From Colwellia psychrerythraea 34H (GTDB lineage: Bacteria; Pseudomonadota; Gammaproteobacteria; Enterobacterales; Alteromonadaceae), in the NCBI RefSeq assembly GCF_000012325.1, contig NC_003910.7, positions 2,604,001 to 2,668,000 on the forward strand: a DNA stretch of 64,000 nt, given 5' to 3'. This document shows positions 1 to 64,000 of the stretch, in pieces. The stretch's first letter is position 1. Each line of letters starts with the position of its first letter. Position numbers and translations under genes: made by a program. The notes under the pieces are model-generated. The model saw only the letters and a program-made list of their open reading frames with translations, was not told where the DNA came from and did not search any database.

Positions 1-66
1 AATGCAGAGTATTTTGTCATAGTGTTAACGTATTTTAGGATGCCAATACCTAGTTGAGCGTTATAC
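1..66 (+). other. attC-like recombination site, right part
   Basis: The end reads GAGCGTTATAC, the R' box form seen at the other spacers, preceded by GCCAATACCTAGTTGA as the left part of the last stem. The beginning of the site lies at or outside the window edge. No gene follows for about 500 bases, so it closes a cassette whose gene lies to the left. Confidence 0.5.
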
Positions 67-575
67 ATAAATTTAAAATATCCTTATAACAAGTTAATAC
101 TACACACTATATATTATGTAAAATAAACAATAATATAACAAGAAGACAACTAAAATAATTGATTAAAAATCAGAGTGTAATATTCAGGATCATGTTTGCT
201 ATAAACTTGTAGGGAATCTCTCTGTATTAAGTGCTTTACCATTAATAAAAGGGGCAGGGATGTTAATTATTAATTGGATTGCCATATATTCTCTGATGAA
301 CAACATGTCATATTACTGAGAAGTCTCAGTAATAACCCGAAAACCATCTGTATTTAATGTAATATATTGATAGTATTAGTAATTGTATTTAATTCTATGT
401 TGGACATTACTGAGACTTCTTAGTAATGCCCAAATACTGAAAATAATAAAATATTTTTAGTATATAAAGCTTTGAAATTATGGGATATTAATGTCAATTA
501 AATAAATATTATGGGGCTGATATTACTGAGAAGTCTCCATAATAAGCTGTTATATAAAACGAGACTGTTCGGTGC
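67..575. other. Non-coding AT-rich stretch with hairpin repeats
   Basis: No convincing gene is seen here. The left half (67-300) is AT-rich and featureless to the eye. The right half carries three spaced copies of a 24-bp hairpin (see the repeat entry) and ends in GCTGTTATAT at about 547-555, which resembles the R' end of an attC. It may be a non-coding cassette or a promoter-bearing spacer in front of the small membrane gene at 576. Confidence 0.5.
311..544. repeat. Three spaced copies of an ATTACTGAGA hairpin
   Basis: Copies lie at 311-334 (arms TATTACTGAGA / TCTCAGTAATA, perfect), 405-428 (one change in one arm) and 521-544 (damaged right arm). Spacing is 94 and 116 bases. The segment from 405 to about 560 is recognisably similar to 43736-43885, including the stretch between hairpins (TTTGAAATTA..GGATATT) and the terminal TGTTAT box. 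The repeat thus occurs at two places, each time just before a small membrane-protein gene. Confidence 0.75.
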
Positions 576-959
576 ATGCATAAATTTTTAAATCGATTAT
601 CACTTCTACTAATAGTTATTGCTTATGCGTTTGGCTATTTTGAAACTCAAAATATAGTTAACGCATCTAACGCATCTAACGCATCCCTACCAATAGAAGA
701 TCTATTTGAGCAGCGTTACCTATTAGAGTTGAAAGTAGGTATGTTTTTATTGTTGCCTTGTTCTTATTGGTCTTATCATTGGTTTAAAACCTTTAAAAAT
801 TGGCCTTCAGATCAAAGTACGACTTTATTTGGTAAAACATTCGCAAATGGAAATAGCTTAATACTTAAATTATTGCTCGGTTCATTTGTTATTCTTGGTA
901 CTTTTTCGCCATGCTTACTTTCATTCTATATGGCGAGTGTATTTAAAAGTTTTATATAA
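576..959 (+). CDS. Small membrane protein, unknown function
   Basis: Predicted 127-residue protein with a hydrophobic N-terminal segment (about 7-22) and two further hydrophobic stretches (about 52-70 and 96-120), so probably three membrane passes. Residues 28-37 contain an N-A-S triplet repeat encoded by three exact copies of AACGCATCT (about 660-686), probably slippage-prone. The gene starts at ATG and ends inside the left box of the next attC. I do not recognise a family. It is plausible as a cassette gene from its size, strand and flanks. Confidence 0.6.
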   Translation: MHKFLNRLSLLLIVIAYAFGYFETQNIVNASNASNASLPIEDLFEQRYLLELKVGMFLLLPCSYWSYHWFKTFKNWPSDQSTTLFGKTFANGNSLILKLLLGSFVILGTFSPCLLSFYMASVFKSFI

Positions 960-1051
960 CAAGTCATTAAAGCAGGAAAAAAGCAGTTGCTTTTGCTCCT
1001 GAATCGCTAATTTTAACCAACTATTTTATTGCCCGCTAATGGGGCGTTATG
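957..1051 (+). other. attC site
   Basis: TAACAAG overlaps the stop codon of the upstream gene. A central imperfect palindrome (GCAGTTG ... CCAACT) follows, and the tail GCCCGCTAATGGGGCGTTAT closes the site. This tail is very close to the end of Vibrio cholerae-type repeats. The next ribosome binding site follows within 10 bases. Confidence 0.85.
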
Positions 1052-1068
1052 TTTTTCTAGAGGTTTGA

Positions 1069-1416
1069 GTGCAATCTAAGTTATTAAAAATCAAATTGAA
1101 TCCCAATTCTCGAAGCCATTTAGATACTTTGATCTCTTATATGCGCGAAAATATTGAGTTTCCAAAAAGTGAAATGGAGCAAAAAGGTTACTTTTGGGAT
1201 TCTGTATTTTATGAAAAAGAAGATAAATTTGAATGCATCTATATCGTTATCAAGTCCGATGATTTTTCTAATATAATGATGGATGAAAGTGAATTAGTAG
1301 TATCTCCTTTTAGAGATGTTTATGAAAAATTTAGAACTACTTGTTGGGCTCCTGGGCCTTATATAGATTTGGAACCGATATTTTGTTTTAATTCATCATT
1401 AACTTTTTCAGGTTAA
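1069..1416 (+). CDS. Hypothetical protein, DUF6176-like
   Basis: 115-residue soluble protein with a GTG start preceded by AGAGG. The N-terminal pattern K(I/L)KLNPNSRSHLDTLISYM, followed by a V/I-rich strand ('FECIYIVIKSDD'), resembles small ferredoxin-like alpha/beta proteins annotated DUF6176. That match is from memory of the family and is moderate. No catalytic residues are apparent. It sits alone between two attC sites as a single-gene cassette. Confidence 0.55.
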   Translation: MQSKLLKIKLNPNSRSHLDTLISYMRENIEFPKSEMEQKGYFWDSVFYEKEDKFECIYIVIKSDDFSNIMMDESELVVSPFRDVYEKFRTTCWAPGPYIDLEPIFCFNSSLTFSG

Positions 1417-1435
1417 AGTAGAGTAATCAAAAGAT

Positions 1436-1511
1436 AATAAGCTGTTCAAGCGGGACAAATTACAATTGTCAGTTTCCACTCTGATCTTGTACCGCTTTGG
1501 AGCACAGTTAT
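1436..1511 (+). other. attC site
   Basis: Short site with AATAAGCTGTTC as left box, stem AAGCGG.ACAA ... TTGT.CCGCTT and right end GAGCACAGTTAT. The left and right boxes (AAGCTG / CACAGTT) pair imperfectly, as expected for a folded attC. Confidence 0.65.
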
Positions 1512-1563
1512 TTAATTGTTACTAAATAGGTTAATCAATGCACAGACGGATTGGAGATAAATA

Positions 1564-2046
1564 GTGAGTTATATAGTTCAAGAAATCAAATCTCAACACG
1601 ATATTCAAGTGTGCGAAATTATTAAACAAGTAGGCAAAGAATACGGTGCTACTGGCGAGGGGTTTGGTCCATCTGATTCTGAAGTTCAAGCGATGAGCCA
1701 GAACTACAAAGATGAAAGCTCTAGCCGCTATATCGTCGCAAGTATAGAAGGGCGTATCGTCGGTGGCTGTGGTATCGCTGCTTTTAATAACAGTAATGAA
1801 ATTTGTGAATTACGAAAATTATTTCTTTTACCAGAAAGCAGAGGTTTAGGTATTGGTAAAAATCTTACCGAAGGTTGCCTTAAGTATGCCAAAAGTAAAG
1901 GTTATAAAAAATGCTATTTGGATACCCTAACAAGCATGAAGTCAGCAATCGCTTTATACGAGAAGTTGGGGTTTAGCCATCTAGATAAGCCACTTCAAGG
2001 TACTATTCATAACGGTTGTGATGTTTGGATGCTAAAAGAGCTTTAG
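1564..2046 (+). CDS. GNAT family N-acetyltransferase
   Basis: 160 residues with the full GNAT fold. The central acetyl-CoA loop is 'LPESRGLGIGKNL' (R/Q-x-x-G-x-G/A, about residues 97-109), followed by the C-terminal 'AIALYEKLGFSHLDKPL' strand. GTG start with TTGGAG 8-9 bases upstream. These enzymes transfer acetyl from acetyl-CoA to an amine; the substrate cannot be read here. Single-gene cassette, one of three GNAT genes in the array. Confidence 0.85.
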   Translation: MSYIVQEIKSQHDIQVCEIIKQVGKEYGATGEGFGPSDSEVQAMSQNYKDESSSRYIVASIEGRIVGGCGIAAFNNSNEICELRKLFLLPESRGLGIGKNLTEGCLKYAKSKGYKKCYLDTLTSMKSAIALYEKLGFSHLDKPLQGTIHNGCDVWMLKEL

Positions 2047-2052
2047 GCGAAG

Positions 2053-2152
2053 CTAACAAGGAGTTAGAGTAGGACTTTTAATAGTTTGCTAGGTTTCTGC
2101 TCAGTAACACATTATAGCCAATCATTATTAAGGCTATTATTTTGGACGTTAT
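2053..2152 (+). other. attC site
   Basis: CTAACAAGGAG starts seven bases after the GNAT stop. The central pairing is weak (AGTAGGACTTT.. / ..), and the site ends AGGCTATTATTTTGGACGTTAT. AAAGGA, the ribosome binding site of the next gene, follows directly. Confidence 0.7.
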
Positions 2153-2171
2153 ATTTTAAAGGACTATCGCT

Positions 2172-2731
2172 ATCATAAAGCTCTACTGTATTTTACCTTG
2201 TGTTTTTCTATTCGCAGGCTGTCAATCAACAGAAAGTAAAAAAGTAGAGGAATCATTCCCTCTAAAAACAATCCCCTCTAACCCAACAATTATTGATAAT
2301 CATGCCTTGGGTAAGTTATCTACAATGCAAGTTCCAATTAAGGAACAAAAAGTAGTTCAATCACCCATCAACTTTTTTAATGAGCATGGTCAGGATATTA
2401 AGAGAAAAGAAAAAGTTAACGACAATGCTTCTCCGTTGTTGAACCAACAGGCCTGTAGAGATAATGTAGAAGTAACTTATCGTGTTATTGACCAAAATGC
2501 AGTGAGTGGAATGTTTCACGCAAAAGTTCAAGCTCAAGGTGTAATACTTTCGTTATCTGATGATCACAAAGATATGAAATTAAGGACTACGGGTGGTTTA
2601 CAAAAAACGTAAATTTACAAAAATGGCAACCGTATTTAAAAAAACCTCCATTAGCAAAAGGCATTTTGTTAAACCTTGGCTCAGAGTTTTGGGACAGCAA
2701 AAGTAATTGGTATGTGTGTGGTGTAAATTAA
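2172..2731 (+). pseudogene. Lipoprotein gene, no standard start and frameshifted
   Basis: Reading from 2172 gives a lipoprotein signal (KLYCILPCVFLFAGC, lipobox F-A-G-C at 2214-2225) and about 145 residues in frame. There is no ATG, GTG or TTG between the in-frame stop at 2157 and the signal; only ATC (2166, 2172) and ATA (2175) lie behind the AAAGGA box at 2158-2163. The frame closes at 2610-2612, directly after a run of six A. Reading back one base in that run continues for 40 residues (NLQKWQPYLKKPPLAKG...) to a stop at 2729-2731. That tail has clear protein character. The gene is either decayed, read by slippage, or carries an assembly error. A later TTG at 2307 would remove the signal peptide and is unlikely. 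No family recognised. Confidence 0.6.
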
Positions 2732-2744
2732 AATGTAACCAGTT

Positions 2745-2831
2745 GTTAAACAGGCAAAAATATAGTTGGCTTTTACTCTTTCGTCACTTATTCTAACCAA
2801 CAATATTTACCCTGTTAACAGGGGGTTATAA
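2745..2831 (+). other. attC site
   Basis: GTTAAACAGGC opens the site, AAATATAGTTGG pairs with CCAACAATATTT, and CCCTGTTAACAGGGGGTTATAA closes it. Stem complementarity is among the best in the array. Confidence 0.8.
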
Positions 2832-2852
2832 CTCTATCGGATATCGAAATAT

Positions 2853-3278
2853 ATGAATCTCGTCGTAACTACTTCACCTACGCAGGAAGATCTTAAAGCA
2901 TTAAGTGTTGGTATTGGGTCTTATAATAAAGATTACCTACCTGACGAAGTTGGTTTTGAAAAAGATACCAAATTTGCTGTCATTGCTAAAGACGCAAATG
3001 GAAAAGTCTTAGGAGGCATTAGAGCCAATGCATTCTGGAACTACTGCACGATTGAATTGCTTTGGTTATCTGAAGAAACTAGGGGCTTAGGGCTAGGTAC
3101 TAATTTAATGGAAGCAGCTGAAAACTTTGCTAAAGACAGAGGGTTTGGCTACATGCGAACTGAAACACTTAGCTTCCAAGCTAAACCTTTCTATGAAAAG
3201 CTAGGTTACAAAGTATTTGGTGAGTTACCTGATTATCCAAAAGGTCATACAACATATTGTTTAGTAAAAAAACTATAA
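2853..3278 (+). CDS. GNAT family N-acetyltransferase
   Basis: 141 residues. Acetyl-CoA loop 'SEETRGLGLGTNLMEAAE' near residue 74, and a C-terminal 'FQAKPFYEKLGYKVFGELPDYPKGH' typical of GNAT motif B. ATG start right after the attC. It is similar along its length to the GNAT at 11199-11612 ('FQAMPFYEKHGYK...DYPKTG'), so two related acetyltransferases occupy separate cassettes. Substrate unknown. Confidence 0.85.
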   Translation: MNLVVTTSPTQEDLKALSVGIGSYNKDYLPDEVGFEKDTKFAVIAKDANGKVLGGIRANAFWNYCTIELLWLSEETRGLGLGTNLMEAAENFAKDRGFGYMRTETLSFQAKPFYEKLGYKVFGELPDYPKGHTTYCLVKKL

Positions 3279-3333
3279 CAAGTCGCTAGCATTTCAAAGT
3301 GGTAAAGGTGTAATTTTTAGTTTAGCGTTATAG
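3274..3333 (+). other. attC site, short
   Basis: TATAACAAGTCGC covers the stop codon of the GNAT, and TTTAGCGTTATAG closes the site 60 bases on. The central stem is short compared with neighbours. The terminal boxes are good. Confidence 0.7.
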
Positions 3334-3360
3334 TAATTATTGATTTAAGGTGAAGTCCTA

Positions 3361-3759
3361 ATGAATAAAATTATTGAAACTATTTTAATTTTACTACTTT
3401 TAAGTGTGGCTTACTCATCTAAAGCGGATGAGCCAGCAAAATATAACAAGATACTATTTAAAAGCTTTATTTCTGAAAAAGACGGTAAGGATGTTCAAAT
3501 TAGGGAAGCACTTTTTCCTCCTAAATGGAAAGCTCCTCGTCACTATCACAATAGCAATTTATTTATATATGTTATTGAAGGTGAGTTTGAAGTAGAACTC
3601 GAAGGTAGCAAAAAAATCACTTATCGAAAAGGTGAGGCTCTTCAAATGAATTCAGGCATAGAAATGGAGGCGCGTAATCCAAGTAATGAAAACTCATTAA
3701 AGTTGGCAGTATTTCAAGTTGGTAATCCTGATGCCGCATTTGTTGTACCAGTAGAGTAA
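3361..3759 (+). CDS. Exported cupin-domain protein
   Basis: 132 residues with an N-terminal signal peptide (about 1-22, ending ..AYSSKADE) and one cupin barrel. Motif 1 is visible as 'PPKWKAPRHYHNSNLFIYVIEGEFEVELEG' (metal ligands H57, H59 and E70 by pattern) and motif 2 as 'ALQMNSGIEMEARNPS', in which the usual His is missing. Probably a periplasmic small-ligand or metal-binding protein. ATG start with AAGGTG upstream. Cassette gene. Confidence 0.75.
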   Translation: MNKIIETILILLLLSVAYSSKADEPAKYNKILFKSFISEKDGKDVQIREALFPPKWKAPRHYHNSNLFIYVIEGEFEVELEGSKKITYRKGEALQMNSGIEMEARNPSNENSLKLAVFQVGNPDAAFVVPVE

Positions 3760-3765
3760 TCTACT

Positions 3766-3862
3766 GCTAACAATACCTTCTAACGGACAAAAAAGCTGTT
3801 GGTTTTTTCGTCCCTCAACATTTTTAAAACAATATTCTTTCCCTTTATTAGGGAACTAAGTA
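3766..3862 (+). other. Degenerate attC-like site
   Basis: TCTAACGGACAAAAAAGCTGTTGG pairs loosely with the right part, and the tail CCCTTTATTAGGG has the normal stem. The right box is ACTAAGT instead of GTTATR. It is probably inactive or weak. Confidence 0.5.
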
Positions 3863-3875
3863 ACTAAGGAAAGTT

Positions 3876-4349
3876 ATGTATATTTGGAAGATATCACCAT
3901 TAATTGAACAATTAAAATCTGACAGTTTAAGTCAAAAGGAGCAATTGAAGTACTTTTTAACTTATAGCGTCCTAATGATTATTGCTTCAGAACTACCTTT
4001 ATCTGTTTATTTAGATTATGGATTCTATGACGCAGTCAATACTGTATCTATGAGTATATTGACTATTGTTGGAATTACTTATTGTTATAAAGTTAACAAA
4101 TCAATTGATGATAAAGATTTTATTCTTAGGTTTGTAACCATAGGATTACCGGTTACTTTACGTTTATTAGCGCTATTAATTGTTGTTGGTATTCTCTTTG
4201 GAGTAGTTGACGCAATTTTTATTGAATCCTCTTACTTAGATGAAAGTGATACTTATCAAACAACACCTGTAGACGTTTTATTTACAGGTATTTTACTATT
4301 CGTTTATTACTATTATTTTGCAAGTAAACTAAAACTCTTTGCTAAATAG
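3876..4349 (+). CDS. Membrane protein, unknown function
   Basis: 157 residues with about four hydrophobic segments (roughly 29-48, 57-72, 89-113, 130-150) and a short charged N-terminus. ATG start with AAGGAAAG upstream. No motif that I recognise. Flanked by two degenerate attC sites, so it probably arrived as a cassette. Confidence 0.55.
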   Translation: MYIWKISPLIEQLKSDSLSQKEQLKYFLTYSVLMIIASELPLSVYLDYGFYDAVNTVSMSILTIVGITYCYKVNKSIDDKDFILRFVTIGLPVTLRLLALLIVVGILFGVVDAIFIESSYLDESDTYQTTPVDVLFTGILLFVYYYYFASKLKLFAK

Positions 4350-4360
4350 TAGCTTAACAA

Positions 4361-4448
4361 GAATTTAAAGCCGGACTGTTAACCGTTTTATCTGTTTCGT
4401 TCCGCTTCGCATTTTGTTGAACTATAAATCAGCCTCACGGAGAATGTT
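4361..4448 (+). other. Degenerate attC-like site
   Basis: CTTAACAAG opens the spacer 12 bases after the stop. The stem and the closing box (GAATGTTGTGA) deviate strongly from the consensus. Called mainly from position. Confidence 0.35.
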
Positions 4449-5009
4449 GTGAAAGTAATACTATTAATAACTATCTTCTTGTCATTCTATTCAAGTGCAG
4501 AAACTATCGTTGTAGAAGATACTTTATTTTATGAAGTAGCCCCAACATCTAAGGATGACTTATTGGAAACTTTGAATAGCAGCTCACCAATCAGAGAAGA
4601 TGGTAATGTTTTTCATGGTTACACTAAATATGAAATTAACTGGCGATTTTGGTGGAAATCAAATAATAATCAATGTGCTTTTACTAAGGTCGAAACAACA
4701 CTGAAGTTAAAATATACGATGCCTCAGCTTACATCTTCAAAGTCAGACGTTAACGTTGTTTGGTCTAATTGGTATCCCAATTTGGAGAAACATGAAAAGG
4801 GACATGGGAAGTTAGCGAAAGATACTGCATTTAAAATAGAGAAAGATTTACTTTCTATTGGTCCTAAAGCCAATTGTAATCTATTAGAAAAAGCGGGAAA
4901 TAAATTAGCATATAAATTAATGGCTACATTAAAAAAAGCTAATAAGCAGTATGACATCAAAACCAACCATGGTGAGACTCAAAATGCTTGGTTATATTTG
5001 CATTTGTAG
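4449..5009 (+). CDS. DUF922-type exported Zn-dependent protease
   Basis: 186 residues with a signal peptide (1-17, cut near SSA-ET). The metalloprotease signature HEKGH lies at residues 115-119, within 'NLEKHEKGHGKLAKDTA', as in the DUF922 family of predicted secreted peptidases. GTG start preceded by GGAG. Substrate unknown; location periplasm. The next attC-like spacer follows directly. Confidence 0.75.
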   Translation: MKVILLITIFLSFYSSAETIVVEDTLFYEVAPTSKDDLLETLNSSSPIREDGNVFHGYTKYEINWRFWWKSNNNQCAFTKVETTLKLKYTMPQLTSSKSDVNVVWSNWYPNLEKHEKGHGKLAKDTAFKIEKDLLSIGPKANCNLLEKAGNKLAYKLMATLKKANKQYDIKTNHGETQNAWLYLHL

Positions 5010-5014
5010 CATTT

Positions 5015-5116
5015 GTAGCATTAATGGCTCAGTCATTACTTTGGTTAACCGTTGGCTAGCTTCCGCTTCTGACATTTTAGTCACGCATTTCAAGCCTGTT
5101 ATATAGGCGCTAGGGC
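5015..5116 (+). other. Degenerate attC-like site
   Basis: The tail GCCTGTTATATAGGCGCTAGGGC keeps the last stem, but its core box is GCTAGGG where GTTAGGC is expected. GGTTAACCGTTGGCTAGC supplies the left part. Confidence 0.45.
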
Positions 5117-5133
5117 ACTAAGAAGGTTAGGTT

Positions 5134-5520
5134 ATGAAATTTATCATTGCTATTATTTTTTCTGTATTTTCATTAAGTGCATCAGCTGAAGATGGTTTAA
5201 TTACTCAATTTGTTATAACCAAAGTCGTTGATGGTTCAAATACCAAGCATAGTTATAATAACGCTGTATTAGTAAACTTTAATGACGTTCATTCGTTCGA
5301 TTTTAAAGGATTATATTCATTAAAATTAACTACTCGAACCGAAGACTATAAGAAAGTTAATGTATTAATAAACCTAAAGGATTTATCAACAGGTAAGCCT
5401 TATTATGTTGGTGGACGTGCTACAGATTTGACTGTAGGTGAGAGTACAAATTTCAATTTTAACCGTGACGGTATTACTTACACTGTGGATATTGATACGT
5501 CATATGGTAAGTTGCCCTAA
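5134..5520 (+). CDS. Exported hypothetical protein
   Basis: 128 residues. Clear signal peptide (1-18, FSLSASA-ED), then a beta-rich domain with alternating hydrophobic residues. No cysteine or catalytic motif is visible. ATG start with AAGAAGG upstream. No family recognised. Cassette gene. Confidence 0.6.
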   Translation: MKFIIAIIFSVFSLSASAEDGLITQFVITKVVDGSNTKHSYNNAVLVNFNDVHSFDFKGLYSLKLTTRTEDYKKVNVLINLKDLSTGKPYYVGGRATDLTVGESTNFNFNRDGITYTVDIDTSYGKLP

Positions 5521-5524
5521 GAAG

Positions 5525-5607
5525 AACATCAAACGGAAAACATAGTTAGTCTTTTTCGTTTCCAAATTTAAGCTAACTATTATTTGCTGCTTAACGTGGC
5601 GTTAAAC
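5525..5607 (+). other. attC site
   Basis: AACATCAAACGGAAAACATAGTTAG pairs with CTAACTATTATTT across the middle, and CTGCTTAACGTGGCGTTAAAC closes it. The core GTTAAAC fits the GTTRRRY consensus exactly. Confidence 0.8.
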
Positions 5608-5689
5608 ATTAGTGTTAGCCACTATGAGTGGACATCTCAATGTTAGATTATGTCTAGTATTTAGGTGATACATGACTAAGGAGAATTCA

Positions 5690-6286
5690 GTGAAAATTTA
5701 TGGAGATATTCAATCAGGGAATTGTTATAAGGTAAAACTTCTTACTTCACTTTTAGATATTGATCATGAGTGGATTGAAGTGGATATCTTAGCAAGTGAA
5801 ACTCAAGCAGAGTCATATTTAAAAAAGAATCCAAATGGCAAAATACCATTACTTGAACTAGATGATGGAACATTTATTTCAGAATCAAATGCAATTTTAA
5901 ATTATCTTGCAGCGGGGACTTCATTAGTTGGTACGTGTCGTTTTACCACTGCTAAAGTCCTACAATGGCAATTCTTTGAACAGTACAGTCATGAGCCTTT
6001 TATAGCAGTTGCTCGATTTATCGCCAAATATTTAGGATTACCTGAAGAGCGTAAAGCGGAGTATGAAGCTAAGCAACTTGGTGGACATAAGGCGCTTAAA
6101 GTAATGGAAGAACAATTACAATGTAGCCCTTATCTTGTTGGTTCTGAATTAACTATTGCTGATATATCATTATATGGTTATACACATGTGGCTGATGAAG
6201 GGGGATTTGAACTGTCAGAATACCCATCAATTCAACAATGGATTGCTCGTATTCAAGCTAATCCTAAGTACATAGGTATGGAATAA
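5690..6286 (+). CDS. Glutathione S-transferase family protein
   Basis: About 198 residues. The N-terminal thioredoxin-like domain carries 'NGKIPLLELDDGTFISESNAILNYLA', where the cis-Pro and the E-S pair bind glutathione. The C-terminal helical domain has 'YLVGSELTIADISLYGYTHVA', the conserved N-capping box. I prefer the GTG at 5690 because AAGGAG lies 6 bases upstream; an ATG at 5672 has no such box. Conjugates glutathione to electrophiles, or acts as a peroxidase; substrate unknown. Cassette gene. Confidence 0.85.
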   Translation: MKIYGDIQSGNCYKVKLLTSLLDIDHEWIEVDILASETQAESYLKKNPNGKIPLLELDDGTFISESNAILNYLAAGTSLVGTCRFTTAKVLQWQFFEQYSHEPFIAVARFIAKYLGLPEERKAEYEAKQLGGHKALKVMEEQLQCSPYLVGSELTIADISLYGYTHVADEGGFELSEYPSIQQWIARIQANPKYIGME

Positions 6287-6292
6287 TAGGTA

Positions 6293-6386
6293 TTTAACAA
6301 GCCATTTTGATGAACAATAAACAGTTTATTGTTTCGTTTCTAAATATTTTAGCAAACAACATTTGCCTTTAATTGGGGCATTGTAT
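6293..6386 (+). other. attC site, altered core
   Basis: TTTAACAAGCC opens the site shortly after the GST stop. AGCAAACAAC pairs partly with the centre, and TGCCTTTAATTGGGGCATTGT closes it. The core reads ATTGT rather than GTTAT. Confidence 0.65.
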
Positions 6387-6402
6387 TTTAAGGTTTTGTA
6401 TC

Positions 6403-6741
6403 GTGCATAAATTAATAGATGATTTCATTGCGATGAACCAAGCGGGTTTGGTTCTTGAGTTATGTGAAAAGTATTATGCTGAAGATGTCATCATGCTTAA
6501 TAATGGTAAAGTTTTCGCGAAATCCATGCGGGAATCTTATGATAAGCAAAAAGGTTTTGTTAGTTCGATTAAAGAGTTTACTGTTGAATTAGTATCAAAA
6601 ACTATTGATGGTAATGTTGCTGAATTAACCTTTAATTATAAAATGATGAACTCTGACTCTACACTAAATGAGTTTACGGGTAAGCATATTCAAACTTGGA
6701 AAAATGATAAAATAATCAAAGAAGAGTATGTGTCAGTTTAA
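6403..6741 (+). CDS. SnoaL/NTF2-like protein
   Basis: 112 residues from a GTG start at 6403. A longer frame begins inside the attC and is unlikely to be translated. The fold signature is a helical start ('KLIDDFIAMNQAGLVLELCEKYYAEDVIMLNNG') followed by beta strands ending 'GKHIQTWKNDKIIKEEYVSV', as in the NTF2-like superfamily. Catalytic role not readable. Cassette gene. Confidence 0.65.
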   Translation: MHKLIDDFIAMNQAGLVLELCEKYYAEDVIMLNNGKVFAKSMRESYDKQKGFVSSIKEFTVELVSKTIDGNVAELTFNYKMMNSDSTLNEFTGKHIQTWKNDKIIKEEYVSV

Positions 6742-6752
6742 ATTATGACAAA

Positions 6753-6841
6753 AAAACTAACAGGATACATAACCGATGGTTGTTGTTTGTGCGTCACATA
6801 TTCAACCTGCTATTATTTGCCGCTTTACGTGGCTTAGGTTT
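6753..6841 (+). other. attC site, altered core
   Basis: AACTAACAGG starts the site, GGTTG pairs with CAACC in the middle, and TTTGCCGCTTTACGTGGCTTAGGT closes it. The core looks like GTTAGGT with the G replaced by C. Confidence 0.65.
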
Positions 6842-6844
6842 CTA

Positions 6845-7390
6845 ATGGAAATAATATTAATTCGGCATGGAAAGCCTACTTCGGCAAATAACCCCGTTCT
6901 AAATGCGGTAGATTTTACTAAATGGGTTCGTCGGTATAACTTCTCTGATGTTTCAACAAATAGCCGACCTGACAGTATACTTGATGAATATAAATCCCAT
7001 TACATTGTATCAAGTGATCTTGAGCGTGCGATACATTCTGCAAGTATCTATACTGGACAGTCACCTGAATTAACCTCTAAACTTTATCGAGAAATGGAAA
7101 TCCCGAGATATAAATTTCCACTTCGATTTAAAGCGATGACTTGGGTTTATATCAATAGAGCTTTTTGGATGCTCGGACTAAAAGGTTCTTTTGAATCGTA
7201 TCGCCAAGCAAAAATTCGTGCTGAATTAGCATCGGATCACTTAGTTGAATTAGCACGAGAACAAGATAAAGTGATTTTGTTTGGTCATGGGTATTTAAAC
7301 CTGCATATTCGAAGATCGTTAATAAAAAAAGGTTGGAAACTAAACTCCAAAAGCAATGGGTTTTGGGGTATCTCAAGTCTCGAAGGTTAA
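6845..7390 (+). CDS. Histidine phosphatase family protein
   Basis: 181 residues from ATG 6845, which lies just outside the attC. 'EIILIRHGKP' at residues 2-11 is the RHG catalytic motif with phospho-accepting H8. 'YIVSSDLERAIHSA' supplies the second arginine, and 'KVILFGHGYLN' the second histidine. Known members remove phosphate from small phosphometabolites or proteins; the substrate is unknown here. Cassette gene ending in the next attC. Confidence 0.85.
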   Translation: MEIILIRHGKPTSANNPVLNAVDFTKWVRRYNFSDVSTNSRPDSILDEYKSHYIVSSDLERAIHSASIYTGQSPELTSKLYREMEIPRYKFPLRFKAMTWVYINRAFWMLGLKGSFESYRQAKIRAELASDHLVELAREQDKVILFGHGYLNLHIRRSLIKKGWKLNSKSNGFWGISSLEG

Positions 7391-7481
7391 CAAGTGATTC
7401 AAAGTAACACGCAGCGGTGGATGCATTCACTCAGTGCACAGTTATGTAAACTATTACTTCACCCGTTAGTGCGGCATTATA
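7386..7481 (+). other. attC site, altered core
   Basis: GGTTAACAAGTG covers the phosphatase stop codon. GCACAGTTATG ... sits in the middle, and CACCCGTTAGTGCGGCATTAT closes it, with CATTAT in place of GTTAT. Confidence 0.7.
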
Positions 7482-7527
7482 TGCTTTCTATCCAACACCA
7501 ATAGTGTAAACATTCAAGTAGAGTCCT

Positions 7528-7833
7528 ATGGCAAAAAAATATAATAATTTTTCTGAATTTTATCCATTCTACCTCAGCCAACATACAAATTTGATATGCC
7601 GTCGACTTCATTTTGTTGGCTCTTGTTTTATTCTATTATTGATTTTTTACGTAGCAATGTACGGAGGTTTCCATCTATTGTGGTTTATACCTGTGATTGG
7701 GTACGGTTTCGCTTGGATGGGACACTATATATTTGAAAAAAATAGACCTGCTACTTTTGTATATCCGATTTACAGTTTGATAGGTGATTGGGTTATGTTT
7801 AAGGATATGGTAATCGGTAAAATTAAATTCTAA
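7528..7833 (+). CDS. DUF962/Mpo1-like membrane protein
   Basis: 101 residues. The conserved pattern 'YLSQHTNLICRRLHFVGS' followed by 'GYGFAWMGHYIFEKNRPATFVYPIYSLIGDW' is that of DUF962 (Mpo1/YGL010w family), whose yeast member is an iron-dependent dioxygenase of 2-hydroxy fatty acids. The histidines H19, H28 and H67 fit as metal ligands. Two to three membrane segments. Whether this bacterial form has the same activity is inference. The spacer after it (7834-7942) has a GTATAAGC/GCTTATAC hairpin but no clear attC. Confidence 0.8.
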   Translation: MAKKYNNFSEFYPFYLSQHTNLICRRLHFVGSCFILLLIFYVAMYGGFHLLWFIPVIGYGFAWMGHYIFEKNRPATFVYPIYSLIGDWVMFKDMVIGKIKF

Positions 7834-7942
7834 TTACAATAGTATAAGCTGCTATATAGATTTTAAGTGCTTATACATCTTCATTTAAACCTTTTATTAC
7901 TTTGATGCATCTAAACTACAAATTTATTTATTAAGGAAAATA

Positions 7943-8695
7943 ATGAAATACTTAACTTCTATTTTATTTATAACAATATTATTAATTTCATTTAGTTCAA
8001 CTGCGACGCCACCGAAAAAGATTTTAATTATTGCATCAAACATCATTGATATGGGGGATGCTGAAAAGCATGATGCAAGAAATAACTTATGGGAAGTAGC
8101 CCCTCCTTATCATATTTTCTTAAGTCATGGTTATGAAGTTGATTTTGTTTCTCCTAAAGGAGGGCGGGTTGAATTCATGATGGATCCTCTAGGGATCAGT
8201 AGCTATACCATAAAATATGAAGGTTTTTTAGATAAAGCTAATAACTCTTTAGCTCCCAAGCAAGTTATTACCGATAATTATTGGGGGGTATATATTGGTG
8301 GCGGTTATGGTCCATTGTTTGATGTTGCTAACAACAAAGAGTTGCAGTTAATTATTGCTAAAATTTATGAAGCAAATGGTGTTGTAGGTTCAGGAGGTCA
8401 CGGAGCAGGTTCTTTTGCTAATGTGACTTTATCTTCTGGTCAATTTCTAGTTAAAGGTAAAAGAGTTGCTGGTTTTCCTGACTCAACTGAAAAGTCTAAA
8501 CCATGGGCAAAAGAAGGTAGTTTATTACCTTTCTTAGTTGAAAGTCAGTTGAATAAAAACGGTGCTATTGCACAAAATAAAAAAACGTTAAAAGATAAGT
8601 ATGAGGTGGTAGTTGATCAACGAATTGTTTCTACAATGTTTTTACCGTCAGCAGCGCACGTAGCTAAAGAAATGATAATAGTAAACAAACAGTGA
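7943..8695 (+). CDS. Exported DJ-1/PfpI-like protein lacking catalytic Cys
   Basis: 250 residues with a signal peptide (1-21, SSTA-TPPKK). It carries the class I glutamine amidotransferase-like fold of DJ-1/PfpI: 'VDFVSPKGGRVEFMMDPLG', 'GVYIGGGYGPLFD', 'FLVKGKRVAGFPDSTEK'. At the nucleophile elbow the usual A-x-C-H-G is GSGGHGAG, with G152 where the cysteine should be; H153 is kept. The protein is therefore unlikely to have the usual glyoxalase or chaperone chemistry. A shorter exported relative lies at 25445-25801. Confidence 0.8.
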   Translation: MKYLTSILFITILLISFSSTATPPKKILIIASNIIDMGDAEKHDARNNLWEVAPPYHIFLSHGYEVDFVSPKGGRVEFMMDPLGISSYTIKYEGFLDKANNSLAPKQVITDNYWGVYIGGGYGPLFDVANNKELQLIIAKIYEANGVVGSGGHGAGSFANVTLSSGQFLVKGKRVAGFPDSTEKSKPWAKEGSLLPFLVESQLNKNGAIAQNKKTLKDKYEVVVDQRIVSTMFLPSAAHVAKEMIIVNKQ

Positions 8696-8900
8696 TGGTT
8701 TGTCCTTTGTTCCTAGAGTAACTTACCAAATTCTGGTAGATAAAAAGTCGGTATAAAAGCGGATTCCAAAAGTTAAATACAACAGGTCGTTCACATGGCC
8801 CAAGTTGAGCCTCTCAATTAAGTGTTAGTTGTAAGTATGGAATAATTCACACAAAAATTATAACTTTACACTATGCTTAATAATTTAGAGAGGATATAGA

Positions 8901-9299
8901 ATGAATAAAATATTAATGGTTTTGTTGGTTGTATTATCAGTATCAGGTTGTGCAGGTCTTGGCGTTGCTACGGTTGGCGCTGTGATGTATTACAAGAGTC
9001 AAAATCATGAAGTGGCGTCAGTTGACATAGAAGCCCCTAGTGAAAATATTTATAGAGCTGTACTTAAGAGGGTGGAAGGAAATTCCAGCATAGTTATTAT
9101 AAACAAAGATGATTCTGCTATGTTGCTTGATTTACGTCAAAATGGAAACGATGGCAGCATTAAAGTCACGGCATTAAACGCTAAAGTTTCTCAATTAACA
9201 ATCACCTCTGGACTCACTTCTGACAATGAATCAACGCCATTAATGGCGGTATTGAAAATATGCAAAGATTTAAACGTTGAGTGTAAGCAAAGTCAGTAA
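8901..9299 (+). CDS. Small lipoprotein, DUF3568-like
   Basis: 132 residues. Lipoprotein signal 'MNKILMVLLVVLSVSGC' with lipid-modified C17, followed by a Gly/Ala-rich 'AGLGVATVGAVMYY' segment and a small alpha/beta domain ('VDIEAPSENIYRAVLKRVE'). This resembles DUF3568 lipoproteins. AGAGGA upstream of the ATG. The 200-bp spacer in front holds GTGTTAGTTG at about 8821-8830, possibly the end of a decayed attC. Confidence 0.65.
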   Translation: MNKILMVLLVVLSVSGCAGLGVATVGAVMYYKSQNHEVASVDIEAPSENIYRAVLKRVEGNSSIVIINKDDSAMLLDLRQNGNDGSIKVTALNAKVSQLTITSGLTSDNESTPLMAVLKICKDLNVECKQSQ

Positions 9300-9431
9300 A
9301 GCGCATAACAATTAATTAAATATGACTAACAAATGACAAAATACTTGGAGTTTCATTTCTAGATAATAACGAATTGATAATGAAAGAAACTCCTAACTCC
9401 TTCGCACAAAGCATCCGCTAACTAAGTTCTA

Positions 9432-9722
9432 TCAGTTCTCTCTACGCAATTTAAGCAACCAGGAAGTGTGGTTTCTCTCTGCATCATAAAACACGGCCAT
9501 GGTGAAGAAAAACATGAGTAATAATATGATGTGTGCTGCTAGGCTTATCCCAAAGTAGATGATACTGCCGAGATAGGCCGCAAATGCTCCGCTCCACATA
9601 AGTGCTAGGATTGTCATAATATAGAATCTACTGACTGGGTCAGGAATATGTCTCAGTGGGTTTTTGCTAGAGTCAAAAATATATTTGTAGTAATCGTATA
9701 TCTGAAGTGCAAATTTTTTCAT
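9432..9722 (-). CDS. Small two-pass membrane protein, unknown
   Basis: 96 residues with two hydrophobic segments (about 34-55 and 58-78) between charged ends; C-terminus 'ERNHTSWLLKLRREN'. It is the only minus-strand gene inside the cassette array. A GAGTTTC / GAAACTC inverted repeat at about 9350-9393 lies between it and the upstream + gene and may end both transcripts. An AAAGAGAG-like box precedes the ATG. No family recognised. Confidence 0.55.
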   Translation of the reverse strand: MKKFALQIYDYYKYIFDSSKNPLRHIPDPVSRFYIMTILALMWSGAFAAYLGSIIYFGISLAAHIILLLMFFFTMAVFYDAERNHTSWLLKLRREN

Positions 9723-9883
9723 GACAAGCTCTCTTTGTTAATTGTCTCTCTTATTAATGTACGGTAGCTTTTCGCATTTGGATTGGTATTGCGCTATGTA
9801 TCTCCACATTTTGCAAATATTCTCCAGTCTCAGTGTTAAATTATTTAGCTGTTAACACATAACAAATTAAGCAAGGAGTGTAG

Positions 9884-10087
9884 TGGGGCTTAGGTATTGT
9901 GTTGTTTGTACTTAGTCTTATTAGTGGTTTATCAAGAGTGTTTGGTGGAATCCATTTTCCTCTCGACATTTTAGCTGCTATTTCAGTCGCAATGTTTTTA
10001 TCCTTGGTCGTATTTACATTACGTAACAAAACCAGTTACTTATTAAATTATTTTGTGGAGAAAAGCTCTAATAATAAAGTAAACTAG
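9884..10087 (+). pseudogene. Truncated PAP2 phosphatase, C-terminal part
   Basis: The open frame encodes 'SGLSRVFGGIHFPLDILAAISVAM', which is motif C3 (S-R-x5-H-x3-D) of PAP2-type lipid phosphatases, followed by a last membrane segment. Motifs C1 and C2 and all earlier helices are absent: a TAG stop lies in frame at 9881-9883, and the sequence upstream (CACATAACAAATTAAG) looks like a cassette spacer. The fragment probably arose by deletion or by recombination at the spacer. GTG 9899 is the only plausible start. Confidence 0.7.
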
Positions 10088-10166
10088 GACACGTACCTGA
10101 AGCTACGCTTCATCTTGTTAAACCCTTCTAATCGACTAAATTTTGCCTATTCTGACGGGCGATATA
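10085..10166 (+). other. Degenerate attC-like site
   Basis: The spacer keeps the tail TTGCCTATTCTGACGGGCGATATA. The core is CGATATA where GTTATA is expected. The left box is unclear. Confidence 0.4.
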
Positions 10167-10203
10167 TGGTTGGAATATAGGACTCTCTAATAAAGGAATA
10201 TAT

Positions 10204-10437
10204 ATGGATCTATTAACTCAAAATAATATCGAATCAGTTGTAAAAAAACATTTAGGGTTTGCAATGTTTTTAGCAATGGTCCCTATTGTTTTTATAAAAA
10301 GTATTGAATTTTTTTCTGGTGGAAATCAACTTGATTCATTATTGATTTTATTAATGCCGTTAAGCATTGTAGGTGCATGTGGGCATTTTATTCAATGTGT
10401 TTTAATTGATTTGGCTGTTACTAATAACACAGAATAA
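10204..10437 (+). CDS. Small membrane protein, unknown
   Basis: 77 residues with two hydrophobic segments (about 19-34 and 46-70). AAAGGA lies 7 bases before the ATG. No motif recognised. Short spacer-flanked gene, consistent with a cassette. Confidence 0.5.
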   Translation: MDLLTQNNIESVVKKHLGFAMFLAMVPIVFIKSIEFFSGGNQLDSLLILLMPLSIVGACGHFIQCVLIDLAVTNNTE

Positions 10438-10519
10438 GCGCCACTTTTCTACACCATTTTAGTAAAACCTTAATAGCTTCATAAATGGGTATTGGTTGCG
10501 AAATAATCGGGTTTAGTAT

Positions 10520-10590
10520 GTGCTTTAAATGACAATTATGTCTCGTTTTTTCTTTTTCAAACAACTGTCTATTAAAAGGTTATTAAAGGC
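10520..10590 (+). other. Weak attC-like spacer
   Basis: GACAATTATGTCTCG ... CAAACAACTGTCTATTAAAAGGTTATTA has a right half resembling an attC (AGGTTATTA). Pairing is poor, so this is a low-confidence call. Confidence 0.25.
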
Positions 10591-10601
10591 TTTTACAACA
10601 T

Positions 10602-10991
10602 ATGCTAAATATTCTGTTAATACTTCCGCCTGTTATTTCAATGGCACACGTTTTTTTATCAATAATATTATATTTATTTGATATTCAATACTCTGGGAAT
10701 TTATTAATTCTTTTTAGTTTACCAATAATAGTGGTGACTTCTATTCATATTTATATTGCGATCTTTGATTACTCTCTATCTAAAAGCGAGCATATTGGCT
10801 ATGCACTTATTCACATTCCATTCTCAATTACTTTTTCTTTTCTAGCTCTACTCTTTTTTATTCCTAAGGATAATGGACAAGTTGATGCATCGAGCAAATT
10901 TAAAGATACTTTATTACAATGCGTAGATATAAGAGAAGCAGAGTGTTTGAAGAACTTGTATCTACGTAAAAACTCGGTTATAAAAAACTAA
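10602..10991 (+). CDS. Membrane protein, unknown
   Basis: 129 residues with three to four hydrophobic segments (about 2-24, 32-52, 65-90) and a cysteine-containing hydrophilic tail ('LLQCVDIREAECLKNLYLRK'). ATG start. I recognise no family. The 207-bp spacer after it shows no clear attC. Confidence 0.5.
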   Translation: MLNILLILPPVISMAHVFLSIILYLFDIQYSGNLLILFSLPIIVVTSIHIYIAIFDYSLSKSEHIGYALIHIPFSITFSFLALLFFIPKDNGQVDASSKFKDTLLQCVDIREAECLKNLYLRKNSVIKN

Positions 10992-11198
10992 AATAGGGCA
11001 TGCAGCAGTTGACTATGTTCCACTTAGATAGACATTTAACCAATCTCATATTTAGTCAGTTGAAGGAGTTTATCTTGGGTACATCAATTAATCATTCCAA
11101 TAAAATGAGTATTAAGCCGATACTTTAAGCTGATTGATAACTTGTAGAGCAGAAATATAACAAGTAAATTAACAAATAAAAGATAACCCGGAGTATTA

Positions 11199-11612
11199 AT
11201 GAATATTGAAGTAGTAGAAAACCCAGAGCAAGAATTAATTGATTATCTGAATAAACAAATTAGTGACTTCAATTGGGCTAATTGGGAAGTAAGCGAACGA
11301 ATCCCCTTAGCCGTACAAATTAAAAGTGATGAAGGTGAGGTTATTGCTGGTGCTGCAGCTCGTTCATTTGGCAATTGGTTATTATTAGATACATTGTGGG
11401 TTTCAGATGAATTACGTGGCCAAAATATAGGTAGTAAAATTCTCAAAGAGGTAGAAGCGTTAGGTAAAAAACGCGGGTGTATAAAATGTCTTTTAGATAC
11501 GCTAAATTTTCAAGCAATGCCTTTTTATGAAAAACACGGCTATAAAACTGAGTGGATACAACAGGATTATCCTAAAACTGGTTGTAAGTATTTTATGGTT
11601 AAAGAGTTATAA
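11199..11612 (+). CDS. GNAT family N-acetyltransferase
   Basis: 137 residues. Acetyl-CoA loop 'SDELRGQNIGSKILKEVEAL' (about residues 69-88) and C-terminal 'FQAMPFYEKHGYKTEW'. CCCGGAG lies 8 bases before the ATG. It is a diverged relative of the product of 2853-3278. Substrate unknown. Confidence 0.85.
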   Translation: MNIEVVENPEQELIDYLNKQISDFNWANWEVSERIPLAVQIKSDEGEVIAGAAARSFGNWLLLDTLWVSDELRGQNIGSKILKEVEALGKKRGCIKCLLDTLNFQAMPFYEKHGYKTEWIQQDYPKTGCKYFMVKEL

Positions 11613-11624
11613 TTAGCTCTTGTA

Positions 11625-11705
11625 GTTATAACTAACAATGCGTTTAAACGTTCAAAATGTAGTTGGTTGTTCTATCAATTTTTACCTCTTTATGGGACCT
11701 TATAT
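11625..11705 (+). other. attC site, altered core
   Basis: TATAACTAACAATGCG opens the site, ATGTAGTTGG sits in the stem, and CCTCTTTATGGGACCTTATAT closes it. The core is CTTATAT instead of GTTATAT. Confidence 0.65.
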
Positions 11706-11708
11706 ACC

Positions 11709-12182
11709 ATGAAAATACTTGTGTTAATGTTAACTGTTTTGTCTTTTTCCTGCTTTGCAGAGATTGATCTTGTTAAAATTGATAAATCTGAACGCAGAAT
11801 GTATTTGCTTGAAAATGGAAAAACAATTAAAGAATATCATGTTGCTTTTGGTGAAAATCCGAAAGGGCATAAAGAAAAAGAAGGTGATGAAAAAACACCA
11901 GAAGGTATTTACATATTAGATTACAAAAAGGAAGATTCATCCTTTTATCGTGCAATGCATATTAGTTACCCTAATCAAGCCGATTTAGATAATGCAAAAA
12001 TAAAAGGCTTTTCAGCAGGAGGCTTAATTATGATTCATGGACAACGAAATGAGCTTGCTGGGGTTTCAGCATTTACGCAGCGGTTCAATTGGACAAATGG
12101 GTGCATCGCATTAACGAACTCAGAAATGGATCAATTTATGTCTTTGGTAAAAGTAGGTACAAAAATCCATATAGAGTGGTAA
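11709..12182 (+). CDS. L,D-transpeptidase, YkuD family, exported
   Basis: 157 residues from ATG 11709 (a longer frame would begin inside the attC). Signal peptide 1-17 (SFSCFA-EID). The YkuD domain follows: 'LVKIDKSERRMYLLENGKTIKEYHVAFGENPKGHKEKEGDEKTPEG' is split here by position 25-66, with catalytic 'MIHGQ' (H110) and 'NWTNGCIALTN' (C132). Such enzymes make or edit 3-3 cross-links in peptidoglycan, or attach lipoproteins to it. The S/T-x-G-C pattern is TNGC rather than the usual SHGC. Cassette gene. Confidence 0.85.
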   Translation: MKILVLMLTVLSFSCFAEIDLVKIDKSERRMYLLENGKTIKEYHVAFGENPKGHKEKEGDEKTPEGIYILDYKKEDSSFYRAMHISYPNQADLDNAKIKGFSAGGLIMIHGQRNELAGVSAFTQRFNWTNGCIALTNSEMDQFMSLVKVGTKIHIEW

Positions 12183-12183
12183 A

Positions 12184-12285
12184 GGGCATATAGCCATTGA
12201 TTTAAGCGGGCCTTGTGACCCTTGGCTAGTTTTCGTTCCACTAGCCTAATAGCCAATTATTTTTCCTCTTAGGGGGCCGTTATAT
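12184..12285 (+). other. attC site
   Basis: GCATATAGCCATTG opens the site, CTTGGCTAGTTT pairs loosely with CACTAGCC in the middle, and TTTCCTCTTAGGGGGCCGTTATAT closes it. An AAAGGA box follows. Confidence 0.7.
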
Positions 12286-12303
12286 TTAAAGGATTAAATA
12301 CAT

Positions 12304-12564
12304 ATGTCATTTTTAAAATCATTCTTCATCTTTTTAGTGCTTTGGTTAAGTGGTTGTAGTTCAAACCCCAATTACTATGAACCCAAAAATTGTGGCTCTG
12401 CAACTCCAGTATGTTTAGCCATAGCAGGCGTTGCAAATATGGCTACTCATGATAGTGGACCTTCAAAAAAGTGCTCTGATATGACAGGTGAAAGAAGAGA
12501 ACAGTGTATGGCGAAAGTTGATTCGTTAAAAAAGCACATTAAAGATGCGAGTGAAAACAGATAA
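12304..12564 (+). CDS. Small lipoprotein, unknown
   Basis: 86 residues. Lipobox 'WLSGC' with C18; four further cysteines lie in the mature part (NCGSATPVC..KKCSDM..EQC), so disulfides are likely. ATG start with AAAGGA upstream. No family recognised. Cassette gene. Confidence 0.65.
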   Translation: MSFLKSFFIFLVLWLSGCSSNPNYYEPKNCGSATPVCLAIAGVANMATHDSGPSKKCSDMTGERREQCMAKVDSLKKHIKDASENR

Positions 12565-12569
12565 GGTAA

Positions 12570-12650
12570 ATCAATGTGATGCCCAACAGTAGTTGCTGAA
12601 CGTACGTCACTATTTTAGTCAACCTATAAAAGCCCTTCAGTGGGCCGTAG
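12570..12650 (+). other. attC site, altered core
   Basis: The centre carries AACAGTAGTTGC and TAGTCAACCT. The tail AGCCCTTCAGTGGGCCGTAGAG has the normal stem with a CGTAGAG core. Confidence 0.6.
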
Positions 12651-12698
12651 AGTGTTAGTGTCACCTAGATACTACCTATTTTTAAAATGGAGCATGGA

Positions 12699-12935
12699 AT
12701 GCCAAAACAAAATATTATTATTTTTCTTCTCACCCTTATATTAAGTGGTTGTGCATCAAACTCAGCGTTAAACAAGAAAGCCGACAATGATGAAAAGGCT
12801 GGTGATTATTATGAATCTATAGGACAGCCTGAAGCAGCTGAAAGATCACGTAAAATGGCTCAGGATAACCGTGATGATTCATTGAGTGTTGAAGCGATTT
12901 TAGTCGATCTATTATTTAGGAAAGATGATAAATAA
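12699..12935 (+). CDS. Small lipoprotein, unknown
   Basis: About 78 residues from ATG 12699, chosen because GGAG lies 6 bases before it; an in-frame ATG at 12687 has no box. Lipobox 'LILSGC' with Cys about 18. The mature part is charged and helical ('KADNDEKAGDYYESIGQPEAAERSRKMA' spans about residues 27-54). No family recognised. Cassette gene. Confidence 0.65.
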   Translation: MPKQNIIIFLLTLILSGCASNSALNKKADNDEKAGDYYESIGQPEAAERSRKMAQDNRDDSLSVEAILVDLLFRKDDK

Positions 12936-13036
12936 CAATAATTTACATCATAAATCATTAATAGGGACTCAATACGAGTTTGGGTTATGCAGCTCAATTT
13001 CAGTCCCTTTTATTTAGCCTTAATGAGGCCTTAGGA
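12936..13036 (+). other. attC site, altered core
   Basis: AATAACAATAA follows the stop codon. AGGGACT ... CAGTCCC form the stem, as in Vibrio repeats, and TAGCCTTAATGAGGCCTTAGG closes it with CTTAGG in place of GTTAGG. Confidence 0.7.
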
Positions 13037-13050
13037 AAATAAGAGAGGAT

Positions 13051-13665
13051 ATGGATTATTTAATCGCAATTGTACTGTTTGCAATCTCATCGTCAGTTAC
13101 TCCTGGTCCAAACAATATTACGATTATGGCTTCTGGTGTCAATTTTGGTATTCGTAGAAGTATGCCATTATTTTTGGGGATCTGTGTTGGGTTTGCCGTA
13201 ATGTTACTGCTTGTCGGTATTGGTTTTGGGCAGATCTTTGAAAAAATTCCTACTTTACATATCTTTATAAAATTTATTGGTACCTTGTATTTACTGTATT
13301 TAGCTTTTTTAATCGCTACGGCTGATGAAATAACTATGTCAAATACTCCAGCCAAGCCGTTAACTTTCATGAAAGGCGCTTTGTTTCAATGGTTGAATGC
13401 AAAGGCTTGGGTGGTAGCAACGGGAGCAATAGCTGCGTTTACAACCGTTGGTGTAGATTTTTACACCCAAAATATCATCATAGCCTTAACATTTTTGGTT
13501 ATCTCGTTTCCTTGTGTAGGTATTTGGTTGTTTTTCGGATCAACGTTGAAAAAGCGACTTAAATCTAAACAACACCGGAAAGTGTTTAACTATTCTATGG
13601 GGGGATTATTAGTTATATCAGTAATCCCTGTAATAAAAGAATTGAGTGTTCAACTTACCCAATAA
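13051..13665 (+). CDS. LysE/RhtB family exporter
   Basis: 204 residues with five to six membrane segments. The family signature 'SSVTPGPNNITIMASGVNFGIRRSM' is at residues 14-38, followed by 'GALFQWLNAKAWVVATGA' near residue 109. Members export amino acids such as homoserine, threonine or lysine; the substrate here is not readable. ATG start with GAGAGGA upstream. Cassette gene at the distal part of the array. Confidence 0.88.
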   Translation: MDYLIAIVLFAISSSVTPGPNNITIMASGVNFGIRRSMPLFLGICVGFAVMLLLVGIGFGQIFEKIPTLHIFIKFIGTLYLLYLAFLIATADEITMSNTPAKPLTFMKGALFQWLNAKAWVVATGAIAAFTTVGVDFYTQNIIIALTFLVISFPCVGIWLFFGSTLKKRLKSKQHRKVFNYSMGGLLVISVIPVIKELSVQLTQ

Positions 13666-13667
13666 AA

Positions 13668-13756
13668 AAATAAAGTAGGGAATAAAAGCAGTAGGTTATG
13701 TGCTGTTTTAACAATTAACTAAACGATACTTTAATTTGTTATTTTGGGTGTTAGTT
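13668..13756 (+). other. attC-like site
   Basis: GTAGGGAATAAAAGCAGTAGG opens the spacer, AACAATTAACTAAACG sits in the middle, and TTTTGGGTGTTAGTT closes it. The core GTTAGTT fits, but stem pairing is modest. Confidence 0.5.
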
Positions 13757-13773
13757 AGAAAGGAATCACAAAA

Positions 13774-14271
13774 ATGCTAAATCGTATAATTATTCTAATG
13801 ATCGCAATGACGTCACTAAATATTAATGCCGAGACGGTATTGGAACTAGGCGAATACCCACCTAATTATTTAGGTCGTGATGTTAATGGCAACGATGTTA
13901 CGTTAGAAGATAATAAGGGAAAAATTGTCGTTATATCTTTTTGGGCTTCTTGGTGTTCACCATGTTTAAAAGAACTTCCTATTTTAGAGGGTATCCAAAA
14001 CAAAGTTGGAGACGACAAAGTTAAAGTTGTTGCTATAAACTTTAAAGAAAATAGTAAACAATATCGTCGCATTAAAAATAAACTGTCCACTTTAAAATTA
14101 ACGCTAACACATGATAAACGTGGTGCTATAGGTAAAAAATTTGGCGTTAAGGGTATTCCAAATTTATTTATTGTTGGTAAGGATGGTAAGCTTTTATTTC
14201 ATAAAATTGGTTATGGTGCATCATCAATAAATAAAATAGTAAAAGTGTTAAATGAAGAGCTTGCAAGCTAA
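13774..14271 (+). CDS. TlpA-like exported thioredoxin
   Basis: 165 residues. Signal peptide 1-19 (LNINA-ET). The redoxin domain has 'VVISFWASWCSPCLKELP', active cysteines C61 and C64 (W-C-S-P-C), and a cis-Pro loop 'FGVKGIPNLFIVGKDGK'. Reduces disulfides in the periplasm, as TlpA/ResA proteins do. ATG start with AAGGAA upstream. Last clear cassette gene on the + strand before the TetR gene. Confidence 0.85.
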   Translation: MLNRIIILMIAMTSLNINAETVLELGEYPPNYLGRDVNGNDVTLEDNKGKIVVISFWASWCSPCLKELPILEGIQNKVGDDKVKVVAINFKENSKQYRRIKNKLSTLKLTLTHDKRGAIGKKFGVKGIPNLFIVGKDGKLLFHKIGYGASSINKIVKVLNEELAS

Positions 14272-14364
14272 TAATACCTTCAAAAGGATTAAAAACTGTT
14301 GCCTGTTTTCGTTTCTTAATTATTAAAGTTCAGTATTATAAGGCACTTTACGTGGGCGTTAGCA
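14272..14364 (+). other. attC site
   Basis: CTAATAATACCTTCAAAAGG opens the site, and AGGCACTTTACGTGGGCGTTAGCA closes it with a GTTAGCA core. It ends two bases before the stop codon of the convergent tetR-type gene, so this is probably the right-hand limit of the compact array. Confidence 0.75.
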
Positions 14365-14365
14365 C

Positions 14366-14911
14366 TTACAGCGCAGACAATACTTTGATGCATTTTGAGG
14401 TAACGTCGGATCCTTTACCTGTTACATAAGCTGTAGTAATGGCACCTTCTTTCATAATGCATATAGCATCGAGTAGGAGAGGGTGATCTGAAGTTAACTT
14501 CTTTTGTATTAATTGTCTTACTTCTTCTTTGTGCTCACTGCAATAGCGAGAAATATCACTGCCCTTATCACTAAATTCTGCCGCAGTGTTAATAAAGAAG
14601 CATCCTCTAAAATTACCGAGCTTTGGCTCTTTGTTATCGAACCAGTTCCCAAGCGCATTAAATAGTTGCTCAATAACCTCTTGATCAGACTGAGTGTCTG
14701 ACAATTGCTCTTTTAACCATGTGATAAACGTTTCATGCCTTTGCCTTAAAGCGGCTAAAACTAACGTATTTTTACTTTCAAAATGGCTGTAAAGCGTTCT
14801 TTTGGCCACACCTGAAATTTTCAATATTTCATTGATACCAATAGAGTTTACGCCATTGTCGTAAAAAAGCGCTAGTGAAGTACTTACCAAAAGTTCACGT
14901 TTCTTATTCAT
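14366..14911 (-). CDS. TetR family transcriptional regulator
   Basis: 181 residues. N-terminal helix-turn-helix 'GVNSIGINEILKISGVAKRTLYSHFESKNTLV' (about 20-51), as in TetR proteins, and a C-terminal ligand domain with three cysteines. Divergent from the HPP gene; the intergenic region has two near-palindromic operators overlapping the HPP promoter. It probably represses the HPP gene and itself until a ligand binds. ATG start. Confidence 0.85.
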   Translation of the reverse strand: MNKKRELLVSTSLALFYDNGVNSIGINEILKISGVAKRTLYSHFESKNTLVLAALRQRHETFITWLKEQLSDTQSDQEVIEQLFNALGNWFDNKEPKLGNFRGCFFINTAAEFSDKGSDISRYCSEHKEEVRQLIQKKLTSDHPLLLDAICIMKEGAITTAYVTGKGSDVTSKCIKVLSAL

Positions 14912-14940
14912 TTATTTCTCCTTTGCTATCAATATCTATA

Positions 14941-14992
14941 TTGACAAATGTATACCGACTTGTCTACTATAGCAGGTAGACAAATCGGTCTA
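14941..14992 (+). promoter_or_regulatory. Promoter with twin TetR-type operators
   Basis: TTGACA (14941-14946) and TACTAT (14965-14970), 18 bases apart, form a likely sigma-70 promoter for the HPP gene. Two inverted copies of one 16-bp near-palindrome overlap it: TATACCGACTTGTCTA at 14952-14967 and TAGACAAATCGGTCTA at 14977-14992. The arms ACCGAcTTGTCTAC and GTAGACAAATCGGT differ at one position. The TAGAC...GTCTA pattern resembles known TetR-family (NemR-like) operators. Confidence 0.75.
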
Positions 14993-15009
14993 CTCTGTGT
15001 GAGGTTTTT

Positions 15010-15468
15010 ATGAATAATTATTTGCTATCCGTTATAGCTGGCTTTGGGGCATTCTTAGCTATAGGTTTGTTGTCCTATATGGAAGCTATTTTGGGGGATG
15101 TTGCTTTACTAATGGCACCGTTTGGGGCAACCGCAGTATTGGTGTTTGGCGTCCCTGATAGTCCGTTAGCTCAACCTAAAAATGTAATTTTAGGGCATTT
15201 TATCACTGCATTCATTGGCGTGGTATTTGTTCAATATGTCGGTGTAACACCACTAACGTTAGCACTAGCTACTGGGCTTGGTGTCACGGCAATGTTGGCA
15301 TCTAAGACTACGCATCCGCCAGCAGGAGCTAATCCTATTCTCATTATGCTATCAGCTCAGGGGTGGGGGTTTTTGATCACACCTGTGTTAATAGGGGCAG
15401 TTATCATCGTTTTAGTGGGTAAAGCGTTGCGTATGTTGCAAAATAAATATTCTAGATTAGAGAACTAA
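15010..15468 (+). CDS. HPP family membrane protein
   Basis: 152 residues, four predicted membrane segments. The defining motif 'TTHPPAGANPILIML' lies near residues 99-113, with 'LMAPFGATAVLVFGVP' near the N-terminus. Some HPP proteins take up nitrite into plastids or are linked to anion transport; the role here is unknown. Regulated, by inference, by the divergent TetR protein. ATG start with GAGG upstream. Confidence 0.82.
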   Translation: MNNYLLSVIAGFGAFLAIGLLSYMEAILGDVALLMAPFGATAVLVFGVPDSPLAQPKNVILGHFITAFIGVVFVQYVGVTPLTLALATGLGVTAMLASKTTHPPAGANPILIMLSAQGWGFLITPVLIGAVIIVLVGKALRMLQNKYSRLEN

Positions 15469-15597
15469 CAAACGTTTAATAGTGATTCACAACGTAGGGT
15501 ATTCTTAAGTAGATTTAAGTGTTAATAAAATAGAGGGTTTACAAATAGTCTGATAGAGGGGACTAACATTTATTGCTGAAACTCTTGAGCGTTATGC
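15463..15597 (+). other. Possible attC, long form
   Basis: AACTAACAAACG covers the HPP stop codon, and TTGAGCGTTATGC lies 120 bases further on, the size of a long attC. The internal stem is not obvious. If real, the HPP gene could also be a cassette. Confidence 0.4.
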
Positions 15598-15645
15598 CCA
15601 TATTGTCTACAATAGCGCACTTTTTATTTACTACAAGTCACGCAC

Positions 15646-15894
15646 ATGAACGACACTACCTCGCTACCAGCTTTACCTGATCGCCTTTCTGTTAACCCTC
15701 GCAGCCCACATCATGTGGAAGAAATCTTCGAGCACGACATAGGTATTATGCTAAACGGCAAAGAGCATTTTGATGTTGAGGAATATTGCATCAGTGAAGG
15801 TTGGGTAAAAATTCCAGCACACAAAGCATTAGATCGTCGCGGACAACCTCTTATGAGAACGGTAAAAGGCACAGTTGAAGCGTTTTATCGTTAA
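15646..15894 (+). CDS. DUF3297 family protein
   Basis: 82 residues, soluble. 'LPDRLSVNPRSPHHVEEIFEHDIGIMLNGKE..NVEEYCISEGWVKIPAHKALDRRGQPL' is characteristic of DUF3297, a short protein found in many gammaproteobacteria (in this sequence the middle reads HFDVEEYC). Function unknown. ATG start; two hairpins follow (15921-15949 and 15993-16018). Confidence 0.85.
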   Translation: MNDTTSLPALPDRLSVNPRSPHHVEEIFEHDIGIMLNGKEHFDVEEYCISEGWVKIPAHKALDRRGQPLMRTVKGTVEAFYR

Positions 15895-15992
15895 GATATA
15901 ATTAGAAAACCGATAATTTAGCCAACGTTGATGCCACTCATCAGTTGGCGTAATAGTTAAGTAGTGTTGCAAGGCCACTTACTATCATCGCT

Positions 15993-16018
15993 TAGGGTCT
16001 AGGAGAATTTAGACCCTA
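15993..16018. terminator. Terminator-type hairpin
   Basis: TAGGGTCT (15993-16000) and AGACCCTA (16011-16018) form an 8-bp stem with a 10-base loop. A second hairpin (GCCAACGTTGATG / CATCAGTTGGC) precedes it at 15921-15949. Neither has a long T run. Confidence 0.55.
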
Positions 16019-16260
16019 TGTTTTCTTATACTGCAATATATCCCTCCTTTCTTCTAGTCAATGCGAACACAGCTTAGCCTTTGAATCCGCTAGTAAAATA
16101 TTACACTAATTACCCTGTATATGAATGTTTGGTATTACTAGGCATTGAGTAGCTTTATAGATCTATTTGTGATTAAGTTGAAAAATAATTAATAAATAGT
16201 GTGAAAATATTTGTCCTCTAAGTGGGACCTTCTATCTATCAACCTTCTAAAGGATATTTC
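16019..16260. other. Spacer with weak attC-like end
   Basis: No gene seen. The right part reads GTCCTCTAAGTGGGACCTTCTA at about 16213-16234, very like the closing part of the attC at 11625-11705. A long left half is not recognisable. Confidence 0.35.
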
Positions 16261-16566
16261 ATGGCATATGAAAGAATAATGGGACTAGACGTTATTGATG
16301 ATCAAGAATATCAAAAGTATCGGGAGGCAATGATGCCTATCCTAAAATCTTTTGGTGGTTCATTTGGTTATGATTTCAGGGTTTCTGAAGTGTTGTTAAC
16401 AAAAACAGCAGACAATATTAATCGAGTTTTCACCATCGCTTTTCCTAATCAAAAGCAAATGGATGATTTTTTTTCAGATCCTGATTATTTAGTTGTTAAA
16501 GAAAAATTTTTTGATAAGTCAGTCAAAAGTAAAACTACAATATCGGTACATGAAACAGAGCTGTAA
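16261..16566 (+). CDS. DUF1330-like protein
   Basis: 101 residues from ATG 16261, with AAAGGA upstream (an earlier in-frame start lies in the spacer). 'QEYQKYREAMMPILKSFGGSFGYDFRVSEVL' and 'NRVFTIAFPNQKQMDDFFSDPDYLVVKEKFFDKSVKS' (the latter about residues 55-90) show the ferredoxin-like dimeric alpha/beta fold of DUF1330. No enzyme activity can be assigned. Confidence 0.75.
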   Translation: MAYERIMGLDVIDDQEYQKYREAMMPILKSFGGSFGYDFRVSEVLLTKTADNINRVFTIAFPNQKQMDDFFSDPDYLVVKEKFFDKSVKSKTTISVHETEL

Positions 16567-16665
16567 TAAGCACTTTTATAATATCAATTTAAAAGTGATA
16601 TACGCGTAAACTTAATGTTGTTTGTTAACCAGAACGTCACCTGCTCATCATAGAAGGAATCTAGA

Positions 16666-17691
16666 TTGAACATAACTAAAAAGAACCTTAAAGACGCTGT
16701 AACAGAAAATATTCTTTCCGTTGAGCAATCAGAAAAACTTATTGAATTTTTGAACGCTCAACCTAATATTGGACCTAAATTCGATTTCACTCATATTCTT
16801 TATTATTTTGGCGGCATGATTGCAATAGCTGCTATGACGCTTTTTATGGGCTTAGGCTGGGAGTCATTCGGAGGTCTTGGTATTGTATCAATCTCTCTAT
16901 TTTATGCTGCTATTGGCTTGAAACTTACCAATAGTTTTAAAGCTAAAGGTTACGATATCCCTGCTGGGATATGTGGGACTTTTGTTATTGCGTTAACACC
17001 ATTAGCTGTTTATGGATTGCAACATGCCTTAGGTGTATGGCCAGATGAAAGTGTCTATCGAGAATATCATCGGTATATTAAATGGCATTGGCTGTATATG
17101 GAGCTAAGTACATTAGCTGTTGGTGCTATTTTCGCATGGAAATACAAATACCCATTTTTAATGATGCCGATTGCAGTGACGCTTTGGTATTTATCAATGG
17201 ATATCACCGCAATGCTTTCTGGTGGAGATTTTGATTGGGAGCTAAGAAAATTAGTTTCTATGTACAGCGGTTTATTGATGATTGCATTAGCTTTTTGGAT
17301 TGATATTCGATCACGAAATAAAGCTGATTATGCTTTTTGGATCTATTTATTTGGGGTGATTGCCTTTTGGATAGGAATGTCACTTCAATACTCGGATAGC
17401 GAACTCTCTAAATTCATTTACTTTTGTATTAATCTCATCATGATCTTTGTTGGGGTAATGCTGGTTCGTCGAGTATTTGTTGTTTTCGGTGCTTTAGGTT
17501 GCAGTGGTTACATAGGTCACCTTGCGTTCGATATATTTCAAGATAGCTGGTTATTTCCTATCACATTAACCGTATTAGGATTATTGGTCATTTACCTTGG
17601 CATTCTATGGCAAAAACATGAGCAAGGGATCACAGATAAAGCGAGAAAAATATTACCTGTAGCACTGCGTGAATTATTAGAATCTAAGTAA
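16666..17691 (+). CDS. DUF2157-like polytopic membrane protein
   Basis: 341 residues. The cytoplasmic start 'ILSVEQSEKLIEFLNAQP' is typical of DUF2157-type proteins, followed by about nine membrane segments from residue 41 on. TTG start with AAGGAA 10 bases upstream. Function unknown. A CACTTTTA/TAAAAGTG hairpin lies between it and the preceding gene. Confidence 0.65.
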   Translation: MNITKKNLKDAVTENILSVEQSEKLIEFLNAQPNIGPKFDFTHILYYFGGMIAIAAMTLFMGLGWESFGGLGIVSISLFYAAIGLKLTNSFKAKGYDIPAGICGTFVIALTPLAVYGLQHALGVWPDESVYREYHRYIKWHWLYMELSTLAVGAIFAWKYKYPFLMMPIAVTLWYLSMDITAMLSGGDFDWELRKLVSMYSGLLMIALAFWIDIRSRNKADYAFWIYLFGVIAFWIGMSLQYSDSELSKFIYFCINLIMIFVGVMLVRRVFVVFGALGCSGYIGHLAFDIFQDSWLFPITLTVLGLLVIYLGILWQKHEQGITDKARKILPVALRELLESK

Positions 17692-17801
17692 TATGCAACA
17701 GTATAAAAGAGTTATCTGAAAGTACTAAGGCAACGGTATATAAGAATTGTTTTTTGTCCAAGCTAACTGCAGTGTAAATGACTTATCAGAAGTAATGAAT
17801 A

Positions 17802-17833
17802 ATGACACGCAACCTTATACCGTTACGTGTCAT
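17802..17833. terminator. Hairpin between convergent genes
   Basis: ATGACACG (17802-17809) pairs with CGTGTCAT (17826-17833), eight base pairs with a 16-base loop. It lies between the DUF2157-like gene and the convergent DUF6435 gene and may stop both. The preceding 17692-17800 shows nothing else. Confidence 0.5.
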
Positions 17834-17843
17834 GACTAGTTCG

Positions 17844-18023
17844 TTATGGTTTTGTTGAATTCTCTATTGCTTGTATTTCAACGGCTATTTTCTCTGCTTC
17901 TGCAGTAATCATTGAATAGGATTTAATATCTCCATTTCTTTGTGCATGCATCGCTTGCTCAAGTTTAGCTTCATAAAGTTTATTCAATTTTTTTACTGGG
18001 TCTTTCTTAAATATTGAGAACAT
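17844..18023 (-). CDS. DUF6435 family small protein
   Basis: 59 residues, start MFSIFKKDPVKKLNKLYEAK, then 'LEQAMHAQRNGDIKSYSMI' and 'TAEAEKIAVEIQAIE'. This pattern (FxKKDP..KKL...Y...LE.AM.AQRNGDI..Y..L..EAE.I) is that of DUF6435 proteins of Vibrio and Alteromonadales, from memory. Two helices, cytoplasmic, function unknown. Too short for the usual 60-residue gene cut-off, so easily missed. Confidence 0.8.
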   Translation of the reverse strand: MFSIFKKDPVKKLNKLYEAKLEQAMHAQRNGDIKSYSMITAEAEKIAVEIQAIENSTKP

Positions 18024-18116
18024 TTAAATCACTTTTAAGTTGGTTATCTAGGTTAATACGGTTATAAATGGATTTTAGTTTTTATTATTTACATTTTATT
18101 TTTTTAGGGGTTATCA

Positions 18117-18533
18117 ATGTCTCACTCACAAACAAGCTGCCTTTGTGGAGCAGTCAAAATTACCGCAGAGCAAATTAATCCTAAATTTACTGTATGCCAT
18201 TGCCAATCGTGCAGAACCTGGGGTGGAGCTCCTTTTTTTGCAGTTAAATGCGGTACTAATGTTAACATTGAAGGAGAGGAAAACGTTAAAATGTATGAAT
18301 CTTCTTCTTGGGCATCTCGTGGTTTTTGCACTCAATGTGGAACGCATTTGTTCTATAAACTTAAAGGAACAGGTGAATATAATATGCCGGTAGGTTTGTT
18401 TCCAAACTTGGAAGGCTTAGAAATGGATATGCAGTATTTTAGTGATATGCGTCCCAGTTATTATTGCTTTGCCAATGAAACAAAAGAAATGACCACCGCT
18501 GAGATAATGGCGTATTTTGCAAAAGAAACCTAA
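18117..18533 (+). CDS. GFA family (CENP-V/GFA domain) protein
   Basis: 138 residues. Zinc-binding pattern of glutathione-dependent formaldehyde-activating-like proteins: 'CLCGAVKI' (C8, C10), 'CHCQSCRTWGGAPFFAV' and 'GFCTQCGTHLFYKL'. Most members have no proven formaldehyde activity. ATG start; no strong ribosome binding site (GGGGTT upstream). Confidence 0.88.
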   Translation: MSHSQTSCLCGAVKITAEQINPKFTVCHCQSCRTWGGAPFFAVKCGTNVNIEGEENVKMYESSSWASRGFCTQCGTHLFYKLKGTGEYNMPVGLFPNLEGLEMDMQYFSDMRPSYYCFANETKEMTTAEIMAYFAKET

Positions 18534-18564
18534 CTTATTAAATAATTAACTGTTATGAAAACAG

Positions 18565-18607
18565 AACTAAAACATATGAATAGCTTCATGATTCATATGT
18601 TTTAGTT
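18565..18607. terminator. Strong hairpin terminator
   Basis: A perfect 17-bp stem: AACTAAAACATATGAAT (18565-18581) and its complement at 18591-18607, with a nine-base loop. Lies 32 bases after the GFA gene. The A/T-rich base on both sides allows action in either direction. Confidence 0.75.
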
Positions 18608-18667
18608 AATACTTATCAAATACGTAAAATGGATTTATGTATCAGTTAGATACCAGGAAGATGATTT

Positions 18668-19006
18668 ATGAACAACCTTTGTACTTATATAGCGGTAACA
18701 AAAGGTGAGATCAGCGTTGTGAAGTTAGTGACTTCCCAATCGTTTGACAAATCATATGTGGATCAAGACATTGTTGTTAAGTGCACGGAATCAGTCTTTC
18801 ATTTTACCAATGGCGTTGTAATGAAATATTGCAGCGAATCTGATTTAATTGAAGCGAATGAGCAAGTATGTGCTGAATGTTGGATTTCTTATGAGGTGAT
18901 TGCTGAGTCTGGCGATACTCAAGTATTTCCTAAAAAGAAGACGTTCATAAATCATTGCCAAGAAGATTTCTGGCTAAAAATTAGCAACAACTCCGCCAAT
19001 GTATAA
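18668..19006 (+). CDS. Hypothetical protein
   Basis: 112 residues, soluble. It holds six cysteines or so, including 'NEQVCAECWISYEV' and 'INHCQEDFW', which could bind a metal or form disulfides. AGGAAGATG lies before the ATG. No family recognised. Confidence 0.55.
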   Translation: MNNLCTYIAVTKGEISVVKLVTSQSFDKSYVDQDIVVKCTESVFHFTNGVVMKYCSESDLIEANEQVCAECWISYEVIAESGDTQVFPKKKTFINHCQEDFWLKISNNSANV

Positions 19007-19135
19007 TGCTAAGGTGTTATTAAGGGTAAGCACGACAAAGTAGGCTGGTGTTAGATAATGTTCAATATGACGTTTTAATTTGTATTTATTAGACTAATCT
19101 CATTAATAAGAGTAAGAAAACAGTTAATTACATTA

Positions 19136-19399
19136 GGGTCTGTTGATCTTTCGAGATTGTTTTTGCAGCGACTTGTAGGGTGTTTATACAAGGCAGAGCC
19201 TTTGTCATGTGGTTGTTCCACATAAAAAGGCGATAACGCCGTAAAAATGACCAACAAACGCTGTCCGAAGGATTCGGCTAAAAGCGTTTTACTCTTTGTT
19301 GAGTAGTATTTGCTTAGAATGACTAGGCTACATACTACTCGCCGCGATTAAAACGCTTTTATCTCGAACAAAATTTAACCGCGAAAGATCAACAGACCC
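19136..19399. mobile_element. 264-bp MITE with TA target duplication
   Basis: Perfect 18-bp terminal inverted repeats GGGTCTGTTGATCTTTCG at 19136-19153 and its complement at 19382-19399. TA sits on each side (19134-19135 and 19400-19401), the usual IS630/Tc1-type target. Inside are nested hairpins: CATGTGG/CCACAT, TAAAAGCGTTTTA/TAAAACGCTTTTA and GAGTAGTAT/ATACTACTC. There is no coding capacity, so a transposase would have to act in trans. Family assignment is inference from the TA target. Confidence 0.85.
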
Positions 19400-19413
19400 T
19401 AGTATGGAGCAAT

Positions 19414-19764
19414 ATGAAAGTAGTTAAAATAAAACAAATTCTGTTGTTGTTAACTAGCTTATCGCTAGTTTCCTGAAGTTTGATAGATACCCAGCAACTT
19501 CACGATGATACTCGCCCAATTATCGTTATTAGTAATTACGAACAAGTAAGTGGTTGTCGTTACATTAGTGAATTAGTGGGATCAGAAGGGCATTGGTATA
19601 GCTTTTTTTTCATTTCTAATACCGAACTCACTATTGCCAGTATCAATGACTTGAAGAACCAAGCAAGTGACGTTGGCGCTAATACCATTTATATAGAGAA
19701 ACATATGGGATTTGGAACCTCAGTGACTTTTCTAGGACAAGCATACGACTGTCCATTTTCTTGA
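19414..19764 (+). pseudogene. DUF4156-like lipoprotein with TGA at the lipobox Cys
   Basis: ATG 19414 gives 'MKVVKIKQILLLLTSLSLVS' and then TGA at 19474-19476, followed in the same frame by 'SLIDTQQLHDDTRPIIVIS...GCRYISELVG'. The stop falls exactly where the lipid-modified cysteine (TGT/TGC) of L-V-S-C should be. The rest resembles DUF4156/RcsF-like small lipoproteins ('ASDVGANTIYIEKH...GQAYDCP'). A TTG at 19480 could only give a cytoplasmic protein. The MITE ends 13 bases upstream and has probably also replaced the promoter. Confidence 0.75.
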
Positions 19765-20064
19765 AGTAACGACTCATCACTTTTTACCGTATATTCTAAC
19801 TAAACTGAGTCGGTAGAATGACATCATATTCATTTTAGAATGTTGTGAAACGTAGCTCGAATTTTTAATATTTATGTCATAAATTTACCTGGTTGGCGTT
19901 TTATGGGTACCGAGTTTATTTACACATCAAAATTGAAAAAGAAAAAGTTAATTGTCATTTTTATATCCGCTTAAGTATAAAAAATCTGTAGCCTAATTCA
20001 GGACTACAGATTTAATGATGCAATTAACCTGTCGTTAGTTAATTTATGTCGTTAATTCGTGCTC
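19765..20064. terminator. Intergenic region with terminator hairpin
   Basis: No gene. AAATCTGTAG (19982-19991) and CTACAGATTT (20004-20013) form a 10-bp stem that can end the convergent SDR gene on the minus strand and the lipoprotein gene on the plus strand. Nothing else is seen. Confidence 0.65.
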
Positions 20065-20664
20065 TTATAAGTAATCTGGCGCATCTAGCGTCTGTCCATG
20101 CATTTTACCTGTAACTGCTGCCATGTACGCTTTAGCAGTATCGTTAGCAGATAAACCTGATTCCGTATCCATACCCATCATTGCCATTGTTTCTTTAACA
20201 AATACTGGGGCAACAACATTTACTCTAAAGTTATCGACTTCTAAAGCTGCTGCTTTAACAAAACTCTCTAATGCACCGTTAGCCATACTTATTACCGCAC
20301 TACCATGCATAGGCTCTCTTGATAAAACACCTGATGTTAAGGTGATTGAACCGCCTTCGTTTATAAAACTCTTTCCTAAACGTAGTAAGTTTATCTGTCC
20401 CATCAATTTGTTATTTAGTGCCGTTTGATAATCGATGTCAGTTAAGTCATCAAAACCTGCAAAAGCCGCTACCCCTGCAGTAGAAATCACTGCATCTACA
20501 TGACCAACTACTTCAAACATGTTGCGGATTGATTCTGGGCTACCTAAATCAACTTTTACATCACCGTTAGCATAATTTGCTGAAATGACTTCATGGTTAG
20601 CTTTAAGGTTTGCTTCAACTGCTTGTCCTATAGTGCCGCTAGCACCTACTAATAAAATTTTCAT
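20065..20664 (-). CDS. Short-chain dehydrogenase/reductase family protein
   Basis: 199 residues from ATG at 20664, chosen because GGAG lies 6 bases upstream. NAD(P) loop 'KILLVGASGTIGQAVEANL' at the N-terminus and 'AVISTAGVAAFAGF' in place of NNAG. The active-site region is 'SGVLSREPMHGSAVISMANGALESFVKAAA': the catalytic Tyr of YxxxK is replaced by N (N-G-A-L-E-S-F-V-K), a feature of a recognised subgroup of short SDRs. Divergent LysR regulator next to it probably controls it. Confidence 0.82.
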   Translation of the reverse strand: MKILLVGASGTIGQAVEANLKANHEVISANYANGDVKVDLGSPESIRNMFEVVGHVDAVISTAGVAAFAGFDDLTDIDYQTALNNKLMGQINLLRLGKSFINEGGSITLTSGVLSREPMHGSAVISMANGALESFVKAAALEVDNFRVNVVAPVFVKETMAMMGMDTESGLSANDTAKAYMAAVTGKMHGQTLDAPDYL

Positions 20665-20745
20665 ATCAATCTCCAAATGGTCTTCTTGTTTAAGTTGTGT
20701 GTATTATATTGATTGTATAAAATAGAAAAATAACCTTGAAAAGAA

Positions 20746-21657
20746 ATGATTGTTCTCATGAAGAGAAAGATAGACTTATTAAAAGCGATGAGTACCTTTA
20801 TTGTTGTTATTGATAAAGGAAGTTTTAGCGCGGCATCAAGAGAACTCAATATAGTGACTTCTGCTATCAGTCGACAGGTCTCAGATTTAGAAGATCACTT
20901 TGCGTGTCAATTGCTTTATAGAAGCACCAGAGCCATGAGTCTCACCGCCGAGGGTAAACAGTACCTTGAACAATTTAGAAATATAATCGGTAGTGTTGAA
21001 CAATTAGAGAATAAATCAGACGACTTGAATCGAGTATTATCAGGACACTTAACCATTTCAGCCCCTAGTGGCTCTGCATCGTTAGGCTTTCTAAAATCAG
21101 CCAGTGATTTTATGAAACTACATCCAAAGGTAAAAATATCTTGGTTATTCGTCAATCGATTCGTCAATATGGTGCAAGAGGGGATAGATTTATCTATTCG
21201 GGTTGGTGAGTTACCTGATTCTAATTTTATTGCTCGACGATACGGTTCTACCCAGATTAACTTTGTCGCTAGTGAGCAGTACATCAACCAACATGGTAAA
21301 CCTAAACACCCAAAAGAGTTGTCCAAGCATCAGTGTCTAGTAGATAGCTCTAATCGCTTTCCTTTACGTTGGCGTTATCAAGAAGAAGGCAAAGAGCATC
21401 ATGCTGCTATTGATTCTTTTGCTGAAGCGAATGATGGCGACATAGTTGCAAAATTAGCAACAGAAGGACTAGGCATCGCTTATCTACCGACGTTTCTGAC
21501 TCAACAGTATTTAGATAATGGAACATTAATACCAATATTAACTGAATTTCAATTTGACCGGATTCCTGTTTCATTGGTTTATCCTGCTAAGTTAATGATA
21601 AATCCGTTGATGAAATCTCTAGTAGGTTACTTATTAGAAGACTTGAAGAACGATTAA
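20746..21657 (+). CDS. LysR family transcriptional regulator
   Basis: 303 residues. Winged HTH 'KGSFSAASRELNIVTSAISRQVSDLEDHFACQLLYRSTRAMSLTAEG' spans about residues 25-70, followed by a substrate-binding domain. ATG 20746 or 20758 are both possible. Transcribed away from the SDR gene across an 81-bp gap, the usual arrangement of a LysR regulator with its target. Confidence 0.88.
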   Translation: MIVLMKRKIDLLKAMSTFIVVIDKGSFSAASRELNIVTSAISRQVSDLEDHFACQLLYRSTRAMSLTAEGKQYLEQFRNIIGSVEQLENKSDDLNRVLSGHLTISAPSGSASLGFLKSASDFMKLHPKVKISWLFVNRFVNMVQEGIDLSIRVGELPDSNFIARRYGSTQINFVASEQYINQHGKPKHPKELSKHQCLVDSSNRFPLRWRYQEEGKEHHAAIDSFAEANDGDIVAKLATEGLGIAYLPTFLTQQYLDNGTLIPILTEFQFDRIPVSLVYPAKLMINPLMKSLVGYLLEDLKND

Positions 21658-21802
21658 CCTGATAAGTAACTTGATCGTTTATTCATGAGAGTCACCCGTT
21701 CTATCTAATTTTGTTTGCAGGTTAATGTTGTTTAGACTGAGTCAAAACTAAATTACATTTCACTATGCGAAATCATCTTTCCAAAGTTAAATCGTCACTG
21801 AG

Positions 21803-21818
21803 TTGACACTAGTGTCAA
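21803..21818. promoter_or_regulatory. 16-bp perfect palindrome upstream of permease
   Basis: TTGACACTAGTGTCAA, 82 bases before the NCS2 permease start. It contains a TTGACA -35-like hexamer in both directions. A purine- or pyrimidine-responsive repressor site is possible, but the protein is unknown. Confidence 0.5.
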
Positions 21819-21900
21819 GTTCATGCGAATCTGATAGACCAAATTATCAGCAATATTTTTAATCTATATCAAAAAATATAATAAAAACTAGGAATAGATC

Positions 21901-23250
21901 ATGGAAATTTTATATCAAGTTGAAGATAAGCCGCCTATTGGTACCTCCATATTACTTGCAGCACAGCACTTACTCGCCGCTTTAGGAGCAATCATAACTG
22001 TACCGCTAGTCGTTGGTGGTGTTTTGAATCTACCGGTAGAGGATATTGTCGTATTGGTTAACGCGGCAATGCTAGTTTCGGGTGTAGTTACTATTATTCA
22101 GTGTAAAGGGGTTGGGCCCGTTGGAATTAGGCTTCCTTGCGTTATGGGAACCAGTTTTACCTTTGTCGGCGTTTCCATCGCTATTGGATTTGAACACGGA
22201 GTGGCAGGAATACTAGGCTCGGCTTTAGTTGCATCACTCGTTATGATTATTGGCAGCTTTTTTATGCCAATGATTAGACGATTTTTCCCACCAATAGTTA
22301 CAGGCACAGTTGTAACCCTAATTGGACTGTCATTAATTCCCGTCGCCGTTGATTGGTTTGCAGGTGGTCAAGTAGGACAAGAAGGTTATGCATCACTGCC
22401 TAATTTAGCGATAGGATTATTTGTTTTAACAACGGTGATACTGTTATCTATTTTTGGCAAAGGGATCTTATCGGCAGCCGCTGTGGTAATAGGTATGGCG
22501 CTGGGATTCATGGCATGTGTGGTCTTAGGTTTGGTCGACTTTAAGCCTGTGCAAGATTCTCCATTATTTGCTTTGCCAAGTCCTTTTCATTTTGGTTTAA
22601 CTTTTCCAATTAGCGGCATTATCGGTATGTCTATTGCCTACTTGGTGACAATAGTTGAATCTACCGGTGACTTTTTAGCACTATCGAATGTGACAAAAAC
22701 AAAATTAACCGGAAAGAAATTATCTAGTGGAATATTATGTGATGGGCTAGGTTCAGCTTTAGCGTCATTATTTTCTACTACCCCTTTTTCCTCTTTCTCA
22801 CAAAACGTAGGTATTGTTGGCATGACAGGCGTAGCAAGTCGCTATGTTGTTGCCATCACGGGCGCCATGTTGATTCTTGCTGGTTTATTTCCAATCATTG
22901 GTGCCTTGGTAGTAGCTATACCACTTCCTGTGCTTGGTGGTGCTGGCTTGGTTATGTTTGCAATGATAATTACTGCAGGGGTAAATATTTTATCTCACAC
23001 TAAACATACTAAAAGAAATGGCATTATTATCGCGGTAAGTATTGGCGCGGGTATGGCAGTAACTGTACGTCCTGAGTTGTTAAGTCACTTACCCGACTTC
23101 CTTAAAATCATTCTTGCTTCTGGTATTACTACCGGCTCAGTAATTGCGTTGCTGTTAAATGCGGTGCTTCCTGATGGCGATATAATTGTTGAGACTGAAG
23201 AAGAAAATCCTAGCAACAATGAAGTTGAAAGTTCCCCCAACTTGATTTAA
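21901..23250 (+). CDS. NCS2 uracil/xanthine permease family transporter
   Basis: 449 residues, about 12-14 membrane segments. 'LAAQHLLAALGAIITVPLVVGG' at the N-terminus carries the QH motif. 'LVTIVESTGDFLALSNVT' is the substrate-binding E-S-T-G-D region, and 'GLGSALASLFSTTPFSSFSQNVGIVGMTGVASRYV' the N-x-G segment. Takes up a nucleobase with a cation; the xanthine/urate branch is favoured but not certain. Ends at a bidirectional terminator. Confidence 0.88.
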   Translation: MEILYQVEDKPPIGTSILLAAQHLLAALGAIITVPLVVGGVLNLPVEDIVVLVNAAMLVSGVVTIIQCKGVGPVGIRLPCVMGTSFTFVGVSIAIGFEHGVAGILGSALVASLVMIIGSFFMPMIRRFFPPIVTGTVVTLIGLSLIPVAVDWFAGGQVGQEGYASLPNLAIGLFVLTTVILLSIFGKGILSAAAVVIGMALGFMACVVLGLVDFKPVQDSPLFALPSPFHFGLTFPISGIIGMSIAYLVTIVESTGDFLALSNVTKTKLTGKKLSSGILCDGLGSALASLFSTTPFSSFSQNVGIVGMTGVASRYVVAITGAMLILAGLFPIIGALVVAIPLPVLGGAGLVMFAMIITAGVNILSHTKHTKRNGIIIAVSIGAGMAVTVRPELLSHLPDFLKIILASGITTGSVIALLLNAVLPDGDIIVETEEENPSNNEVESSPNLI

Positions 23251-23275
23251 ACAGCTTAACAGCTTAACTATGAAA

Positions 23276-23301
23276 CAATGGCCTGATTAATCAGGCCATT
23301 G
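23276..23301. terminator. Bidirectional terminator
   Basis: A 26-bp perfect palindrome (half-site CAATGGCCTGATT) between the convergent permease and sensor kinase genes. No T run follows, but the stem is strong. Confidence 0.75.
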
Positions 23302-23348
23302 ACAATGCATGAGCAAACCGTTATTTCGAAGTGATTCATTTCAAGGTT

Positions 23349-24656
23349 TTACTTCAACGTGATAGAAATTTTAGTTCCTTGCTCACTTGAAAGCGTGAAT
23401 AACCAGTTTTGATGTTCACATAAACGTTTTACAATCGATAAGCCAAAACCATACCCCGTACTTTGACTACCTTTAACTGCGGGTTCGGTTATATTACCTG
23501 AAATGCTTTGTTGTATACCTGGACCGGTATCAGCAACAATCAGTGTTTTATCTTGCATCTCAATGATGACCTTACCTTGTTGAGTATATTGAAAAGCATT
23601 GGCAATTAAATTGTCTAATAATACCGTTAACATACCTGATTGCGCATAAACGTCTACATTACAATTATCATTTACTTCCACTTGTATTGGTTTGTTATTG
23701 ATGAGGTGATTCTGGTCAATAATAGATTGCTCAATTAAGGGCAGTATTTTTATGTGCTTTTTGTCTACTTCGGTATGTTCTTCCCTTGCAAGGGTAAGCA
23801 ACGTGGTAACTGTTTGCTCCATTTGCGTGCTCGCTTGGGATATACGATCGATCACGGGATTACTTACATCAGTCGAGTGTTGATTACGATAAACCTCTAC
23901 CGCATTTTTTATAATAGAGACAGGGGTTCTAAGTTCATGGCTGACGTCACGAGTAAAACATTTTTCTCTGACCAAACTTTGGTTAATTCGGGTCATCGCG
24001 GTTTCTAGGGTCTGCGCTAAAATTCCTATTTCATTATTAGGGAATTGCTGTGCAAACTTATCGGGGATTTGTTCAGGGGCAACACCATTAACTAAATCGG
24101 CGAGTTGCTTCAATGGCATAGCGGTTTTTCTGCCTATCTGCCAGGCGATAACAAAGGCAAGTAATACTAATATTAAGCCTGCAATCAACATTAATTTTAA
24201 GATGCCTTTAGTGAAAGGGCGGACTAACAGCATTTCACTGACTTCTGCGACAAGGTAAACATCTTCTGATTTGGGTAATGCTAATAAATGATAGTGACGA
24301 CCGTCTTCTCCTGAAAATTCTTTTCTGTTTGGTTCAGCAATATATCGCTGCTTGATGTCATCAGGTAAAGTACTTTTTGAGAAGTACAACGTCATATGGC
24401 TCACGCGAGGGGCTGACCAAGACTTATCCTGATCATAACGTTGTTGTAAAAATTGAGCTTCTTGTCTGACTTCACGTTCAATAAATTCATCTTCAATGTT
24501 GTACATTAAAATGAAACAAAACCCGCCCCAAACCGCAGATATTAACAAGGTAAATAAACAAAATTGGCTAACAATTTTTCTACTTAAACTGTGAAGTTTC
24601 ACTGGATTTTTAGGTGTTGGAATTTGAGGTTGATTAGTTTTATTGTTATTTATCAT
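23349..24656 (-). CDS. Sensor histidine kinase
   Basis: 435 residues. Membrane segments at about 29-51 and 152-172 enclose a 100-residue periplasmic sensor. HAMP-type linker follows, then the H box 'DVSHELRTPVSIIKNAVEVY' with H240, N box 'LLDNLIANAFQYT', and G boxes 'DTGPGIQ' and 'GYGFGLSIVKRL'. Phosphorylates the regulator encoded just upstream (11-bp overlap). The neighbouring ABC exporter suggests an envelope stress or peptide signal, by inference. Confidence 0.92.
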   Translation of the reverse strand: MINNNKTNQPQIPTPKNPVKLHSLSRKIVSQFCLFTLLISAVWGGFCFILMYNIEDEFIEREVRQEAQFLQQRYDQDKSWSAPRVSHMTLYFSKSTLPDDIKQRYIAEPNRKEFSGEDGRHYHLLALPKSEDVYLVAEVSEMLLVRPFTKGILKLMLIAGLILVLLAFVIAWQIGRKTAMPLKQLADLVNGVAPEQIPDKFAQQFPNNEIGILAQTLETAMTRINQSLVREKCFTRDVSHELRTPVSIIKNAVEVYRNQHSTDVSNPVIDRISQASTQMEQTVTTLLTLAREEHTEVDKKHIKILPLIEQSIIDQNHLINNKPIQVEVNDNCNVDVYAQSGMLTVLLDNLIANAFQYTQQGKVIIEMQDKTLIVADTGPGIQQSISGNITEPAVKGSQSTGYGFGLSIVKRLCEHQNWLFTLSSEQGTKISITLK

Positions 24657-25368
24657 TGTTTATTACATCGCTTTTTACATGACTTTCTACATTTAAGAGG
24701 AAGCCAATACCGTGCATGGTTTTAATCATCGGATAATCAAAAGGTTTATCTAACATATTACGCAACTGGTAAATATGAGATCTAAGTGCGTCGGATTCTG
24801 TCGGCTCATCTCCCCATAACTTCTGGGATAACTTTGAACGACTCACGACTTGAGGATAAGCTTCCGCTAAAATTGTGAGAATACGATAGCCCATAGTATG
24901 TAATTCAAGGTTTTGTCCAGAACGCGTGACTTGTTGTCTTTTTCTATCAATGCATAGCTGATCAAATATTAAGGTATCATTGGTTTGTAATAAATGGCGT
25001 CTTGATAAAGCGAAACAGCGAACTTCGAGTTCTTCTAAAGAGAAGGGCTTAGTTAAATAATCATCTGCACCAAGAGTAAAACCTGAAATTTTATCATCGA
25101 TACTGTCTCTTGCGGTGAGCATGATAATGGGTACATGATGGCGAGCTTGTTTACGCAATTTTTTGCAAACCTCAAGCCCATCCATAACGGGTAAATTCAA
25201 ATCGAGAATGACTAAATCATAATGATTAGTTAATGCCAGTTCCAATCCTTGATCACCCTGGGTTGCAAAGTCTAATACATGTCCTTTATCTTCCATGTAG
25301 TTAGCAATATTTTGGGCGATACTTTGTTGATCTTCAACGACTAGAATATACAAAGATTGATTATTCAT
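24646..25368 (-). CDS. OmpR-family response regulator
   Basis: 240 residues. Receiver domain with acidic pocket E12/D13, phospho-acceptor D56 ('DLVILDLNLPVMDG') and the conserved Lys in 'DDYLTKPFSLEEL'; C-terminal winged helix ending 'MIKTMHGIGFLLNV'. Partner of the kinase. OmpR-type proteins bind tandem direct repeats about 11 bases apart; such repeats occur at 25846-25863 and 29230-29247. Confidence 0.92.
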   Translation of the reverse strand: MNNQSLYILVVEDQQSIAQNIANYMEDKGHVLDFATQGDQGLELALTNHYDLVILDLNLPVMDGLEVCKKLRKQARHHVPIIMLTARDSIDDKISGFTLGADDYLTKPFSLEELEVRCFALSRRHLLQTNDTLIFDQLCIDRKRQQVTRSGQNLELHTMGYRILTILAEAYPQVVSRSKLSQKLWGDEPTESDALRSHIYQLRNMLDKPFDYPMIKTMHGIGFLLNVESHVKSDVINNDK

Positions 25369-25393
25369 TTAATTTCTCGAATTGAAGAGCTCT

Positions 25394-25420
25394 TTACTAT
25401 TTTGATGTAAAAAATAGTAA
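25394..25420 (-). terminator. Hairpin between DJ-1 gene and regulator
   Basis: TTACTATTTT (25394-25403) pairs with AAAATAGTAA (25411-25420), ten base pairs with a 7-base loop. May attenuate read-through from the DJ-1 gene into the two-component genes. Confidence 0.55.
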
Positions 25421-25444
25421 GGGCTGCTTGCGTTAGCAATTATC

Positions 25445-25801
25445 TTACAAGGTTTTTAACATGTCTTGCGCTGCTTTGAAATTAGGTTTTGCAGTAATAG
25501 CTTTATCAACTAATACCTTTGCATTATAGCTATTACTTGGATTGTACTTATTGGCTTCAACTGGACCGCCTTTAGGGCTGACGATATCAACAACAATGCC
25601 ATTGATTATAAACACAGTATCCGCTTTTGAGAAATCATCAAATTCGTATCCGGGTTGTTTATCTCCTTGGTCATTACCACTAACGACCATTAACACTTTA
25701 TTGTTGTCCGATTTTAATGCTGCTTGAGCAGGTAAAGCCGTCATCACTAACGTAGCAAATAGCGTGATTAATACTACTGTGTGTTGTTTTAAAATGTTCA
25801 T
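25445..25801 (-). CDS. Truncated exported DJ-1/PfpI-like protein
   Basis: 118 residues from ATG at 25801 (GGAGAGAG upstream; a longer frame lacks a box). Signal peptide 1-28 (ALPAQA-AL). The mature part starts as a DJ-1 domain ('KVLMVVSGNDQ' and 'GIVVDIVSPKGGPVEANKYNP') but stops before the nucleophile elbow, about half the normal length. It may be a degenerate sensor or accessory protein, or a truncation. It lies between the ABC permease and the regulator and has its own predicted regulator site. Confidence 0.75.
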   Translation of the reverse strand: MNILKQHTVVLITLFATLVMTALPAQAALKSDNNKVLMVVSGNDQGDKQPGYEFDDFSKADTVFIINGIVVDIVSPKGGPVEANKYNPSNSYNAKVLVDKAITAKPNFKAAQDMLKTL

Positions 25802-25845
25802 TTGTTTCTCTCTCCTTAGTATGACGACATTATGATCGAGACTAC

Positions 25846-25863
25846 GTGAAATAGATGTGAAAC
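25846..25863 (-). promoter_or_regulatory. Predicted response-regulator site, DJ-1 promoter
   Basis: Direct repeat GTGAAAT (25846-25852) and GTGAAAC (25857-25863), starts 11 bases apart, about 45 bases before the DJ-1 start codon. The same pair in the opposite order lies upstream of the ABC genes at 29230-29247. Confidence 0.6.
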
Positions 25864-25911
25864 TGTTTTGGCTCAAGCAATATGTGATACTTTTTTGTTA
25901 AACATAATGCT

Positions 25912-28395
25912 TTATATATCGGCCATTAATTGCTTAACCGAACTCTTTAAACTATGTCGACTAGCGTATACACCTAATAAGGTAACTGTGGACAAAATAA
26001 TGGCTAATGTTATGAACAATATGAATAAGTCAGGTTGATAAGAAAGTGAGAACTGAGATTGATAAATTAACATACCGGTAATGTAGGTACCGGCTATTGC
26101 ACCTATTGCTATGATTAAGGCGGTAATTAACCATTCAATAATATTGAGCTGCAAACAGGTGTTTTTTAAAAAACCAAAGCTCATTATCACGCTGTTCTTT
26201 TTCTTTTCTTTGCTTTCAAGTGCATTAATTGATGACAAAATCACAATAATAGCGAGTAAAATAATCATCACCGCAAAACCGCTGATAACTTTGGTGATCA
26301 TGGCTAAAATGTCATCAAACTGTTTTGTTAATTCCTGTAGGGAGACCATTCTTATAGTAGGGTGATTTTCCCATAATTGACTAAGCAGTGGCCATTGATC
26401 CTCATTCAGTTCTAAACTAGACATATTATATTGCGGCGCATTGATGTGTTGCAGGGCTGTCTGGGGCATTTGCACCCAGAAAGTAATTGAACCTGCGCCG
26501 GGTTTAAATTCATGACTCGCTGTAATAGTAAAAGTGTAGCTTTGTTGGTGAATAATAAAGGTAAGCTCGTCTCCTAGGGATAAACCTAAATCGGTCATTA
26601 CTTCATCTTCAAGGGATATTTGTTGCCAGTTTTTAGCCTCTTTTTGCCACCATGCCCCTTGAACCAAGCGGTTATTCTTTGGAAGTTTTTCACTCCAATG
26701 CAATCTAATAGCGTTTGATAATGTCGCTAAGCTGTCACTGGGCTTTTGTGTAAATTCACTGAGTGTTTGGTTGTTGATTTTCACTACTTTGGCATACAAG
26801 TAAGGCTTAGTTTGACGCAGACTAATATTATGTTGTTTTGACCATTGCTCGATTGCTTTCATTTGAGGCTGACTTGCTTGTGAAATCATCACATTACCAT
26901 CATGTGTTCTCTGGTATGAAACCATGGTGTCGCCTAAGTCTTTTAAAAGCATGAGCGTAAACAATAATAAAAATGTGCTTAATCCAATTCCCAACATTTG
27001 AGTGCTTTTGCTTAATAAACGCTGTTTCATCATAAACAAGGTAAAAGGGATGAGTCCTGAAAATTGTTGGGTAGCTTTTTCACCTAAGCTTAACACTGCC
27101 CAACTAATCGCTGCCATTAATACGATAGTGATTGAAATACTACCGACTAACATCAGGGTTAATAAACCATTATCTGAGTACTTCACAGCAACAAAAACAA
27201 GAACCACCAAGGCGCATAGTTTAATGAGCGCTAACGAAATACTTTTTTGATTTTGATGAAACAACTTAGCCACAGATGTTTGACACAAGGTTAACCAAAC
27301 AGGTGAATGAAAGACGGCAAACAGTAATACACAAGTTGCGACCGTTTTAGCGGTAAGCCAGATCTCTAATTGCCAGGTGATTTCAGCAAATGTTTCAGAT
27401 AACCAACCGATGACCAACCAATGCAATGAAATAGATAAAATCGCCACAACAGGTATAAGTAGCACTATATTAATGAACCATTTAATCAGTGATAACTGTA
27501 AACCTGTTGCTTTTGAAGCGCCTAAGCTCATACAAATTGCTGAAAAATACTGTTCTTTTTTTAAGTGTACTTGCGCTATTTGTTCAATAGCGATAGCAGC
27601 CATAAAAAATAAAATAATGGAGGCTAAGCCTAAAAAGTTTTCAGTGCGTTGCCAAAAGGAGGCTAACGGATGAGAGCCGTTTTTATGATGAATTTTCGCT
27701 GCGGGAAGTTGCGCTTGTTGCCACTCAATAAGTTGCTGTATTTTTGATTTTGATGCCGTAACAAGATAACGATTCTGAATAAGATCTGTTGGGAAAGCTA
27801 ACTTTTCCATATCATCAACATTGATGATAGCGCGCATAGCTACATTATGTCCTTCCATCAATCTATCTGGCTCGTGAATTAGCACTCTTGATACGATAAA
27901 GGCTCGTTCACCTATGCTTATAGCGTCACCAATCGATAATGTTAGGCTGGCAAATAGACGGCTGTCTAACCATATATTTCCTGCTGTAGGACCACCGTTG
28001 GTTTCTGTTGCTGGACTCTGCAAAGAAGTTGAAGTGAGTAGTTTCCCTTGTAAGGGGTAGTCATTTCCTACCGCTTTGAGCTTGGACCGTTGCCACTTAT
28101 CGTTGAATGTTAACGTAGCATTAATCTGCATTGTCTTGACCACATTATCACTGAAATTGCTCAACGAAGTTAACTGAGCCGTTGTTAATTTATCTTTTTG
28201 AGTTAATACCGCATCGGCACCCAAAAGATTTTGTAAATTTCCTTCCAGGTACTTTTGAATGCTGTTGCTGGATAACGATAAAGTGACGATAAAAATCATT
28301 AATATCGCTTGAACCCAGCGCAGTAATTGTTGGTGAGGCTGGCGGTATTCTTGCGTGAAATAGTACCAAGCCAATAGCATATGATGATTTAACAT
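25912..28395 (-). CDS. ABC transporter permease, FtsX/MacB-like
   Basis: 827 residues with two FtsX-type halves: a first membrane segment near 28-45, a large periplasmic domain, three segments (about 255-360), further segments near 390-480, a second periplasmic domain, and a final block of three segments (about 690-810). Resembles YbbP-like permeases of the ATPase-YbbA type. Overlaps the ATPase gene by 7 bases. Probably works in lipid, lipoprotein or peptide handling at the inner membrane. Confidence 0.85.
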   Translation of the reverse strand: MLNHHMLLAWYYFTQEYRQPHQQLLRWVQAILMIFIVTLSLSSNSIQKYLEGNLQNLLGADAVLTQKDKLTTAQLTSLSNFSDNVVKTMQINATLTFNDKWQRSKLKAVGNDYPLQGKLLTSTSLQSPATETNGGPTAGNIWLDSRLFASLTLSIGDAISIGERAFIVSRVLIHEPDRLMEGHNVAMRAIINVDDMEKLAFPTDLIQNRYLVTASKSKIQQLIEWQQAQLPAAKIHHKNGSHPLASFWQRTENFLGLASIILFFMAAIAIEQIAQVHLKKEQYFSAICMSLGASKATGLQLSLIKWFINIVLLIPVVAILSISLHWLVIGWLSETFAEITWQLEIWLTAKTVATCVLLFAVFHSPVWLTLCQTSVAKLFHQNQKSISLALIKLCALVVLVFVAVKYSDNGLLTLMLVGSISITIVLMAAISWAVLSLGEKATQQFSGLIPFTLFMMKQRLLSKSTQMLGIGLSTFLLLFTLMLLKDLGDTMVSYQRTHDGNVMISQASQPQMKAIEQWSKQHNISLRQTKPYLYAKVVKINNQTLSEFTQKPSDSLATLSNAIRLHWSEKLPKNNRLVQGAWWQKEAKNWQQISLEDEVMTDLGLSLGDELTFIIHQQSYTFTITASHEFKPGAGSITFWVQMPQTALQHINAPQYNMSSLELNEDQWPLLSQLWENHPTIRMVSLQELTKQFDDILAMITKVISGFAVMIILLAIIVILSSINALESKEKKKNSVIMSFGFLKNTCLQLNIIEWLITALIIAIGAIAGTYITGMLIYQSQFSLSYQPDLFILFITLAIILSTVTLLGVYASRHSLKSSVKQLMADI

Positions 28396-29180
28396 GATGC
28401 TACCCGCTGCTCTTCTGTAGAGAGGTATTTAGTGATGTCTTGTTCTTCAGTGGGATTAATCGATGACGTTTTAGTGAGCTCTCCATCTGCAAGGGAATAA
28501 ATGTTCTGTGCTTTACTGGCAAGGGCATTGCTGTGAGTGACTATGATTAAAGCGGCATTATTTTCTTGGCAGCAGGCAAATAAAATATCAGAAATTTCAT
28601 TCGCATTATGTTGGTCTAAATTACCCGTTGGTTCATCGGCAAATATAAACTTGGGTGAAAATACTAACGCACGCGCGATGGCAACACGTTGTTGTTCTCC
28701 ACCACTTAATTGTGATGGTTTATGATCCGCTCTATCGGACAAACCTACCTTTTCTAACCACTGCTTTGCTTTGCTTATTGCTTGTTTATCACCACGTAAT
28801 TTCAATGGTAAAGCAATGTTGTGCAAAGCAGTTAACTCAGGCAGTAAATGAAATTGTTGAAAAATAAAACCAATGTCTGAGCGTAAGTTATCAAGTGTTG
28901 AAGTGTGTTTATCATTAAGGTAATGACCATGACCTGAGCTGGGTTTTTCTAAACCTGAAAGCAGCATAAGTAAACTTGACTTACCAGCACCTGAAGGGCC
29001 TGTTATGGCGTAGGATTGTCCTTGGTTTATAGTTAAATCAAGATTTTTAAATAAGGTAATAGTTGAAGCCTTATTTTTATTAGTCGTGTTTTCAGAAGTA
29101 GAGTTTTTATGTCCAAGACTGCCAGAAGAGTTGCTTGCAAAGGATTGAGACACACTTTTTAATTCAATTGAACTAGTCAT
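28389..29180 (-). CDS. ABC transporter ATP-binding protein, LolD/YbbA-like
   Basis: 263 residues. Walker A '[16 protein letters not shown]', Q loop '[14 protein letters not shown]', signature '[15 protein letters not shown]', Walker B '[12 protein letters not shown]'. Residues 12-40 form a Ser/Asn/Thr-rich insert ([20 protein letters not shown]..) not usual for the family. Energises the downstream permease; the two genes overlap. Confidence 0.9.
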
Positions 29181-29229
29181 AAATTTACACCACAGTAATA
29201 ATTCATGCTGGTATCGTATGGGTATGCCT

Positions 29230-29247
29230 GTGAAACGAATGTGAAAT
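29230..29247 (-). promoter_or_regulatory. Predicted response-regulator site, ABC promoter
   Basis: Direct repeat GTGAAAC (29230-29236) and GTGAAAT (29241-29247), starts 11 bases apart, about 50 bases upstream of the ATPase start. Matches the site at 25846-25863. Suggests that the two-component system controls both promoters. Confidence 0.6.
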
Positions 29248-29467
29248 TCAAGAAAGTAATAGTGTAATTTCAGCTTTCATATCTAAGCTTTACACCATGT
29301 ATATTACAAAATAGTGGCTTAAATAAGTAATGGATAACAGCATAAAATACTATCAATGAAATCTATAAACAGAATCTACCAAAAAGGCAATTATCAATAG
29401 ATAATGCGAGTGCTAACCTGTATCTGTAATTTACAACTTTTATCTAGTAACAAATTTGGAGATTCTT

Positions 29468-30313
29468 ATGGTTTATGAAAATTATACAACGTTTTATGCT
29501 AGCCAAAATCAAGCTGTCCTAACGGTCACTTTTGACTTTGGTCCTGTTAATATTCAAGGCATTTCGATGCTTGATGATCTTAATCGCTTATCAGAAACTT
29601 TAGAAGATGATCGCAGCGTTAAAGTCGTTGTATTTCAATCTGCTCATCCTGAAATTTTTGTTGCTCATGCAGACACAAACTTCCTTAAAGATATATCTAC
29701 GCAGGCTATACCTAGGGAAGAAATAGAATTACTTTATTTGCAAAAGGTTTTACAGCGAGTTAGTGCGCTTCCTCAAGCAACAATCGCTAAAGTTGAAGGC
29801 TTTGCCCGTGGAGGTGGACATGAATTTATGCTGGCGTGTGATATGCGTTTTGCTGCAAGGGGTAGAGCGAAGTTTATGCAGATGGAAGCGGGTATGGGCA
29901 TTTTACCTTGTGGTGGTGGTGCATCTCGTATGGCTAGACAAGTAGGTTTGGGTCGTGCGTTGGAAATAATTTTAAGTGCTCGTGATTTTGATGCAGACCA
30001 GGCTCAAGCATATGGGACTATCAACCAAGCACTCGATGCCGATAAAATTGGTCCGTATGTAGATGAGTTAGCTAATCGTATCGGTCAGTTCCCAGCCGAA
30101 TCAATCGAAGCATGTAAGCGTGCGGTTTATGCATCTATTGATCTACCAATTGAAGCTGCTCTTAAAGAAGAAGCTTATTGGCTATATCAATCTATGAGTA
30201 AAACACCGGCTCAACAACGTTTTCAATATGCTGATGATAACGGTGCGCAAAATGATATGGATAATCAACGTAATTGGGACCAGTTAGTCATGGGCATTCA
30301 GGAGGTCAAATGA
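29468..30313 (+). CDS. Enoyl-CoA hydratase/isomerase family protein
   Basis: 281 residues from ATG 29468 with TTGGAG upstream. Crotonase fold: 'KVVVFQSAHPEIFVAHAD', oxyanion-hole region 'AKVEGFARGGGHEFMLACDMRFAARG', and 'MEAGMGILPCGGGASRMARQVGLGRALEIILSARDFDADQAQAYG' (about residues 135-180). The glutamate usual in hydratases near 'GILPCGGG' is not obvious, so the reaction is uncertain. First gene of a three-gene operon. Confidence 0.82.
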   Translation: MVYENYTTFYASQNQAVLTVTFDFGPVNIQGISMLDDLNRLSETLEDDRSVKVVVFQSAHPEIFVAHADTNFLKDISTQAIPREEIELLYLQKVLQRVSALPQATIAKVEGFARGGGHEFMLACDMRFAARGRAKFMQMEAGMGILPCGGGASRMARQVGLGRALEIILSARDFDADQAQAYGTINQALDADKIGPYVDELANRIGQFPAESIEACKRAVYASIDLPIEAALKEEAYWLYQSMSKTPAQQRFQYADDNGAQNDMDNQRNWDQLVMGIQEVK

Positions 30314-30714
30314 GTACTGAAAAGAATAAATTAGTGATTAATAGATTTCTTGAACGATTTTCGGCTAATGATGTGGAAGGTGTACTATCTCTGCTAAATA
30401 ACGCTGCCATCTGGAGAGTCATGGGTCGAGAAGGTGGTTTACCTCTTTCAGGCGAAATGGACAAAATTGCTGTCGCTGATTTGATGAATACGGTCAATAA
30501 TATATTCCCAAAAGGTATGACACTAACGCCTTCAGGATGGACAGCTAGCGGAGATCGCGTTGCTGCTGAGGTTGAATCCTATGGTCAAAAATCTGATGGG
30601 ACTATTTACAATAACATGTACCATTTTTTGTTTGAAATTAAGGATGAACAAATCATAACTATTAGAGAGTATATGGATACATTACACGTAAAATCGGTTT
30701 TTATTGATAACTAA
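30310..30714 (+). CDS. SnoaL-like (NTF2 fold) protein
   Basis: 134 residues. ATG 30310 overlaps the previous stop as ATGA, with GGAGG 5 bases upstream. 'LVINRFLERFSANDVEGVLSLLNNAAIWRVMG' and 'YNNMYHFLFEIKDEQIITIREYMDTLHV' show the ketosteroid isomerase-like fold. Translationally coupled to the crotonase gene, so probably acts in the same pathway. Confidence 0.8.
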   Translation: MSTEKNKLVINRFLERFSANDVEGVLSLLNNAAIWRVMGREGGLPLSGEMDKIAVADLMNTVNNIFPKGMTLTPSGWTASGDRVAAEVESYGQKSDGTIYNNMYHFLFEIKDEQIITIREYMDTLHVKSVFIDN

Positions 30715-30743
30715 CGTGACAAAACGCCATTGGGGGACACAAT

Positions 30744-31533
30744 ATGAATGATATCGATTTAGATGATTACAAATTGACTATGCACAATAAAACCGTACTC
30801 ATTACGGGGTCAACCAATGGCGTCGGTCGGATCACGGCTGAAAAATTAGCATTACGTGGTGCAACAGTGTTGATACATGGACGTTCAATCAATAAAATTA
30901 ATGATACCGTTGAAAGTATCAAAGAAACAACGGGTAATGTCCAAGTGTATGGTTATCATGCTGATCTAAGTGCGTTAGTACAGATACGACATCTTGCTGA
31001 AGAGATATTATCAGACCATCCTAAACTTGACGTATTGATCAATAATGCGGGTGTCGGACCTGGGCCCAGCGAAAAGCAATTTATGCGAACTATTGTTACC
31101 TGCACTAACGCTAACTCAAGGTCGTATCATTAATATTGCCTCGGCGGCGCAGCGACCATTGAAGTTTGATGACTTGATGATGAAAAATGCGTTTAATGCT
31201 TCATCGGCTTATGCTCAAAGTAAGCTGGCAGTGGTGATGTTCAGTACTTTTTTTGCTGAGCAGATTCGTGATGAAGGTATTACAATTAACGCACTCGACC
31301 CTGGTTCATTTCTAAATACTCGTATGGTTCAACAGGCTTATGGCGGCTCAAACAATAGTCCTGAATCAGGAGCACTTGCCCAATTGTTTCTAGCTTGTGC
31401 CCCTGAGTTAAACGGTGTGACGGGACAATATTTTACACAGCTACGTCCCGACAGAGCGAATGAACAAGCTTACAATTTAACCGCTCAAAAAAGGCTTTGG
31501 GCACTTACTAAACAACTTATTGCTATTGAGTGA
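30744..31533 (+). pseudogene. Short-chain dehydrogenase, broken by deletion and frameshift
   Basis: The first part (30744 on) has the NAD(P) motif 'VLITGSTNGVGRITAEKLA' and 'LDVLINNAGVGPGPSEK', then shifts frame and stops at 31133. The second part, in another frame, resumes with 'LLLPALTLTQGRIINIASAAQ', 'SAYAQSKLAVVMF' (catalytic Y..K) and ends at 31533. Compared with related SDRs, about 20-25 residues are missing at the junction near 31070-31090. It is followed by a convergent LysR gene. Confidence 0.85.
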
Positions 31534-31615
31534 GTTTAGTCAATTAACAGCAGTGCTTTTATTTTCGCTGTGTAGAACGGCCGAAATTTTAATTTATGCA
31601 GTTATAATTGAACAC

Positions 31616-32521
31616 TTATTTGTTTAGCGATTCATCCCAATAAGGATATCTGCCATATTGTTCGGATAAATAGTCTATAAAAGCTCTTACTTTAGGCGCT
31701 AATAAACGTGAACTGGGATAAACCGCCCAGATAGCAGCATTAGAAATCAGAGGATATTCTTTAAGAATTTGAACCAGTTCCCCTGATTGTAAATGACGAT
31801 AGACGCTCCATGTGGCATTCATAGCGATCCCTAAACCATCAACGCACGCATCTCGCATGGCTTCACCATTATCGGTTCTAAAATTGCCTTTTGGTTTAAT
31901 ATTTATATGACCTGCAGGGGTATCAAATACCCACGTTTCAAGGCCATTTAAAATTACACACTGATGATCGCGTAGATCTTGTGGCGAATTAGGCTCGCCA
32001 AATTTTTTAAGGTAATCAGGAGAGACACAAATAATACGTTTATCCGGTGATAGCTTGCGGGCTATTAATGTTGAATCTTTAAGCTCAGCATCACGAATAG
32101 CGATATCAAAACCACCTTCAACTAAGTCAACTATGTTATCTGTTAGGCGGATATCGACTTGTATGTCAGGATACAGGGATAAAAATCCCTTCATTGCTGA
32201 GACAATATGCATTCGGCCAAAGGAAGCAGGGGCCGTGATGCGTAACCTTCCTTTTGGAGAGGCTTGCCCTACACCAACAGATGCTCGAGCGGTTTCAATG
32301 CTAGAAATTACTTCTTCAGCGTGTGGGAGAAAGGTTTCACCTTCTTCTGTTAATGATACTTTTCGAGTGGTACGGTGCACCAAACGGATGCCTAGTCCTT
32401 GTTCGAGTTTGTTAATATGTGCACTTGCTACCGCAGGTGATAGCCCTAAATCATTTCCAGCTTGGCTGATGTTATTAGTGGCGGCCAGTCGTAAAAAGAG
32501 CTTTAGGTGTTCTATATTCAT
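31616..32521 (-). CDS. LysR family transcriptional regulator
   Basis: 301 residues from ATG at 32521 (GGAG 7 bases upstream). HTH 'NNISQAGNDLGLSPAVASAHINKLEQGLGIRLVHRTTRKVSLTEEG' near residues 16-60, then a LysR ligand domain typical of the CrgA-like group. Convergent with the crotonase operon, so its target may lie elsewhere. Confidence 0.88.
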   Translation of the reverse strand: MNIEHLKLFLRLAATNNISQAGNDLGLSPAVASAHINKLEQGLGIRLVHRTTRKVSLTEEGETFLPHAEEVISSIETARASVGVGQASPKGRLRITAPASFGRMHIVSAMKGFLSLYPDIQVDIRLTDNIVDLVEGGFDIAIRDAELKDSTLIARKLSPDKRIICVSPDYLKKFGEPNSPQDLRDHQCVILNGLETWVFDTPAGHINIKPKGNFRTDNGEAMRDACVDGLGIAMNATWSVYRHLQSGELVQILKEYPLISNAAIWAVYPSSRLLAPKVRAFIDYLSEQYGRYPYWDESLNK

Positions 32522-32880
32522 ATCCAATCTCCTAACATTATATAGATAACCTATAAGCTGATTAAGTATAATGTCCTATTGCTATCTTTTTATATAGTAA
32601 ATATCAATATATTTAGCAGTGTAGTCTGTAGCAGAAACAATTAGCTTATTCCTTTATTAATGACAGCACACGGTTGTAGATAATACTATCGGCGTTTTAA
32701 CAACTTAGAAGAGCAATAATATAATAGGCTCAAATCTAGTGTTTACAATATTGTTAATGCTATGGGAAATCGGTAAGTCAATTTTCACCTCACAGATATA
32801 TTTTTATTGATATCCATTAAATTTTAACTTCTGTTGTATGAAGATAAAATGGCTGAACTAACAGTGACTTTCTCCGTTTA
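32522..32880. other. Intergenic, no gene seen
   Basis: AT-rich stretch between the LysR start and the end of tamB. I see no open frame with protein character and no clear repeat. Confidence 0.5.
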
Positions 32881-35800
32881 TTAATCAATGTAGAACGAGT
32901 AATAAAGATCTGTCGATTGCTCAATACCACTGACAATTTCTAACCAAAATCGATTTAAAATGAACATTCTCACCGTAAGTTCATTAATGGGTTCATATAC
33001 GCCAATACCATACTTCAAATAAACTCTGTTGCCGACATAACCACTAACCGTTGCTTGAATTTGATCGCCTTCACCTTCAGTATCCACTGCGATATTACTA
33101 ATCAGTGGTATTTTTTCGATTTGGTCAAATAATCCAGCGCTATTGGTAGCCCCAAAGCCGACCAACAAACTGGCTGCAACGGTGCTTTTTTCTGCCCCTG
33201 CATCTAAGCCTCTTCCTCTGACTAGATAAGATAAAATTTCAGGCATTTCCATTGTCGGGGTTGAGAAAAGTTCCATATTTAATGTATTGGCTAATCCGGT
33301 TACCCGAATGCCGACATCAATATCTTCAGATTTAATATGTCTACTTGCACGGAGATTAAAGTAAGGATTATCCATTGGTCCGTTGAAGGTGAACTCTCCC
33401 TTTTCTATTTTAAGTTTTTGCCCGTATGCTTGAAAAGTACCATCAGACGATTGTATATTGCCAAATAACTGGAATGGGTTTTTCTCTTGTTGGCTAATTT
33501 TCAATTGGCCAGATAAATGGCTTGATAATCCTTGTCCGGATACTTCAAAAGCGGGTTTTATATTTACGCTAATGTCGGTTTTTATATCAAAACCAGAAGT
33601 TTCTTTAACAACAGCTTTGCCATATTGGTCAAGAATGATGACATCATCACTCAATGAAACGCTGCTTTGAGGTAGTTTCTCGATATTAAACGTGCCGTCT
33701 ACCACGTCAATATTGCCACTTATGGTTAATGCTTTTTCTACCAGTGAAAAATTCAACGTGGGCGAAATGCTCATCACTAATTGTGGAGGGAAAACTAACG
33801 GCAACGCGTAGCCTGTTAAATCTAAGTTCATCGACAAACTGTTTTGCCATGACATATTTCCTTGTACTTTTGCCAGTTTATCGGCGAGATAAAAGTCAGC
33901 GTCCATTGTCGCTTGATTATTATTAATCATGACTGAAGAGGATATGTTTTCTAAGGTATTGGCATTTTGCAGCAATCGAAATTTACCTTTAGTTAATGCT
34001 ATGTCACCATTAAACAAAGGAGAGCCGAGAGTGCCATCAACGGATATATCCGCTGTTACTTTACCTTCTAAAGTAATTACATCTGTTAAAATGCCTTGGA
34101 AAGGTAATAAGTTTATTTGATTTAATGATATTTGTGCATTTACCGTGGAATCAGTAAAAGAATAGTCGGCTTTAGGGTTACTCACTAAGTTATTATCAGT
34201 AAAACTATCATCAATAAAGTCAATGCTTGAAGTGATATCTACCAAGGGAAGGTTATTAGTCGCTATTAGCGCTAACTTGCTCGTTAATTGCTTTTCATCA
34301 ACAGTCAAAGCAAACAAACCTTGCGACCACTGTGACAGCACATGCTCGCCAAAATCATCACTCACTTTTAAATAACCCGGCGACATCGTAAAGCGCGCCT
34401 TTGCTGAGATAGCTTGCTGGGTAGACCAATTTATCTGAATATCACCGTCAATTTCACTAATGATCTCAGTGTCTTTAGGTAAAAATAATTCGTCAATGAC
34501 AGCAAGGTCAATATTCATTTTAAGGGCAACATCACCAACATTACCGAGATTCACTTGATGGGGCAAACAAAGACCAAACCCTTCACCTTGCCAGCAATGA
34601 CTCGCTACCATGCTTTCTTGTTTGGCTAAATCGACATTAACATCGAAGTCTTTATTATTTTTAAGGGTAATATTCTTATAGGTTAATGCACTTTGCTCAA
34701 TAGTACTCTGCCATAAAGTAAATTCATCATCCCAATGACCAGACAGGGCAAGTTTGCCAGCAAAATCACCTAACCACTGAGCGTTTATTTGATGATTACT
34801 CGCGTTGCCTGTTATATCAAATAGGATATTTTTAATGCGATAACGCGTAGATTCGTTCACCCAATCCAAATAGTCATTCTTTACTGTTAATTGAATGTCG
34901 TGACCACTCATTGGTTGATAGTTCGCCTTAATAGCTAACGAATCACTATACCATTGTTGCCAATTTAACTGGTTTAATTGACTTTGTAGGTTAACAGTAG
35001 GATTGTCTTGCGCTCCGGTAACTGAAAAATCACTGGTAAAACTGCCGTGTATCTCTTGATGCCATTGATTAATATTATCTACTGTTAACTTTCCTTTAAT
35101 ATCCCAAAAGTCACTATCCGAGGCTTGCAGTGTTAAGGCACTATTATTGAAGTCGATCAGCAGTTTACCTGGTTGTAGATTACCTAATTGATTTAAACCA
35201 ATATCTGCTTTTATCGTTAGGTCTAGTGCATTTATATTTCCTGAAATGTCGGTATCGCTTAGCGAGACAGACCATGCTTTTTTTGACCATGCACCATGAC
35301 TGTTGATGCTTCCTTGCAATCTACCGGTAATTAAATCAGGCAGTGTTTTTGTTAACATCGCAACTTGTTCTTCACTGGTGCCTAACTCTGATAGCGCCGG
35401 TATGTTTATTTCGGGCAAGGTAAAACCGGTTGATTGAGCAGATAACTGCCAACTAATATCGTCAGCTAATAAGCCTATATCACCCGTTAAATATACTTGG
35501 CTTTCTGAGTCTTCATCGTTAAAAATAAACTGGTCAATAGTAGCGCGGTTTTTCTGATAACTGGCTTTGAGTTTCAGCTGTGCATTATTATAGCCATAAC
35601 CTTTAATCTGACTGGCTAAATCCATCGTTTGTTGTTTTACATCGCCTGAGAGAGATAACAATAATGAGGAATACTCACCATACTCAGTTAATGATAAAGG
35701 CGTTGGAATTTGTTGAGCGTCTATGGTTAGGTTAAAGGGCATGGCTTCATCAATGAAGTTAATTTTACCTTGGCTTTTAAGCGCTAAGTTACCTTCGCTG

Positions 35801-36813
35801 ATCACATCAAATGTTAAATCTTCAAATGAGCCTTGTATTGATAATTGTTGAGTACTGTCATCAATTTCTGACCACCATGCCACCTTGTGTAGTTGGCTTT
35901 CTAAGTGAGTTGTAAGCTGGTAGGGAGGTAGTAGCTTTGCCTCAGCAGTTAATTGGTTGATAGAGAACGCTGATGTGGTGGTTTTAAATTGGCTGATACT
36001 GACATCGGTATTAATCCAAGTAGCGCTTAGATGATTATTGTTTGAAAGCCACAGTGAATTTCTTGCTTGGTGATTGTCTATTGAAGTAGCTTGAGCATGT
36101 TCTGGCTGAGCCTTAGTGTTAACAGTCAAAGTGTCTACAGCCAAACTATCGAGTTGTAATTGCTCAATGTTCAGCGCAATAGGCAGGTTAATTTCTGGTA
36201 ACTTAGTAAAAGTATTATTGACTAACGAAGTTGTGCTCTGGTTGTTAACAGGCGTTGTTTGTTCTTCTCCAACGAGTAATAACGTCAACTGCTTTGCTCT
36301 GGGTTGTAAGAAGTTAAACTCACTTTTACTGATCGACAATTGTGTAATAAATTGCTCAATTGTGATCTCGGTATCATTGATAACTATCAGACTTTTTTTA
36401 AGCTCAACTGAATCAGCGTTAATTGAAAAGGGCATTACAAAAAGTTGAGATGCGGTATTATTTACTGATGAAACTTGCTCATCACCCTCATCGTCAGACA
36501 AGTAACGTAAAGAGAAATAGTCAGCTTTTGCTGATTTAATACATAAGGTTTTATTCCAGACACAAGCAAAGTTAATCTCAGTTGATAAGCCATTTACCCT
36601 AATATCAAGATTTGCTAACTGCAACTGAAATGAGTTTAATCGTACATCTCGAACTAAAGCTCCGCTGTTATAGTCAAAGGTAACACCATCAAAATTATTG
36701 AGTAATGTTAAGGTGATATTTGTGCCCCAAGGAGTCGTAACGAGTACGGTGATAAAGCAAAGTGATATTGCCAAATACTTAGATACAACCAAACTAATTC
36801 TGCGCCACATCAT
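32881..36813 (-). CDS. tamB: Translocation and assembly module protein TamB
   Basis: 1310 residues, the usual size. N-terminal membrane anchor (about 8-30), then a very long beta-rich periplasmic region ('LTISGNIDVVDGTFNIEKLPQSS') and the conserved C-terminal DUF490 domain ('MEMPEILSYLVRGRGLDAG' and 'YLKYGIGVYEPINELTVRM'). Forms, with TamA, the inner-to-outer membrane bridge that helps insert some outer membrane proteins and move phospholipids. The start overlaps the stop of tamA (ATGA). Confidence 0.95.
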   Translation of the reverse strand: MMWRRISLVVSKYLAISLCFITVLVTTPWGTNITLTLLNNFDGVTFDYNSGALVRDVRLNSFQLQLANLDIRVNGLSTEINFACVWNKTLCIKSAKADYFSLRYLSDDEGDEQVSSVNNTASQLFVMPFSINADSVELKKSLIVINDTEITIEQFITQLSISKSEFNFLQPRAKQLTLLLVGEEQTTPVNNQSTTSLVNNTFTKLPEINLPIALNIEQLQLDSLAVDTLTVNTKAQPEHAQATSIDNHQARNSLWLSNNNHLSATWINTDVSISQFKTTTSAFSINQLTAEAKLLPPYQLTTHLESQLHKVAWWSEIDDSTQQLSIQGSFEDLTFDVISEGNLALKSQGKINFIDEAMPFNLTIDAQQIPTPLSLTEYGEYSSLLLSLSGDVKQQTMDLASQIKGYGYNNAQLKLKASYQKNRATIDQFIFNDEDSESQVYLTGDIGLLADDISWQLSAQSTGFTLPEINIPALSELGTSEEQVAMLTKTLPDLITGRLQGSINSHGAWSKKAWSVSLSDTDISGNINALDLTIKADIGLNQLGNLQPGKLLIDFNNSALTLQASDSDFWDIKGKLTVDNINQWHQEIHGSFTSDFSVTGAQDNPTVNLQSQLNQLNWQQWYSDSLAIKANYQPMSGHDIQLTVKNDYLDWVNESTRYRIKNILFDITGNASNHQINAQWLGDFAGKLALSGHWDDEFTLWQSTIEQSALTYKNITLKNNKDFDVNVDLAKQESMVASHCWQGEGFGLCLPHQVNLGNVGDVALKMNIDLAVIDELFLPKDTEIISEIDGDIQINWSTQQAISAKARFTMSPGYLKVSDDFGEHVLSQWSQGLFALTVDEKQLTSKLALIATNNLPLVDITSSIDFIDDSFTDNNLVSNPKADYSFTDSTVNAQISLNQINLLPFQGILTDVITLEGKVTADISVDGTLGSPLFNGDIALTKGKFRLLQNANTLENISSSVMINNNQATMDADFYLADKLAKVQGNMSWQNSLSMNLDLTGYALPLVFPPQLVMSISPTLNFSLVEKALTISGNIDVVDGTFNIEKLPQSSVSLSDDVIILDQYGKAVVKETSGFDIKTDISVNIKPAFEVSGQGLSSHLSGQLKISQQEKNPFQLFGNIQSSDGTFQAYGQKLKIEKGEFTFNGPMDNPYFNLRASRHIKSEDIDVGIRVTGLANTLNMELFSTPTMEMPEILSYLVRGRGLDAGAEKSTVAASLLVGFGATNSAGLFDQIEKIPLISNIAVDTEGEGDQIQATVSGYVGNRVYLKYGIGVYEPINELTVRMFILNRFWLEIVSGIEQSTDLYYSFYID

Positions 36814-38639
36814 AATTCAGCACCTAAACTAATATGAACTCGCCAGCCTTTTTCATCATCATCAATGCCGTAGGCAAAATCAAATTTAACTGCACCAACG
36901 GGAGATAGGTAATGTAAACCTGTGCCAAATGAATAGACCGGATTAAATTCACCTTTATTTGCCACACTGCCGCCATCAGAAAATAATGCCACACGCCATT
37001 TATTGGTTAGATAATATTGATACTCAATGCTTGCTACCATCAACCGCGTACCGCCAACGACTACTTGAACAGAGTTTTCAGGGTCAGATGATGAAGGCAC
37101 GGTAGAACCAATGGACTGATAAGCAAAGCCACGAATACTTTGGTCTCCACCGGCATAAAATCGTAATGAAGGGGCTAATTCGGCGTCTCTATCAATATAG
37201 ATAGCCCCTAATTCCGCGCGGGTCACTAAACGGTGTTTTGGTTTTAATGTGGTAATGTAATTCCAACGTCCGTGTATTCTAAAAAAACTATTGTCAGAGC
37301 CTGCTTTTAAATGTGCTCCTTCTATATTATATATTTGTCTAAAGCCTGAACTTGGATCCAAAGCCGAGCCACCTCGAATAGTTCTAGACCAAATAATACC
37401 GGGAATAATGTATTGCACGTTATCTTCTTTAGACCAATCAATATTAGGTTCAACTTCGTCTAAATTATAACGCCAAGCTTCCTGATGCAGTCGGGTATAA
37501 AATTGTCTATTCCAGTTGTCTTTACTGAGCACCCGACCGATTTGAGCAGAATAAAACTTAGATTTTAAATCAGGATATTCATCATTTTCAACCGTCACTT
37601 TAACTTGTAGAAGGTCTTCAGTCGGATGACCTAACGGAATACTGTAAATAAAGTTACCAGTAGGATTTTTAGGAGAGTACTCAATTTTTGTTTCTTGAAA
37701 GTGGCCATATTTATTTATAAGCGGTGTGCGCCAGCCAACGGAAAGACGAAACTTAGTATCGGTGGCATAACCGACACCAAAATCAAATTGATGACTTTTT
37801 GCTGGTGTCAGTGTCACATTGATAGGAATGCTGTAATTATCATTTACTTTGTCTTCAATTTTCTGAGCGGGAACCGCCTGTACATTACCGAAATACTGCG
37901 TAGATTGAAGCTGTTGCTGCAATTTATGAAAATCATGGGTGTTATAAAAATCGCCTTTTTTAAAAGGGATCATACTGGTTAATAATTGTGGTTTAAGATC
38001 AAAGTCATTGAAATTTACTTCACCAAAGCGATATCTAGGACCACTATTATAAGTAATGGTGATGTTTGCATAATGATAACCTTGTTTTATTGTTATATTA
38101 CTATCGACTAAACTGCCGTCGAAATAACCTCGTTGTAGTGCCAAGGACAATAAGTCAGATTTTACAGTTTCATATTTACCATGATGAAGTTTATCGCCAT
38201 GGTGAATGTCAATATCATTTAGTAAGGCAATAAAAGCCGGATCGTTTTGTGCAGCGCCAGTTATGTTGATGTTGATATTATCGAGCAAAGTTGGTTCGTT
38301 TAATGTGATGATAAGGATCAGTTTCCACGGATCTTTTTCAACTACAACACGAATGTCAGCTTGGTAATAACCTAACGAATTTAATGCTTTGAAGGCATTA
38401 TCTTTGGCAGAATAGATAAAGGCAGAGCGTTCTAAATCAGATGTTGGCAAAGTACCTAAATATGAATGGATGTTTTTTTCAACAGCCTTTGATAGTTCGC
38501 CATCAAGTGTCACCTTTAAATTGCTTGCAAGAGCGACGTTGGTGAAAAATAGGAACAAGAACGATACTACTAACATTTTGATTTTTAGATTAAAAATCTT
38601 TGATAGCGTCTTGAGGTAATGTGGAATGTTCAAAACCAT
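36810..38639 (-). CDS. tamA: Outer membrane assembly factor TamA
   Basis: 609 residues. Signal peptide up to about residue 38 (NVALA-SN), three POTRA domains (to about 270), and an Omp85 beta-barrel with 'RFYAGGDQSIRGFAYQSIG', the conserved L6-loop type motif (R-G-F/Y), ending in an outer membrane C-terminus ('GWRVHISLGAEL'). Partner of TamB encoded downstream. Confidence 0.95.
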   Translation of the reverse strand: MVLNIPHYLKTLSKIFNLKIKMLVVSFLFLFFTNVALASNLKVTLDGELSKAVEKNIHSYLGTLPTSDLERSAFIYSAKDNAFKALNSLGYYQADIRVVVEKDPWKLILIITLNEPTLLDNININITGAAQNDPAFIALLNDIDIHHGDKLHHGKYETVKSDLLSLALQRGYFDGSLVDSNITIKQGYHYANITITYNSGPRYRFGEVNFNDFDLKPQLLTSMIPFKKGDFYNTHDFHKLQQQLQSTQYFGNVQAVPAQKIEDKVNDNYSIPINVTLTPAKSHQFDFGVGYATDTKFRLSVGWRTPLINKYGHFQETKIEYSPKNPTGNFIYSIPLGHPTEDLLQVKVTVENDEYPDLKSKFYSAQIGRVLSKDNWNRQFYTRLHQEAWRYNLDEVEPNIDWSKEDNVQYIIPGIIWSRTIRGGSALDPSSGFRQIYNIEGAHLKAGSDNSFFRIHGRWNYITTLKPKHRLVTRAELGAIYIDRDAELAPSLRFYAGGDQSIRGFAYQSIGSTVPSSSDPENSVQVVVGGTRLMVASIEYQYYLTNKWRVALFSDGGSVANKGEFNPVYSFGTGLHYLSPVGAVKFDFAYGIDDDEKGWRVHISLGAEL

Positions 38640-38795
38640 TAAGTAGATATTATTCCTGAAGAATTTGTTACTGTTAGAATGGCAAATATTACGCTATAAA
38701 TAGCATTGTGACTACGAGTATTAGCAAACACTCGGTGGCGTCATGCGGTGTTTTTAAAGGGGTAACTCAAACCAAATTTACCTAAAAAGTCTCTA

Positions 38796-39108
38796 ATACC
38801 AAGTTGATTAAGTTCTCTCCCACTCAGCGAGAAATAAAAGGCTTAGAGGCAAGACATTGATTGAAGAGAATGGTTATTCAGGAGAATATGCTCCTGCATT
38901 CTCTAATAAGCTGCATCCATGCAGCGTCCTTGTCAAAATCAATAACGCTGCATGTAAGCCTTTTAAACTCGCCCTTGGGAGCTTGTTCTATGCCCATTAA
39001 CATCGTTAAATTCATTTGATTTAGAATGACTAGACCTAAACAAATTCGCCTTGTTATTGAACATCTAACATAGCTCTGAGTTGGGAAGAAATTTAATCAA
39101 ATTGGTAT
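38796..39108. mobile_element. MITE-like element, ATACCAA family, copy 1
   Basis: 313 bp with imperfect terminal inverted repeats: left ATACCAAGTTGATTAAGTT, right (complement) ATACCAATTTGATTAAATT, each followed by a CTCAG block. The inner part 'AAAAGGCTTAGAGGCAAGAC' and 'GCCTTTTAAACTCGCCCTTG' also occurs, inverted, in the element at 53489-53751. It holds a 48-bp block (38880-38927) absent from that copy but present in the element at 50793. The rest of the tamA-mipA interval shows no gene. Confidence 0.85.
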
Positions 39109-39216
39109 AAAGTGATTGACGAACAATAAATAACTTTATAACTTCGTGGTAATTAGCTTTTTCATGACCTAAAAATACTTTGGGGGATGTATTGAAAAGA
39201 TACAACAAGTGAAAAG

Positions 39217-40506
39217 CTAAAAATCAAATTGCAGATAGACAGTATTGTAATTACTACCACCTTTAATACGACCAAACTGCGAAGCCGATTCAAATATAGA
39301 AGAACGATGGTGAATACCATAGCCAAGCCACGTACCTTTTAATGCATTAGCATTGAAAATATCACCCAAATTTATATCTATAGAAAAATCTATCGCATTC
39401 ATGAGCTTACTTGGGCTATAGCCTTTTTCTTCCATCTCGGTTCTCTCAATATAAGTCACATCAGAAATATATGAAATTCCTTCGGCAAACCCTAAGCGCC
39501 ATCGAACAGGCCAATGAATGGTGTAATAAGCTTTGATGCCGAGTTGATATTCTTGTTCACTATCTTGTACATCTGATCTCCAGTGCCAAGCCAATCCTGT
39601 GATTAGATACAACTCAATGGGTAAACTAAATAATTCATCCGTTAGCGGTACGCCATAGAAAACTGAAGTGAGTTGATTGTTGAATTCGTCTTTTTCAGTG
39701 TCACCGGCGAGAATTTCGCCAATATTAGAAGGGGTTGCCCAGCCATGAGCAACGCGCAGGTAGCTACCATTATTGAGGGAGCTTTTTCTACTTTTTGTTT
39801 TATCATTAAAAAATGCAATACCAAGGTAAGCTTCACTTTGCCAGCGTTTATCAACAATAGCACTTTGATAAGCGTTATTATCTAATCCGGTTAGGCCGAG
39901 TGAACCAATGAAGTATAAGTTTGAAATTACATGGTATCTTGATTCAATGGTTGCATTTACATCAATACCCGCACCAATGCGTTCATCTGTTAATTCATTC
40001 AAGGCATAATAATAACTATTAAACTCAGCACTTTTATACCGCGCTGATATTTTTGGCATAAATTCCCAGCTATCGTTTTGAAAGTACCAGCTACTGATGA
40101 AATTAGCATACGGTTTACCATCAAGATCACTCAATATTTCCACATCAAAATGATGGCTGTCACTTATGTTTTTACGCCATTGAAAACCAAAATCAAAGGT
40201 ATCTGCTTGTGTTTCATTTTGGTATTCAGTAGGAATATCGACAAAGCGCAGACGACCAAGGGCATTTAGTTCCCAGTCAGCTTTTTTTAACAAGTGACCG
40301 CCACCTTCGATGCCGCGTAAGAAAAAAGTATCACCTTCATAAAACATCATAGGTACGATACTGTTAACCTTATCATCCTCGGCATCAAATGGGATGCTAG
40401 CACTCCTGACGAGAAGACCTAAACCCCAGGGTTTTTCTTCAGAATTAGGTTTAGCGATTGCATTTATACTGAATGACAATACTATTAATGAGACGATTAA
40501 GCGCAT
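39217..40506 (-). CDS. MipA/OmpV family outer membrane protein
   Basis: 429 residues with signal peptide 1-18 (SINAIA-KP). 'PWGLGLLVRSASIPFD..DKVNSIVPMMFYEG' and an overall alternating beta pattern to a terminal 'YNTVYLQFDF' (aromatic last residue) identify an outer membrane barrel of the MipA/OmpV type. Longer than the usual 250-270 residues of MipA. Role in scaffolding or solute passage uncertain. Confidence 0.78.
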   Translation of the reverse strand: MRLIVSLIVLSFSINAIAKPNSEEKPWGLGLLVRSASIPFDAEDDKVNSIVPMMFYEGDTFFLRGIEGGGHLLKKADWELNALGRLRFVDIPTEYQNETQADTFDFGFQWRKNISDSHHFDVEILSDLDGKPYANFISSWYFQNDSWEFMPKISARYKSAEFNSYYYALNELTDERIGAGIDVNATIESRYHVISNLYFIGSLGLTGLDNNAYQSAIVDKRWQSEAYLGIAFFNDKTKSRKSSLNNGSYLRVAHGWATPSNIGEILAGDTEKDEFNNQLTSVFYGVPLTDELFSLPIELYLITGLAWHWRSDVQDSEQEYQLGIKAYYTIHWPVRWRLGFAEGISYISDVTYIERTEMEEKGYSPSKLMNAIDFSIDINLGDIFNANALKGTWLGYGIHHRSSIFESASQFGRIKGGSNYNTVYLQFDF

Positions 40507-40717
40507 AATTACTTCTCTAAAATCAATGGGGTTAACATCATTTATGTTAGCAGTATAGTGACAACCCGTGGGAATTAATGTGAGGTAAATAACAGTATCA
40601 CTCGCTATCTCATATTCTATTTAAGCTTTTTAAGATAGGGGTGCTAAATTTAGCCAACAGGGATTAATTAACAAACTTTAGCTCGATAGGGACAAAATCA
40701 TTTAACTCGGAGTAATA

Positions 40718-41035
40718 ATGTCGTTGATCTCAAATACACCTAAACCGCCATACTTTGCCGTAATCTTCACGTCTACAAGGACTGAAGGTGATAATGGGTA
40801 TGGTGAAATGGCCAACAGAATGGTTGAATTAGCACAGCAGCAATCAGGATTTTTGGGCATTGAATCAGCCAGAGAAGAGCTTGGTATCACTGTTTCTTAT
40901 TGGACAGACCTCGACTCTATTAAAAACTGGAAGGCGAACGTGGAACATTTAGAAGCTCAAAAAACGGGTCGTAAGTCTTGGTATGATTCGTTTAAAGTGC
41001 GAATTTCAAAAGTAGAACGCGATTACGGTAACTAA
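40718..41035 (+). CDS. Antibiotic biosynthesis monooxygenase domain protein
   Basis: 105 residues. 'YFAVIFTSTRTEGDNGYGEMANRMVELAQQQSGFLGIESAREELGITVSYW' covers residues 12-62 and is typical of the ABM family (YgiN-like dimeric ferredoxin fold). ATG start with CGGAG upstream. Substrate not known; many members detoxify quinone-like compounds or are stress proteins. Confidence 0.85.
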   Translation: MSLISNTPKPPYFAVIFTSTRTEGDNGYGEMANRMVELAQQQSGFLGIESAREELGITVSYWTDLDSIKNWKANVEHLEAQKTGRKSWYDSFKVRISKVERDYGN

Positions 41036-41201
41036 TACTATTGGTATAAGTCTATAACTATTATATTTTTGTTTAAAAGTTCTCAACAATATTTTAAACT
41101 GATTTAATACAAAGAGTTGTTCACGTAAAACTACGCATATCTGATAACCCGCAATAGTTGTCTATTTAAGTGTTCGTGACCTTTATCAGGAGTATCTTCA
41201 C

Positions 41202-41792
41202 ATTAAACCTCTATGGATAGTCATATTTATCACTGTGCTTATTTGGTCGGGAATATCTCCTAAAGATCAGTTCACTTGGTTTCTTGAAGTGTTTCCTGCA
41301 TTAATCGGGGCTGCTTTATTAACAGTTACATACCGCTCGTTCCGCCTTACTTCGATGCTATATTTCTTCATCTTATTACATTGCATTGTGTTAATGATTG
41401 GCGGTCATTACACCTATGCTGAAGTACCTTTTTTTGATGGTTTATTCGGTGCAGAGCGCAATAACTACGACAAAGTGGGACACTTTTTTCAAGGCTTTGT
41501 TCCTGCACTTTTAGCGAGAGAAATTTTAATCCGTAAAAATGTTGTCAACGGTAACGTTTGGCGAAATGTTATTATTGTTTCTATCTGCTTAGCATTCAGT
41601 GCTTTTTATGAGTTAATTGAATGGTGGGTTGCGTTAATGTCTGGTGAAGATGCAGAAGCCTTTTTAGGAACACAAGGTTATGTATGGGATACACAGTCAG
41701 ATATGGGGTTGGCCTTGTTAGGTGCAATTTGTTCTTTAATGGTCTTATCAAAAATTCATAATCACCAAATACAAAAAGTCACTAGTAATTAA
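41202..41792 (+). CDS. DUF2238/YjdF family membrane protein, ATT start likely
   Basis: 196 residues if read from ATT 41202: MKPLWIVIFITVLIWSG. GGAG lies at 41189-41192, 9 bases before the ATT, and no ATG, GTG or TTG occurs between the in-frame stop at 41145 and GTG 41235. GTG 41235 would cut the first membrane segment and has no box. 'RNNYDKVGHFFQGFVPALLAREIL', 'FYELIEWW' and 'GTQGYVWDTQSDMGLALLGA' mark DUF2238. Five to six membrane segments, function unknown. Confidence 0.8.
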   Translation: MKPLWIVIFITVLIWSGISPKDQFTWFLEVFPALIGAALLTVTYRSFRLTSMLYFFILLHCIVLMIGGHYTYAEVPFFDGLFGAERNNYDKVGHFFQGFVPALLAREILIRKNVVNGNVWRNVIIVSICLAFSAFYELIEWWVALMSGEDAEAFLGTQGYVWDTQSDMGLALLGAICSLMVLSKIHNHQIQKVTSN

Positions 41793-41900
41793 ATCGAGAC
41801 TGCTAGTAGTGGCATAGCTCTGTCTCAGTTATGCTGTGTTCCTAAGTTTGCTCTCAATTTTAGTCCTTTATTAAACCTGTAAGCTTAAGGAATTATTCAA

Positions 41901-42260
41901 ATGCCTCATGTAGAAATTAAATATTCAGATAATGTAGAGTTCGATACGAACAAAGTTTTTGACGCGATAGAAGCGGTCATTACAAAGCACGATGTAAGTG
42001 CAGGGGAATGCAAATCAAGAGCCTACCCATGCTCTCAATATAAATACGCACACATACTTGTTACCGTTTCGTTATTACCTAAACCGCATCGAGACAAAAG
42101 GTTTACCCAAAAGTTAAGCAGTGAAATAGAAGCGGCAGTAAAAGCGCACTTAAAACAAAGCTTATATTTTTCGTTAAACATTGAATACAGTTTAAATTAC
42201 TATACTACCAACATTCATAGCGTTGAAGGAGATAACCTGCAGAGAATGGACGACAGGTAA
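41901..42260 (+). CDS. 5-carboxymethyl-2-hydroxymuconate isomerase-like protein
   Basis: 119 residues, starting MPHVEIKYSDN with the N-terminal proline (P2) that is catalytic in tautomerase-superfamily CHMI proteins. 'RDKRFTQKLSSEIEAAVKAHL' near residue 74 fits the family. AAGGAA lies 9 bases before the ATG. Without other homoprotocatechuate genes nearby its physiological substrate is unclear. Confidence 0.8.
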   Translation: MPHVEIKYSDNVEFDTNKVFDAIEAVITKHDVSAGECKSRAYPCSQYKYAHILVTVSLLPKPHRDKRFTQKLSSEIEAAVKAHLKQSLYFSLNIEYSLNYYTTNIHSVEGDNLQRMDDR

Positions 42261-42271
42261 AAAGTTAACTA

Positions 42272-42311
42272 TAACTCCGGACATTATCAGCCTTTTAAAG
42301 GGCGTTATACC
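42272..42311 (+). other. Minimal attC-like site
   Basis: TATAACTCCGGACATTATC and AGCCTTTTAAAGGGCGTTATAC give both boxes within 40 bases, with a CCTTTTAAAGG stem. Much shorter than the 60-130 bp sites in the array; it may be a right half only. Confidence 0.5.
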
Positions 42312-42328
42312 CCAACACGGATGAGCAC

Positions 42329-43042
42329 ATGTATCTTTTATTGACAGTTATCGTTTCAAGCTTAATTGCTGGTTTGGCTATGCCTTTAGGGGCTGCCATT
42401 GCACATTTTGAAAGTATCAAAGAAAAATGGATTGAGGAAGAGTTTAGACACAGTGTTATGGCATTTGGGGGTGGGGCGTTATTGTCAGCTGTTGCGCTAG
42501 TGCTAGTGCCTGAAGGCATGGCTGTTCTAGAACCGCTGTCGGTATGTTTTTGGTTTATAGTCGGTGGGCTCAGTTTTATGTCCCTTGATATTTACCTAAA
42601 GAAAATAGATACCCCAGCGAGTCAACTTGCTGCAATGCTGTCTGATTTTATTCCAGAATCAATCGCCTTAGGGGCAGCATTTGCGACGGGAGAAAGTACC
42701 GCTTTTCTACTTGCAGGTTTAATTGCATTACAAAATTTACCAGAAGGGTTTAGTGCCTATCGTGAGTTGAACGGGACTTCCGTTTATAAACCGAAAAAAA
42801 TTATCATCATGTTTACGTTAATGGCTTTACTTGGCCCAATCTCTGGCGTTTCTGGTTATTTATGGTTATCTGATTACCCAGAAATTATCGCAGCGATTAT
42901 GCTATTTGCCTCAGGCGGTATTCTCTATTCAATATTCCAAGACATAGCCCCTCAAGTAAAACTAGAAAAACACTGGGCTCCACCAATGGGCGCTGTACTA
43001 GGTTTTGTTCTTGGTATGCTTGGTTTCATGTTTACAGCATAA
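42329..43042 (+). CDS. ZIP family metal transporter
   Basis: 237 residues, about eight membrane segments. 'FGGGALLSAVALVLVPEGM' and the metal site 'DFIPESIALGAAF', 'IALQNLPEGFSAYREL' (N-x-P-E-G) are the ZIP signatures of transmembrane segments 4 and 5. Moves divalent metal such as Zn or Fe toward the cytoplasm. ATG start just after the attC-like site. Confidence 0.88.
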   Translation: MYLLLTVIVSSLIAGLAMPLGAAIAHFESIKEKWIEEEFRHSVMAFGGGALLSAVALVLVPEGMAVLEPLSVCFWFIVGGLSFMSLDIYLKKIDTPASQLAAMLSDFIPESIALGAAFATGESTAFLLAGLIALQNLPEGFSAYRELNGTSVYKPKKIIIMFTLMALLGPISGVSGYLWLSDYPEIIAAIMLFASGGILYSIFQDIAPQVKLEKHWAPPMGAVLGFVLGMLGFMFTA

Positions 43043-43101
43043 AGCACTATTTTTAGCCTTGATGGTACTTCGTCACTTAACAATAATAACAGGATTAACA
43101 G

Positions 43102-43599
43102 ATGTCTGAAGTCACTATTTATTACCTTGAAATGAACACACTAACTGAATTAAACCCTAAGCTCGAGTCCAGAGGTTTGACTGTTACACAGGTTGAAATT
43201 AAAAATTTCCGCTTCAACCGTTTTCTTTATCAGTATGTTGGAGAGCCATGGGAATGGACTGATAAACTTACCCACAGTGATGAATCATGGAAAACTTATG
43301 CTGAAAGTCCAATGGTCAGTACTTATGTGGCTTATTATCGAGGCGCTATTGCAGGTTATTTTGAACTACAAAATACTTCATCAGGTGATGTAGAAATTAT
43401 GTACTTTGGCTTGGCACCAGATTTTATCGGTAAAGGCTTCGGCGGCTATCTTCTGACTTGTGCCATTAAATCAGCATGGTCTCTGCCTGATGCAAAACGT
43501 GTTTGGTTGCATACCTGTAGCCTTGACCACCTAAGTGCTTTACAAAATTACAAAGCGCGCGGTTTTAAAATCTACAAAGAAGAGGTGGAACAAGGTTAG
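43102..43599 (+). CDS. GNAT family N-acetyltransferase
   Basis: 165 residues. 'VEIMYFGLAPDFIGKGFGGYLLTCAIKSAW' contains the acetyl-CoA loop (G-K-G-F-G-G). 'RVWLHTCSLDHLSALQNYKARGFKIYKEE' is the C-terminal motif seen in a conserved, aromatic-residue-rich GNAT group. ATG start. No attC separates it from the ZIP gene. Confidence 0.85.
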   Translation: MSEVTIYYLEMNTLTELNPKLESRGLTVTQVEIKNFRFNRFLYQYVGEPWEWTDKLTHSDESWKTYAESPMVSTYVAYYRGAIAGYFELQNTSSGDVEIMYFGLAPDFIGKGFGGYLLTCAIKSAWSLPDAKRVWLHTCSLDHLSALQNYKARGFKIYKEEVEQG

Positions 43600-43735
43600 C
43601 CTGTGACATAGGGTGCGATGGTAATCACTTTGAGGATATATCTAATGTTTAATCTTCCTATGAAAGGCTGTTAAGTGCCATTGTGGACATTAAGCTTTAA
43701 TTTTTCTCATATTTTATAATGCATCCTATCGTCAA

Positions 43736-43877
43736 ATTACTGAGAAGACTCAGTAATATTTATGCTTTTCTATTAACAAAGTAAAAAATAATAGAATAAG
43801 GGTTTGAAATTAAAGGATATTGAGTTATTTTATTCAACATTAAAGTAGATGATGATTACTGATACGTCTACATAATA
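43736..43877. repeat. Second locus of the ATTACTGAGA hairpin repeat
   Basis: ATTACTGAG..CTCAGTAAT at 43736-43757 and a damaged copy (ATTACTGATACGTCTACATAAT) from 43855, 119 bases apart. The interval aligns by eye with 405-544, including 'TTTGAAATTA' and 'GGATATT', and both end in TGTTAT just before a small membrane gene. Confidence 0.7.
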
Positions 43878-43915
43878 AATTGTTATGTTTTATTCAAATA
43901 TGGACGTTAAATCAA

Positions 43916-44185
43916 ATGAAAGATGATCAATTTAAAGCATGGGAATCAACGCGAACAAAAGGAAAATTAAATTTTGTTCTATTTACTGGTGTCTTATCAT
44001 GGGGCTTACCAATGTTTATTTTAATGGCTTTCATGAACAAACCTTTTGCTGATGGCTTCACATCGAAATCCGCCATTATTCATTATATAGTTTGGCCATT
44101 AACTGGAGTGCTGTTTGGTGTGCTGACTTGGTATATGTCGGAACGAAAGTATAAAAAAGAACTAGTTAGTCGTAATAATAAATAA
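43916..44185 (+). CDS. Small two-pass membrane protein
   Basis: 89 residues from ATG 43916; an earlier frame start lies in the repeat. 'KAWESTRTKGKLNFVLFTGVLSWGLPMFILM' and 'YIVWPLTGVLFGVLTWYMSERKYKKEL' give two membrane segments with charged ends. This type of protein is familiar from other bacteria but has no assigned function. Cassette gene, as an attC follows. Confidence 0.7.
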   Translation: MKDDQFKAWESTRTKGKLNFVLFTGVLSWGLPMFILMAFMNKPFADGFTSKSAIIHYIVWPLTGVLFGVLTWYMSERKYKKELVSRNNK

Positions 44186-44280
44186 CAAGAACTTCAAACG
44201 GTAAAAATACAGTTGGCTGTTTTCACTCCGTTCTACATTTTAGCCAACTATATTTTTCCGCTTAAGTAGGCGTGATGTGT
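44184..44280 (+). other. attC site, altered core
   Basis: ATAACAAGAAC overlaps the stop. ACAGTTGGCTG pairs with TAGCCAACTA, and CCGCTTAAGTAGGCGTGATGTG closes it. The core is GTGATGT instead of GTTATGT. Confidence 0.75.
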
Positions 44281-44321
44281 TTAGGATTATTCACTGTAAA
44301 TTCACGGATGAGGAGTCAAAA

Positions 44322-44519
44322 ATGAGATTCAACAACAAACTCAATCGAGCCCAACTTGGTGCTTTAACCTTATGTTTAAGTACTTCACTTGGTATGTCTA
44401 TTTTCGTTGGTAATTCATCGATTTTCATAGGGTTCATGCTTGGTACAATTACCATCAGTGTTTATGTCATTATTGTCTTTGGAAGGTGGAGTGCAAAAAA
44501 CACACAACAAGCAAATTAA
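44322..44519 (+). CDS. Small two-pass membrane protein
   Basis: 65 residues from ATG 44322 with GAGGAG 8 bases upstream. Hydrophobic segments about 9-27 and 30-52, charged tail 'RWSAKNTQQAN'. No family recognised. Flanked by two attC sites. Confidence 0.65.
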   Translation: MRFNNKLNRAQLGALTLCLSTSLGMSIFVGNSSIFIGFMLGTITISVYVIIVFGRWSAKNTQQAN

Positions 44520-44600
44520 TCAGGACAAATAACAGTTGGTTTTTTCTCCTTCGTCGTTAATTTTAACCAACTATTAATCAGCCCCTTATCTGGGCGTTAC
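44517..44600 (+). other. attC site
   Basis: TAATCAGGACAAATAACAGTTGG pairs with TTTTAACCAACTATTAATC, and AGCCCCTTATCTGGGCGTTAC closes it. One of the best matches to the Vibrio-type repeat in the window. AAAGGA follows. Confidence 0.85.
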
Positions 44601-44618
44601 ATTTTTAAAGGACTATCA

Positions 44619-44936
44619 ATGAAATATTTAGGATTGATATCAATAATTTTTCTGGCTGGTTGTCAGTCAATACCATCATTTTGTGAGAGTGAGCCTGATT
44701 CAAATTTATGTAATCAAAAAACTTATCAGTATAATACCGATCAAGCACTCGAAGAGTTTGCATCTAGAAAATCAAACAAAGCTTTTGCTCTAGGTCAGAC
44801 ATCTGATGGTTCGGAGTTTTATGGTTACGGAGAAGGTTATAGCTCAACATACAAAGCAAAAGCAGCAGCTCTTGAAGCGTGTCAAACAAGACTAGATAAA
44901 CATGGTGTTGAAGGTAAATGTGAGTTAATTCGTTAA
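44619..44936 (+). CDS. Small lipoprotein
   Basis: 105 residues. Lipobox 'IIFLAGC' with C15. The mature part has a Gly/Tyr-rich loop 'SDGSEFYGYGEGYSSTYKAKAAALEACQTRLDK' (about residues 66-98) ending in a two-cysteine motif, somewhat like DUF4189 proteins. ATG start with AAAGGA 6 bases upstream. Same leader (AAAGGACTATC) as the startless lipoprotein at 2172. Confidence 0.7.
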   Translation: MKYLGLISIIFLAGCQSIPSFCESEPDSNLCNQKTYQYNTDQALEEFASRKSNKAFALGQTSDGSEFYGYGEGYSSTYKAKAAALEACQTRLDKHGVEGKCELIR

Positions 44937-44981
44937 CCAAATATAACAATGCCTTAAGTTGCTAAATACAATGGAGTCCGC

Positions 44982-45203
44982 ATGAAATATCTAGCGCTAA
45001 TATTTATACTCATCCTACTTTCAGGTTGCTCTTCTAGATCTCTTAGTGAGCAAATAGTTGAGCGTGCCCTTGAACACGCTACGGGAAATGATATCAGTTA
45101 CAATGGTGCAAGCTGCGCAGACATTAAGCGTAATTGTTCCGGTGGTAATTATGAAGAATGGTATCAAAAAGACGGAAAACTAGCTTGTGCATGTAACAAC
45201 TAG
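44982..45203 (+). CDS. Small lipoprotein
   Basis: 73 residues. Lipobox 'LILLSGC' with C16; the tail has CADIKRNCSGG and CAC pairs. Start MKYLALI is close to MKYLGLI of the gene 46 bases upstream. Only ATATAACAATGCC, a possible left attC box, separates the two, so they probably share a cassette. Confidence 0.65.
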   Translation: MKYLALIFILILLSGCSSRSLSEQIVERALEHATGNDISYNGASCADIKRNCSGGNYEEWYQKDGKLACACNN

Positions 45204-45326
45204 CATATAAAAAAGCACTGTGATGTTATTGGCTACGACAATAAAAGCTTAACGCAGTACTCAAAAGGAGTCATAAGCCTTGGTTTTTGCTCCTTTGTTG
45301 CTCCTTTGTTGCTTCTTTTTTATTGC

Positions 45327-45839
45327 TTAGGGTAATTGCACTGGGGTAGTGTAAACCCAATCTCTTCCTTTTACGGGGGTATGGCAAGCGATACACGATT
45401 GATTTAAATCGTTGTCATCACCATAAGGTTTTTGTTCTTTTCCTAACCAACGTGCCCATCCCCAACCTGTGCCGTTCGCTTTAAATTTATTACTATCTTT
45501 ATACATAAATTCAGCATGAATAAACTCTTCTGGGGCAATTGCTGTAGGCCAGTTCTTTTCAGTCGTTTGTTTCCAAACCAACTTTCCTAATATCGTACCA
45601 TCTGGCCATGGGTTGGTTTGATTTGAGCGTGATGCTTTGATGGCAATATCATTACCTAAAATAATTCTCATACTCTTGTTGTCTGTTCGATGGGAAGCTG
45701 AAATTACGCGCCAGTCTTTATATTTCTCGGGTAAGGTTAAACCTTCTAAGTTTGGTTTTACCAGGACTTTATTATCGGTAGCAAAGGTTATTGCAGGGAA
45801 AAGGGATAACGCAATAATAAGTAAATTTCTCGTTTTCAT
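45327..45839 (-). CDS. Cytochrome P460 family protein
   Basis: 170 residues with signal peptide 1-20 (AITFA-TD). 'WRVISASHRTDNKSMRIILGN' and 'GWGWARWLG' match the P460 domain, and the C-terminal haem motif 'SCIACHTPVKGRDWVYT' gives C-x-x-C-H. Periplasmic c-type haem protein; relatives oxidise hydroxylamine, or act as cytochrome c'-beta binding NO. Exact role unknown. Confidence 0.88.
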   Translation of the reverse strand: MKTRNLLIIALSLFPAITFATDNKVLVKPNLEGLTLPEKYKDWRVISASHRTDNKSMRIILGNDIAIKASRSNQTNPWPDGTILGKLVWKQTTEKNWPTAIAPEEFIHAEFMYKDSNKFKANGTGWGWARWLGKEQKPYGDDNDLNQSCIACHTPVKGRDWVYTTPVQLP

Positions 45840-46559
45840 TCTAGTCGTTCCTTGAGTTAGTTATGGTGTTCATCTCAGTACCTTTAGTAGAACGATGATT
45901 AGTGATAATTATTTCATTTAACGTTATTTTTTGTTTGTCACTATTGTATTAATTATTTACTTTTTGACGTTTTATATTCACTTCACCAATCTGTTTATTT
46001 GGTAAGGTTAAGGTGTGTTGCTTTAACGCTGTTATTGCTTATGCCTTATATTTGACTGAACTTCTTTTAACTACAGCTTATTAAATTTCTTTCTTCCTTG
46101 AAGTAAATCATTAATAAAGTGCACTTTTTTGGTTTTTAAACACTTTCTATATTTTAATCATGAGATAAATAACGAGAATATTGCGTCAAATATCGAACTA
46201 ATAACTATTGTTTTATCGTCGAGGTTAATTTCATTTTGATTATTTATGCTATTCATAATAAGCTGACTCTGCTTTGATATTTAGGCATGAGACTATGTTG
46301 TCTATTTGAATGTGGTCATTATCGAATAATACATCATTGTTTTGTTGTTATTAGCTCTTAAATGGAGGTGATTGTAATCAATAGTGCTCTCGCATAAAGC
46401 GCTTTGGTTGCAACTGAAGGTAAGACATAACAATTACGATTGGTTTTTCTCTGTTCATTATTATAACCAACTGTTTTAGCCACTTGAGGTGGTTTTTTAT
46501 TATTTAACTTAAACCTAAATATAAATACGAATTTAAACTTAACTATGGAAAGAAACGTA
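45840..46559. other. Long intergenic region upstream of metY
   Basis: No gene seen in about 700 bases of AT-rich DNA. Near its right end CCACTTGAGGTGG followed by TTTTTT (46480-46496) forms a terminator-like hairpin. It is preceded by ACATAACAATTACGATTGG ... TATAACCAACTGTTTTAG, so the block at about 46427-46496 resembles a decayed attC or a leader attenuator. I could not match a known SAM riboswitch. Confidence 0.5.
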
Positions 46560-47831
46560 ATGAAATTAGAATCAATAGCGTTACACGAAGGCTATAAATC
46601 CGAAGATACAACGAAAGCGGCTGCAGTTCCTATTTACCAAACAACCTCTTATACCTTTGATGATACTCAGCACGGTGCCGATTTATTTGACCTGAAAGTG
46701 CAGGGTAATATTTACACACGTATTATGAACCCAACGACTGATGTGTTGGAAAAACGTATTGCGGCAATGGAAGGTGGCATAGGCTCAGTTTGTGTTGCTT
46801 CAGGTATGGCTGCAATTACTTATGCACTGCAGTGTATTTGTGAAACGGGCGATAATATTGTTAGCACCAGCGAGCTTTATGGTGGTACGTATAACCTATT
46901 TGCTCATGCATTACCTAAGCAAGGCATTGAATCTCGCATGGTTAAGCACGATGATTTTGAAGGATTTGAGCAGTCAATTGATGCAAAAACTAAAGCGATC
47001 TTTTGTGAGTCTATCGGAAACCCTGCCGGTAACGTAGTCGATATTTCGCGTTTAGCTGACATTGCTCATAAACATGGTGTGCCGTTAATCGTCGATAATA
47101 CAGTGGCTACGCCTTACTTGTGTCGTCCGTTTGAGTTAGGTGCAGATATTGTTGTGCATTCACTCACTAAGTACATTGGTGGTCACGGTACTTCAATTGG
47201 TGGTGTTATCATTGATTCTGGTAAATTTGACTGGGTAGCCAATAAAGAACGTTTTCCAGTATTAAATGAACCAGATCCTGCTTATCACGGTGTGGTATAC
47301 ACAGAAGCCTTAGGTGCTGCTGCTTATATTGGTCGATGTCGTGTAGGTCCGTTAAGAAATACGGGCGCTGCAATATCACCAATGAATTCTTTTCAAATTC
47401 TACAAGGCCTTGAAACTCTCGGTTTACGTATGGATCGTCATTGTGAAAATGCTGAAAAACTGGCTGCCTATCTTCAACAGCATGATAAAGTTGAATGGGT
47501 TAACTATGCAGCATTACCTGACAGTCCTTATCGTGCAAACTGCGAAAAAATCACCTCTGGTAAAGCCTCTGGTATTTTAAGTTTTGGTATTACTGGCGGA
47601 CTTGAGTCAGGCACTAAGTTTATTGATGCGCTGCAAATGATTTTACGTTTAGTTAATATTGGTGATGCAAAGTCGCTAGCATGTCATCCTGCCTCTACTA
47701 CTCATAGACAATTAAATGAGAAAGAACTCGCTGCTGCAGGTGTAAGCTCCGATTTGATCAGAATATCTGTAGGTATCGAGCACATTGACGATATCATTGC
47801 TGATGTTAGCCAAGCGTTAGATAAAGTATAA
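46560..47831 (+). CDS. metY: O-acetylhomoserine sulfhydrylase
   Basis: 423 residues from ATG 46560 (MKLESIALHEGYKSE), preferred over ATG 46545 because GGAAAG lies 7 bases upstream. PLP-dependent Cys/Met metabolism enzyme: 'SGMAAITYAL', 'ELYGGTYNLFAHALP', 'VVHSLTKYIGGHGTSIGG' with the PLP lysine. Makes homocysteine from O-acetylhomoserine and sulfide. Followed by a terminator hairpin. Confidence 0.92.
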   Translation: MKLESIALHEGYKSEDTTKAAAVPIYQTTSYTFDDTQHGADLFDLKVQGNIYTRIMNPTTDVLEKRIAAMEGGIGSVCVASGMAAITYALQCICETGDNIVSTSELYGGTYNLFAHALPKQGIESRMVKHDDFEGFEQSIDAKTKAIFCESIGNPAGNVVDISRLADIAHKHGVPLIVDNTVATPYLCRPFELGADIVVHSLTKYIGGHGTSIGGVIIDSGKFDWVANKERFPVLNEPDPAYHGVVYTEALGAAAYIGRCRVGPLRNTGAAISPMNSFQILQGLETLGLRMDRHCENAEKLAAYLQQHDKVEWVNYAALPDSPYRANCEKITSGKASGILSFGITGGLESGTKFIDALQMILRLVNIGDAKSLACHPASTTHRQLNEKELAAAGVSSDLIRISVGIEHIDDIIADVSQALDKV

Positions 47832-47845
47832 TAACGAGCAATAAT

Positions 47846-47869
47846 GACGCGTTAACGCGCGTCTTTATT
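47846..47869 (+). terminator. Terminator after metY
   Basis: GACGCG (47846-47851) and CGCGTC (47858-47863) form a short GC-rich stem followed by TTTATT. Confidence 0.65.
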
Positions 47870-47915
47870 GTGCGTTTTACTCCTTTTTAATGATATTTAA
47901 AATCGACTTTATTAA

Positions 47916-48734
47916 ATGAACCTTATAGACAGGTATTTCGTAACCTCACTCATTATTTGGGTCATTGCTACGATTGAATCTATTGGTGGCCTTGCGGGTT
48001 ACTGGTCTATTACCGGCAATGCACGTTTCGTTATTTTGTTTATTGAATGTGCTGTTCTTGTCGCGCTTCTTGCTAATTGTTATGCCATAAAAAACTGGGT
48101 ATATCGTCATTCCACAGAAACATCACATCGGGTTATCGCGTGGGTTGTTGTTATTGCTTTGGCCTTGTGCGTTTGTGGAGATGTGGTTAATTTTAATTTA
48201 CCACTGACATACTATCGCTATGGCGGCATTGTAAAACATGATTATCTTGCCGACTCAGTCACTTTTTTTGCTCCAGGTTACGCTTTATTTCTAACGGTTG
48301 CCTGCTCGCTCGCTGTCGCCAATGGCTTCAAACCAAAATTGCTGATTATTTGGGGGCTTATCGCATCTTTAATAGGGGTGGTATCCTTTGTTTCTATGCA
48401 TCTTTCAGGTACTGGAACACATGTTTCCATTGTAACGGGTAGTTATGCTGTGCTCATCACTCTTGTTGGTGTTAGCGGATTTATCTTGTTAACTGCGTAT
48501 CATAATTCAGCAATAAAGCGTGTCGTTTGGCTTGTTGCCATTGGGCTTGTATTAGCTGCGGTTGCTGATGGCGTTATTGGTCAATTTTGGATCTACGGCA
48601 ATGGCGGGGAAGGTTTCTTTCCTGTTGCGAAATACGTAAATTGGTCACTGTATATTGGTTCTCAGTGTTTGCTAATACATATAGCTCGTCTTGCGGTTTG
48701 GCATACAAAGGGCACTTATAATTCCGTTGCCTAA
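47916..48734 (+). CDS. Polytopic membrane protein, YhhN-like
   Basis: 272 residues with seven to eight membrane segments throughout. 'VVIALALCVCGDVVNF' and 'SFILLTAYHNS' style features recall YhhN/lysoplasmalogenase-type proteins only loosely. ATG start without a strong ribosome binding site. Function unknown. Confidence 0.6.
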   Translation: MNLIDRYFVTSLIIWVIATIESIGGLAGYWSITGNARFVILFIECAVLVALLANCYAIKNWVYRHSTETSHRVIAWVVVIALALCVCGDVVNFNLPLTYYRYGGIVKHDYLADSVTFFAPGYALFLTVACSLAVANGFKPKLLIIWGLIASLIGVVSFVSMHLSGTGTHVSIVTGSYAVLITLVGVSGFILLTAYHNSAIKRVVWLVAIGLVLAAVADGVIGQFWIYGNGGEGFFPVAKYVNWSLYIGSQCLLIHIARLAVWHTKGTYNSVA

Positions 48735-48901
48735 CGGTGTTCATAATTCCAATGATTAAAACGTGATTGTGACGACCCAGATATAACTAATTACTACACT
48801 TGAATATTAATGTAGCCCTCAAAGATGAAATAGTTGTTAACTCTATGGTATCGTTGGTTACTTAAGCTATTGCTCTTACTTTGGTAAGCGTAAAGCGTCA
48901 A

Positions 48902-48987
48902 CACCTAAAATGACAACGATAATGGGTGAGTTGTTATGGACTTAAATGTCATAACAAAATTTTTAGCCCATTCTTTGGGTGTTATAG
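48902..48987 (+). other. Possible attC, weak left half
   Basis: TCATAACAAAATTTTTAGCC and AGCCCATTCTTTGGGTGTTATAG give a good right half with GTTATAG core. The left box near CACCTAAAATGACAACG is guesswork. The preceding 48735-48900 shows nothing else. Confidence 0.4.
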
Positions 48988-49033
48988 ATAGTACCGCTAT
49001 TCGGTATATCTATATTTAACGAGGAGATAGACA

Positions 49034-49414
49034 ATGTTTAGTCATGTAATGATTGGTGCAAACGATATACAAGAATCAAAGATTTTCTATGATGCCATTC
49101 TTGGTGAAATGGGCTACGAAGCCGGCGTAATTGATGATAAAGGTCGTTGTTTTTATTTTACCGACAGTGGTGTTTTTGCGCTGAGTAAACCTATAGATGG
49201 AAAACCAGCGTGTCATGGAAATGGTACGACTATTGGTTTTGCAGCTAAAACGCCTGCTATTGCTGACGCATGGCATGCTGCTGGTGTCGCTAATGGCGGA
49301 ACTACCTGTGAAGATCTTCCGGGTGTGCGTGAAGGGGCAATTGGTAAGATTTACCTAGCGTATTTACGCGATCCTTCTGATAATAAAATTTGTGCGCTTC
49401 ACCGTATCGGTTAA
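49034..49414 (+). CDS. VOC (glyoxalase/dioxygenase fold) family protein
   Basis: 126 residues. 'FSHVMIGANDIQESKIFYDAILGEMGY' begins a paired beta-alpha-beta VOC domain; metal ligands by pattern are H4 and the late Glu/His region 'IYLAYLRDPSDNKICALHR'. Related proteins are annotated as glyoxalase-like. GAGGAG upstream of ATG. Confidence 0.85.
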   Translation: MFSHVMIGANDIQESKIFYDAILGEMGYEAGVIDDKGRCFYFTDSGVFALSKPIDGKPACHGNGTTIGFAAKTPAIADAWHAAGVANGGTTCEDLPGVREGAIGKIYLAYLRDPSDNKICALHRIG

Positions 49415-49668
49415 CCGTCGACTCTTTGAATAACATAGTTGCGTTTCACGGTAATGAGTAAATATTTTTGTTAGCCGTGAACGTAAGCTATGGACAATAC
49501 TCGATATTCAGATAAACCGTTAACTAGTCAGCCGTGTCGCTAATTGAACCCGAGACAAAACTTTAACAAGATTAGGTTTTATTCCTTTAGCACATCATCC
49601 CAATGATAATTGTACTTACTCATAGTCAAAGAGTGCGATATTATATGCGTATACGCAGCTTATCAGTT

Positions 49669-49828
49669 ATACCATTTATATTAGTTTAGTGAACAAAATT
49701 CAATGAGGATAAATCTTCATGTTCAAGGCGTGTGATTGAGCAATAGCTGGCTATTGGGATTGAGTGCAACGCAGAAAGTATAGATGTAGACCATTTGAAG
49801 ATGGGCAATTAATTAGTGTAATTGGTAT
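49669..49828. mobile_element. MITE-like element, about 160 bp
   Basis: Left end ATACCATTTATATTAGTTTA and right end (complement) ATACCAATTACACTAATTAA are imperfect inverted repeats. An inner hairpin has AATAGC TG GCTATT. Similar short elements occur in intergenic DNA of Shewanella and relatives, from memory. Confidence 0.6.
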
Positions 49829-49839
49829 TCGGTACTTAT

Positions 49840-49920
49840 TACCCCTTCATAAGTAGGCTAATTGCCGACTTCTACCTAATTTAGCTAACACTATTTTACC
49901 CATTGACTTGGGTGATATTC
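49840..49920 (+). other. Weak attC-like spacer
   Basis: AGGCTAATTGCCGACTTC and TTTAGCTAACACTATTTTACC, then ACCCATTGACTTGGGTGATAT at the right end. The pattern fits an attC with a GTGATAT core; no left box is certain. Confidence 0.35.
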
Positions 49921-49937
49921 GTTTGGAGTATTTCTTC

Positions 49938-50396
49938 GTGAAGAGTATTGATTTATTTGTAAAAAACTGGGGCACTAAACATACTATGATCCCGATTGAA
50001 AAGCATGATATTGACGCGCTTGAAACAGAGTTAACTGCTTTTTTACCCGATTCATATAAATATTTAATTTCCACTTATGGTTTGGTTCATACGCCCAACG
50101 TATTGACTAAAATCGTTGATTTAAATGTTGAAATATCCGATGTTCAAGACTTCTTGAGCCTAGATGATGTCGCTTCACTGTCTAAGTTATATGAAATGAG
50201 TGGCATGCCAAAAGGGCATATTTTATTTGCCTCTGACTGTAAGGGCAACATGTTTTGTTTCAAACTTGCCGAGTGTGAACATAAGCAAGTAGATGTTCCA
50301 GTATGGTTTTATAATCATGATCTGTGCACCATAGAAAAGGTTTCTGATTCTTTCAGCGATTGGTTAGAACAATTCAATAAGCTTGAAGAGTGCTAG
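49938..50396 (+). CDS. SMI1/KNR4 family protein, possible immunity protein
   Basis: 152 residues from GTG 49938 (TTTGGAG 9 bases upstream). 'IEKHDIDALETELTAFLPDSYKYLISTYGL' is the hallmark helix-turn of SMI1/KNR4/SUKH domains and 'ILFASDCKGNMFCFKL' the central strand. Bacterial members are often immunity proteins for polymorphic toxins. No toxin gene is nearby. Confidence 0.82.
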   Translation: MKSIDLFVKNWGTKHTMIPIEKHDIDALETELTAFLPDSYKYLISTYGLVHTPNVLTKIVDLNVEISDVQDFLSLDDVASLSKLYEMSGMPKGHILFASDCKGNMFCFKLAECEHKQVDVPVWFYNHDLCTIEKVSDSFSDWLEQFNKLEEC

Positions 50397-50430
50397 TAAT
50401 AAATACACTTCATAATATAGTGAGAGTCAG

Positions 50431-50763
50431 GTGAGTAACCCCAACATTGAAGCTGAGATAAGCTTCCGATTTCTGAGTTTAGATAAGTTTCAAGCGTATT
50501 CTTTAGTGCGAGAAATTTTAGGATCTACTCATGAAGCACACAGTGAAAACAAGAGTTATATCGCTTGTGTACCGTTAACACAGCAAAATTTTGAAGATAT
50601 AAATGATTACTACGTGCGTCAAAGAATTGAGATAGAAGCCTGTGATATTTTGGTTTCAGTAAACGCTAATTCTACGTCGGGGATTGTTGATATTCCGGTA
50701 ATAGTGAATCGTATGCTTAAGTATATTGACTGTAAGTTAACTTTTTCTTTTACTGCGACCTAA
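50431..50763 (+). CDS. Hypothetical protein, partner of SMI1 gene
   Basis: 110 residues, soluble, acidic N-terminus. GTG start. 34 bases after the SMI1/KNR4 gene, so probably one transcript. No family recognised; an immunity-like role is possible from context only. Confidence 0.55.
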   Translation: MSNPNIEAEISFRFLSLDKFQAYSLVREILGSTHEAHSENKSYIACVPLTQQNFEDINDYYVRQRIEIEACDILVSVNANSTSGIVDIPVIVNRMLKYIDCKLTFSFTAT

Positions 50764-50792
50764 AAGTGCTATCACAACTCGTGAAATAGCTA

Positions 50793-51108
50793 TATATACC
50801 CGTTACTATTCAAAGTGCAGGATTTCAGTGGGAATTAAAATGATTTTAGACAAGACAAATAATTTAAGCATAGTTATTCTATGGTTTGATTATTTAACGC
50901 AGCATAAAGTCATTTTAAACCCATCAAAGAAGCGCTTGAGTAATATCACTTCATCGTTACTGTGATTTATAAGGACGCTACATGGATGTAGCCTATTAGA
51001 GAATGCAGGATCATATTCTCCTGAATAACCATTATTTCACCACCGTGCCTTGAATTGAAATTGCTCAAGCACTCTGAAACTTGCATCTTGATTGGTAACG
51101 GGTATATA
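50793..51108. mobile_element. MITE-like element, TATACCCG family
   Basis: About 316 bp with imperfect terminal repeats: left TATACCCGTTACTATTCAAA, right (complement) TATACCCGTTACCAATCAAG, flanked by GCTATA/TATAGC. The block 50975-51022 is the inverted equivalent of 38880-38927 in a different element, 48 bp in both, with ATGGTTATTC next to it in both. No coding capacity. Confidence 0.8.
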
Positions 51109-51146
51109 GCGTATGCTAGCCGCCATTAAAAATTTTGTTGTAATTT

Positions 51147-51437
51147 ATGACCATTAACGTAAAAAACATTCCGGTTCCTGAAGTTACTTGTGCGAACTGT
51201 CAGGCATGTTGCTGTAGCTTAGAAGTGATGCTTCTAACCGACACAGGGGTCCCTGATCGACATGTTTATGTGGATGAATATGGCAAAGAAACTATGCTAC
51301 GCTTTGACGATGGTTGGTGTTCAGCATTAGATCGCGATACGCTCATGTGTAGTATTTATGAGAACAGACCTTGGGTTTGTCGAATATTTGAAATGGGATC
51401 TTATGAGTGCATAGAAGAGCGAGAAGAAAAAATGTAG
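51147..51437 (+). CDS. YkgJ family cysteine cluster protein
   Basis: 96 residues. 'VTCANCQACCCSLEVML', 'DGWCSALDRDTLMCSIYENRPWVCRIFEMGS' have the eight-cysteine pattern of the YkgJ (CxxCxxCC) family, predicted to bind zinc or iron-sulfur. ATG start. Function unknown. Confidence 0.88.
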   Translation: MTINVKNIPVPEVTCANCQACCCSLEVMLLTDTGVPDRHVYVDEYGKETMLRFDDGWCSALDRDTLMCSIYENRPWVCRIFEMGSYECIEEREEKM

Positions 51438-51689
51438 TGTCTTCTGCATTACTAGTTATAAAGTAGGGAGTTACCCTATAAATTTACATTCCAACATTGA
51501 TGCTGTACACATTCATTTCCTTAATGACCCCATTAGTGTTTTCAATAAAAGTACGATCTGAGTAGTGCTTACCTTTTTACTCAGTTTTTTTCACGGTACA
51601 ATAGTAAAAAACAAGTGGGTGAAACTCACTTGTCTGTTTTCTGGGTGCTTTTTGCATCGTCAGCTAATCCTATAAGAGCAAATGATTTC

Positions 51690-52004
51690 ATGAATCCATA
51701 TACAGATATTGCCAATTTAATTGCAAACCTAGAGTCAGAGATTAAAGCTCTTACACTAACAATAGATACCTTGAAGCAAGAACCACAAGGCTTTAATGAA
51801 GAAATAATCTTTAAATATATTGATACTGCAAGCACGGGTAAAACCAAAGACTATGTAAGATCATTAGGCGTAAAATCTGAGCGTGGTTCTCTGTTCTCAT
51901 CAGGTGACGTTAGCAAATTAATTAAAAGTGGCGCTGAAGACATTTCTCCTGAGTTACTCGCTATAGCACGTGAAGTGGTTAAAATGAAAAAGATAAAACG
52001 CTAA
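51690..52004 (+). CDS. Hypothetical coiled-coil protein
   Basis: 104 residues from ATG 51690, with a helical first half 'DIANLIANLESEIKALTLTIDTLKQE' (coiled coil) and a second half 'IIFKYIDTASTGKTKDYVRSLGVK'. An in-frame start at 51615 would add an unlikely hydrophobic leader. No family recognised. Confidence 0.55.
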   Translation: MNPYTDIANLIANLESEIKALTLTIDTLKQEPQGFNEEIIFKYIDTASTGKTKDYVRSLGVKSERGSLFSSGDVSKLIKSGAEDISPELLAIAREVVKMKKIKR

Positions 52005-52073
52005 GCACGATTAGTCTGCAAAACATCTATTTGAAATTTACCCTCTTACTTACATTACAGTAGGCTTTATTCT

Positions 52074-53483
52074 ATGAAAAAACGTTTTACTTCAGTGGTA
52101 TCAACGCTGATTCTTGCTTCATTAAGTTTTAATGTTGTACAAGCACATGCCAAATCAGATAACTTTTCAGCAGAACAGTTATCACACGTAATAGAAATAA
52201 AAAAACAAGCACTTGAGAGCGATCTCGCTTGGGACCTAGTTGAGTCTTTAACGACCGAAGTAGGGCCAAGAATGCCCGGCACACCGGGTGATGAAGCGGG
52301 TGTTGCATGGGCCGTTGCTAAGTTTAAAACTATGGGCTTTGACAAAGTATGGACCGAGCCTGCTACGTTTCCTAAATGGATCCGTTACTCTGAATCAGCC
52401 TCTGTTGTAAGTCCTGCGCCACAAGCGCTACATATAACCGCGCTAGGTAATAGTATTAGTACACCTAAAGAGGGTCTTGAAGCCCAAGTTATTGAATTTG
52501 AAAACTTAGCTGAATTAGAAAATGCTGCTGACAATGCTGCCAAAGGCAAAATCGTGTTTATAAACTACCATATGGATCGCGACCGAGATGGCAATGGTTA
52601 CGGGCCAGCGGTCAAAGCACGTAGTCGTGGTGCTGTAGTTGCTGCACAAAAAGGTGCTGTGGGTTATGTGATGCGTTCAGTCAGTACGGCAACTCATCGT
52701 TTTGCTCATACTGGTGGTAGCCATTATAAAGAAGGCGTAACTAAAATTGTTTCTTCAGCTATTTCAAATGCAGATGCTGATCAATTACATCGCTTAGTTG
52801 CTTTAGGAAAACCCGTTACCATCAATATTAATGTGCAAGCAAAATCAATGGGTGAGGGGACTTCATACAATGTTATTGGTGAATTTACGGGTAGTGAATT
52901 TCCTAAAGAACATGTACTGATTGGTGGCCATTTAGATTCTTGGGATCTTGGTACTGGTGCATTAGATGATGGCGCAGGTATTGCTATAACAATGGCTGCG
53001 GCAAAATTTGCCACGTTAAAAGGCCAACCTAAACGTAGTATTCGTGTGGTATTATTTGCCGCAGAAGAATTTGGTTTATGGGGCGCTAAAGCTTATGCAA
53101 AAGCAAATGAAAAAACGCTTTCAAATATTGTAGCGGCGGCAGAATCTGATTTTGGCGCAGACAAAATTTGGGCATTTGAATCCAATGTTCATGCGAGTTC
53201 ATTACCTTTGGTTAAAGAAATTGCTGCTATGCTTAAACCGTTGAATGTTGAGTATATTGCTAACAATGCGGCGCGTAACGGACCAGATCTTATTCCACTT
53301 AGACCGTTTAAGGTTCCTGCGTTTGCTTTGTCACAAGACGGTACCGATTATTTTGATTATCACCACACTGCAGATGATACATTAGATAAAGTTGATCCTA
53401 TAAAGTTACGCCACAATGTTGCAAGCTATGCAATATTCGCCTACATGGCAGCTAATGCCAAAACGCGGATTATTGGTAAATAA
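52074..53483 (+). CDS. Exported M28 family metallopeptidase
   Basis: 469 residues, signal peptide 1-26 (VVQAHA-KS). PA-like insert about 120-260, then the M28 catalytic domain. Zinc and catalytic residues are in 'GGHLDSWDLGTGALDDGAG' (H286, D288, D298/D299), 'AAEEFGLWG' (E331, E332), 'AAESDFG' and 'YFDYHHTADDTLDK'. Resembles carboxypeptidase Q-type dipeptidases. Probably periplasmic or secreted. Confidence 0.9.
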   Translation: MKKRFTSVVSTLILASLSFNVVQAHAKSDNFSAEQLSHVIEIKKQALESDLAWDLVESLTTEVGPRMPGTPGDEAGVAWAVAKFKTMGFDKVWTEPATFPKWIRYSESASVVSPAPQALHITALGNSISTPKEGLEAQVIEFENLAELENAADNAAKGKIVFINYHMDRDRDGNGYGPAVKARSRGAVVAAQKGAVGYVMRSVSTATHRFAHTGGSHYKEGVTKIVSSAISNADADQLHRLVALGKPVTININVQAKSMGEGTSYNVIGEFTGSEFPKEHVLIGGHLDSWDLGTGALDDGAGIAITMAAAKFATLKGQPKRSIRVVLFAAEEFGLWGAKAYAKANEKTLSNIVAAAESDFGADKIWAFESNVHASSLPLVKEIAAMLKPLNVEYIANNAARNGPDLIPLRPFKVPAFALSQDGTDYFDYHHTADDTLDKVDPIKLRHNVASYAIFAYMAANAKTRIIGK

Positions 53484-53488
53484 CAATA

Positions 53489-53751
53489 ATACCAATTCCA
53501 TTAAATTTATTCCCACCTCAGAGCTATGTCAGAAGAGTTATAACAAATAAAATTTGTGCCGGTATAGTCATTCTATATCTCACAAATTTGTGCAGTTATT
53601 GCTTTTCTGAAAAGCTCCCAAGGGCGAGTTTAAAAGGCTTACATACGGTGTTATTGATTTTGACAAGGGAATAACCATTCTTTTCAATCAATGCCTTGTC
53701 TCTAAGCCTTTTAATTCTCGCTGAGGGGAAATAACTTAATGGACTTGGTAT
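53489..53751. mobile_element. MITE-like element, ATACCAA family, copy 2
   Basis: 263 bp, inverted with respect to the copy at 38796. Terminal repeats ATACCAATTCCATTAAATTT and (complement) ATACCAAGTCCATTAAGTTA. Lacks the 48-bp block, joining GGTTATTC directly to CCTTGTCAAAATC. Sits 6 bases after the peptidase stop. Confidence 0.85.
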
Positions 53752-53795
53752 AAGGTAAATACAAAGCATTCTAGTATGAATGCTTAAGTTACTTG

Positions 53796-53829
53796 AAAAA
53801 GCACTGGGCTATTACTCGGTGCTTTTTTA
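53796..53829 (+). terminator. Rho-independent terminator
   Basis: AAAAAGCAC and GTGCTTTTTT flank a loop of about 13 bases (53796-53829). May end transcription from the peptidase gene after the MITE. Confidence 0.75.
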
Positions 53830-53883
53830 TTTGCGTAATATAACGGTAAACTATCGAACTTGTTTTTAAGCCATGTTAACTTA

Positions 53884-53929
53884 TATACCCGCTCCACTTG
53901 AAGATGCATCTTCAAGTGGAGCGGGTATA
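53884..53929. repeat. 46-bp perfect palindrome
   Basis: Half-site TATACCCGCTCCACTTGAAG followed by ATG, then its exact complement, centred between 53906 and 53907. The TATACCCG ends are those of the element at 50793, so this looks like two terminal repeats joined back to back. It lies 31 bases before the likely start of the GNAT gene. Confidence 0.85.
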
Positions 53930-53959
53930 ACTAAAAGCGTGTACTTCGAGGAATTTTCA

Positions 53960-54394
53960 TTGGTTGTAGGTTATAAAATTAGTTCACAAATTAACGATAT
54001 GGATTTATCCGTTATTCATAGTTACTTGTCTCAGTCTTACTGGGCCAAGAATATTCCAATAAATACCCTGGAAACCGCCATTCATAATTCTTTATGTTTT
54101 GGTGTTTTTACTGAGGATGGCAATCAAGTTGCTTTTGCTCGTATGATTACTGATACCGCGACATTTGCCTATTTAGCTGACGTTTTTGTACTTGAAGAAC
54201 ATCGGGGTAAAGGGATAAGTAAATGGTTAATGCAAAATATTATAGAACATCCAAAATTACAAGGTATTCGCCGAATGGCACTTGCTACGAGTGATGCCCA
54301 TGGTTTATATCAGCAATTTGGCTTTACCTCACTTAGCTCTCCGGCGTCTTTTATGGAATTGCATCAACCCGATGTTTATAGCCGTTCTAGTTAA
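53960..54394 (+). CDS. GNAT family N-acetyltransferase
   Basis: 144 residues from TTG 53960 with CGAGGA 8 bases upstream. An in-frame ATG at 53873 would translate the palindrome and is unlikely. 'AYLADVFVLEEHRGKGISKWLMQNI' holds the acetyl-CoA loop and 'ALATSDAHGLYQQFGFTSLS' the C-terminal motif. This is a common GNAT subgroup of unknown substrate. Confidence 0.82.
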   Translation: MVVGYKISSQINDMDLSVIHSYLSQSYWAKNIPINTLETAIHNSLCFGVFTEDGNQVAFARMITDTATFAYLADVFVLEEHRGKGISKWLMQNIIEHPKLQGIRRMALATSDAHGLYQQFGFTSLSSPASFMELHQPDVYSRSS

Positions 54395-54414
54395 GTGTAA
54401 AGTTTATGGATTAA

Positions 54415-54450
54415 TTGGAATGGATACTTAAAAATGCATTCCAAAAAATA
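54415..54450 (+). terminator. Terminator after GNAT gene
   Basis: TTGGAATG (54415-54422) and CATTCCAA (54437-54444) form an 8-bp stem followed by AAAATATTTTT. Confidence 0.65.
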
Positions 54451-54565
54451 TTTTTGTCTATTTAACCTGACATTAAAGGTATAACTTGTCACGTGAGTAG
54501 GGTTTCACTTCATTTTATCTGTTATTCTACTCGCTTTTAAATCCCCGCTTAGGTTTTACTATTAT

Positions 54566-54832
54566 ATGAATCGTACACTTCTACCGACACTCGTTGGTGT
54601 TTTAACTAGTTTATTTGTCATTTGGTCGCTGCATACCTTTTTAGTGGTTGATGATTGCCTAGATCACGGCGGCTCTTTTGATTATTCCTCCGCTAAATGC
54701 CTACTTGAAGGTGGTGACGTTTATACCTCTAATTTAGAAACCTTTGCGCTTGTACTATATTTTGTTGTTGGTTTTGGTGTTTCGTTTTTAGTGTCTACGC
54801 TCATCAGAAAATTACTGAAGAATAAAGATTAG
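54566..54832 (+). CDS. Small two-pass membrane protein
   Basis: 88 residues. Membrane segments about 6-27 and 59-80 with a short loop holding two cysteines ('VDDCLDHGGSFDYSSAKCLLEGG'), likely a periplasmic disulfide. ATG start. No family recognised. Confidence 0.65.
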   Translation: MNRTLLPTLVGVLTSLFVIWSLHTFLVVDDCLDHGGSFDYSSAKCLLEGGDVYTSNLETFALVLYFVVGFGVSFLVSTLIRKLLKNKD

Positions 54833-54858
54833 TAAACATATAGGGCTACTCTGTAAAC

Positions 54859-55091
54859 TAACCTGAACTCTGGATAAGCAGCACTTGCTCAACATTCCTC
54901 TTCATCCAATTCTCAGCGTTAAAACGTCGATGAATAGCCAGCTATTCATAAACGTTTTGCCTTGATAATTGAATAAAATGAAACATTGATAAAGCTTATA
55001 ACTACTTTAATTGTATTACTTTTTATACGTAACAATCTAAGTTGTTGATTTTACTTAAACATCAAGCACTCATTATCCAGAGTTCAGGTTA
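54859..55091. mobile_element. 233-bp MITE with 19-bp perfect inverted ends
   Basis: TAACCTGAACTCTGGATAA at 54859-54877 and its complement at 55073-55091. Contains an imperfect inner hairpin AAAACGT.GATGAATAGC / GCTATTCAT.AACGTTTT at about 54919-54957, with the same AATAGC..GCTATT core as the element at 49669. No coding capacity. The following 55092-55353 shows no gene. Confidence 0.85.
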
Positions 55092-55353
55092 ACTGAATAA
55101 AGACTCGCGAGTAAATAGTCTTTAAGAAGTAATACAGTAGTCACTAAGCTTTCTATAAACGACTGATTTTGTGGTCTTCAATAATAACATTTACGTTATT
55201 TACTGGCCCGAAACTCATGTTGAAACTTCATACAAGATATAATCTTCAAGCAAATAACATATTCAGATAAATCTAGACAATATTTTACAAAATATAAATG
55301 AGGGTAATCAGGTCTATTAAGCTAGACACATTTACTTATTTCTGGAATTTCCT

Positions 55354-55863
55354 TTGCTACGAAGTTTTGCAATTCAAGCTATTATCTTTTTAGTTGCCTT
55401 TCAACTGCTTTCTTTTTTACGAGAAACCAGTATGTTAGCAACCGATACGCCACTGACAGAAGTCGTTACCGCGACGCAGGGTTTAGACATAGATAAAGTC
55501 CCAACACTAATGGGTGATACGGTCTCATTAAACTCTCAAGGTAAAACTACAATATTGTACTTTTTTGCACCTTGGTGTCAGGTTTGTCATGCCAGTATCG
55601 GTAATTTACAAGCCTTATTTCAAAAAAATGAAAATATTGATGTAGTTGCCATAGCAATGGACTATACCGGTACGAAAGAAGTCATGGGTTTTACCAGCCA
55701 ACATCAGTTAACCTTTCCTATTGCCTTGGGTAATGAAGCGATTAAGCATGCTTTTGAAATCAGTGGATATCCCAGTTATTACGTTTTAAATGAAGAAAAT
55801 GTGATTATTGGTAAATCTATGGGATATTCTTCAGAGTTAGGGCTATATTTACGATCATTATAA
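55354..55863 (+). CDS. Membrane-anchored thioredoxin-like protein (ScsD/TlpA type)
   Basis: 169 residues. N-terminal membrane anchor (about 4-21), then a periplasmic redoxin domain with 'LYFFAPWCQVCHASIGNL' (C75, C78) and cis-Pro loop 'EISGYPSYYVLNEEN'. TTG start after TTTCC, no clear box. Disulfide reductase or isomerase in the periplasm. Confidence 0.82.
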   Translation: MLRSFAIQAIIFLVAFQLLSFLRETSMLATDTPLTEVVTATQGLDIDKVPTLMGDTVSLNSQGKTTILYFFAPWCQVCHASIGNLQALFQKNENIDVVAIAMDYTGTKEVMGFTSQHQLTFPIALGNEAIKHAFEISGYPSYYVLNEENVIIGKSMGYSSELGLYLRSL

Positions 55864-55968
55864 AAAATATTTAATTAGATCTGTATAGTGATCTTCAAAT
55901 TGTTTGTGTACACTGTCTTATTCAATTAGTCATTGGTTTTATACCAAACAATCTAAGAAATAATTATT

Positions 55969-57111
55969 ATGCAAATTACTGACAATTTTGACAGCGGTAA
56001 CATTCGCGTTATTGACGCATCTGATGCAAGCAATATTCAACTAGAAATAAAAAAAGACAATCAGTCTGATTTTTATCAATGGTTTCACTTTAAGTTGCAA
56101 ACTGACCTAAGTGCTAATGGCGATCGTCTAGAGCACGTAATGCATTTAAATAATGCAGGTAAAGCGGCTTATGTTGAAGGTTGGGAAGATTACCAAGCAG
56201 TTGCTTCTTATGATCGTGAACATTGGTTCCGTGTACCTACCCAATACGATGGTGAAAAACTTACTATCACGTTAACACCTGAATATGACTCAGTATATTT
56301 TGCCTACTTTGCACCTTATAGCTATGAACGTCATCAAGACTTGATTCATAACGCGCAAATGCACCTTGATTGTCAATTACAAGTATTAGGTCAAACACTT
56401 GATGGCCGTGATATGACGTTGCTTAAAATCGGTGAAGAAGGCGAAGGTAAACGTAAAGTTTGGATCACTGCTCGCCAACATCCAGGTGAAACAATGGCAG
56501 AATGGTTTGTTGAAGGAATGTTAGACCGTTTACTTGATGAAGATGATGGCGTTGCCCGTGCTTTATTAAACAAAACAGTATTCTATATTGTTCCTAATAT
56601 GAACCCAGATGGTAGTGCTCGTGGACATTTACGTACTAATGCTGTTGGCGCAAACTTAAATCGTGAGTGGTTAGAGCCTACGATGGAACGAAGCCCTGAA
56701 GTGTTTCTTGTTCGCGAAAAGATGCTAGCAACGGGTGTTGATATGTTCCTAGATGTTCATGGCGATGAAGCTTTACCAGTAAACTTTGTTGCCGGTTGTG
56801 AAGGTGTTGTTGCTTACGATGCTCGTCATAAAGCACTTGAAGATAAGTTTAAAGAAATAATGATCGCTATCACGCCTGAATTCCAAGATGATCGTGGTTA
56901 TGACAAAGACGAGCCTGGTAAAGCAAATACTACTGTTGGTACTAACTGGGTTGGTAACCAATTCAAATGTTTAGCTTACACCATCGAAATGCCGTTCAAA
57001 GATAATGACTTACTTCCAGATTATAGTGTGGGTTGGTCTGATGAGCGTAGTAGCTTATTAGGCAGAGACTTCTTAACAGGTGTTTATCACATGGTAGATG
57101 ATTTACGCTAG
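55969..57111 (+). CDS. M14 family zinc carboxypeptidase
   Basis: 380 residues, no signal peptide. N-terminal beta domain (about 1-125) as in cytosolic carboxypeptidases, followed by the M14 domain. Zinc ligands lie in 'TARQHPGETMAEWFVEGML' (H-x-x-E) and 'MFLDVHGDE' (His); 'NMNPDGSARGHLRTNAVGANLNREW' and the late catalytic 'YTIEMPFKD' (Glu) complete the site. Probably cytosolic and involved in C-terminal trimming of peptides. Confidence 0.9.
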   Translation: MQITDNFDSGNIRVIDASDASNIQLEIKKDNQSDFYQWFHFKLQTDLSANGDRLEHVMHLNNAGKAAYVEGWEDYQAVASYDREHWFRVPTQYDGEKLTITLTPEYDSVYFAYFAPYSYERHQDLIHNAQMHLDCQLQVLGQTLDGRDMTLLKIGEEGEGKRKVWITARQHPGETMAEWFVEGMLDRLLDEDDGVARALLNKTVFYIVPNMNPDGSARGHLRTNAVGANLNREWLEPTMERSPEVFLVREKMLATGVDMFLDVHGDEALPVNFVAGCEGVVAYDARHKALEDKFKEIMIAITPEFQDDRGYDKDEPGKANTTVGTNWVGNQFKCLAYTIEMPFKDNDLLPDYSVGWSDERSSLLGRDFLTGVYHMVDDLR

Positions 57112-57149
57112 TTATTGAGCTTATAACTGTATAGGCCAATTAATATATT

Positions 57150-57187
57150 AAAAGCACTGATTTCCTTTGGTTAACTTTGTGCTTTTT
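57150..57187 (+). terminator. Rho-independent terminator
   Basis: AAAAGCAC and GTGCTTTTT separated by about 21 bases, after the M14 gene. Confidence 0.65.
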
Positions 57188-57276
57188 CATTACTAATGAA
57201 GCTTGTACAGTTTTAAGCTAAACGCGAGTTAAAATAAAAAAACAATAAGAATAATAACAATCAACAGGAGTTAACT

Positions 57277-58806
57277 GTGCAAGAATTAGTCAATAGTATT
57301 AACGGTGTCATTTGGAGCCCAGCGCTTATTTACTTGTGTTTAGGAACGGGTTTATTTTTCACCATCCTAACGCGCTTCGTTCAATTACGTCACTTTAGAG
57401 AAATGTTTCGCTTATTACTTTCGGGTAAAAGTTCAGATCAAGGTATTTCATCTTTTCAAGCATTAGCTGTTTCGTTATCAGGTCGTGTAGGTACTGGTAA
57501 TATTGCCGGTGTTGCTGCGGCAATCGGTTTTGGTGGTCCTGGTGCAGTTTTTTGGATGTGGATCGTAGCCTTTTTTGGCGCCGCAACCGCTTATATAGAA
57601 TCAACCAACGCGCAAATATATAAAGAAGAAGAAGACGGTGTTTACCGTGGTGGCCCAGCTTACTACATTGAAAAAGCCATGGGACAGAAATGGTATGCCT
57701 GGATATTCGCTATTTCTACGATAGTAGCTTGTGGTGTGCTATTACCAGTAGTTCAGTCTAATGGTATTGGTGATGCATTGGTTAATGTTTTTGGTAACGG
57801 TGGTACAGTACCTTCATTTTTAGGTGATCTACCCTTAACTAAAGTCTATGCAGCAACGCTTATTGTTTTAATCTTAGGTTTCATCATCTTTGGTGGCGTA
57901 AAGCGTATCGCTAACTTCACTCAAATTGTTGTTCCTTTTATGGCGTTGGCTTATATCATTATTGCTTGCGTTATTATTGCTTTGCACATCGATATTTTAC
58001 CTGATATTTTCATGTCAATCATCACTGATGCCTTTACGCCTATGGCTGGTTTTGGTGCTGCAATTGGTTGGGGTGTTAAACGTGGTGTTTATTCAAACGA
58101 AGCGGGTCAGGGTACAGGACCTCATGCAGCAGCTGCTGCAGAAGTTGAACATCCGGCACAGCAAGGTTTAGTTCAAGCATTCTCTGTTTATATTGATACC
58201 TTATTTGTTTGTTCAGCTACCGCGTTTATGATTTTAATTACTAAGTCTTACAATGTAATGCCTGAAGGAAGCAGTGTTTTCTTAGTGCAAAATCTTGCAG
58301 CAGATGTTGTGATCAGTGGTCCTGCATTTACGCAGATTGCAGTTGACAGTGTGCTAACAGGTTTTGGTAAACCGTTTATCGCTATTGCGTTATTCTTCTT
58401 TGCCTTTACTACGGTACTTGCTTACTACTTTATTGCAGAAAATAATGTTTCTTATATCAACCGAACCATTAAAGTTCCGGCATTACGATTTGTTTTAAAA
58501 TTAGTTATGATGGCTGCAGTATTTTATGGAACAGTAGCACAACCAAGTGCAGCTTGGGGTATGGGCGATATTGGTGTTGGTTTGATGGCATGGCTTAATA
58601 TTATCGGCATTATCATTATCTTCTTTATGGCAAAACCTGCAATAAAGGCATTAAAAGATTATGAAGCGCAACAAAAAGCAGGCGTAACAAAATTTACTTT
58701 TGACCCTAAGTCGTTAGGCATTGAAAATGCAGATTTCTGGGAAGAACGTTTTGCTAAGGAAAACCCTGAAGCAAACAAAGAAGCGAATAAAGACAATGCA
58801 AGTTAG
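57277..58806 (+). CDS. AGCS family alanine/glycine:cation symporter
   Basis: 509 residues with about 11 membrane segments. 'ALAVSLSGRVGTGNIAGVAAAIGFGGPGAVFWMW' and 'GVKRGVYSNEAGQGTGPHAAAAAEVEHPAQQG' are the AGCS signatures. GTG start with AGGAG upstream. Imports alanine or glycine with Na+ or H+. Ends at a strong terminator. Confidence 0.92.
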   Translation: MQELVNSINGVIWSPALIYLCLGTGLFFTILTRFVQLRHFREMFRLLLSGKSSDQGISSFQALAVSLSGRVGTGNIAGVAAAIGFGGPGAVFWMWIVAFFGAATAYIESTNAQIYKEEEDGVYRGGPAYYIEKAMGQKWYAWIFAISTIVACGVLLPVVQSNGIGDALVNVFGNGGTVPSFLGDLPLTKVYAATLIVLILGFIIFGGVKRIANFTQIVVPFMALAYIIIACVIIALHIDILPDIFMSIITDAFTPMAGFGAAIGWGVKRGVYSNEAGQGTGPHAAAAAEVEHPAQQGLVQAFSVYIDTLFVCSATAFMILITKSYNVMPEGSSVFLVQNLAADVVISGPAFTQIAVDSVLTGFGKPFIAIALFFFAFTTVLAYYFIAENNVSYINRTIKVPALRFVLKLVMMAAVFYGTVAQPSAAWGMGDIGVGLMAWLNIIGIIIIFFMAKPAIKALKDYEAQQKAGVTKFTFDPKSLGIENADFWEERFAKENPEANKEANKDNAS

Positions 58807-58822
58807 TTAACGCATTGATTTG

Positions 58823-58853
58823 AAAAAAGCCGTTCATAATGAACGGCTTTTTT
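58823..58853 (+). terminator. Strong rho-independent terminator
   Basis: Six A, GCCGTTC, loop ATAAT, GAACGGC, six T. A clear bidirectional terminator between the symporter and the convergent AraC gene. Confidence 0.92.
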
Positions 58854-58944
58854 ATTGGTTTTTTTTAAGGAAAAAGCTCACAAATACCAAGACATTTGTT
58901 ACTAGTAATACTCTTGGTGTTTATTAGCTACTAGTATTAATAGA

Positions 58945-59979
58945 CTAGGAACAGCTTGAGTAGCTTGATACTTGATTACGATATTCAAGGGGAGAAAGTT
59001 GGGTATGCTTTTTAAAAGCACGGGCAAATGTACTGGGTGAGCTGTAACCTAGTTGATAGGTGATTTCGGTGACTGAAACCCTCTTATTCGCTAGTTTTTC
59101 TTTAGCTAACATTAGGCGAACAGAGGTTAGCAAGGCTAAAAAAGATTGTTTTTCAACACTCAGTTTTCTTTGCAACGTCCGTTTACTCATATGTAGTTTA
59201 TAGGCAATGACTTCTTCTGTTGGGCATCCTAAAGGTAATAAATCATTAATCATTTTAATAACTTTACTACTTGTTTCGCCATTATCCATTGAATCTAGGT
59301 GTTTATTAATAACCACTTCGTTCATTTCAACTAACTCTACATCATGTGTAGGTAGTGTCTCAGTGAGTAACGCTTTAGAAAAGGCGATGCCATTTACTGC
59401 TTGATTGCCATATACAGGGCATTGGAAATACTCTTCATAGACTTTGTTGTTTTCTTCGATAGCAAAAGTAAAATATACCCCAGTAGCGGGTATATTTTTA
59501 CCTGCGGCTAATCGGAACATTTTTAAGAAAAACCCTATACCCAGTTCAATAGCGCAGGGGTGGACCTTAATTGTATTACTGGAAGTTAATCGACGCTGAT
59601 ATTGAATTAATGTTTCTTCACCATCTATGCCATCACGCTCTGTTAATTCAATCTGCATTTCGGTATTAATCAACTGACTACTGGCAATATAACGTTTTAA
59701 TCCCTCTTCTAAATTCTCACTGGCAAGCCATGCCAACCCAATGCTTTTCAAGTAAACCGGTTGGAATAAAGAGGCTGCAACTAAACCAAGTTCATTATTA
59801 TGGGTTGCTTCTACTGCCAGTTTCCATAACGTTGCCATGTTCTCCATAGGCACTCGAGTTTGAGCATCACTCGTAATATCAATGTTAGCCGCTGAGAAAA
59901 TTGCCTCAGGAGCTACATCATAAATAGACAGTACTTGGCCGATGAGGCGAGGAATAGTGGACAGTGTCGTTTGGCTCAT
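58945..59979 (-). CDS. AraC family transcriptional regulator
   Basis: 344 residues. N-terminal Arabinose_bd-type ligand domain (about 20-205) and C-terminal double HTH with 'ANKRVSVTEITYQLGYSSPSTFARAFKKHTQLSPLEYR'. Divergent from the DUF3313/RND genes, which it probably controls. A pair of TGGCACA repeats lies between them. Confidence 0.9.
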   Translation of the reverse strand: MSQTTLSTIPRLIGQVLSIYDVAPEAIFSAANIDITSDAQTRVPMENMATLWKLAVEATHNNELGLVAASLFQPVYLKSIGLAWLASENLEEGLKRYIASSQLINTEMQIELTERDGIDGEETLIQYQRRLTSSNTIKVHPCAIELGIGFFLKMFRLAAGKNIPATGVYFTFAIEENNKVYEEYFQCPVYGNQAVNGIAFSKALLTETLPTHDVELVEMNEVVINKHLDSMDNGETSSKVIKMINDLLPLGCPTEEVIAYKLHMSKRTLQRKLSVEKQSFLALLTSVRLMLAKEKLANKRVSVTEITYQLGYSSPSTFARAFKKHTQLSPLEYRNQVSSYSSCS

Positions 59980-60054
59980 ATGTTCTCTATGGGGTTACTC
60001 TCAGAGAGCAACACTAGGTCGTTGAAAATGTAGAAATTAATCTATTGTCCTATT

Positions 60055-60073
60055 TGGCACATTAAATGGCACA
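60055..60073. promoter_or_regulatory. Direct repeat, candidate AraC-type binding site
   Basis: TGGCACA at 60055-60061 and 60067-60073, 12 bases from start to start, in the divergent AraC/DUF3313 interval. TGGCAC direct half-sites are a common pattern for this regulator class. Confidence 0.55.
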
Positions 60074-60152
60074 AGATGTTGAGCTAGATTGAGTAAATTC
60101 TAGCATTATATAGCTGTTACCACTGTAAATAATTAATTTATCTAGGCTTGTT

Positions 60153-60866
60153 ATGTTATTAAAAGTACAAAAAAGATTTTCTTCAGTCACCACTATTTCA
60201 TTGGTTACTTTGTTGCTCAGTGGCTGTATAAATATTACTGACCAACAACATTCAGGATTTCTCAAAAACTATGAAGGGTTTGAAGATGTTTATGACCCAG
60301 ATTACACCAAAGTTTATCGAAGTGAAAATTTCACCATAGACATGCTTGCTGATTTGAAACGAGTGAAGTTGGTGCCTTTTGAAATGTGGGTTACGCCAAG
60401 TGCTGATGCTAAGTTCAGTCCTGAAGAGTTAAATGAATTGTCACAATATTTCCATCAACAAATGAGCGCTCGACTAAGCGCTAATAACTACGAAGTTGTT
60501 GAACTTATGGGTCCACGAACTCTCATCATCCAAGGTGCCTTTTCGGGGGTGAAATTTGAGGACCCAGAACTAATGCCTACAGATTTTGTTCCTTTTCGCA
60601 TGGTAATGAATGCCGGTAATTTAGCTTATTTGGAAATAGTTGATAAGCAAGATGTCACCACAAAAGTCTCTGTTGAAATTGAATTTTTAAAAGGTATTCG
60701 CCGAGAGAGAGTACTGGCCGCGATCAGCACTAAATATGTTGATACCACCATCGCTAATTCAGGTGAAGATAATATGACGGTCGTTAAAGAGTTGCTTGAT
60801 ATGTGGGCAGCAAAGTTTGTAGACCGATTAGTTGAGATACGCGCTGACAAGTATGCAGAGGCGTAG
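60153..60866 (+). CDS. DUF3313 family lipoprotein
   Basis: 237 residues. Lipobox 'LLLSGC' with C25. 'SGFLKNYEGFEDVYDPDY..KVYRSENF' and 'VKEFLDMWAAKFVDRL'-like C-terminus (here VKELLDMW) identify DUF3313, often next to RND pumps or envelope genes. Outer membrane, periplasmic face. ATG start. Confidence 0.85.
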   Translation: MLLKVQKRFSSVTTISLVTLLLSGCINITDQQHSGFLKNYEGFEDVYDPDYTKVYRSENFTIDMLADLKRVKLVPFEMWVTPSADAKFSPEELNELSQYFHQQMSARLSANNYEVVELMGPRTLIIQGAFSGVKFEDPELMPTDFVPFRMVMNAGNLAYLEIVDKQDVTTKVSVEIEFLKGIRRERVLAAISTKYVDTTIANSGEDNMTVVKELLDMWAAKFVDRLVEIRADKYAEA

Positions 60867-60930
60867 TACTAGTCGCACCATTTAGAACAGTAGATACACA
60901 ATAATTAATCAATCAGGAAATTTATCTGTG

Positions 60931-62100
60931 ATGAGTTTTGACCAATTTATAAAACCGTTAGTTATCGCCATATTGGCAACAACATTGCTAAGTGCTTGTG
61001 AAAAAACACCTCAAGTGGAAGCTGAGCCAGAGTTAAGACCAGTAAGAACTTTATTGGTCAAGACTGTTGATGTTAGCCAAGCACTTGAATTCACGGCTGT
61101 GGTGGATGCGGTAAACCGAGCTGATTTAGCATTTAAAATATCAGGTAACCTAACGCACTTTGTAGTAAAGCAAGGCGATAAGGTTAACAAAGGTGATGTT
61201 ATCGCAAAATTGGATGACACAGACTTAAAAATCTATGTAGCAGAAGCGCAAGCGCATTTTGATACCGCTATGGCGGATTTAATTCGAGCTAAAAACTTAG
61301 TTAAAACAAACTATATTTCGGCCTCGGAATTTGACCAGATAAGAACCAAGGCGCAGTCAGCCAAAGCACAGTTAGCAAGTGCAAACAACAACTTAGATTA
61401 TAGTACATTACGCGCTTCATTTAATGGTGTTATAGCTAAGGTTTACAGCAAGAACTATCAAGAAATCAATGCCAAAGAGCCTATTGTTCGACTTCATGAT
61501 TTAAGTGAAATACAACTGATTGTAAATATCCCTGAAAGCATCATGATTCACTTGAAAAAGAACGCTGCACAAGGTGTAGTTAGTGCCACCTTTAATTCAA
61601 TTGAAGATCACAGTTTCCCTCTACAGTTCAGTGAAGTAGCCACTCTTGCTGATGAACACAGTAAAACGTATGAAGTGATATTTACCATGAAGGCACTTGA
61701 TGGTTATGTCATTTTACCGGGGATGACGGCATTAGTTCGCGCACAGGTAGCGTTGGCACAAAGTGAAAATCATGTTTACCCAAGCTTTTATTTACCCAGT
61801 CATACTGTACTAAAAGACAGTCAAGGCAATTATGTTTATGTAGTGAATAAACACAAAGTAGGTGTTGGGATTATAGTAAGAAAATCTGTGATTATTGGCA
61901 ATATTACCTCACAAGGTATTGAGGTGTTTACCAACGTTGCGCCTTCGGTAACGTCGGGCCCAAATGCTGGCATAGTGTCAGGTGACCATGTGATCACTGC
62001 TGGAATGAGTAAGGTGTCTGCTGGCAGCTTAGTTAAATTTACTCAAACGAGTGATTTAGCCACAACTTCCAGTAAGAAAAATAGCAGAGACATTCTATGA
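60931..62100 (+). CDS. RND efflux periplasmic adaptor (MFP) lipoprotein
   Basis: 389 residues. Lipobox 'LATTLLSAC' with Cys about 23. 'VDAVNRADLAFKISGNLTHFVVKQGDKVNKGDVIAKLDDTDLK' is the biotinyl-lipoyl half (spans about residues 58-100); a short helical hairpin and 'RASFNGVIAKVYSKNYQEINAKEPIVRL' follow. Joins the inner membrane pump to an outer channel. GTG 60928 is an alternative start. Overlaps the pump gene by ATGA. Confidence 0.9.
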   Translation: MSFDQFIKPLVIAILATTLLSACEKTPQVEAEPELRPVRTLLVKTVDVSQALEFTAVVDAVNRADLAFKISGNLTHFVVKQGDKVNKGDVIAKLDDTDLKIYVAEAQAHFDTAMADLIRAKNLVKTNYISASEFDQIRTKAQSAKAQLASANNNLDYSTLRASFNGVIAKVYSKNYQEINAKEPIVRLHDLSEIQLIVNIPESIMIHLKKNAAQGVVSATFNSIEDHSFPLQFSEVATLADEHSKTYEVIFTMKALDGYVILPGMTALVRAQVALAQSENHVYPSFYLPSHTVLKDSQGNYVYVVNKHKVGVGIIVRKSVIIGNITSQGIEVFTNVAPSVTSGPNAGIVSGDHVITAGMSKVSAGSLVKFTQTSDLATTSSKKNSRDIL

Positions 62101-64000
62101 ATATTACCCGTTTGGCAATTACCAACAACAGAACAACGTTCATGTTGTTACTCGTGATTGTTTTTTTCGGCATTAATGCCTTTAAAAATATGCCTAAAGA
62201 TTATGATCCTGGTTTTATCATTCGTACCGCACAAGTTATTACTCAATTTCCGGGGGCTAGTCCACAGCGAGTAGAAATGCTGGTTACAGACAAATTAGAG
62301 CGCGTTATTCAAGAACTGCCTGAATTAGACTTTGTTAAAAGTGAGTCACGTACAGGTATCTCTATTATTAGCGTTAATATTAAAGAAAGTTACCGCGATT
62401 TACGTCCTATTTGGGATAACCTACGTCGTAAAATTGAAGCGGCTCAAGTTGAGTTACCCGCAGAAAGCCAGCCGTCAGTGGTTAATGATGAGTTTGGTGA
62501 TGTTTTTGGTATTGTTATTGGCTTAACTGCAGAAGGTTATGATTACCGTGAATTAAAAGACATCGCCGATCAAACAAGAGATGCCATGCTGCGTTTATCC
62601 GAAACGGCAAAAGTACAAGTATTTGGCGAACAGCAAGAACATATCTTCCTTGAATATGATAATGCGCACCTAGCCAGCTTAGGCATTTCTCCGAGCCAGT
62701 TAAGTGACCAGTTATCTAGTCGAAATATTATTATCTCGGGTGGCAGTATTATTATAGATAATGAACAAATTACCCTTGAACCCAGTGGTAACTTTGAAAA
62801 TGTTGATGAAATAAAAAGAACGATTATTCAAATCCCTGGTAGCGATCGTCTACTTTATTTAAGTGACTTGGTCACTATCAAGCGCAGTTATGTTGATCCT
62901 GTGCAGAGTAAAGTTAGCTTATCTGGAGAGCAGGGCATATCGATTGCTATTGCGATGAGGCATGGCGGTAATAATATTTTACTGGGTCAACAGGTGAATG
63001 AGTTACTGGCTACATTGAATAAAAGTTACCCTATTGGCGTAAACTTTGAGGCAGTTTCTTTTCTACCTTTTGATGTAGAAAAGAAAGTTGATGATTTTTC
63101 TGGCAACTTAATTCAAGCCGTTATTGTTGTCACCTTGGTGATGTTATTTAGTTTAGGTTTTAGAACAGGCCTCATTGTTGCGGTACTGATCCCAACGAGT
63201 ATGATTTTTGCGATACTTATCATGTCACTGCTAAATATTGGTATTGACCAGATTTCTTTAGCGGCACTAATTATCGCCCTTGGTATGTTAGTCGATAACG
63301 GCATAGTCATGTCAGAAAATATTATGGTGTCGATGGAAAAAGGCAAAAATGCCATCGATGCAGCAGTGGACTCTGCTAATGAGTTAAAAGTACCACTATT
63401 AACTTCCTCACTGACCACAGCAGCGGCATTTTTACCTATATTTTTAGCAGAATCGTCTACAGGTGAATACACAGCGTCGCTATTTAAAGTAGTGAGTATT
63501 ACCTTATTGTGTTCTTGGGTCTTGTCGATGACGGTTATCCCGATGCTTTGTGTAAACTTTATGAAAGTTAAAAAGACAACGGGGCAAGTTGATAGCCCGC
63601 TATTGGTCACATACCGAACCTTATTAAAAAATTTACTGCGTTTTCGTTGGCTAACATTATCCATAACCTTCGTCATGATTATCATCTCTGTTTGGGGGCT
63701 TTCATTCATCCCTAAATTGTTTTTTCCACCGTCAGATAGGGCATTTTTCAAAATGGAATTAGAAATGCCCATTGGTACTACGTTAGCGGCGACTGAGCGA
63801 GTTACTCAAAGTATCGAAAGCTATATTAAAGAAGAGTTGAAAGCTAAAACCAATGAAGACCTAGGTGTTACTAATTGGGTTACTTATGTAGGAAATGGTG
63901 GTCCAAGGTTTTTATTAACACATAACCCCAAGCCGACCAGCAGCAATTACGCCTTAATGGTTATCAATGTAACTAGCAATAAAGAAGTGGATCAAACCAT
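62097..64000 (+). CDS. RND efflux pump permease, cut by window end
   Basis: Starts at ATG 62097, overlapping the adaptor stop. The frame stays open to the window end (634 codons), so the C-terminus is missing. 'NITRLAITNNRTTFMLLLVIVFFGINAFKNMPKDYDPGF' begins the first membrane segment; 'QFPGASPQRVEMLVTDKLE', 'GIDQISLAALIIALGMLVDNGIVMSENIM' (TM4 with proton-relay Asp, a single D-N pair) and 'RFRWLTLSITFVMIIISVWGLSFIPKLFFPPSD' follow. Acts in a tripartite exporter with the adaptor; substrate unknown. Confidence 0.93.
   Translation, partial: MNITRLAITNNRTTFMLLLVIVFFGINAFKNMPKDYDPGFIIRTAQVITQFPGASPQRVEMLVTDKLERVIQELPELDFVKSESRTGISIISVNIKESYRDLRPIWDNLRRKIEAAQVELPAESQPSVVNDEFGDVFGIVIGLTAEGYDYRELKDIADQTRDAMLRLSETAKVQVFGEQQEHIFLEYDNAHLASLGISPSQLSDQLSSRNIIISGGSIIIDNEQITLEPSGNFENVDEIKRTIIQIPGSDRLLYLSDLVTIKRSYVDPVQSKVSLSGEQGISIAIAMRHGGNNILLGQQVNELLATLNKSYPIGVNFEAVSFLPFDVEKKVDDFSGNLIQAVIVVTLVMLFSLGFRTGLIVAVLIPTSMIFAILIMSLLNIGIDQISLAALIIALGMLVDNGIVMSENIMVSMEKGKNAIDAAVDSANELKVPLLTSSLTTAAAFLPIFLAESSTGEYTASLFKVVSITLLCSWVLSMTVIPMLCVNFMKVKKTTGQVDSPLLVTYRTLLKNLLRFRWLTLSITFVMIIISVWGLSFIPKLFFPPSDRAFFKMELEMPIGTTLAATERVTQSIESYIKEELKAKTNEDLGVTNWVTYVGNGGPRFLLTHNPKPTSSNYALMVINVTSNKEVDQT

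Follow-up and report, generated by a model that had tools for sequence, protein, structure and literature searches.

An integron cassette array with its own attI-like leader, and no integron integrase nearby, in Colwellia psychrerythraea 34H

Small genes in a row, separated by attC-like spacers, occupy the left end of a 64-kb window of the Colwellia psychrerythraea 34H chromosome (the window is the whole stretch analysed, NC_003910.7 positions 2,604,001 to 2,668,000; positions are those of the window unless described as chromosomal). With no integrase gene in view, the first-pass annotation left two readings, the distal part of a chromosomal integron or a CALIN, i.e. a cluster of attC sites without an integron integrase nearby. 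Which of the two is it, and how could cassettes have come to be there?

Gene content and attC sites of the array

Positions 1-278 are non-coding and largely common to relatives, and the left flank of the array contains glyA, sox-like genes, purU and a GGDEF gene (ORFs judged by eye). An attI-like leader of about 270 bp (type T1, 279-552, + strand, delimited by alignment to other copies) precedes the cassettes, which begin at 550. The last attC (14267-14362, +; 30.2 bits, E 8.2e-5 with covariance model R1, see below) has its crossover at G14358^T14359, and a TetR gene lies 3' of the array on the - strand (14366-14911). The right end at 14,358 agrees with the span of 1 to 14,364 given previously, while the left end of that span was only the window edge. 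About 20 small genes on one strand had been proposed; read directly, there are 24 ORFs on the + strand, and the exception to the single strand is a small ORF of 96 aa inside the array (9432-9722, -, dN/dS 0.04). Spacers between ORFs are 82-240 bp long, except for 599 bp 3' of ORF 15.

All remaining features of the array are on the + strand. Cassette 1 (550-1046) includes ORF 1 (576-959, 127 aa, no Pfam match) and an attC at 955-1050 (63.9 bits, E 4e-13 with R1). The 5' part, which has turned over, carries ORFs 2-9 (1047-5600). Pfam matches identify ORF 2 (1069-1416) as DUF6176, ORFs 3 (1564-2046) and 5 (2853-3278) as GNAT, ORF 6 (3361-3759) as cupin and ORF 8 (4449-5009) as DUF922; ORF 4 (2307-2612) appears frameshifted, and ORFs 7 (3876-4349) and 9 (5134-5520) complete this part. 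The 3' part, which is frozen, carries ORFs 10-24 (5601-14358), with Pfam matches for ORF 10 (GST, 5672-6286), ORF 12 (His phosphatase, 6845-7390), ORF 13 (Mpo1-like, 7528-7833), ORF 14 (DJ-1/PfpI-like, 7943-8695), ORF 15 (DUF3568, 8901-9299), ORF 16 (PAP2 fragment, 9899-10087), ORF 19 (GNAT, 11199-11612), ORF 20 (YkuD, 11709-12182), ORF 23 (LysE, 13051-13665) and ORF 24 (TlpA/redoxin, 13774-14271). ORF 11 is at 6403-6741, ORFs 17 and 18 start at 10204 and 10602, and ORFs 21 and 22 (from 12304 and 12687) are small and, judged by eye, lipoprotein-like.

R1 was trained on 40 integrase-adjacent attC sites from relatives and none from this genome, and 17 of the 25 base pairs in the training set show at least one compensatory change. 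Over the 64-kb window it gave 17 matches at E≤10, all on the + strand: 14 in 955-14362 (10 of them at E<0.01), two at 44181-44600 and a weak one at 46411. In 160 kb of control DNA (loci L018-L020 and L022-L026), no match reached E≤1. In addition to that of cassette 1, the sites start at 1433, 2052, 2734, 4353, 5023 and 5516 in the 5' part and at 6293, 6747, 7386, 12189, 12946, 13707 and 14267 in the 3' part, and these were also found with a second model, R2. Starts at 3766 (5' part) and at 10979 and 11631 (3' part) were found with R2 only. R2 was trained on matches in this genome, and is circular for the 17 + strand sites it finds in the array, each scoring at least 19.7 bits; its best score over 292 kb of other loci in the genome was 17.9 bits. 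The strongest hairpins also score under R2 on the - strand, as mirror images. An Rfam search of the window gave zero matches at gathering scores.

The predicted sites have the imperfect hairpin, the conserved R boxes and the pairing kept by compensatory change that characterize attC, and they resemble sites in arrays that adjoin intI in relatives. Positions 1-14,400 are a genuine row of integron gene cassettes with predicted attC sites, as the first-pass annotation had claimed; it would have abandoned the claim at fewer than three sites in a covariance model, and 14 were found. That the genes are only small, unrelated and separated by palindromic terminators has a vanishingly small chance of being correct. 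Such a reading would accommodate the approximately seven of 24 spacers without a recognisable attC site, as well as the failure of a hand-made palindrome scorer, which was dropped as it separated the array poorly from the remaining window and from shuffles. However, we consider it refuted by the independent model, whose 14 matches in the array are all on one strand, and the compensatory changes and the likeness to intI-adjacent arrays point the same way. The spacers lacking a site lead us to describe the array as decayed.

Integron integrase and dispersed attC clusters

A search of the complete genome with the integron-integrase model TIGR02249 found no match above the curated cut-off and none near the array, in agreement with the absence of intI from view. 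The best match (158.6 bits versus a cut-off of 265) covers residues 184-314 only and is a 393-bp relic at chromosomal position 4,197,959, 1.58 Mb from the array. Its truncation junction is identical in Colwellia demingiae. A broken tyrosine recombinase approximately 95 kb to the left of the array is a general PF00589 match and is absent among the TIGR02249 matches. The array has more than the two clustered attC sites needed for a CALIN and no integron integrase nearby, and neither the genome search nor the left flank revealed an adjoining intI, as found in a complete (sedentary chromosomal) integron. As the only clear trace of intI is 1.58 Mb away, the array is classified as a CALIN and the alternative of a distal integron part is not supported. 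The array consists of integron cassettes and lacks an integrase, and nothing in the genome scores as an integron integrase above the curated cut-off.

The array is also one of approximately 22 attC clusters in the genome, which together include about 110 attC-like sites; four of the 22 are single sites. A second small array of the same kind, a leader and two cassettes, is found in the window at 43871-44600 (+), with the leader core at 43871-43885, a palindrome upstream at 43737-43756, and attC sites at 44181-44276 (85.9 bits with R1) and 44503-44600 (78.0 bits). A 1.3-kb repeated element occurs in five arrays. Sixteen of the 22 clusters run in the same direction as the replication fork (p 0.052, two-sided) if the origin is assumed to be at position 0 and the terminus is placed at a flip in GC skew near 2.73-2.74 Mb, read from sampled pieces; this bias was not relied on.

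attI-like leaders in this genome and in relatives

The new feature is that the array opens with its own attI-like leader, ending at the cassette crossover G549^T550. All parts of the leader are on the + strand, and include palindromes P1 (313-332) and P2 (407-426), 225 and 131 bp before the core start, and a half-palindrome plus core, CATAATAAGCTGTTA, at 538-552. The leader was aligned with 12 other T1 copies from this genome and four T1 copies from relatives. Homology to the best-matching copies runs from about -259 to +14 to +16 relative to the core start; in most of the copies compared it ends at the crossover, and the G^TT edge of attI is present.

Sixteen copies of the strict core motif are present in the pieces of this genome that were scanned, each followed 244-1919 bp further on by an attC on the same strand, and none was found in 584,000 strand-bases of control DNA. 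A strict leader is in the 5' flank of 11 of the 22 clusters and in the 3' flank of none (shuffles expect 0.010). The array studied here and ten other clusters carry an attI-like leader in the 5' flank, and 11 clusters have no strict leader there. The leaders fall into at least two types, T1 and T2, and one 9-kb array has three at or within it (chromosomal positions 1688889, 1690060 and 1695305). The LexA box has the consensus CTGT-N8-ACAG, and this box of the SOS-controlled intI promoter was found in none of the 16 leaders of this genome. P2 and the half-palindrome co-vary more strongly than in shuffles (51 of 10,000 shuffles reach the value for 16 leaders), but the signal is weak as related leaders share both. 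Compared with plasmids, the leader gave no real match (two records, covering 16 % of the query).

At six loci in relatives, the strict core lies between intI and the cassettes, 219-332 bp from intI. These are six of the 40 intI loci fetched, and a variant at the same distance is present in three more, hence the link between leader and attI is based on few intI types. A LexA-like box is found at the far edge of the leader in all six intI-adjacent copies and is kept on five remote copies in relatives. In relative G011, remote arrays lacking intI are headed by leader copies that are 98.1 and 96.7 % identical, over approximately 208 bp, to the copy beside its intI; the two remote copies share a left edge at the LexA box, beyond which there is no homology to intI. 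In relative G036, none of three remote arrays has a leader.

Comparison with Colwellia demingiae and possible origins

The 3' part of the array (5.67-14.3 kb) is colinear with C. demingiae contig C3, with dN/dS values of 0.03-0.37, while the 5' part has been turned over. Gene order is conserved and purifying selection is seen relative to C. demingiae in the 3' part, and neither in the 5' part. The synteny in relatives that the first-pass annotation said would count against a cassette array is confined to the 3' part. Homologs of ORFs 5, 7 and 8 are in other arrays of C. demingiae and that of ORF 3 is on contig C25 (74 % DNA identity), and a whole-genome DNA search of C. demingiae at E≤1e-15 found no homolog of ORFs 1, 2, 4, 6 and 9. 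Colinearity with C. demingiae is concentrated toward the 3' end in the arrays at chromosomal positions 2267, 2604, 2852 and 3256 kb, though several C. demingiae contigs end inside arrays, so that a 5' part absent there may reflect a gap in the assembly. The window's array is better covered, by contig C8 and the whole-genome search. Arrays 2267 and 2577 kb are in the same place in C. demingiae directly, and 2988 and 3256 kb via contig-end flanks.

Relative to C. demingiae there is an inversion of approximately 243 kb, each end of which falls inside an array; contigs C6 and C3 are taken to adjoin at their ends by inference only. The GGDEF flank adjoins the 2846-2853 kb segment of this genome in all four relatives alignable on both sides. 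Two arrays swapped ends through the inversion, and the window's array is at a breakpoint. The 1.3-kb element was considered as a candidate mediator, but the comparison that showed it in five arrays matched it in neither array A nor array B here. Empty sites were sought for the second array (43.6-45.3 kb in the window) and for C. demingiae site L172; in both the flanks align and the gap holds other DNA, and neither gave a clean insertion point. A two-cassette block at 4130 kb, which has other surroundings in C. demingiae, was rejected as evidence for IntI because its ends are not at crossover points on both sides.

The leaders are probably an attI platform that once served in trans and is now fossil. 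Each would be a landing site, a double-stranded attI lacking an intI of its own, and an integrase whose gene lay elsewhere in the genome would have inserted cassettes at its G^TT, giving arrays that are old at the 3' end and young at the 5' end. The only intI with a clear remaining trace would have been lost before 34H and C. demingiae split, so that inheritance of the arrays would now be passive, with retention where a cassette gene is of use (here the 3' part) and reshuffling limited to rare recombination from one array to another. For cassettes with homologs in another C. demingiae array, a move later than fixation of the relic would call for another integrase, homologous recombination or differential loss.

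Alternatively, each array may be the relic of a separate complete integron that came in with an intI of its own and later lost it by deletion up to the promoter, the leaders being the ordinary attI sites of dead integrons. Leader types adjoining different intI (T1 a 414-bit intI in L084, T2 a 467-bit intI in L058), the T1 leader in G011 at 331 bp from an intI fragment (residues 1-102), equal to its distance from the whole gene in L084, and the LexA-like box, part of the intI promoter, on five remote copies in relatives are all consistent with this. However, the genome contains one clear intI trace rather than 16, independent deletions would hardly leave the common left edge and 97-98 % identity of the G011 copies, and one 9-kb array has three leaders, and we consider separate integrons unlikely. 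An even smaller chance is given to a single large integron broken up by inversions, with IntI also inserting single cassettes at attG, sites other than attI, and the leader likeness being minor. The inversion ending inside arrays, a further stop in the alignment to contig C3 about 1.5 kb from a single attC at 2749 kb, the leaderless and single-site clusters, and attG insertion as reported in other bacteria (PMC12444791, PMC12901181) would suit this, but breakage of one integron cannot yield 16 leader copies, and dispersed arrays hold their place in C. demingiae (2267, 2577, 2988 and 3256 kb).

Returning to the platform serving in trans, it is possible, and we suggest this tentatively, that a distributed integron exists in at least two genera of the family, Colwellia being one. 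The platform, a leader of 200-300 bp that starts at the LexA box in the intI promoter and ends at the crossover point, would have been copied to many chromosomal places lacking intI, all served in trans by one integrase and each growing its own array, with oppositely oriented arrays as inversion points around the terminus. This strain would be the end state after integrase death. Insertion at attG (Loot et al. 2024) reportedly also puts cassettes at chromosomal places without intI and does not need a conserved leader, whereas here a leader of approximately 200-300 bp is repeated.

CALINs as described with IntegronFinder 2.0 (PMC9024848) are likewise attC clusters without intI nearby; here there are approximately 22 per chromosome, half with an attI-like leader 5'. 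That source counts 2961 CALINs and 2760 complete integrons, treats CALINs as degraded remains, and describes attI outside class 1 as poorly described and undetected by IntegronFinder. In Xanthomonas (PMC12444791), CALINs away from ilvD are also intI-less clusters at several chromosomal loci (seven over species with >10 genomes), and as here content is frozen in lineages that lost intI; unlike here, attI copies and inversion between arrays are not mentioned in the portion of that account used. The Delta-attI gene cassettes of class 1 and 2 integrons (PMC12901181) have a partial attI away from intI, inside arrays, and the internal leaders at 1690060 and 1695305 look comparable. In those cassettes the attI piece replaces the attC behind a gene within one integron, whereas here whole leaders stand in front of arrays at many chromosomal places. 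The inverted Vibrio cholerae superintegron (PMC11023631) arose by homologous recombination inside the array, between IS3 copies in one array rather than between two arrays approximately 240 kb apart, and there too integrase loss was a stabilising outcome.

If many CALINs have their own attI, any integrase supplied in trans could use them as landing sites, and the integron would be a genome-wide network rather than one locus. This genome offers a datable case of the fate of cassettes after integrase death, in which purifying selection holds the older end of this array and the younger end turns over.

attC sites in the window and over the chromosome

The first-pass annotation read the spacers of the cassette array at the left end of the window as attC sites, and a covariance model check confirms that these sites are real. 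The model used, R1, was derived from arrays beside intI in relatives, from which a regular expression cut 110 sites. Removal of near-duplicates left 45; 41 of these were ≤105 bp and 40 were aligned. AACAA and GGCGTTA are hard-coded in the expression and so could not vary; most of the pairing is not fixed. RNAalifold recovered 25 pairs from the alignment, with compensatory changes in 17. Within the 64-kb window, R1 gave 17 matches at E≤10, all on the plus strand, and 14 lie within 955–14362 (10 at E<0.01). At E≤1, there were no R1 matches in eight 34H control loci (L018–L020 and L022–L026; 160 kb). R2, a model of the same kind trained on the matches in 34H itself, gave 17 plus-strand matches at ≥19.7 bits in the array; 16 control loci (292 kb) gave four matches in all, the highest scoring 17.9 bits. 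A lone decayed attC-like site is found at 46411–46498 of the window (10.6 bits with R1, 24.7 bits with R2), and the matching stretch in L208, L212 and L218, three fetched loci, carries sites of ~30 bits (R1).

attC clusters are dispersed over the 34H chromosome. R1 gave at least 101 matches in the genome at E≤10 (150 of 2710 candidates scored). In the fetched 34H pieces, R2 gave 140 matches at E≤0.3, and the 110 that remain without overlaps form 22 clusters, of which four consist of a single site. Relatives with an intact intI also have attC sites at many places, namely at least 97, 55 and 42 R1 matches at E≤0.01 in genomes G045, G036 and G011, respectively, and at least 2–17 in each of six other genomes of this comparison, among the matches listed at that threshold. 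Across the family, at least 50 of 59 genomes have a match at E≤1e-6 when 70 candidates are scored in each.

Two 34H arrays adjoin phage-like genes identified with PHROGs. At 368–388 kb these are genes for a replication initiation protein, an excisionase and a CI-like repressor, and at 892–906 kb for a tyrosine integrase and a Cox-like excisionase. Five 34H arrays (at 1727813, 1956308, 2986115, 3102631 and 3261413) contain a 1.3-kb element, which is ~98–99 % identical between 34H and one Colwellia demingiae copy; the latter lies within a cassette spacer, at the equivalent of window positions 7840–7849. In an array of G011 (L058, 7944–9300), an element encoding an IS110-like transposase (identified by eye) is present three times, and the copy that was read interrupts an attC site. 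IS1111-attC elements have been described as interrupting attC sites. One block of two cassettes, the last attC of which is truncated (4130387–4131348 in 34H, and L169), differs in its genomic context between 34H and C. demingiae.

Loss of intI

34H has lost intI. The absence of an integrase gene, noted earlier from the window, holds for the whole genome: a TIGR02249 search of the chromosome, a single 5,373,180-bp contig of which the window spans 2,604,001–2,668,000, returned three matches, none above the cut-off of 265 bits. The top match (158.6 bits, residues 184–314) is at 4,197,959–4,198,351 and the other two are weak. Because all 14 control genomes gave matches at the same E-value level, none above the cut-off, only the cut-off counts; it was passed by 56 of 79 genomes, 34H being among the 79. 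The top match is an intI relic that 34H shares with C. demingiae, and the 5′ truncation junction was read as identical from the alignment. The C. demingiae relic keeps 96 bp more, and there are small length differences besides. The death of this intI therefore predates the split of 34H and C. demingiae. A second intI, lost later, may have been present in the 34H lineage.

Cassette polarity and an inversion

Four arrays show polarity. In the array of the window, 15 of 16 genes (ORFs 10–24 and the minus-strand ORF) have C. demingiae orthologs in the same order, and in all 15 the aligned stretch is free of stops. Their dN/dS (Nei–Gojobori, from a single genome pair, with ORF 21 cut by a piece boundary) is 0.03–0.37, median 0.12, and that of five flanking genes is 0.00–0.43. 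The 3′ part of the array is probably domesticated. None of ORFs 1–9 was found at the matching C. demingiae locus. Homologs of ORFs 5, 7 and 8 are in three other C. demingiae arrays (dS 0.36–0.56), and a whole-genome DNA search of C. demingiae found a 74 % match to ORF 3 on contig C25 and none to ORFs 1, 2, 4, 6 and 9. Elsewhere, ORF 6 has an 87 % DNA match in G007 and ORF 5 an 88 % match in G024. ORF 4 (2307–2731) looks frameshifted, and the reading seems to run on in another frame to the attC at 2734.

The genome-wide comparison covered 87 cassettes; excluded were the 22 edge cassettes and a single further one. For 37 of the 87, the C. demingiae array loci that were fetched contain a homolog, of which 25 were flagged as colinear with a neighbour and 12 stand alone. 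The colinear cassettes are mainly toward the 3′ ends of arrays, the exception being a pair at 3256 kb that is together in another C. demingiae array. Absence from C. demingiae is partly a matter of assembly, because several contigs end inside arrays.

In C. demingiae ACAM 459 (G038), C. psychrerythraea ND2E (G026) and isolate T18 (G032), and an uncultured Colwellia MAG (G007), the GGDEF gene flanking the array on the left is followed by an array or remnant and then by the segment at 2,853–2,846 kb of 34H. In 34H, this segment is reversed and adjoins array B, near 2,853 kb. One C. demingiae array combines a cassette of array B (2,854 kb) with the 3′ part of the array of the window, and C. demingiae contig C6 terminates in the outer flank of array B, then an array. 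Hence, 34H carries an inversion of ~243 kb (2,609.7–2,852.8 kb) whose two breakpoints each fall within an array, and these arrays point in opposite directions. The alignment of G027 covers the GGDEF gene only and is uninformative here. At a second small array (compared over window 42.3–46.8 kb), the two sides are separated by ~107 kb and oppositely oriented on contig C110 of isolate T18 (L211, L218), and this locus therefore also marks a rearrangement.

Leaders ahead of the clusters

An attI-like leader precedes the cassettes (279–552 in the window) and ends at the crossover in a core, strictly defined as CATAATAA[AG][CT][TG]GTT[AG]. The scanned 34H pieces contain 16 copies, all followed by an attC on the same strand after 244–1919 bp, and 584,000 strand-bases of 16 control loci contain none. 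The core lies ≤2.5 kb from the cluster in 11 of 22 5′ flanks (shuffle mean 0.010), in 0 of 22 3′ flanks and, on the opposite strand, in 0 of 22 5′ flanks. A looser expression found the same 11 clusters, plus four control matches. The second array of the window (43737–44600), which has two cassettes (R1, 85.9 and 78.0 bits), is of this kind too but fresher, and it has its own leader.

The 34H leaders are of two types, T1 (thirteen) and T2 (three), and four T1 copies from relatives brought the T1 alignment to 17. Of the 13 34H T1 copies, nine have a palindrome, TTACT..AGTAA, 131–134 bp ahead of the core, and six have a further one 224–238 bp ahead; by the pattern used, two copies lack a palindrome. 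When four copies were each compared with ten others, homology began at −259 to −293 in long alignments and −24 to −172 in shorter ones. It mostly ended 14–16 bases past the core start, i.e. at the crossover, the exceptions being up to 21 in one pair and ahead of the core in one. At the same locus as the array of the window, C. demingiae and G007 have an apparent truncated leader, then an attC half or attC, and isolate T18 has an attC half only. A T1 leader core (6750–6780) with an attC of 47.9 bits is also present in IMGVR_UViG_2617271292 (7631 bp), which is filed as viral. Its genes are filamentous-phage-like, with a Zot-like ORF (by eye), and it may be a phage plus host flank.

Among 40 intI loci fetched, six contain the strict core, 219–332 bp from intI and with a LexA-like box at the far edge; three more have a variant core equally far from intI. 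In G011, the ~208 bp from the LexA-like box to the crossover are repeated at two remote arrays (98.1 and 96.7 % identity), with no match past either edge of this interval. A leader, in one case a variant, was found in 10 of 20 5′ flanks of remote arrays tested (3/6 in G011, 0/3 in G036 and 7/11 in G045). The T1 leaders of G045, which belongs to another genus, closely resemble those of 34H. Among the literature matches listed, we recognised no description of attI copies at CALINs, attC clusters without an integrase, or of Colwellia integrons. The likeness to the stretch beside intI suggests that the leaders are attI sites, which would be used in trans.
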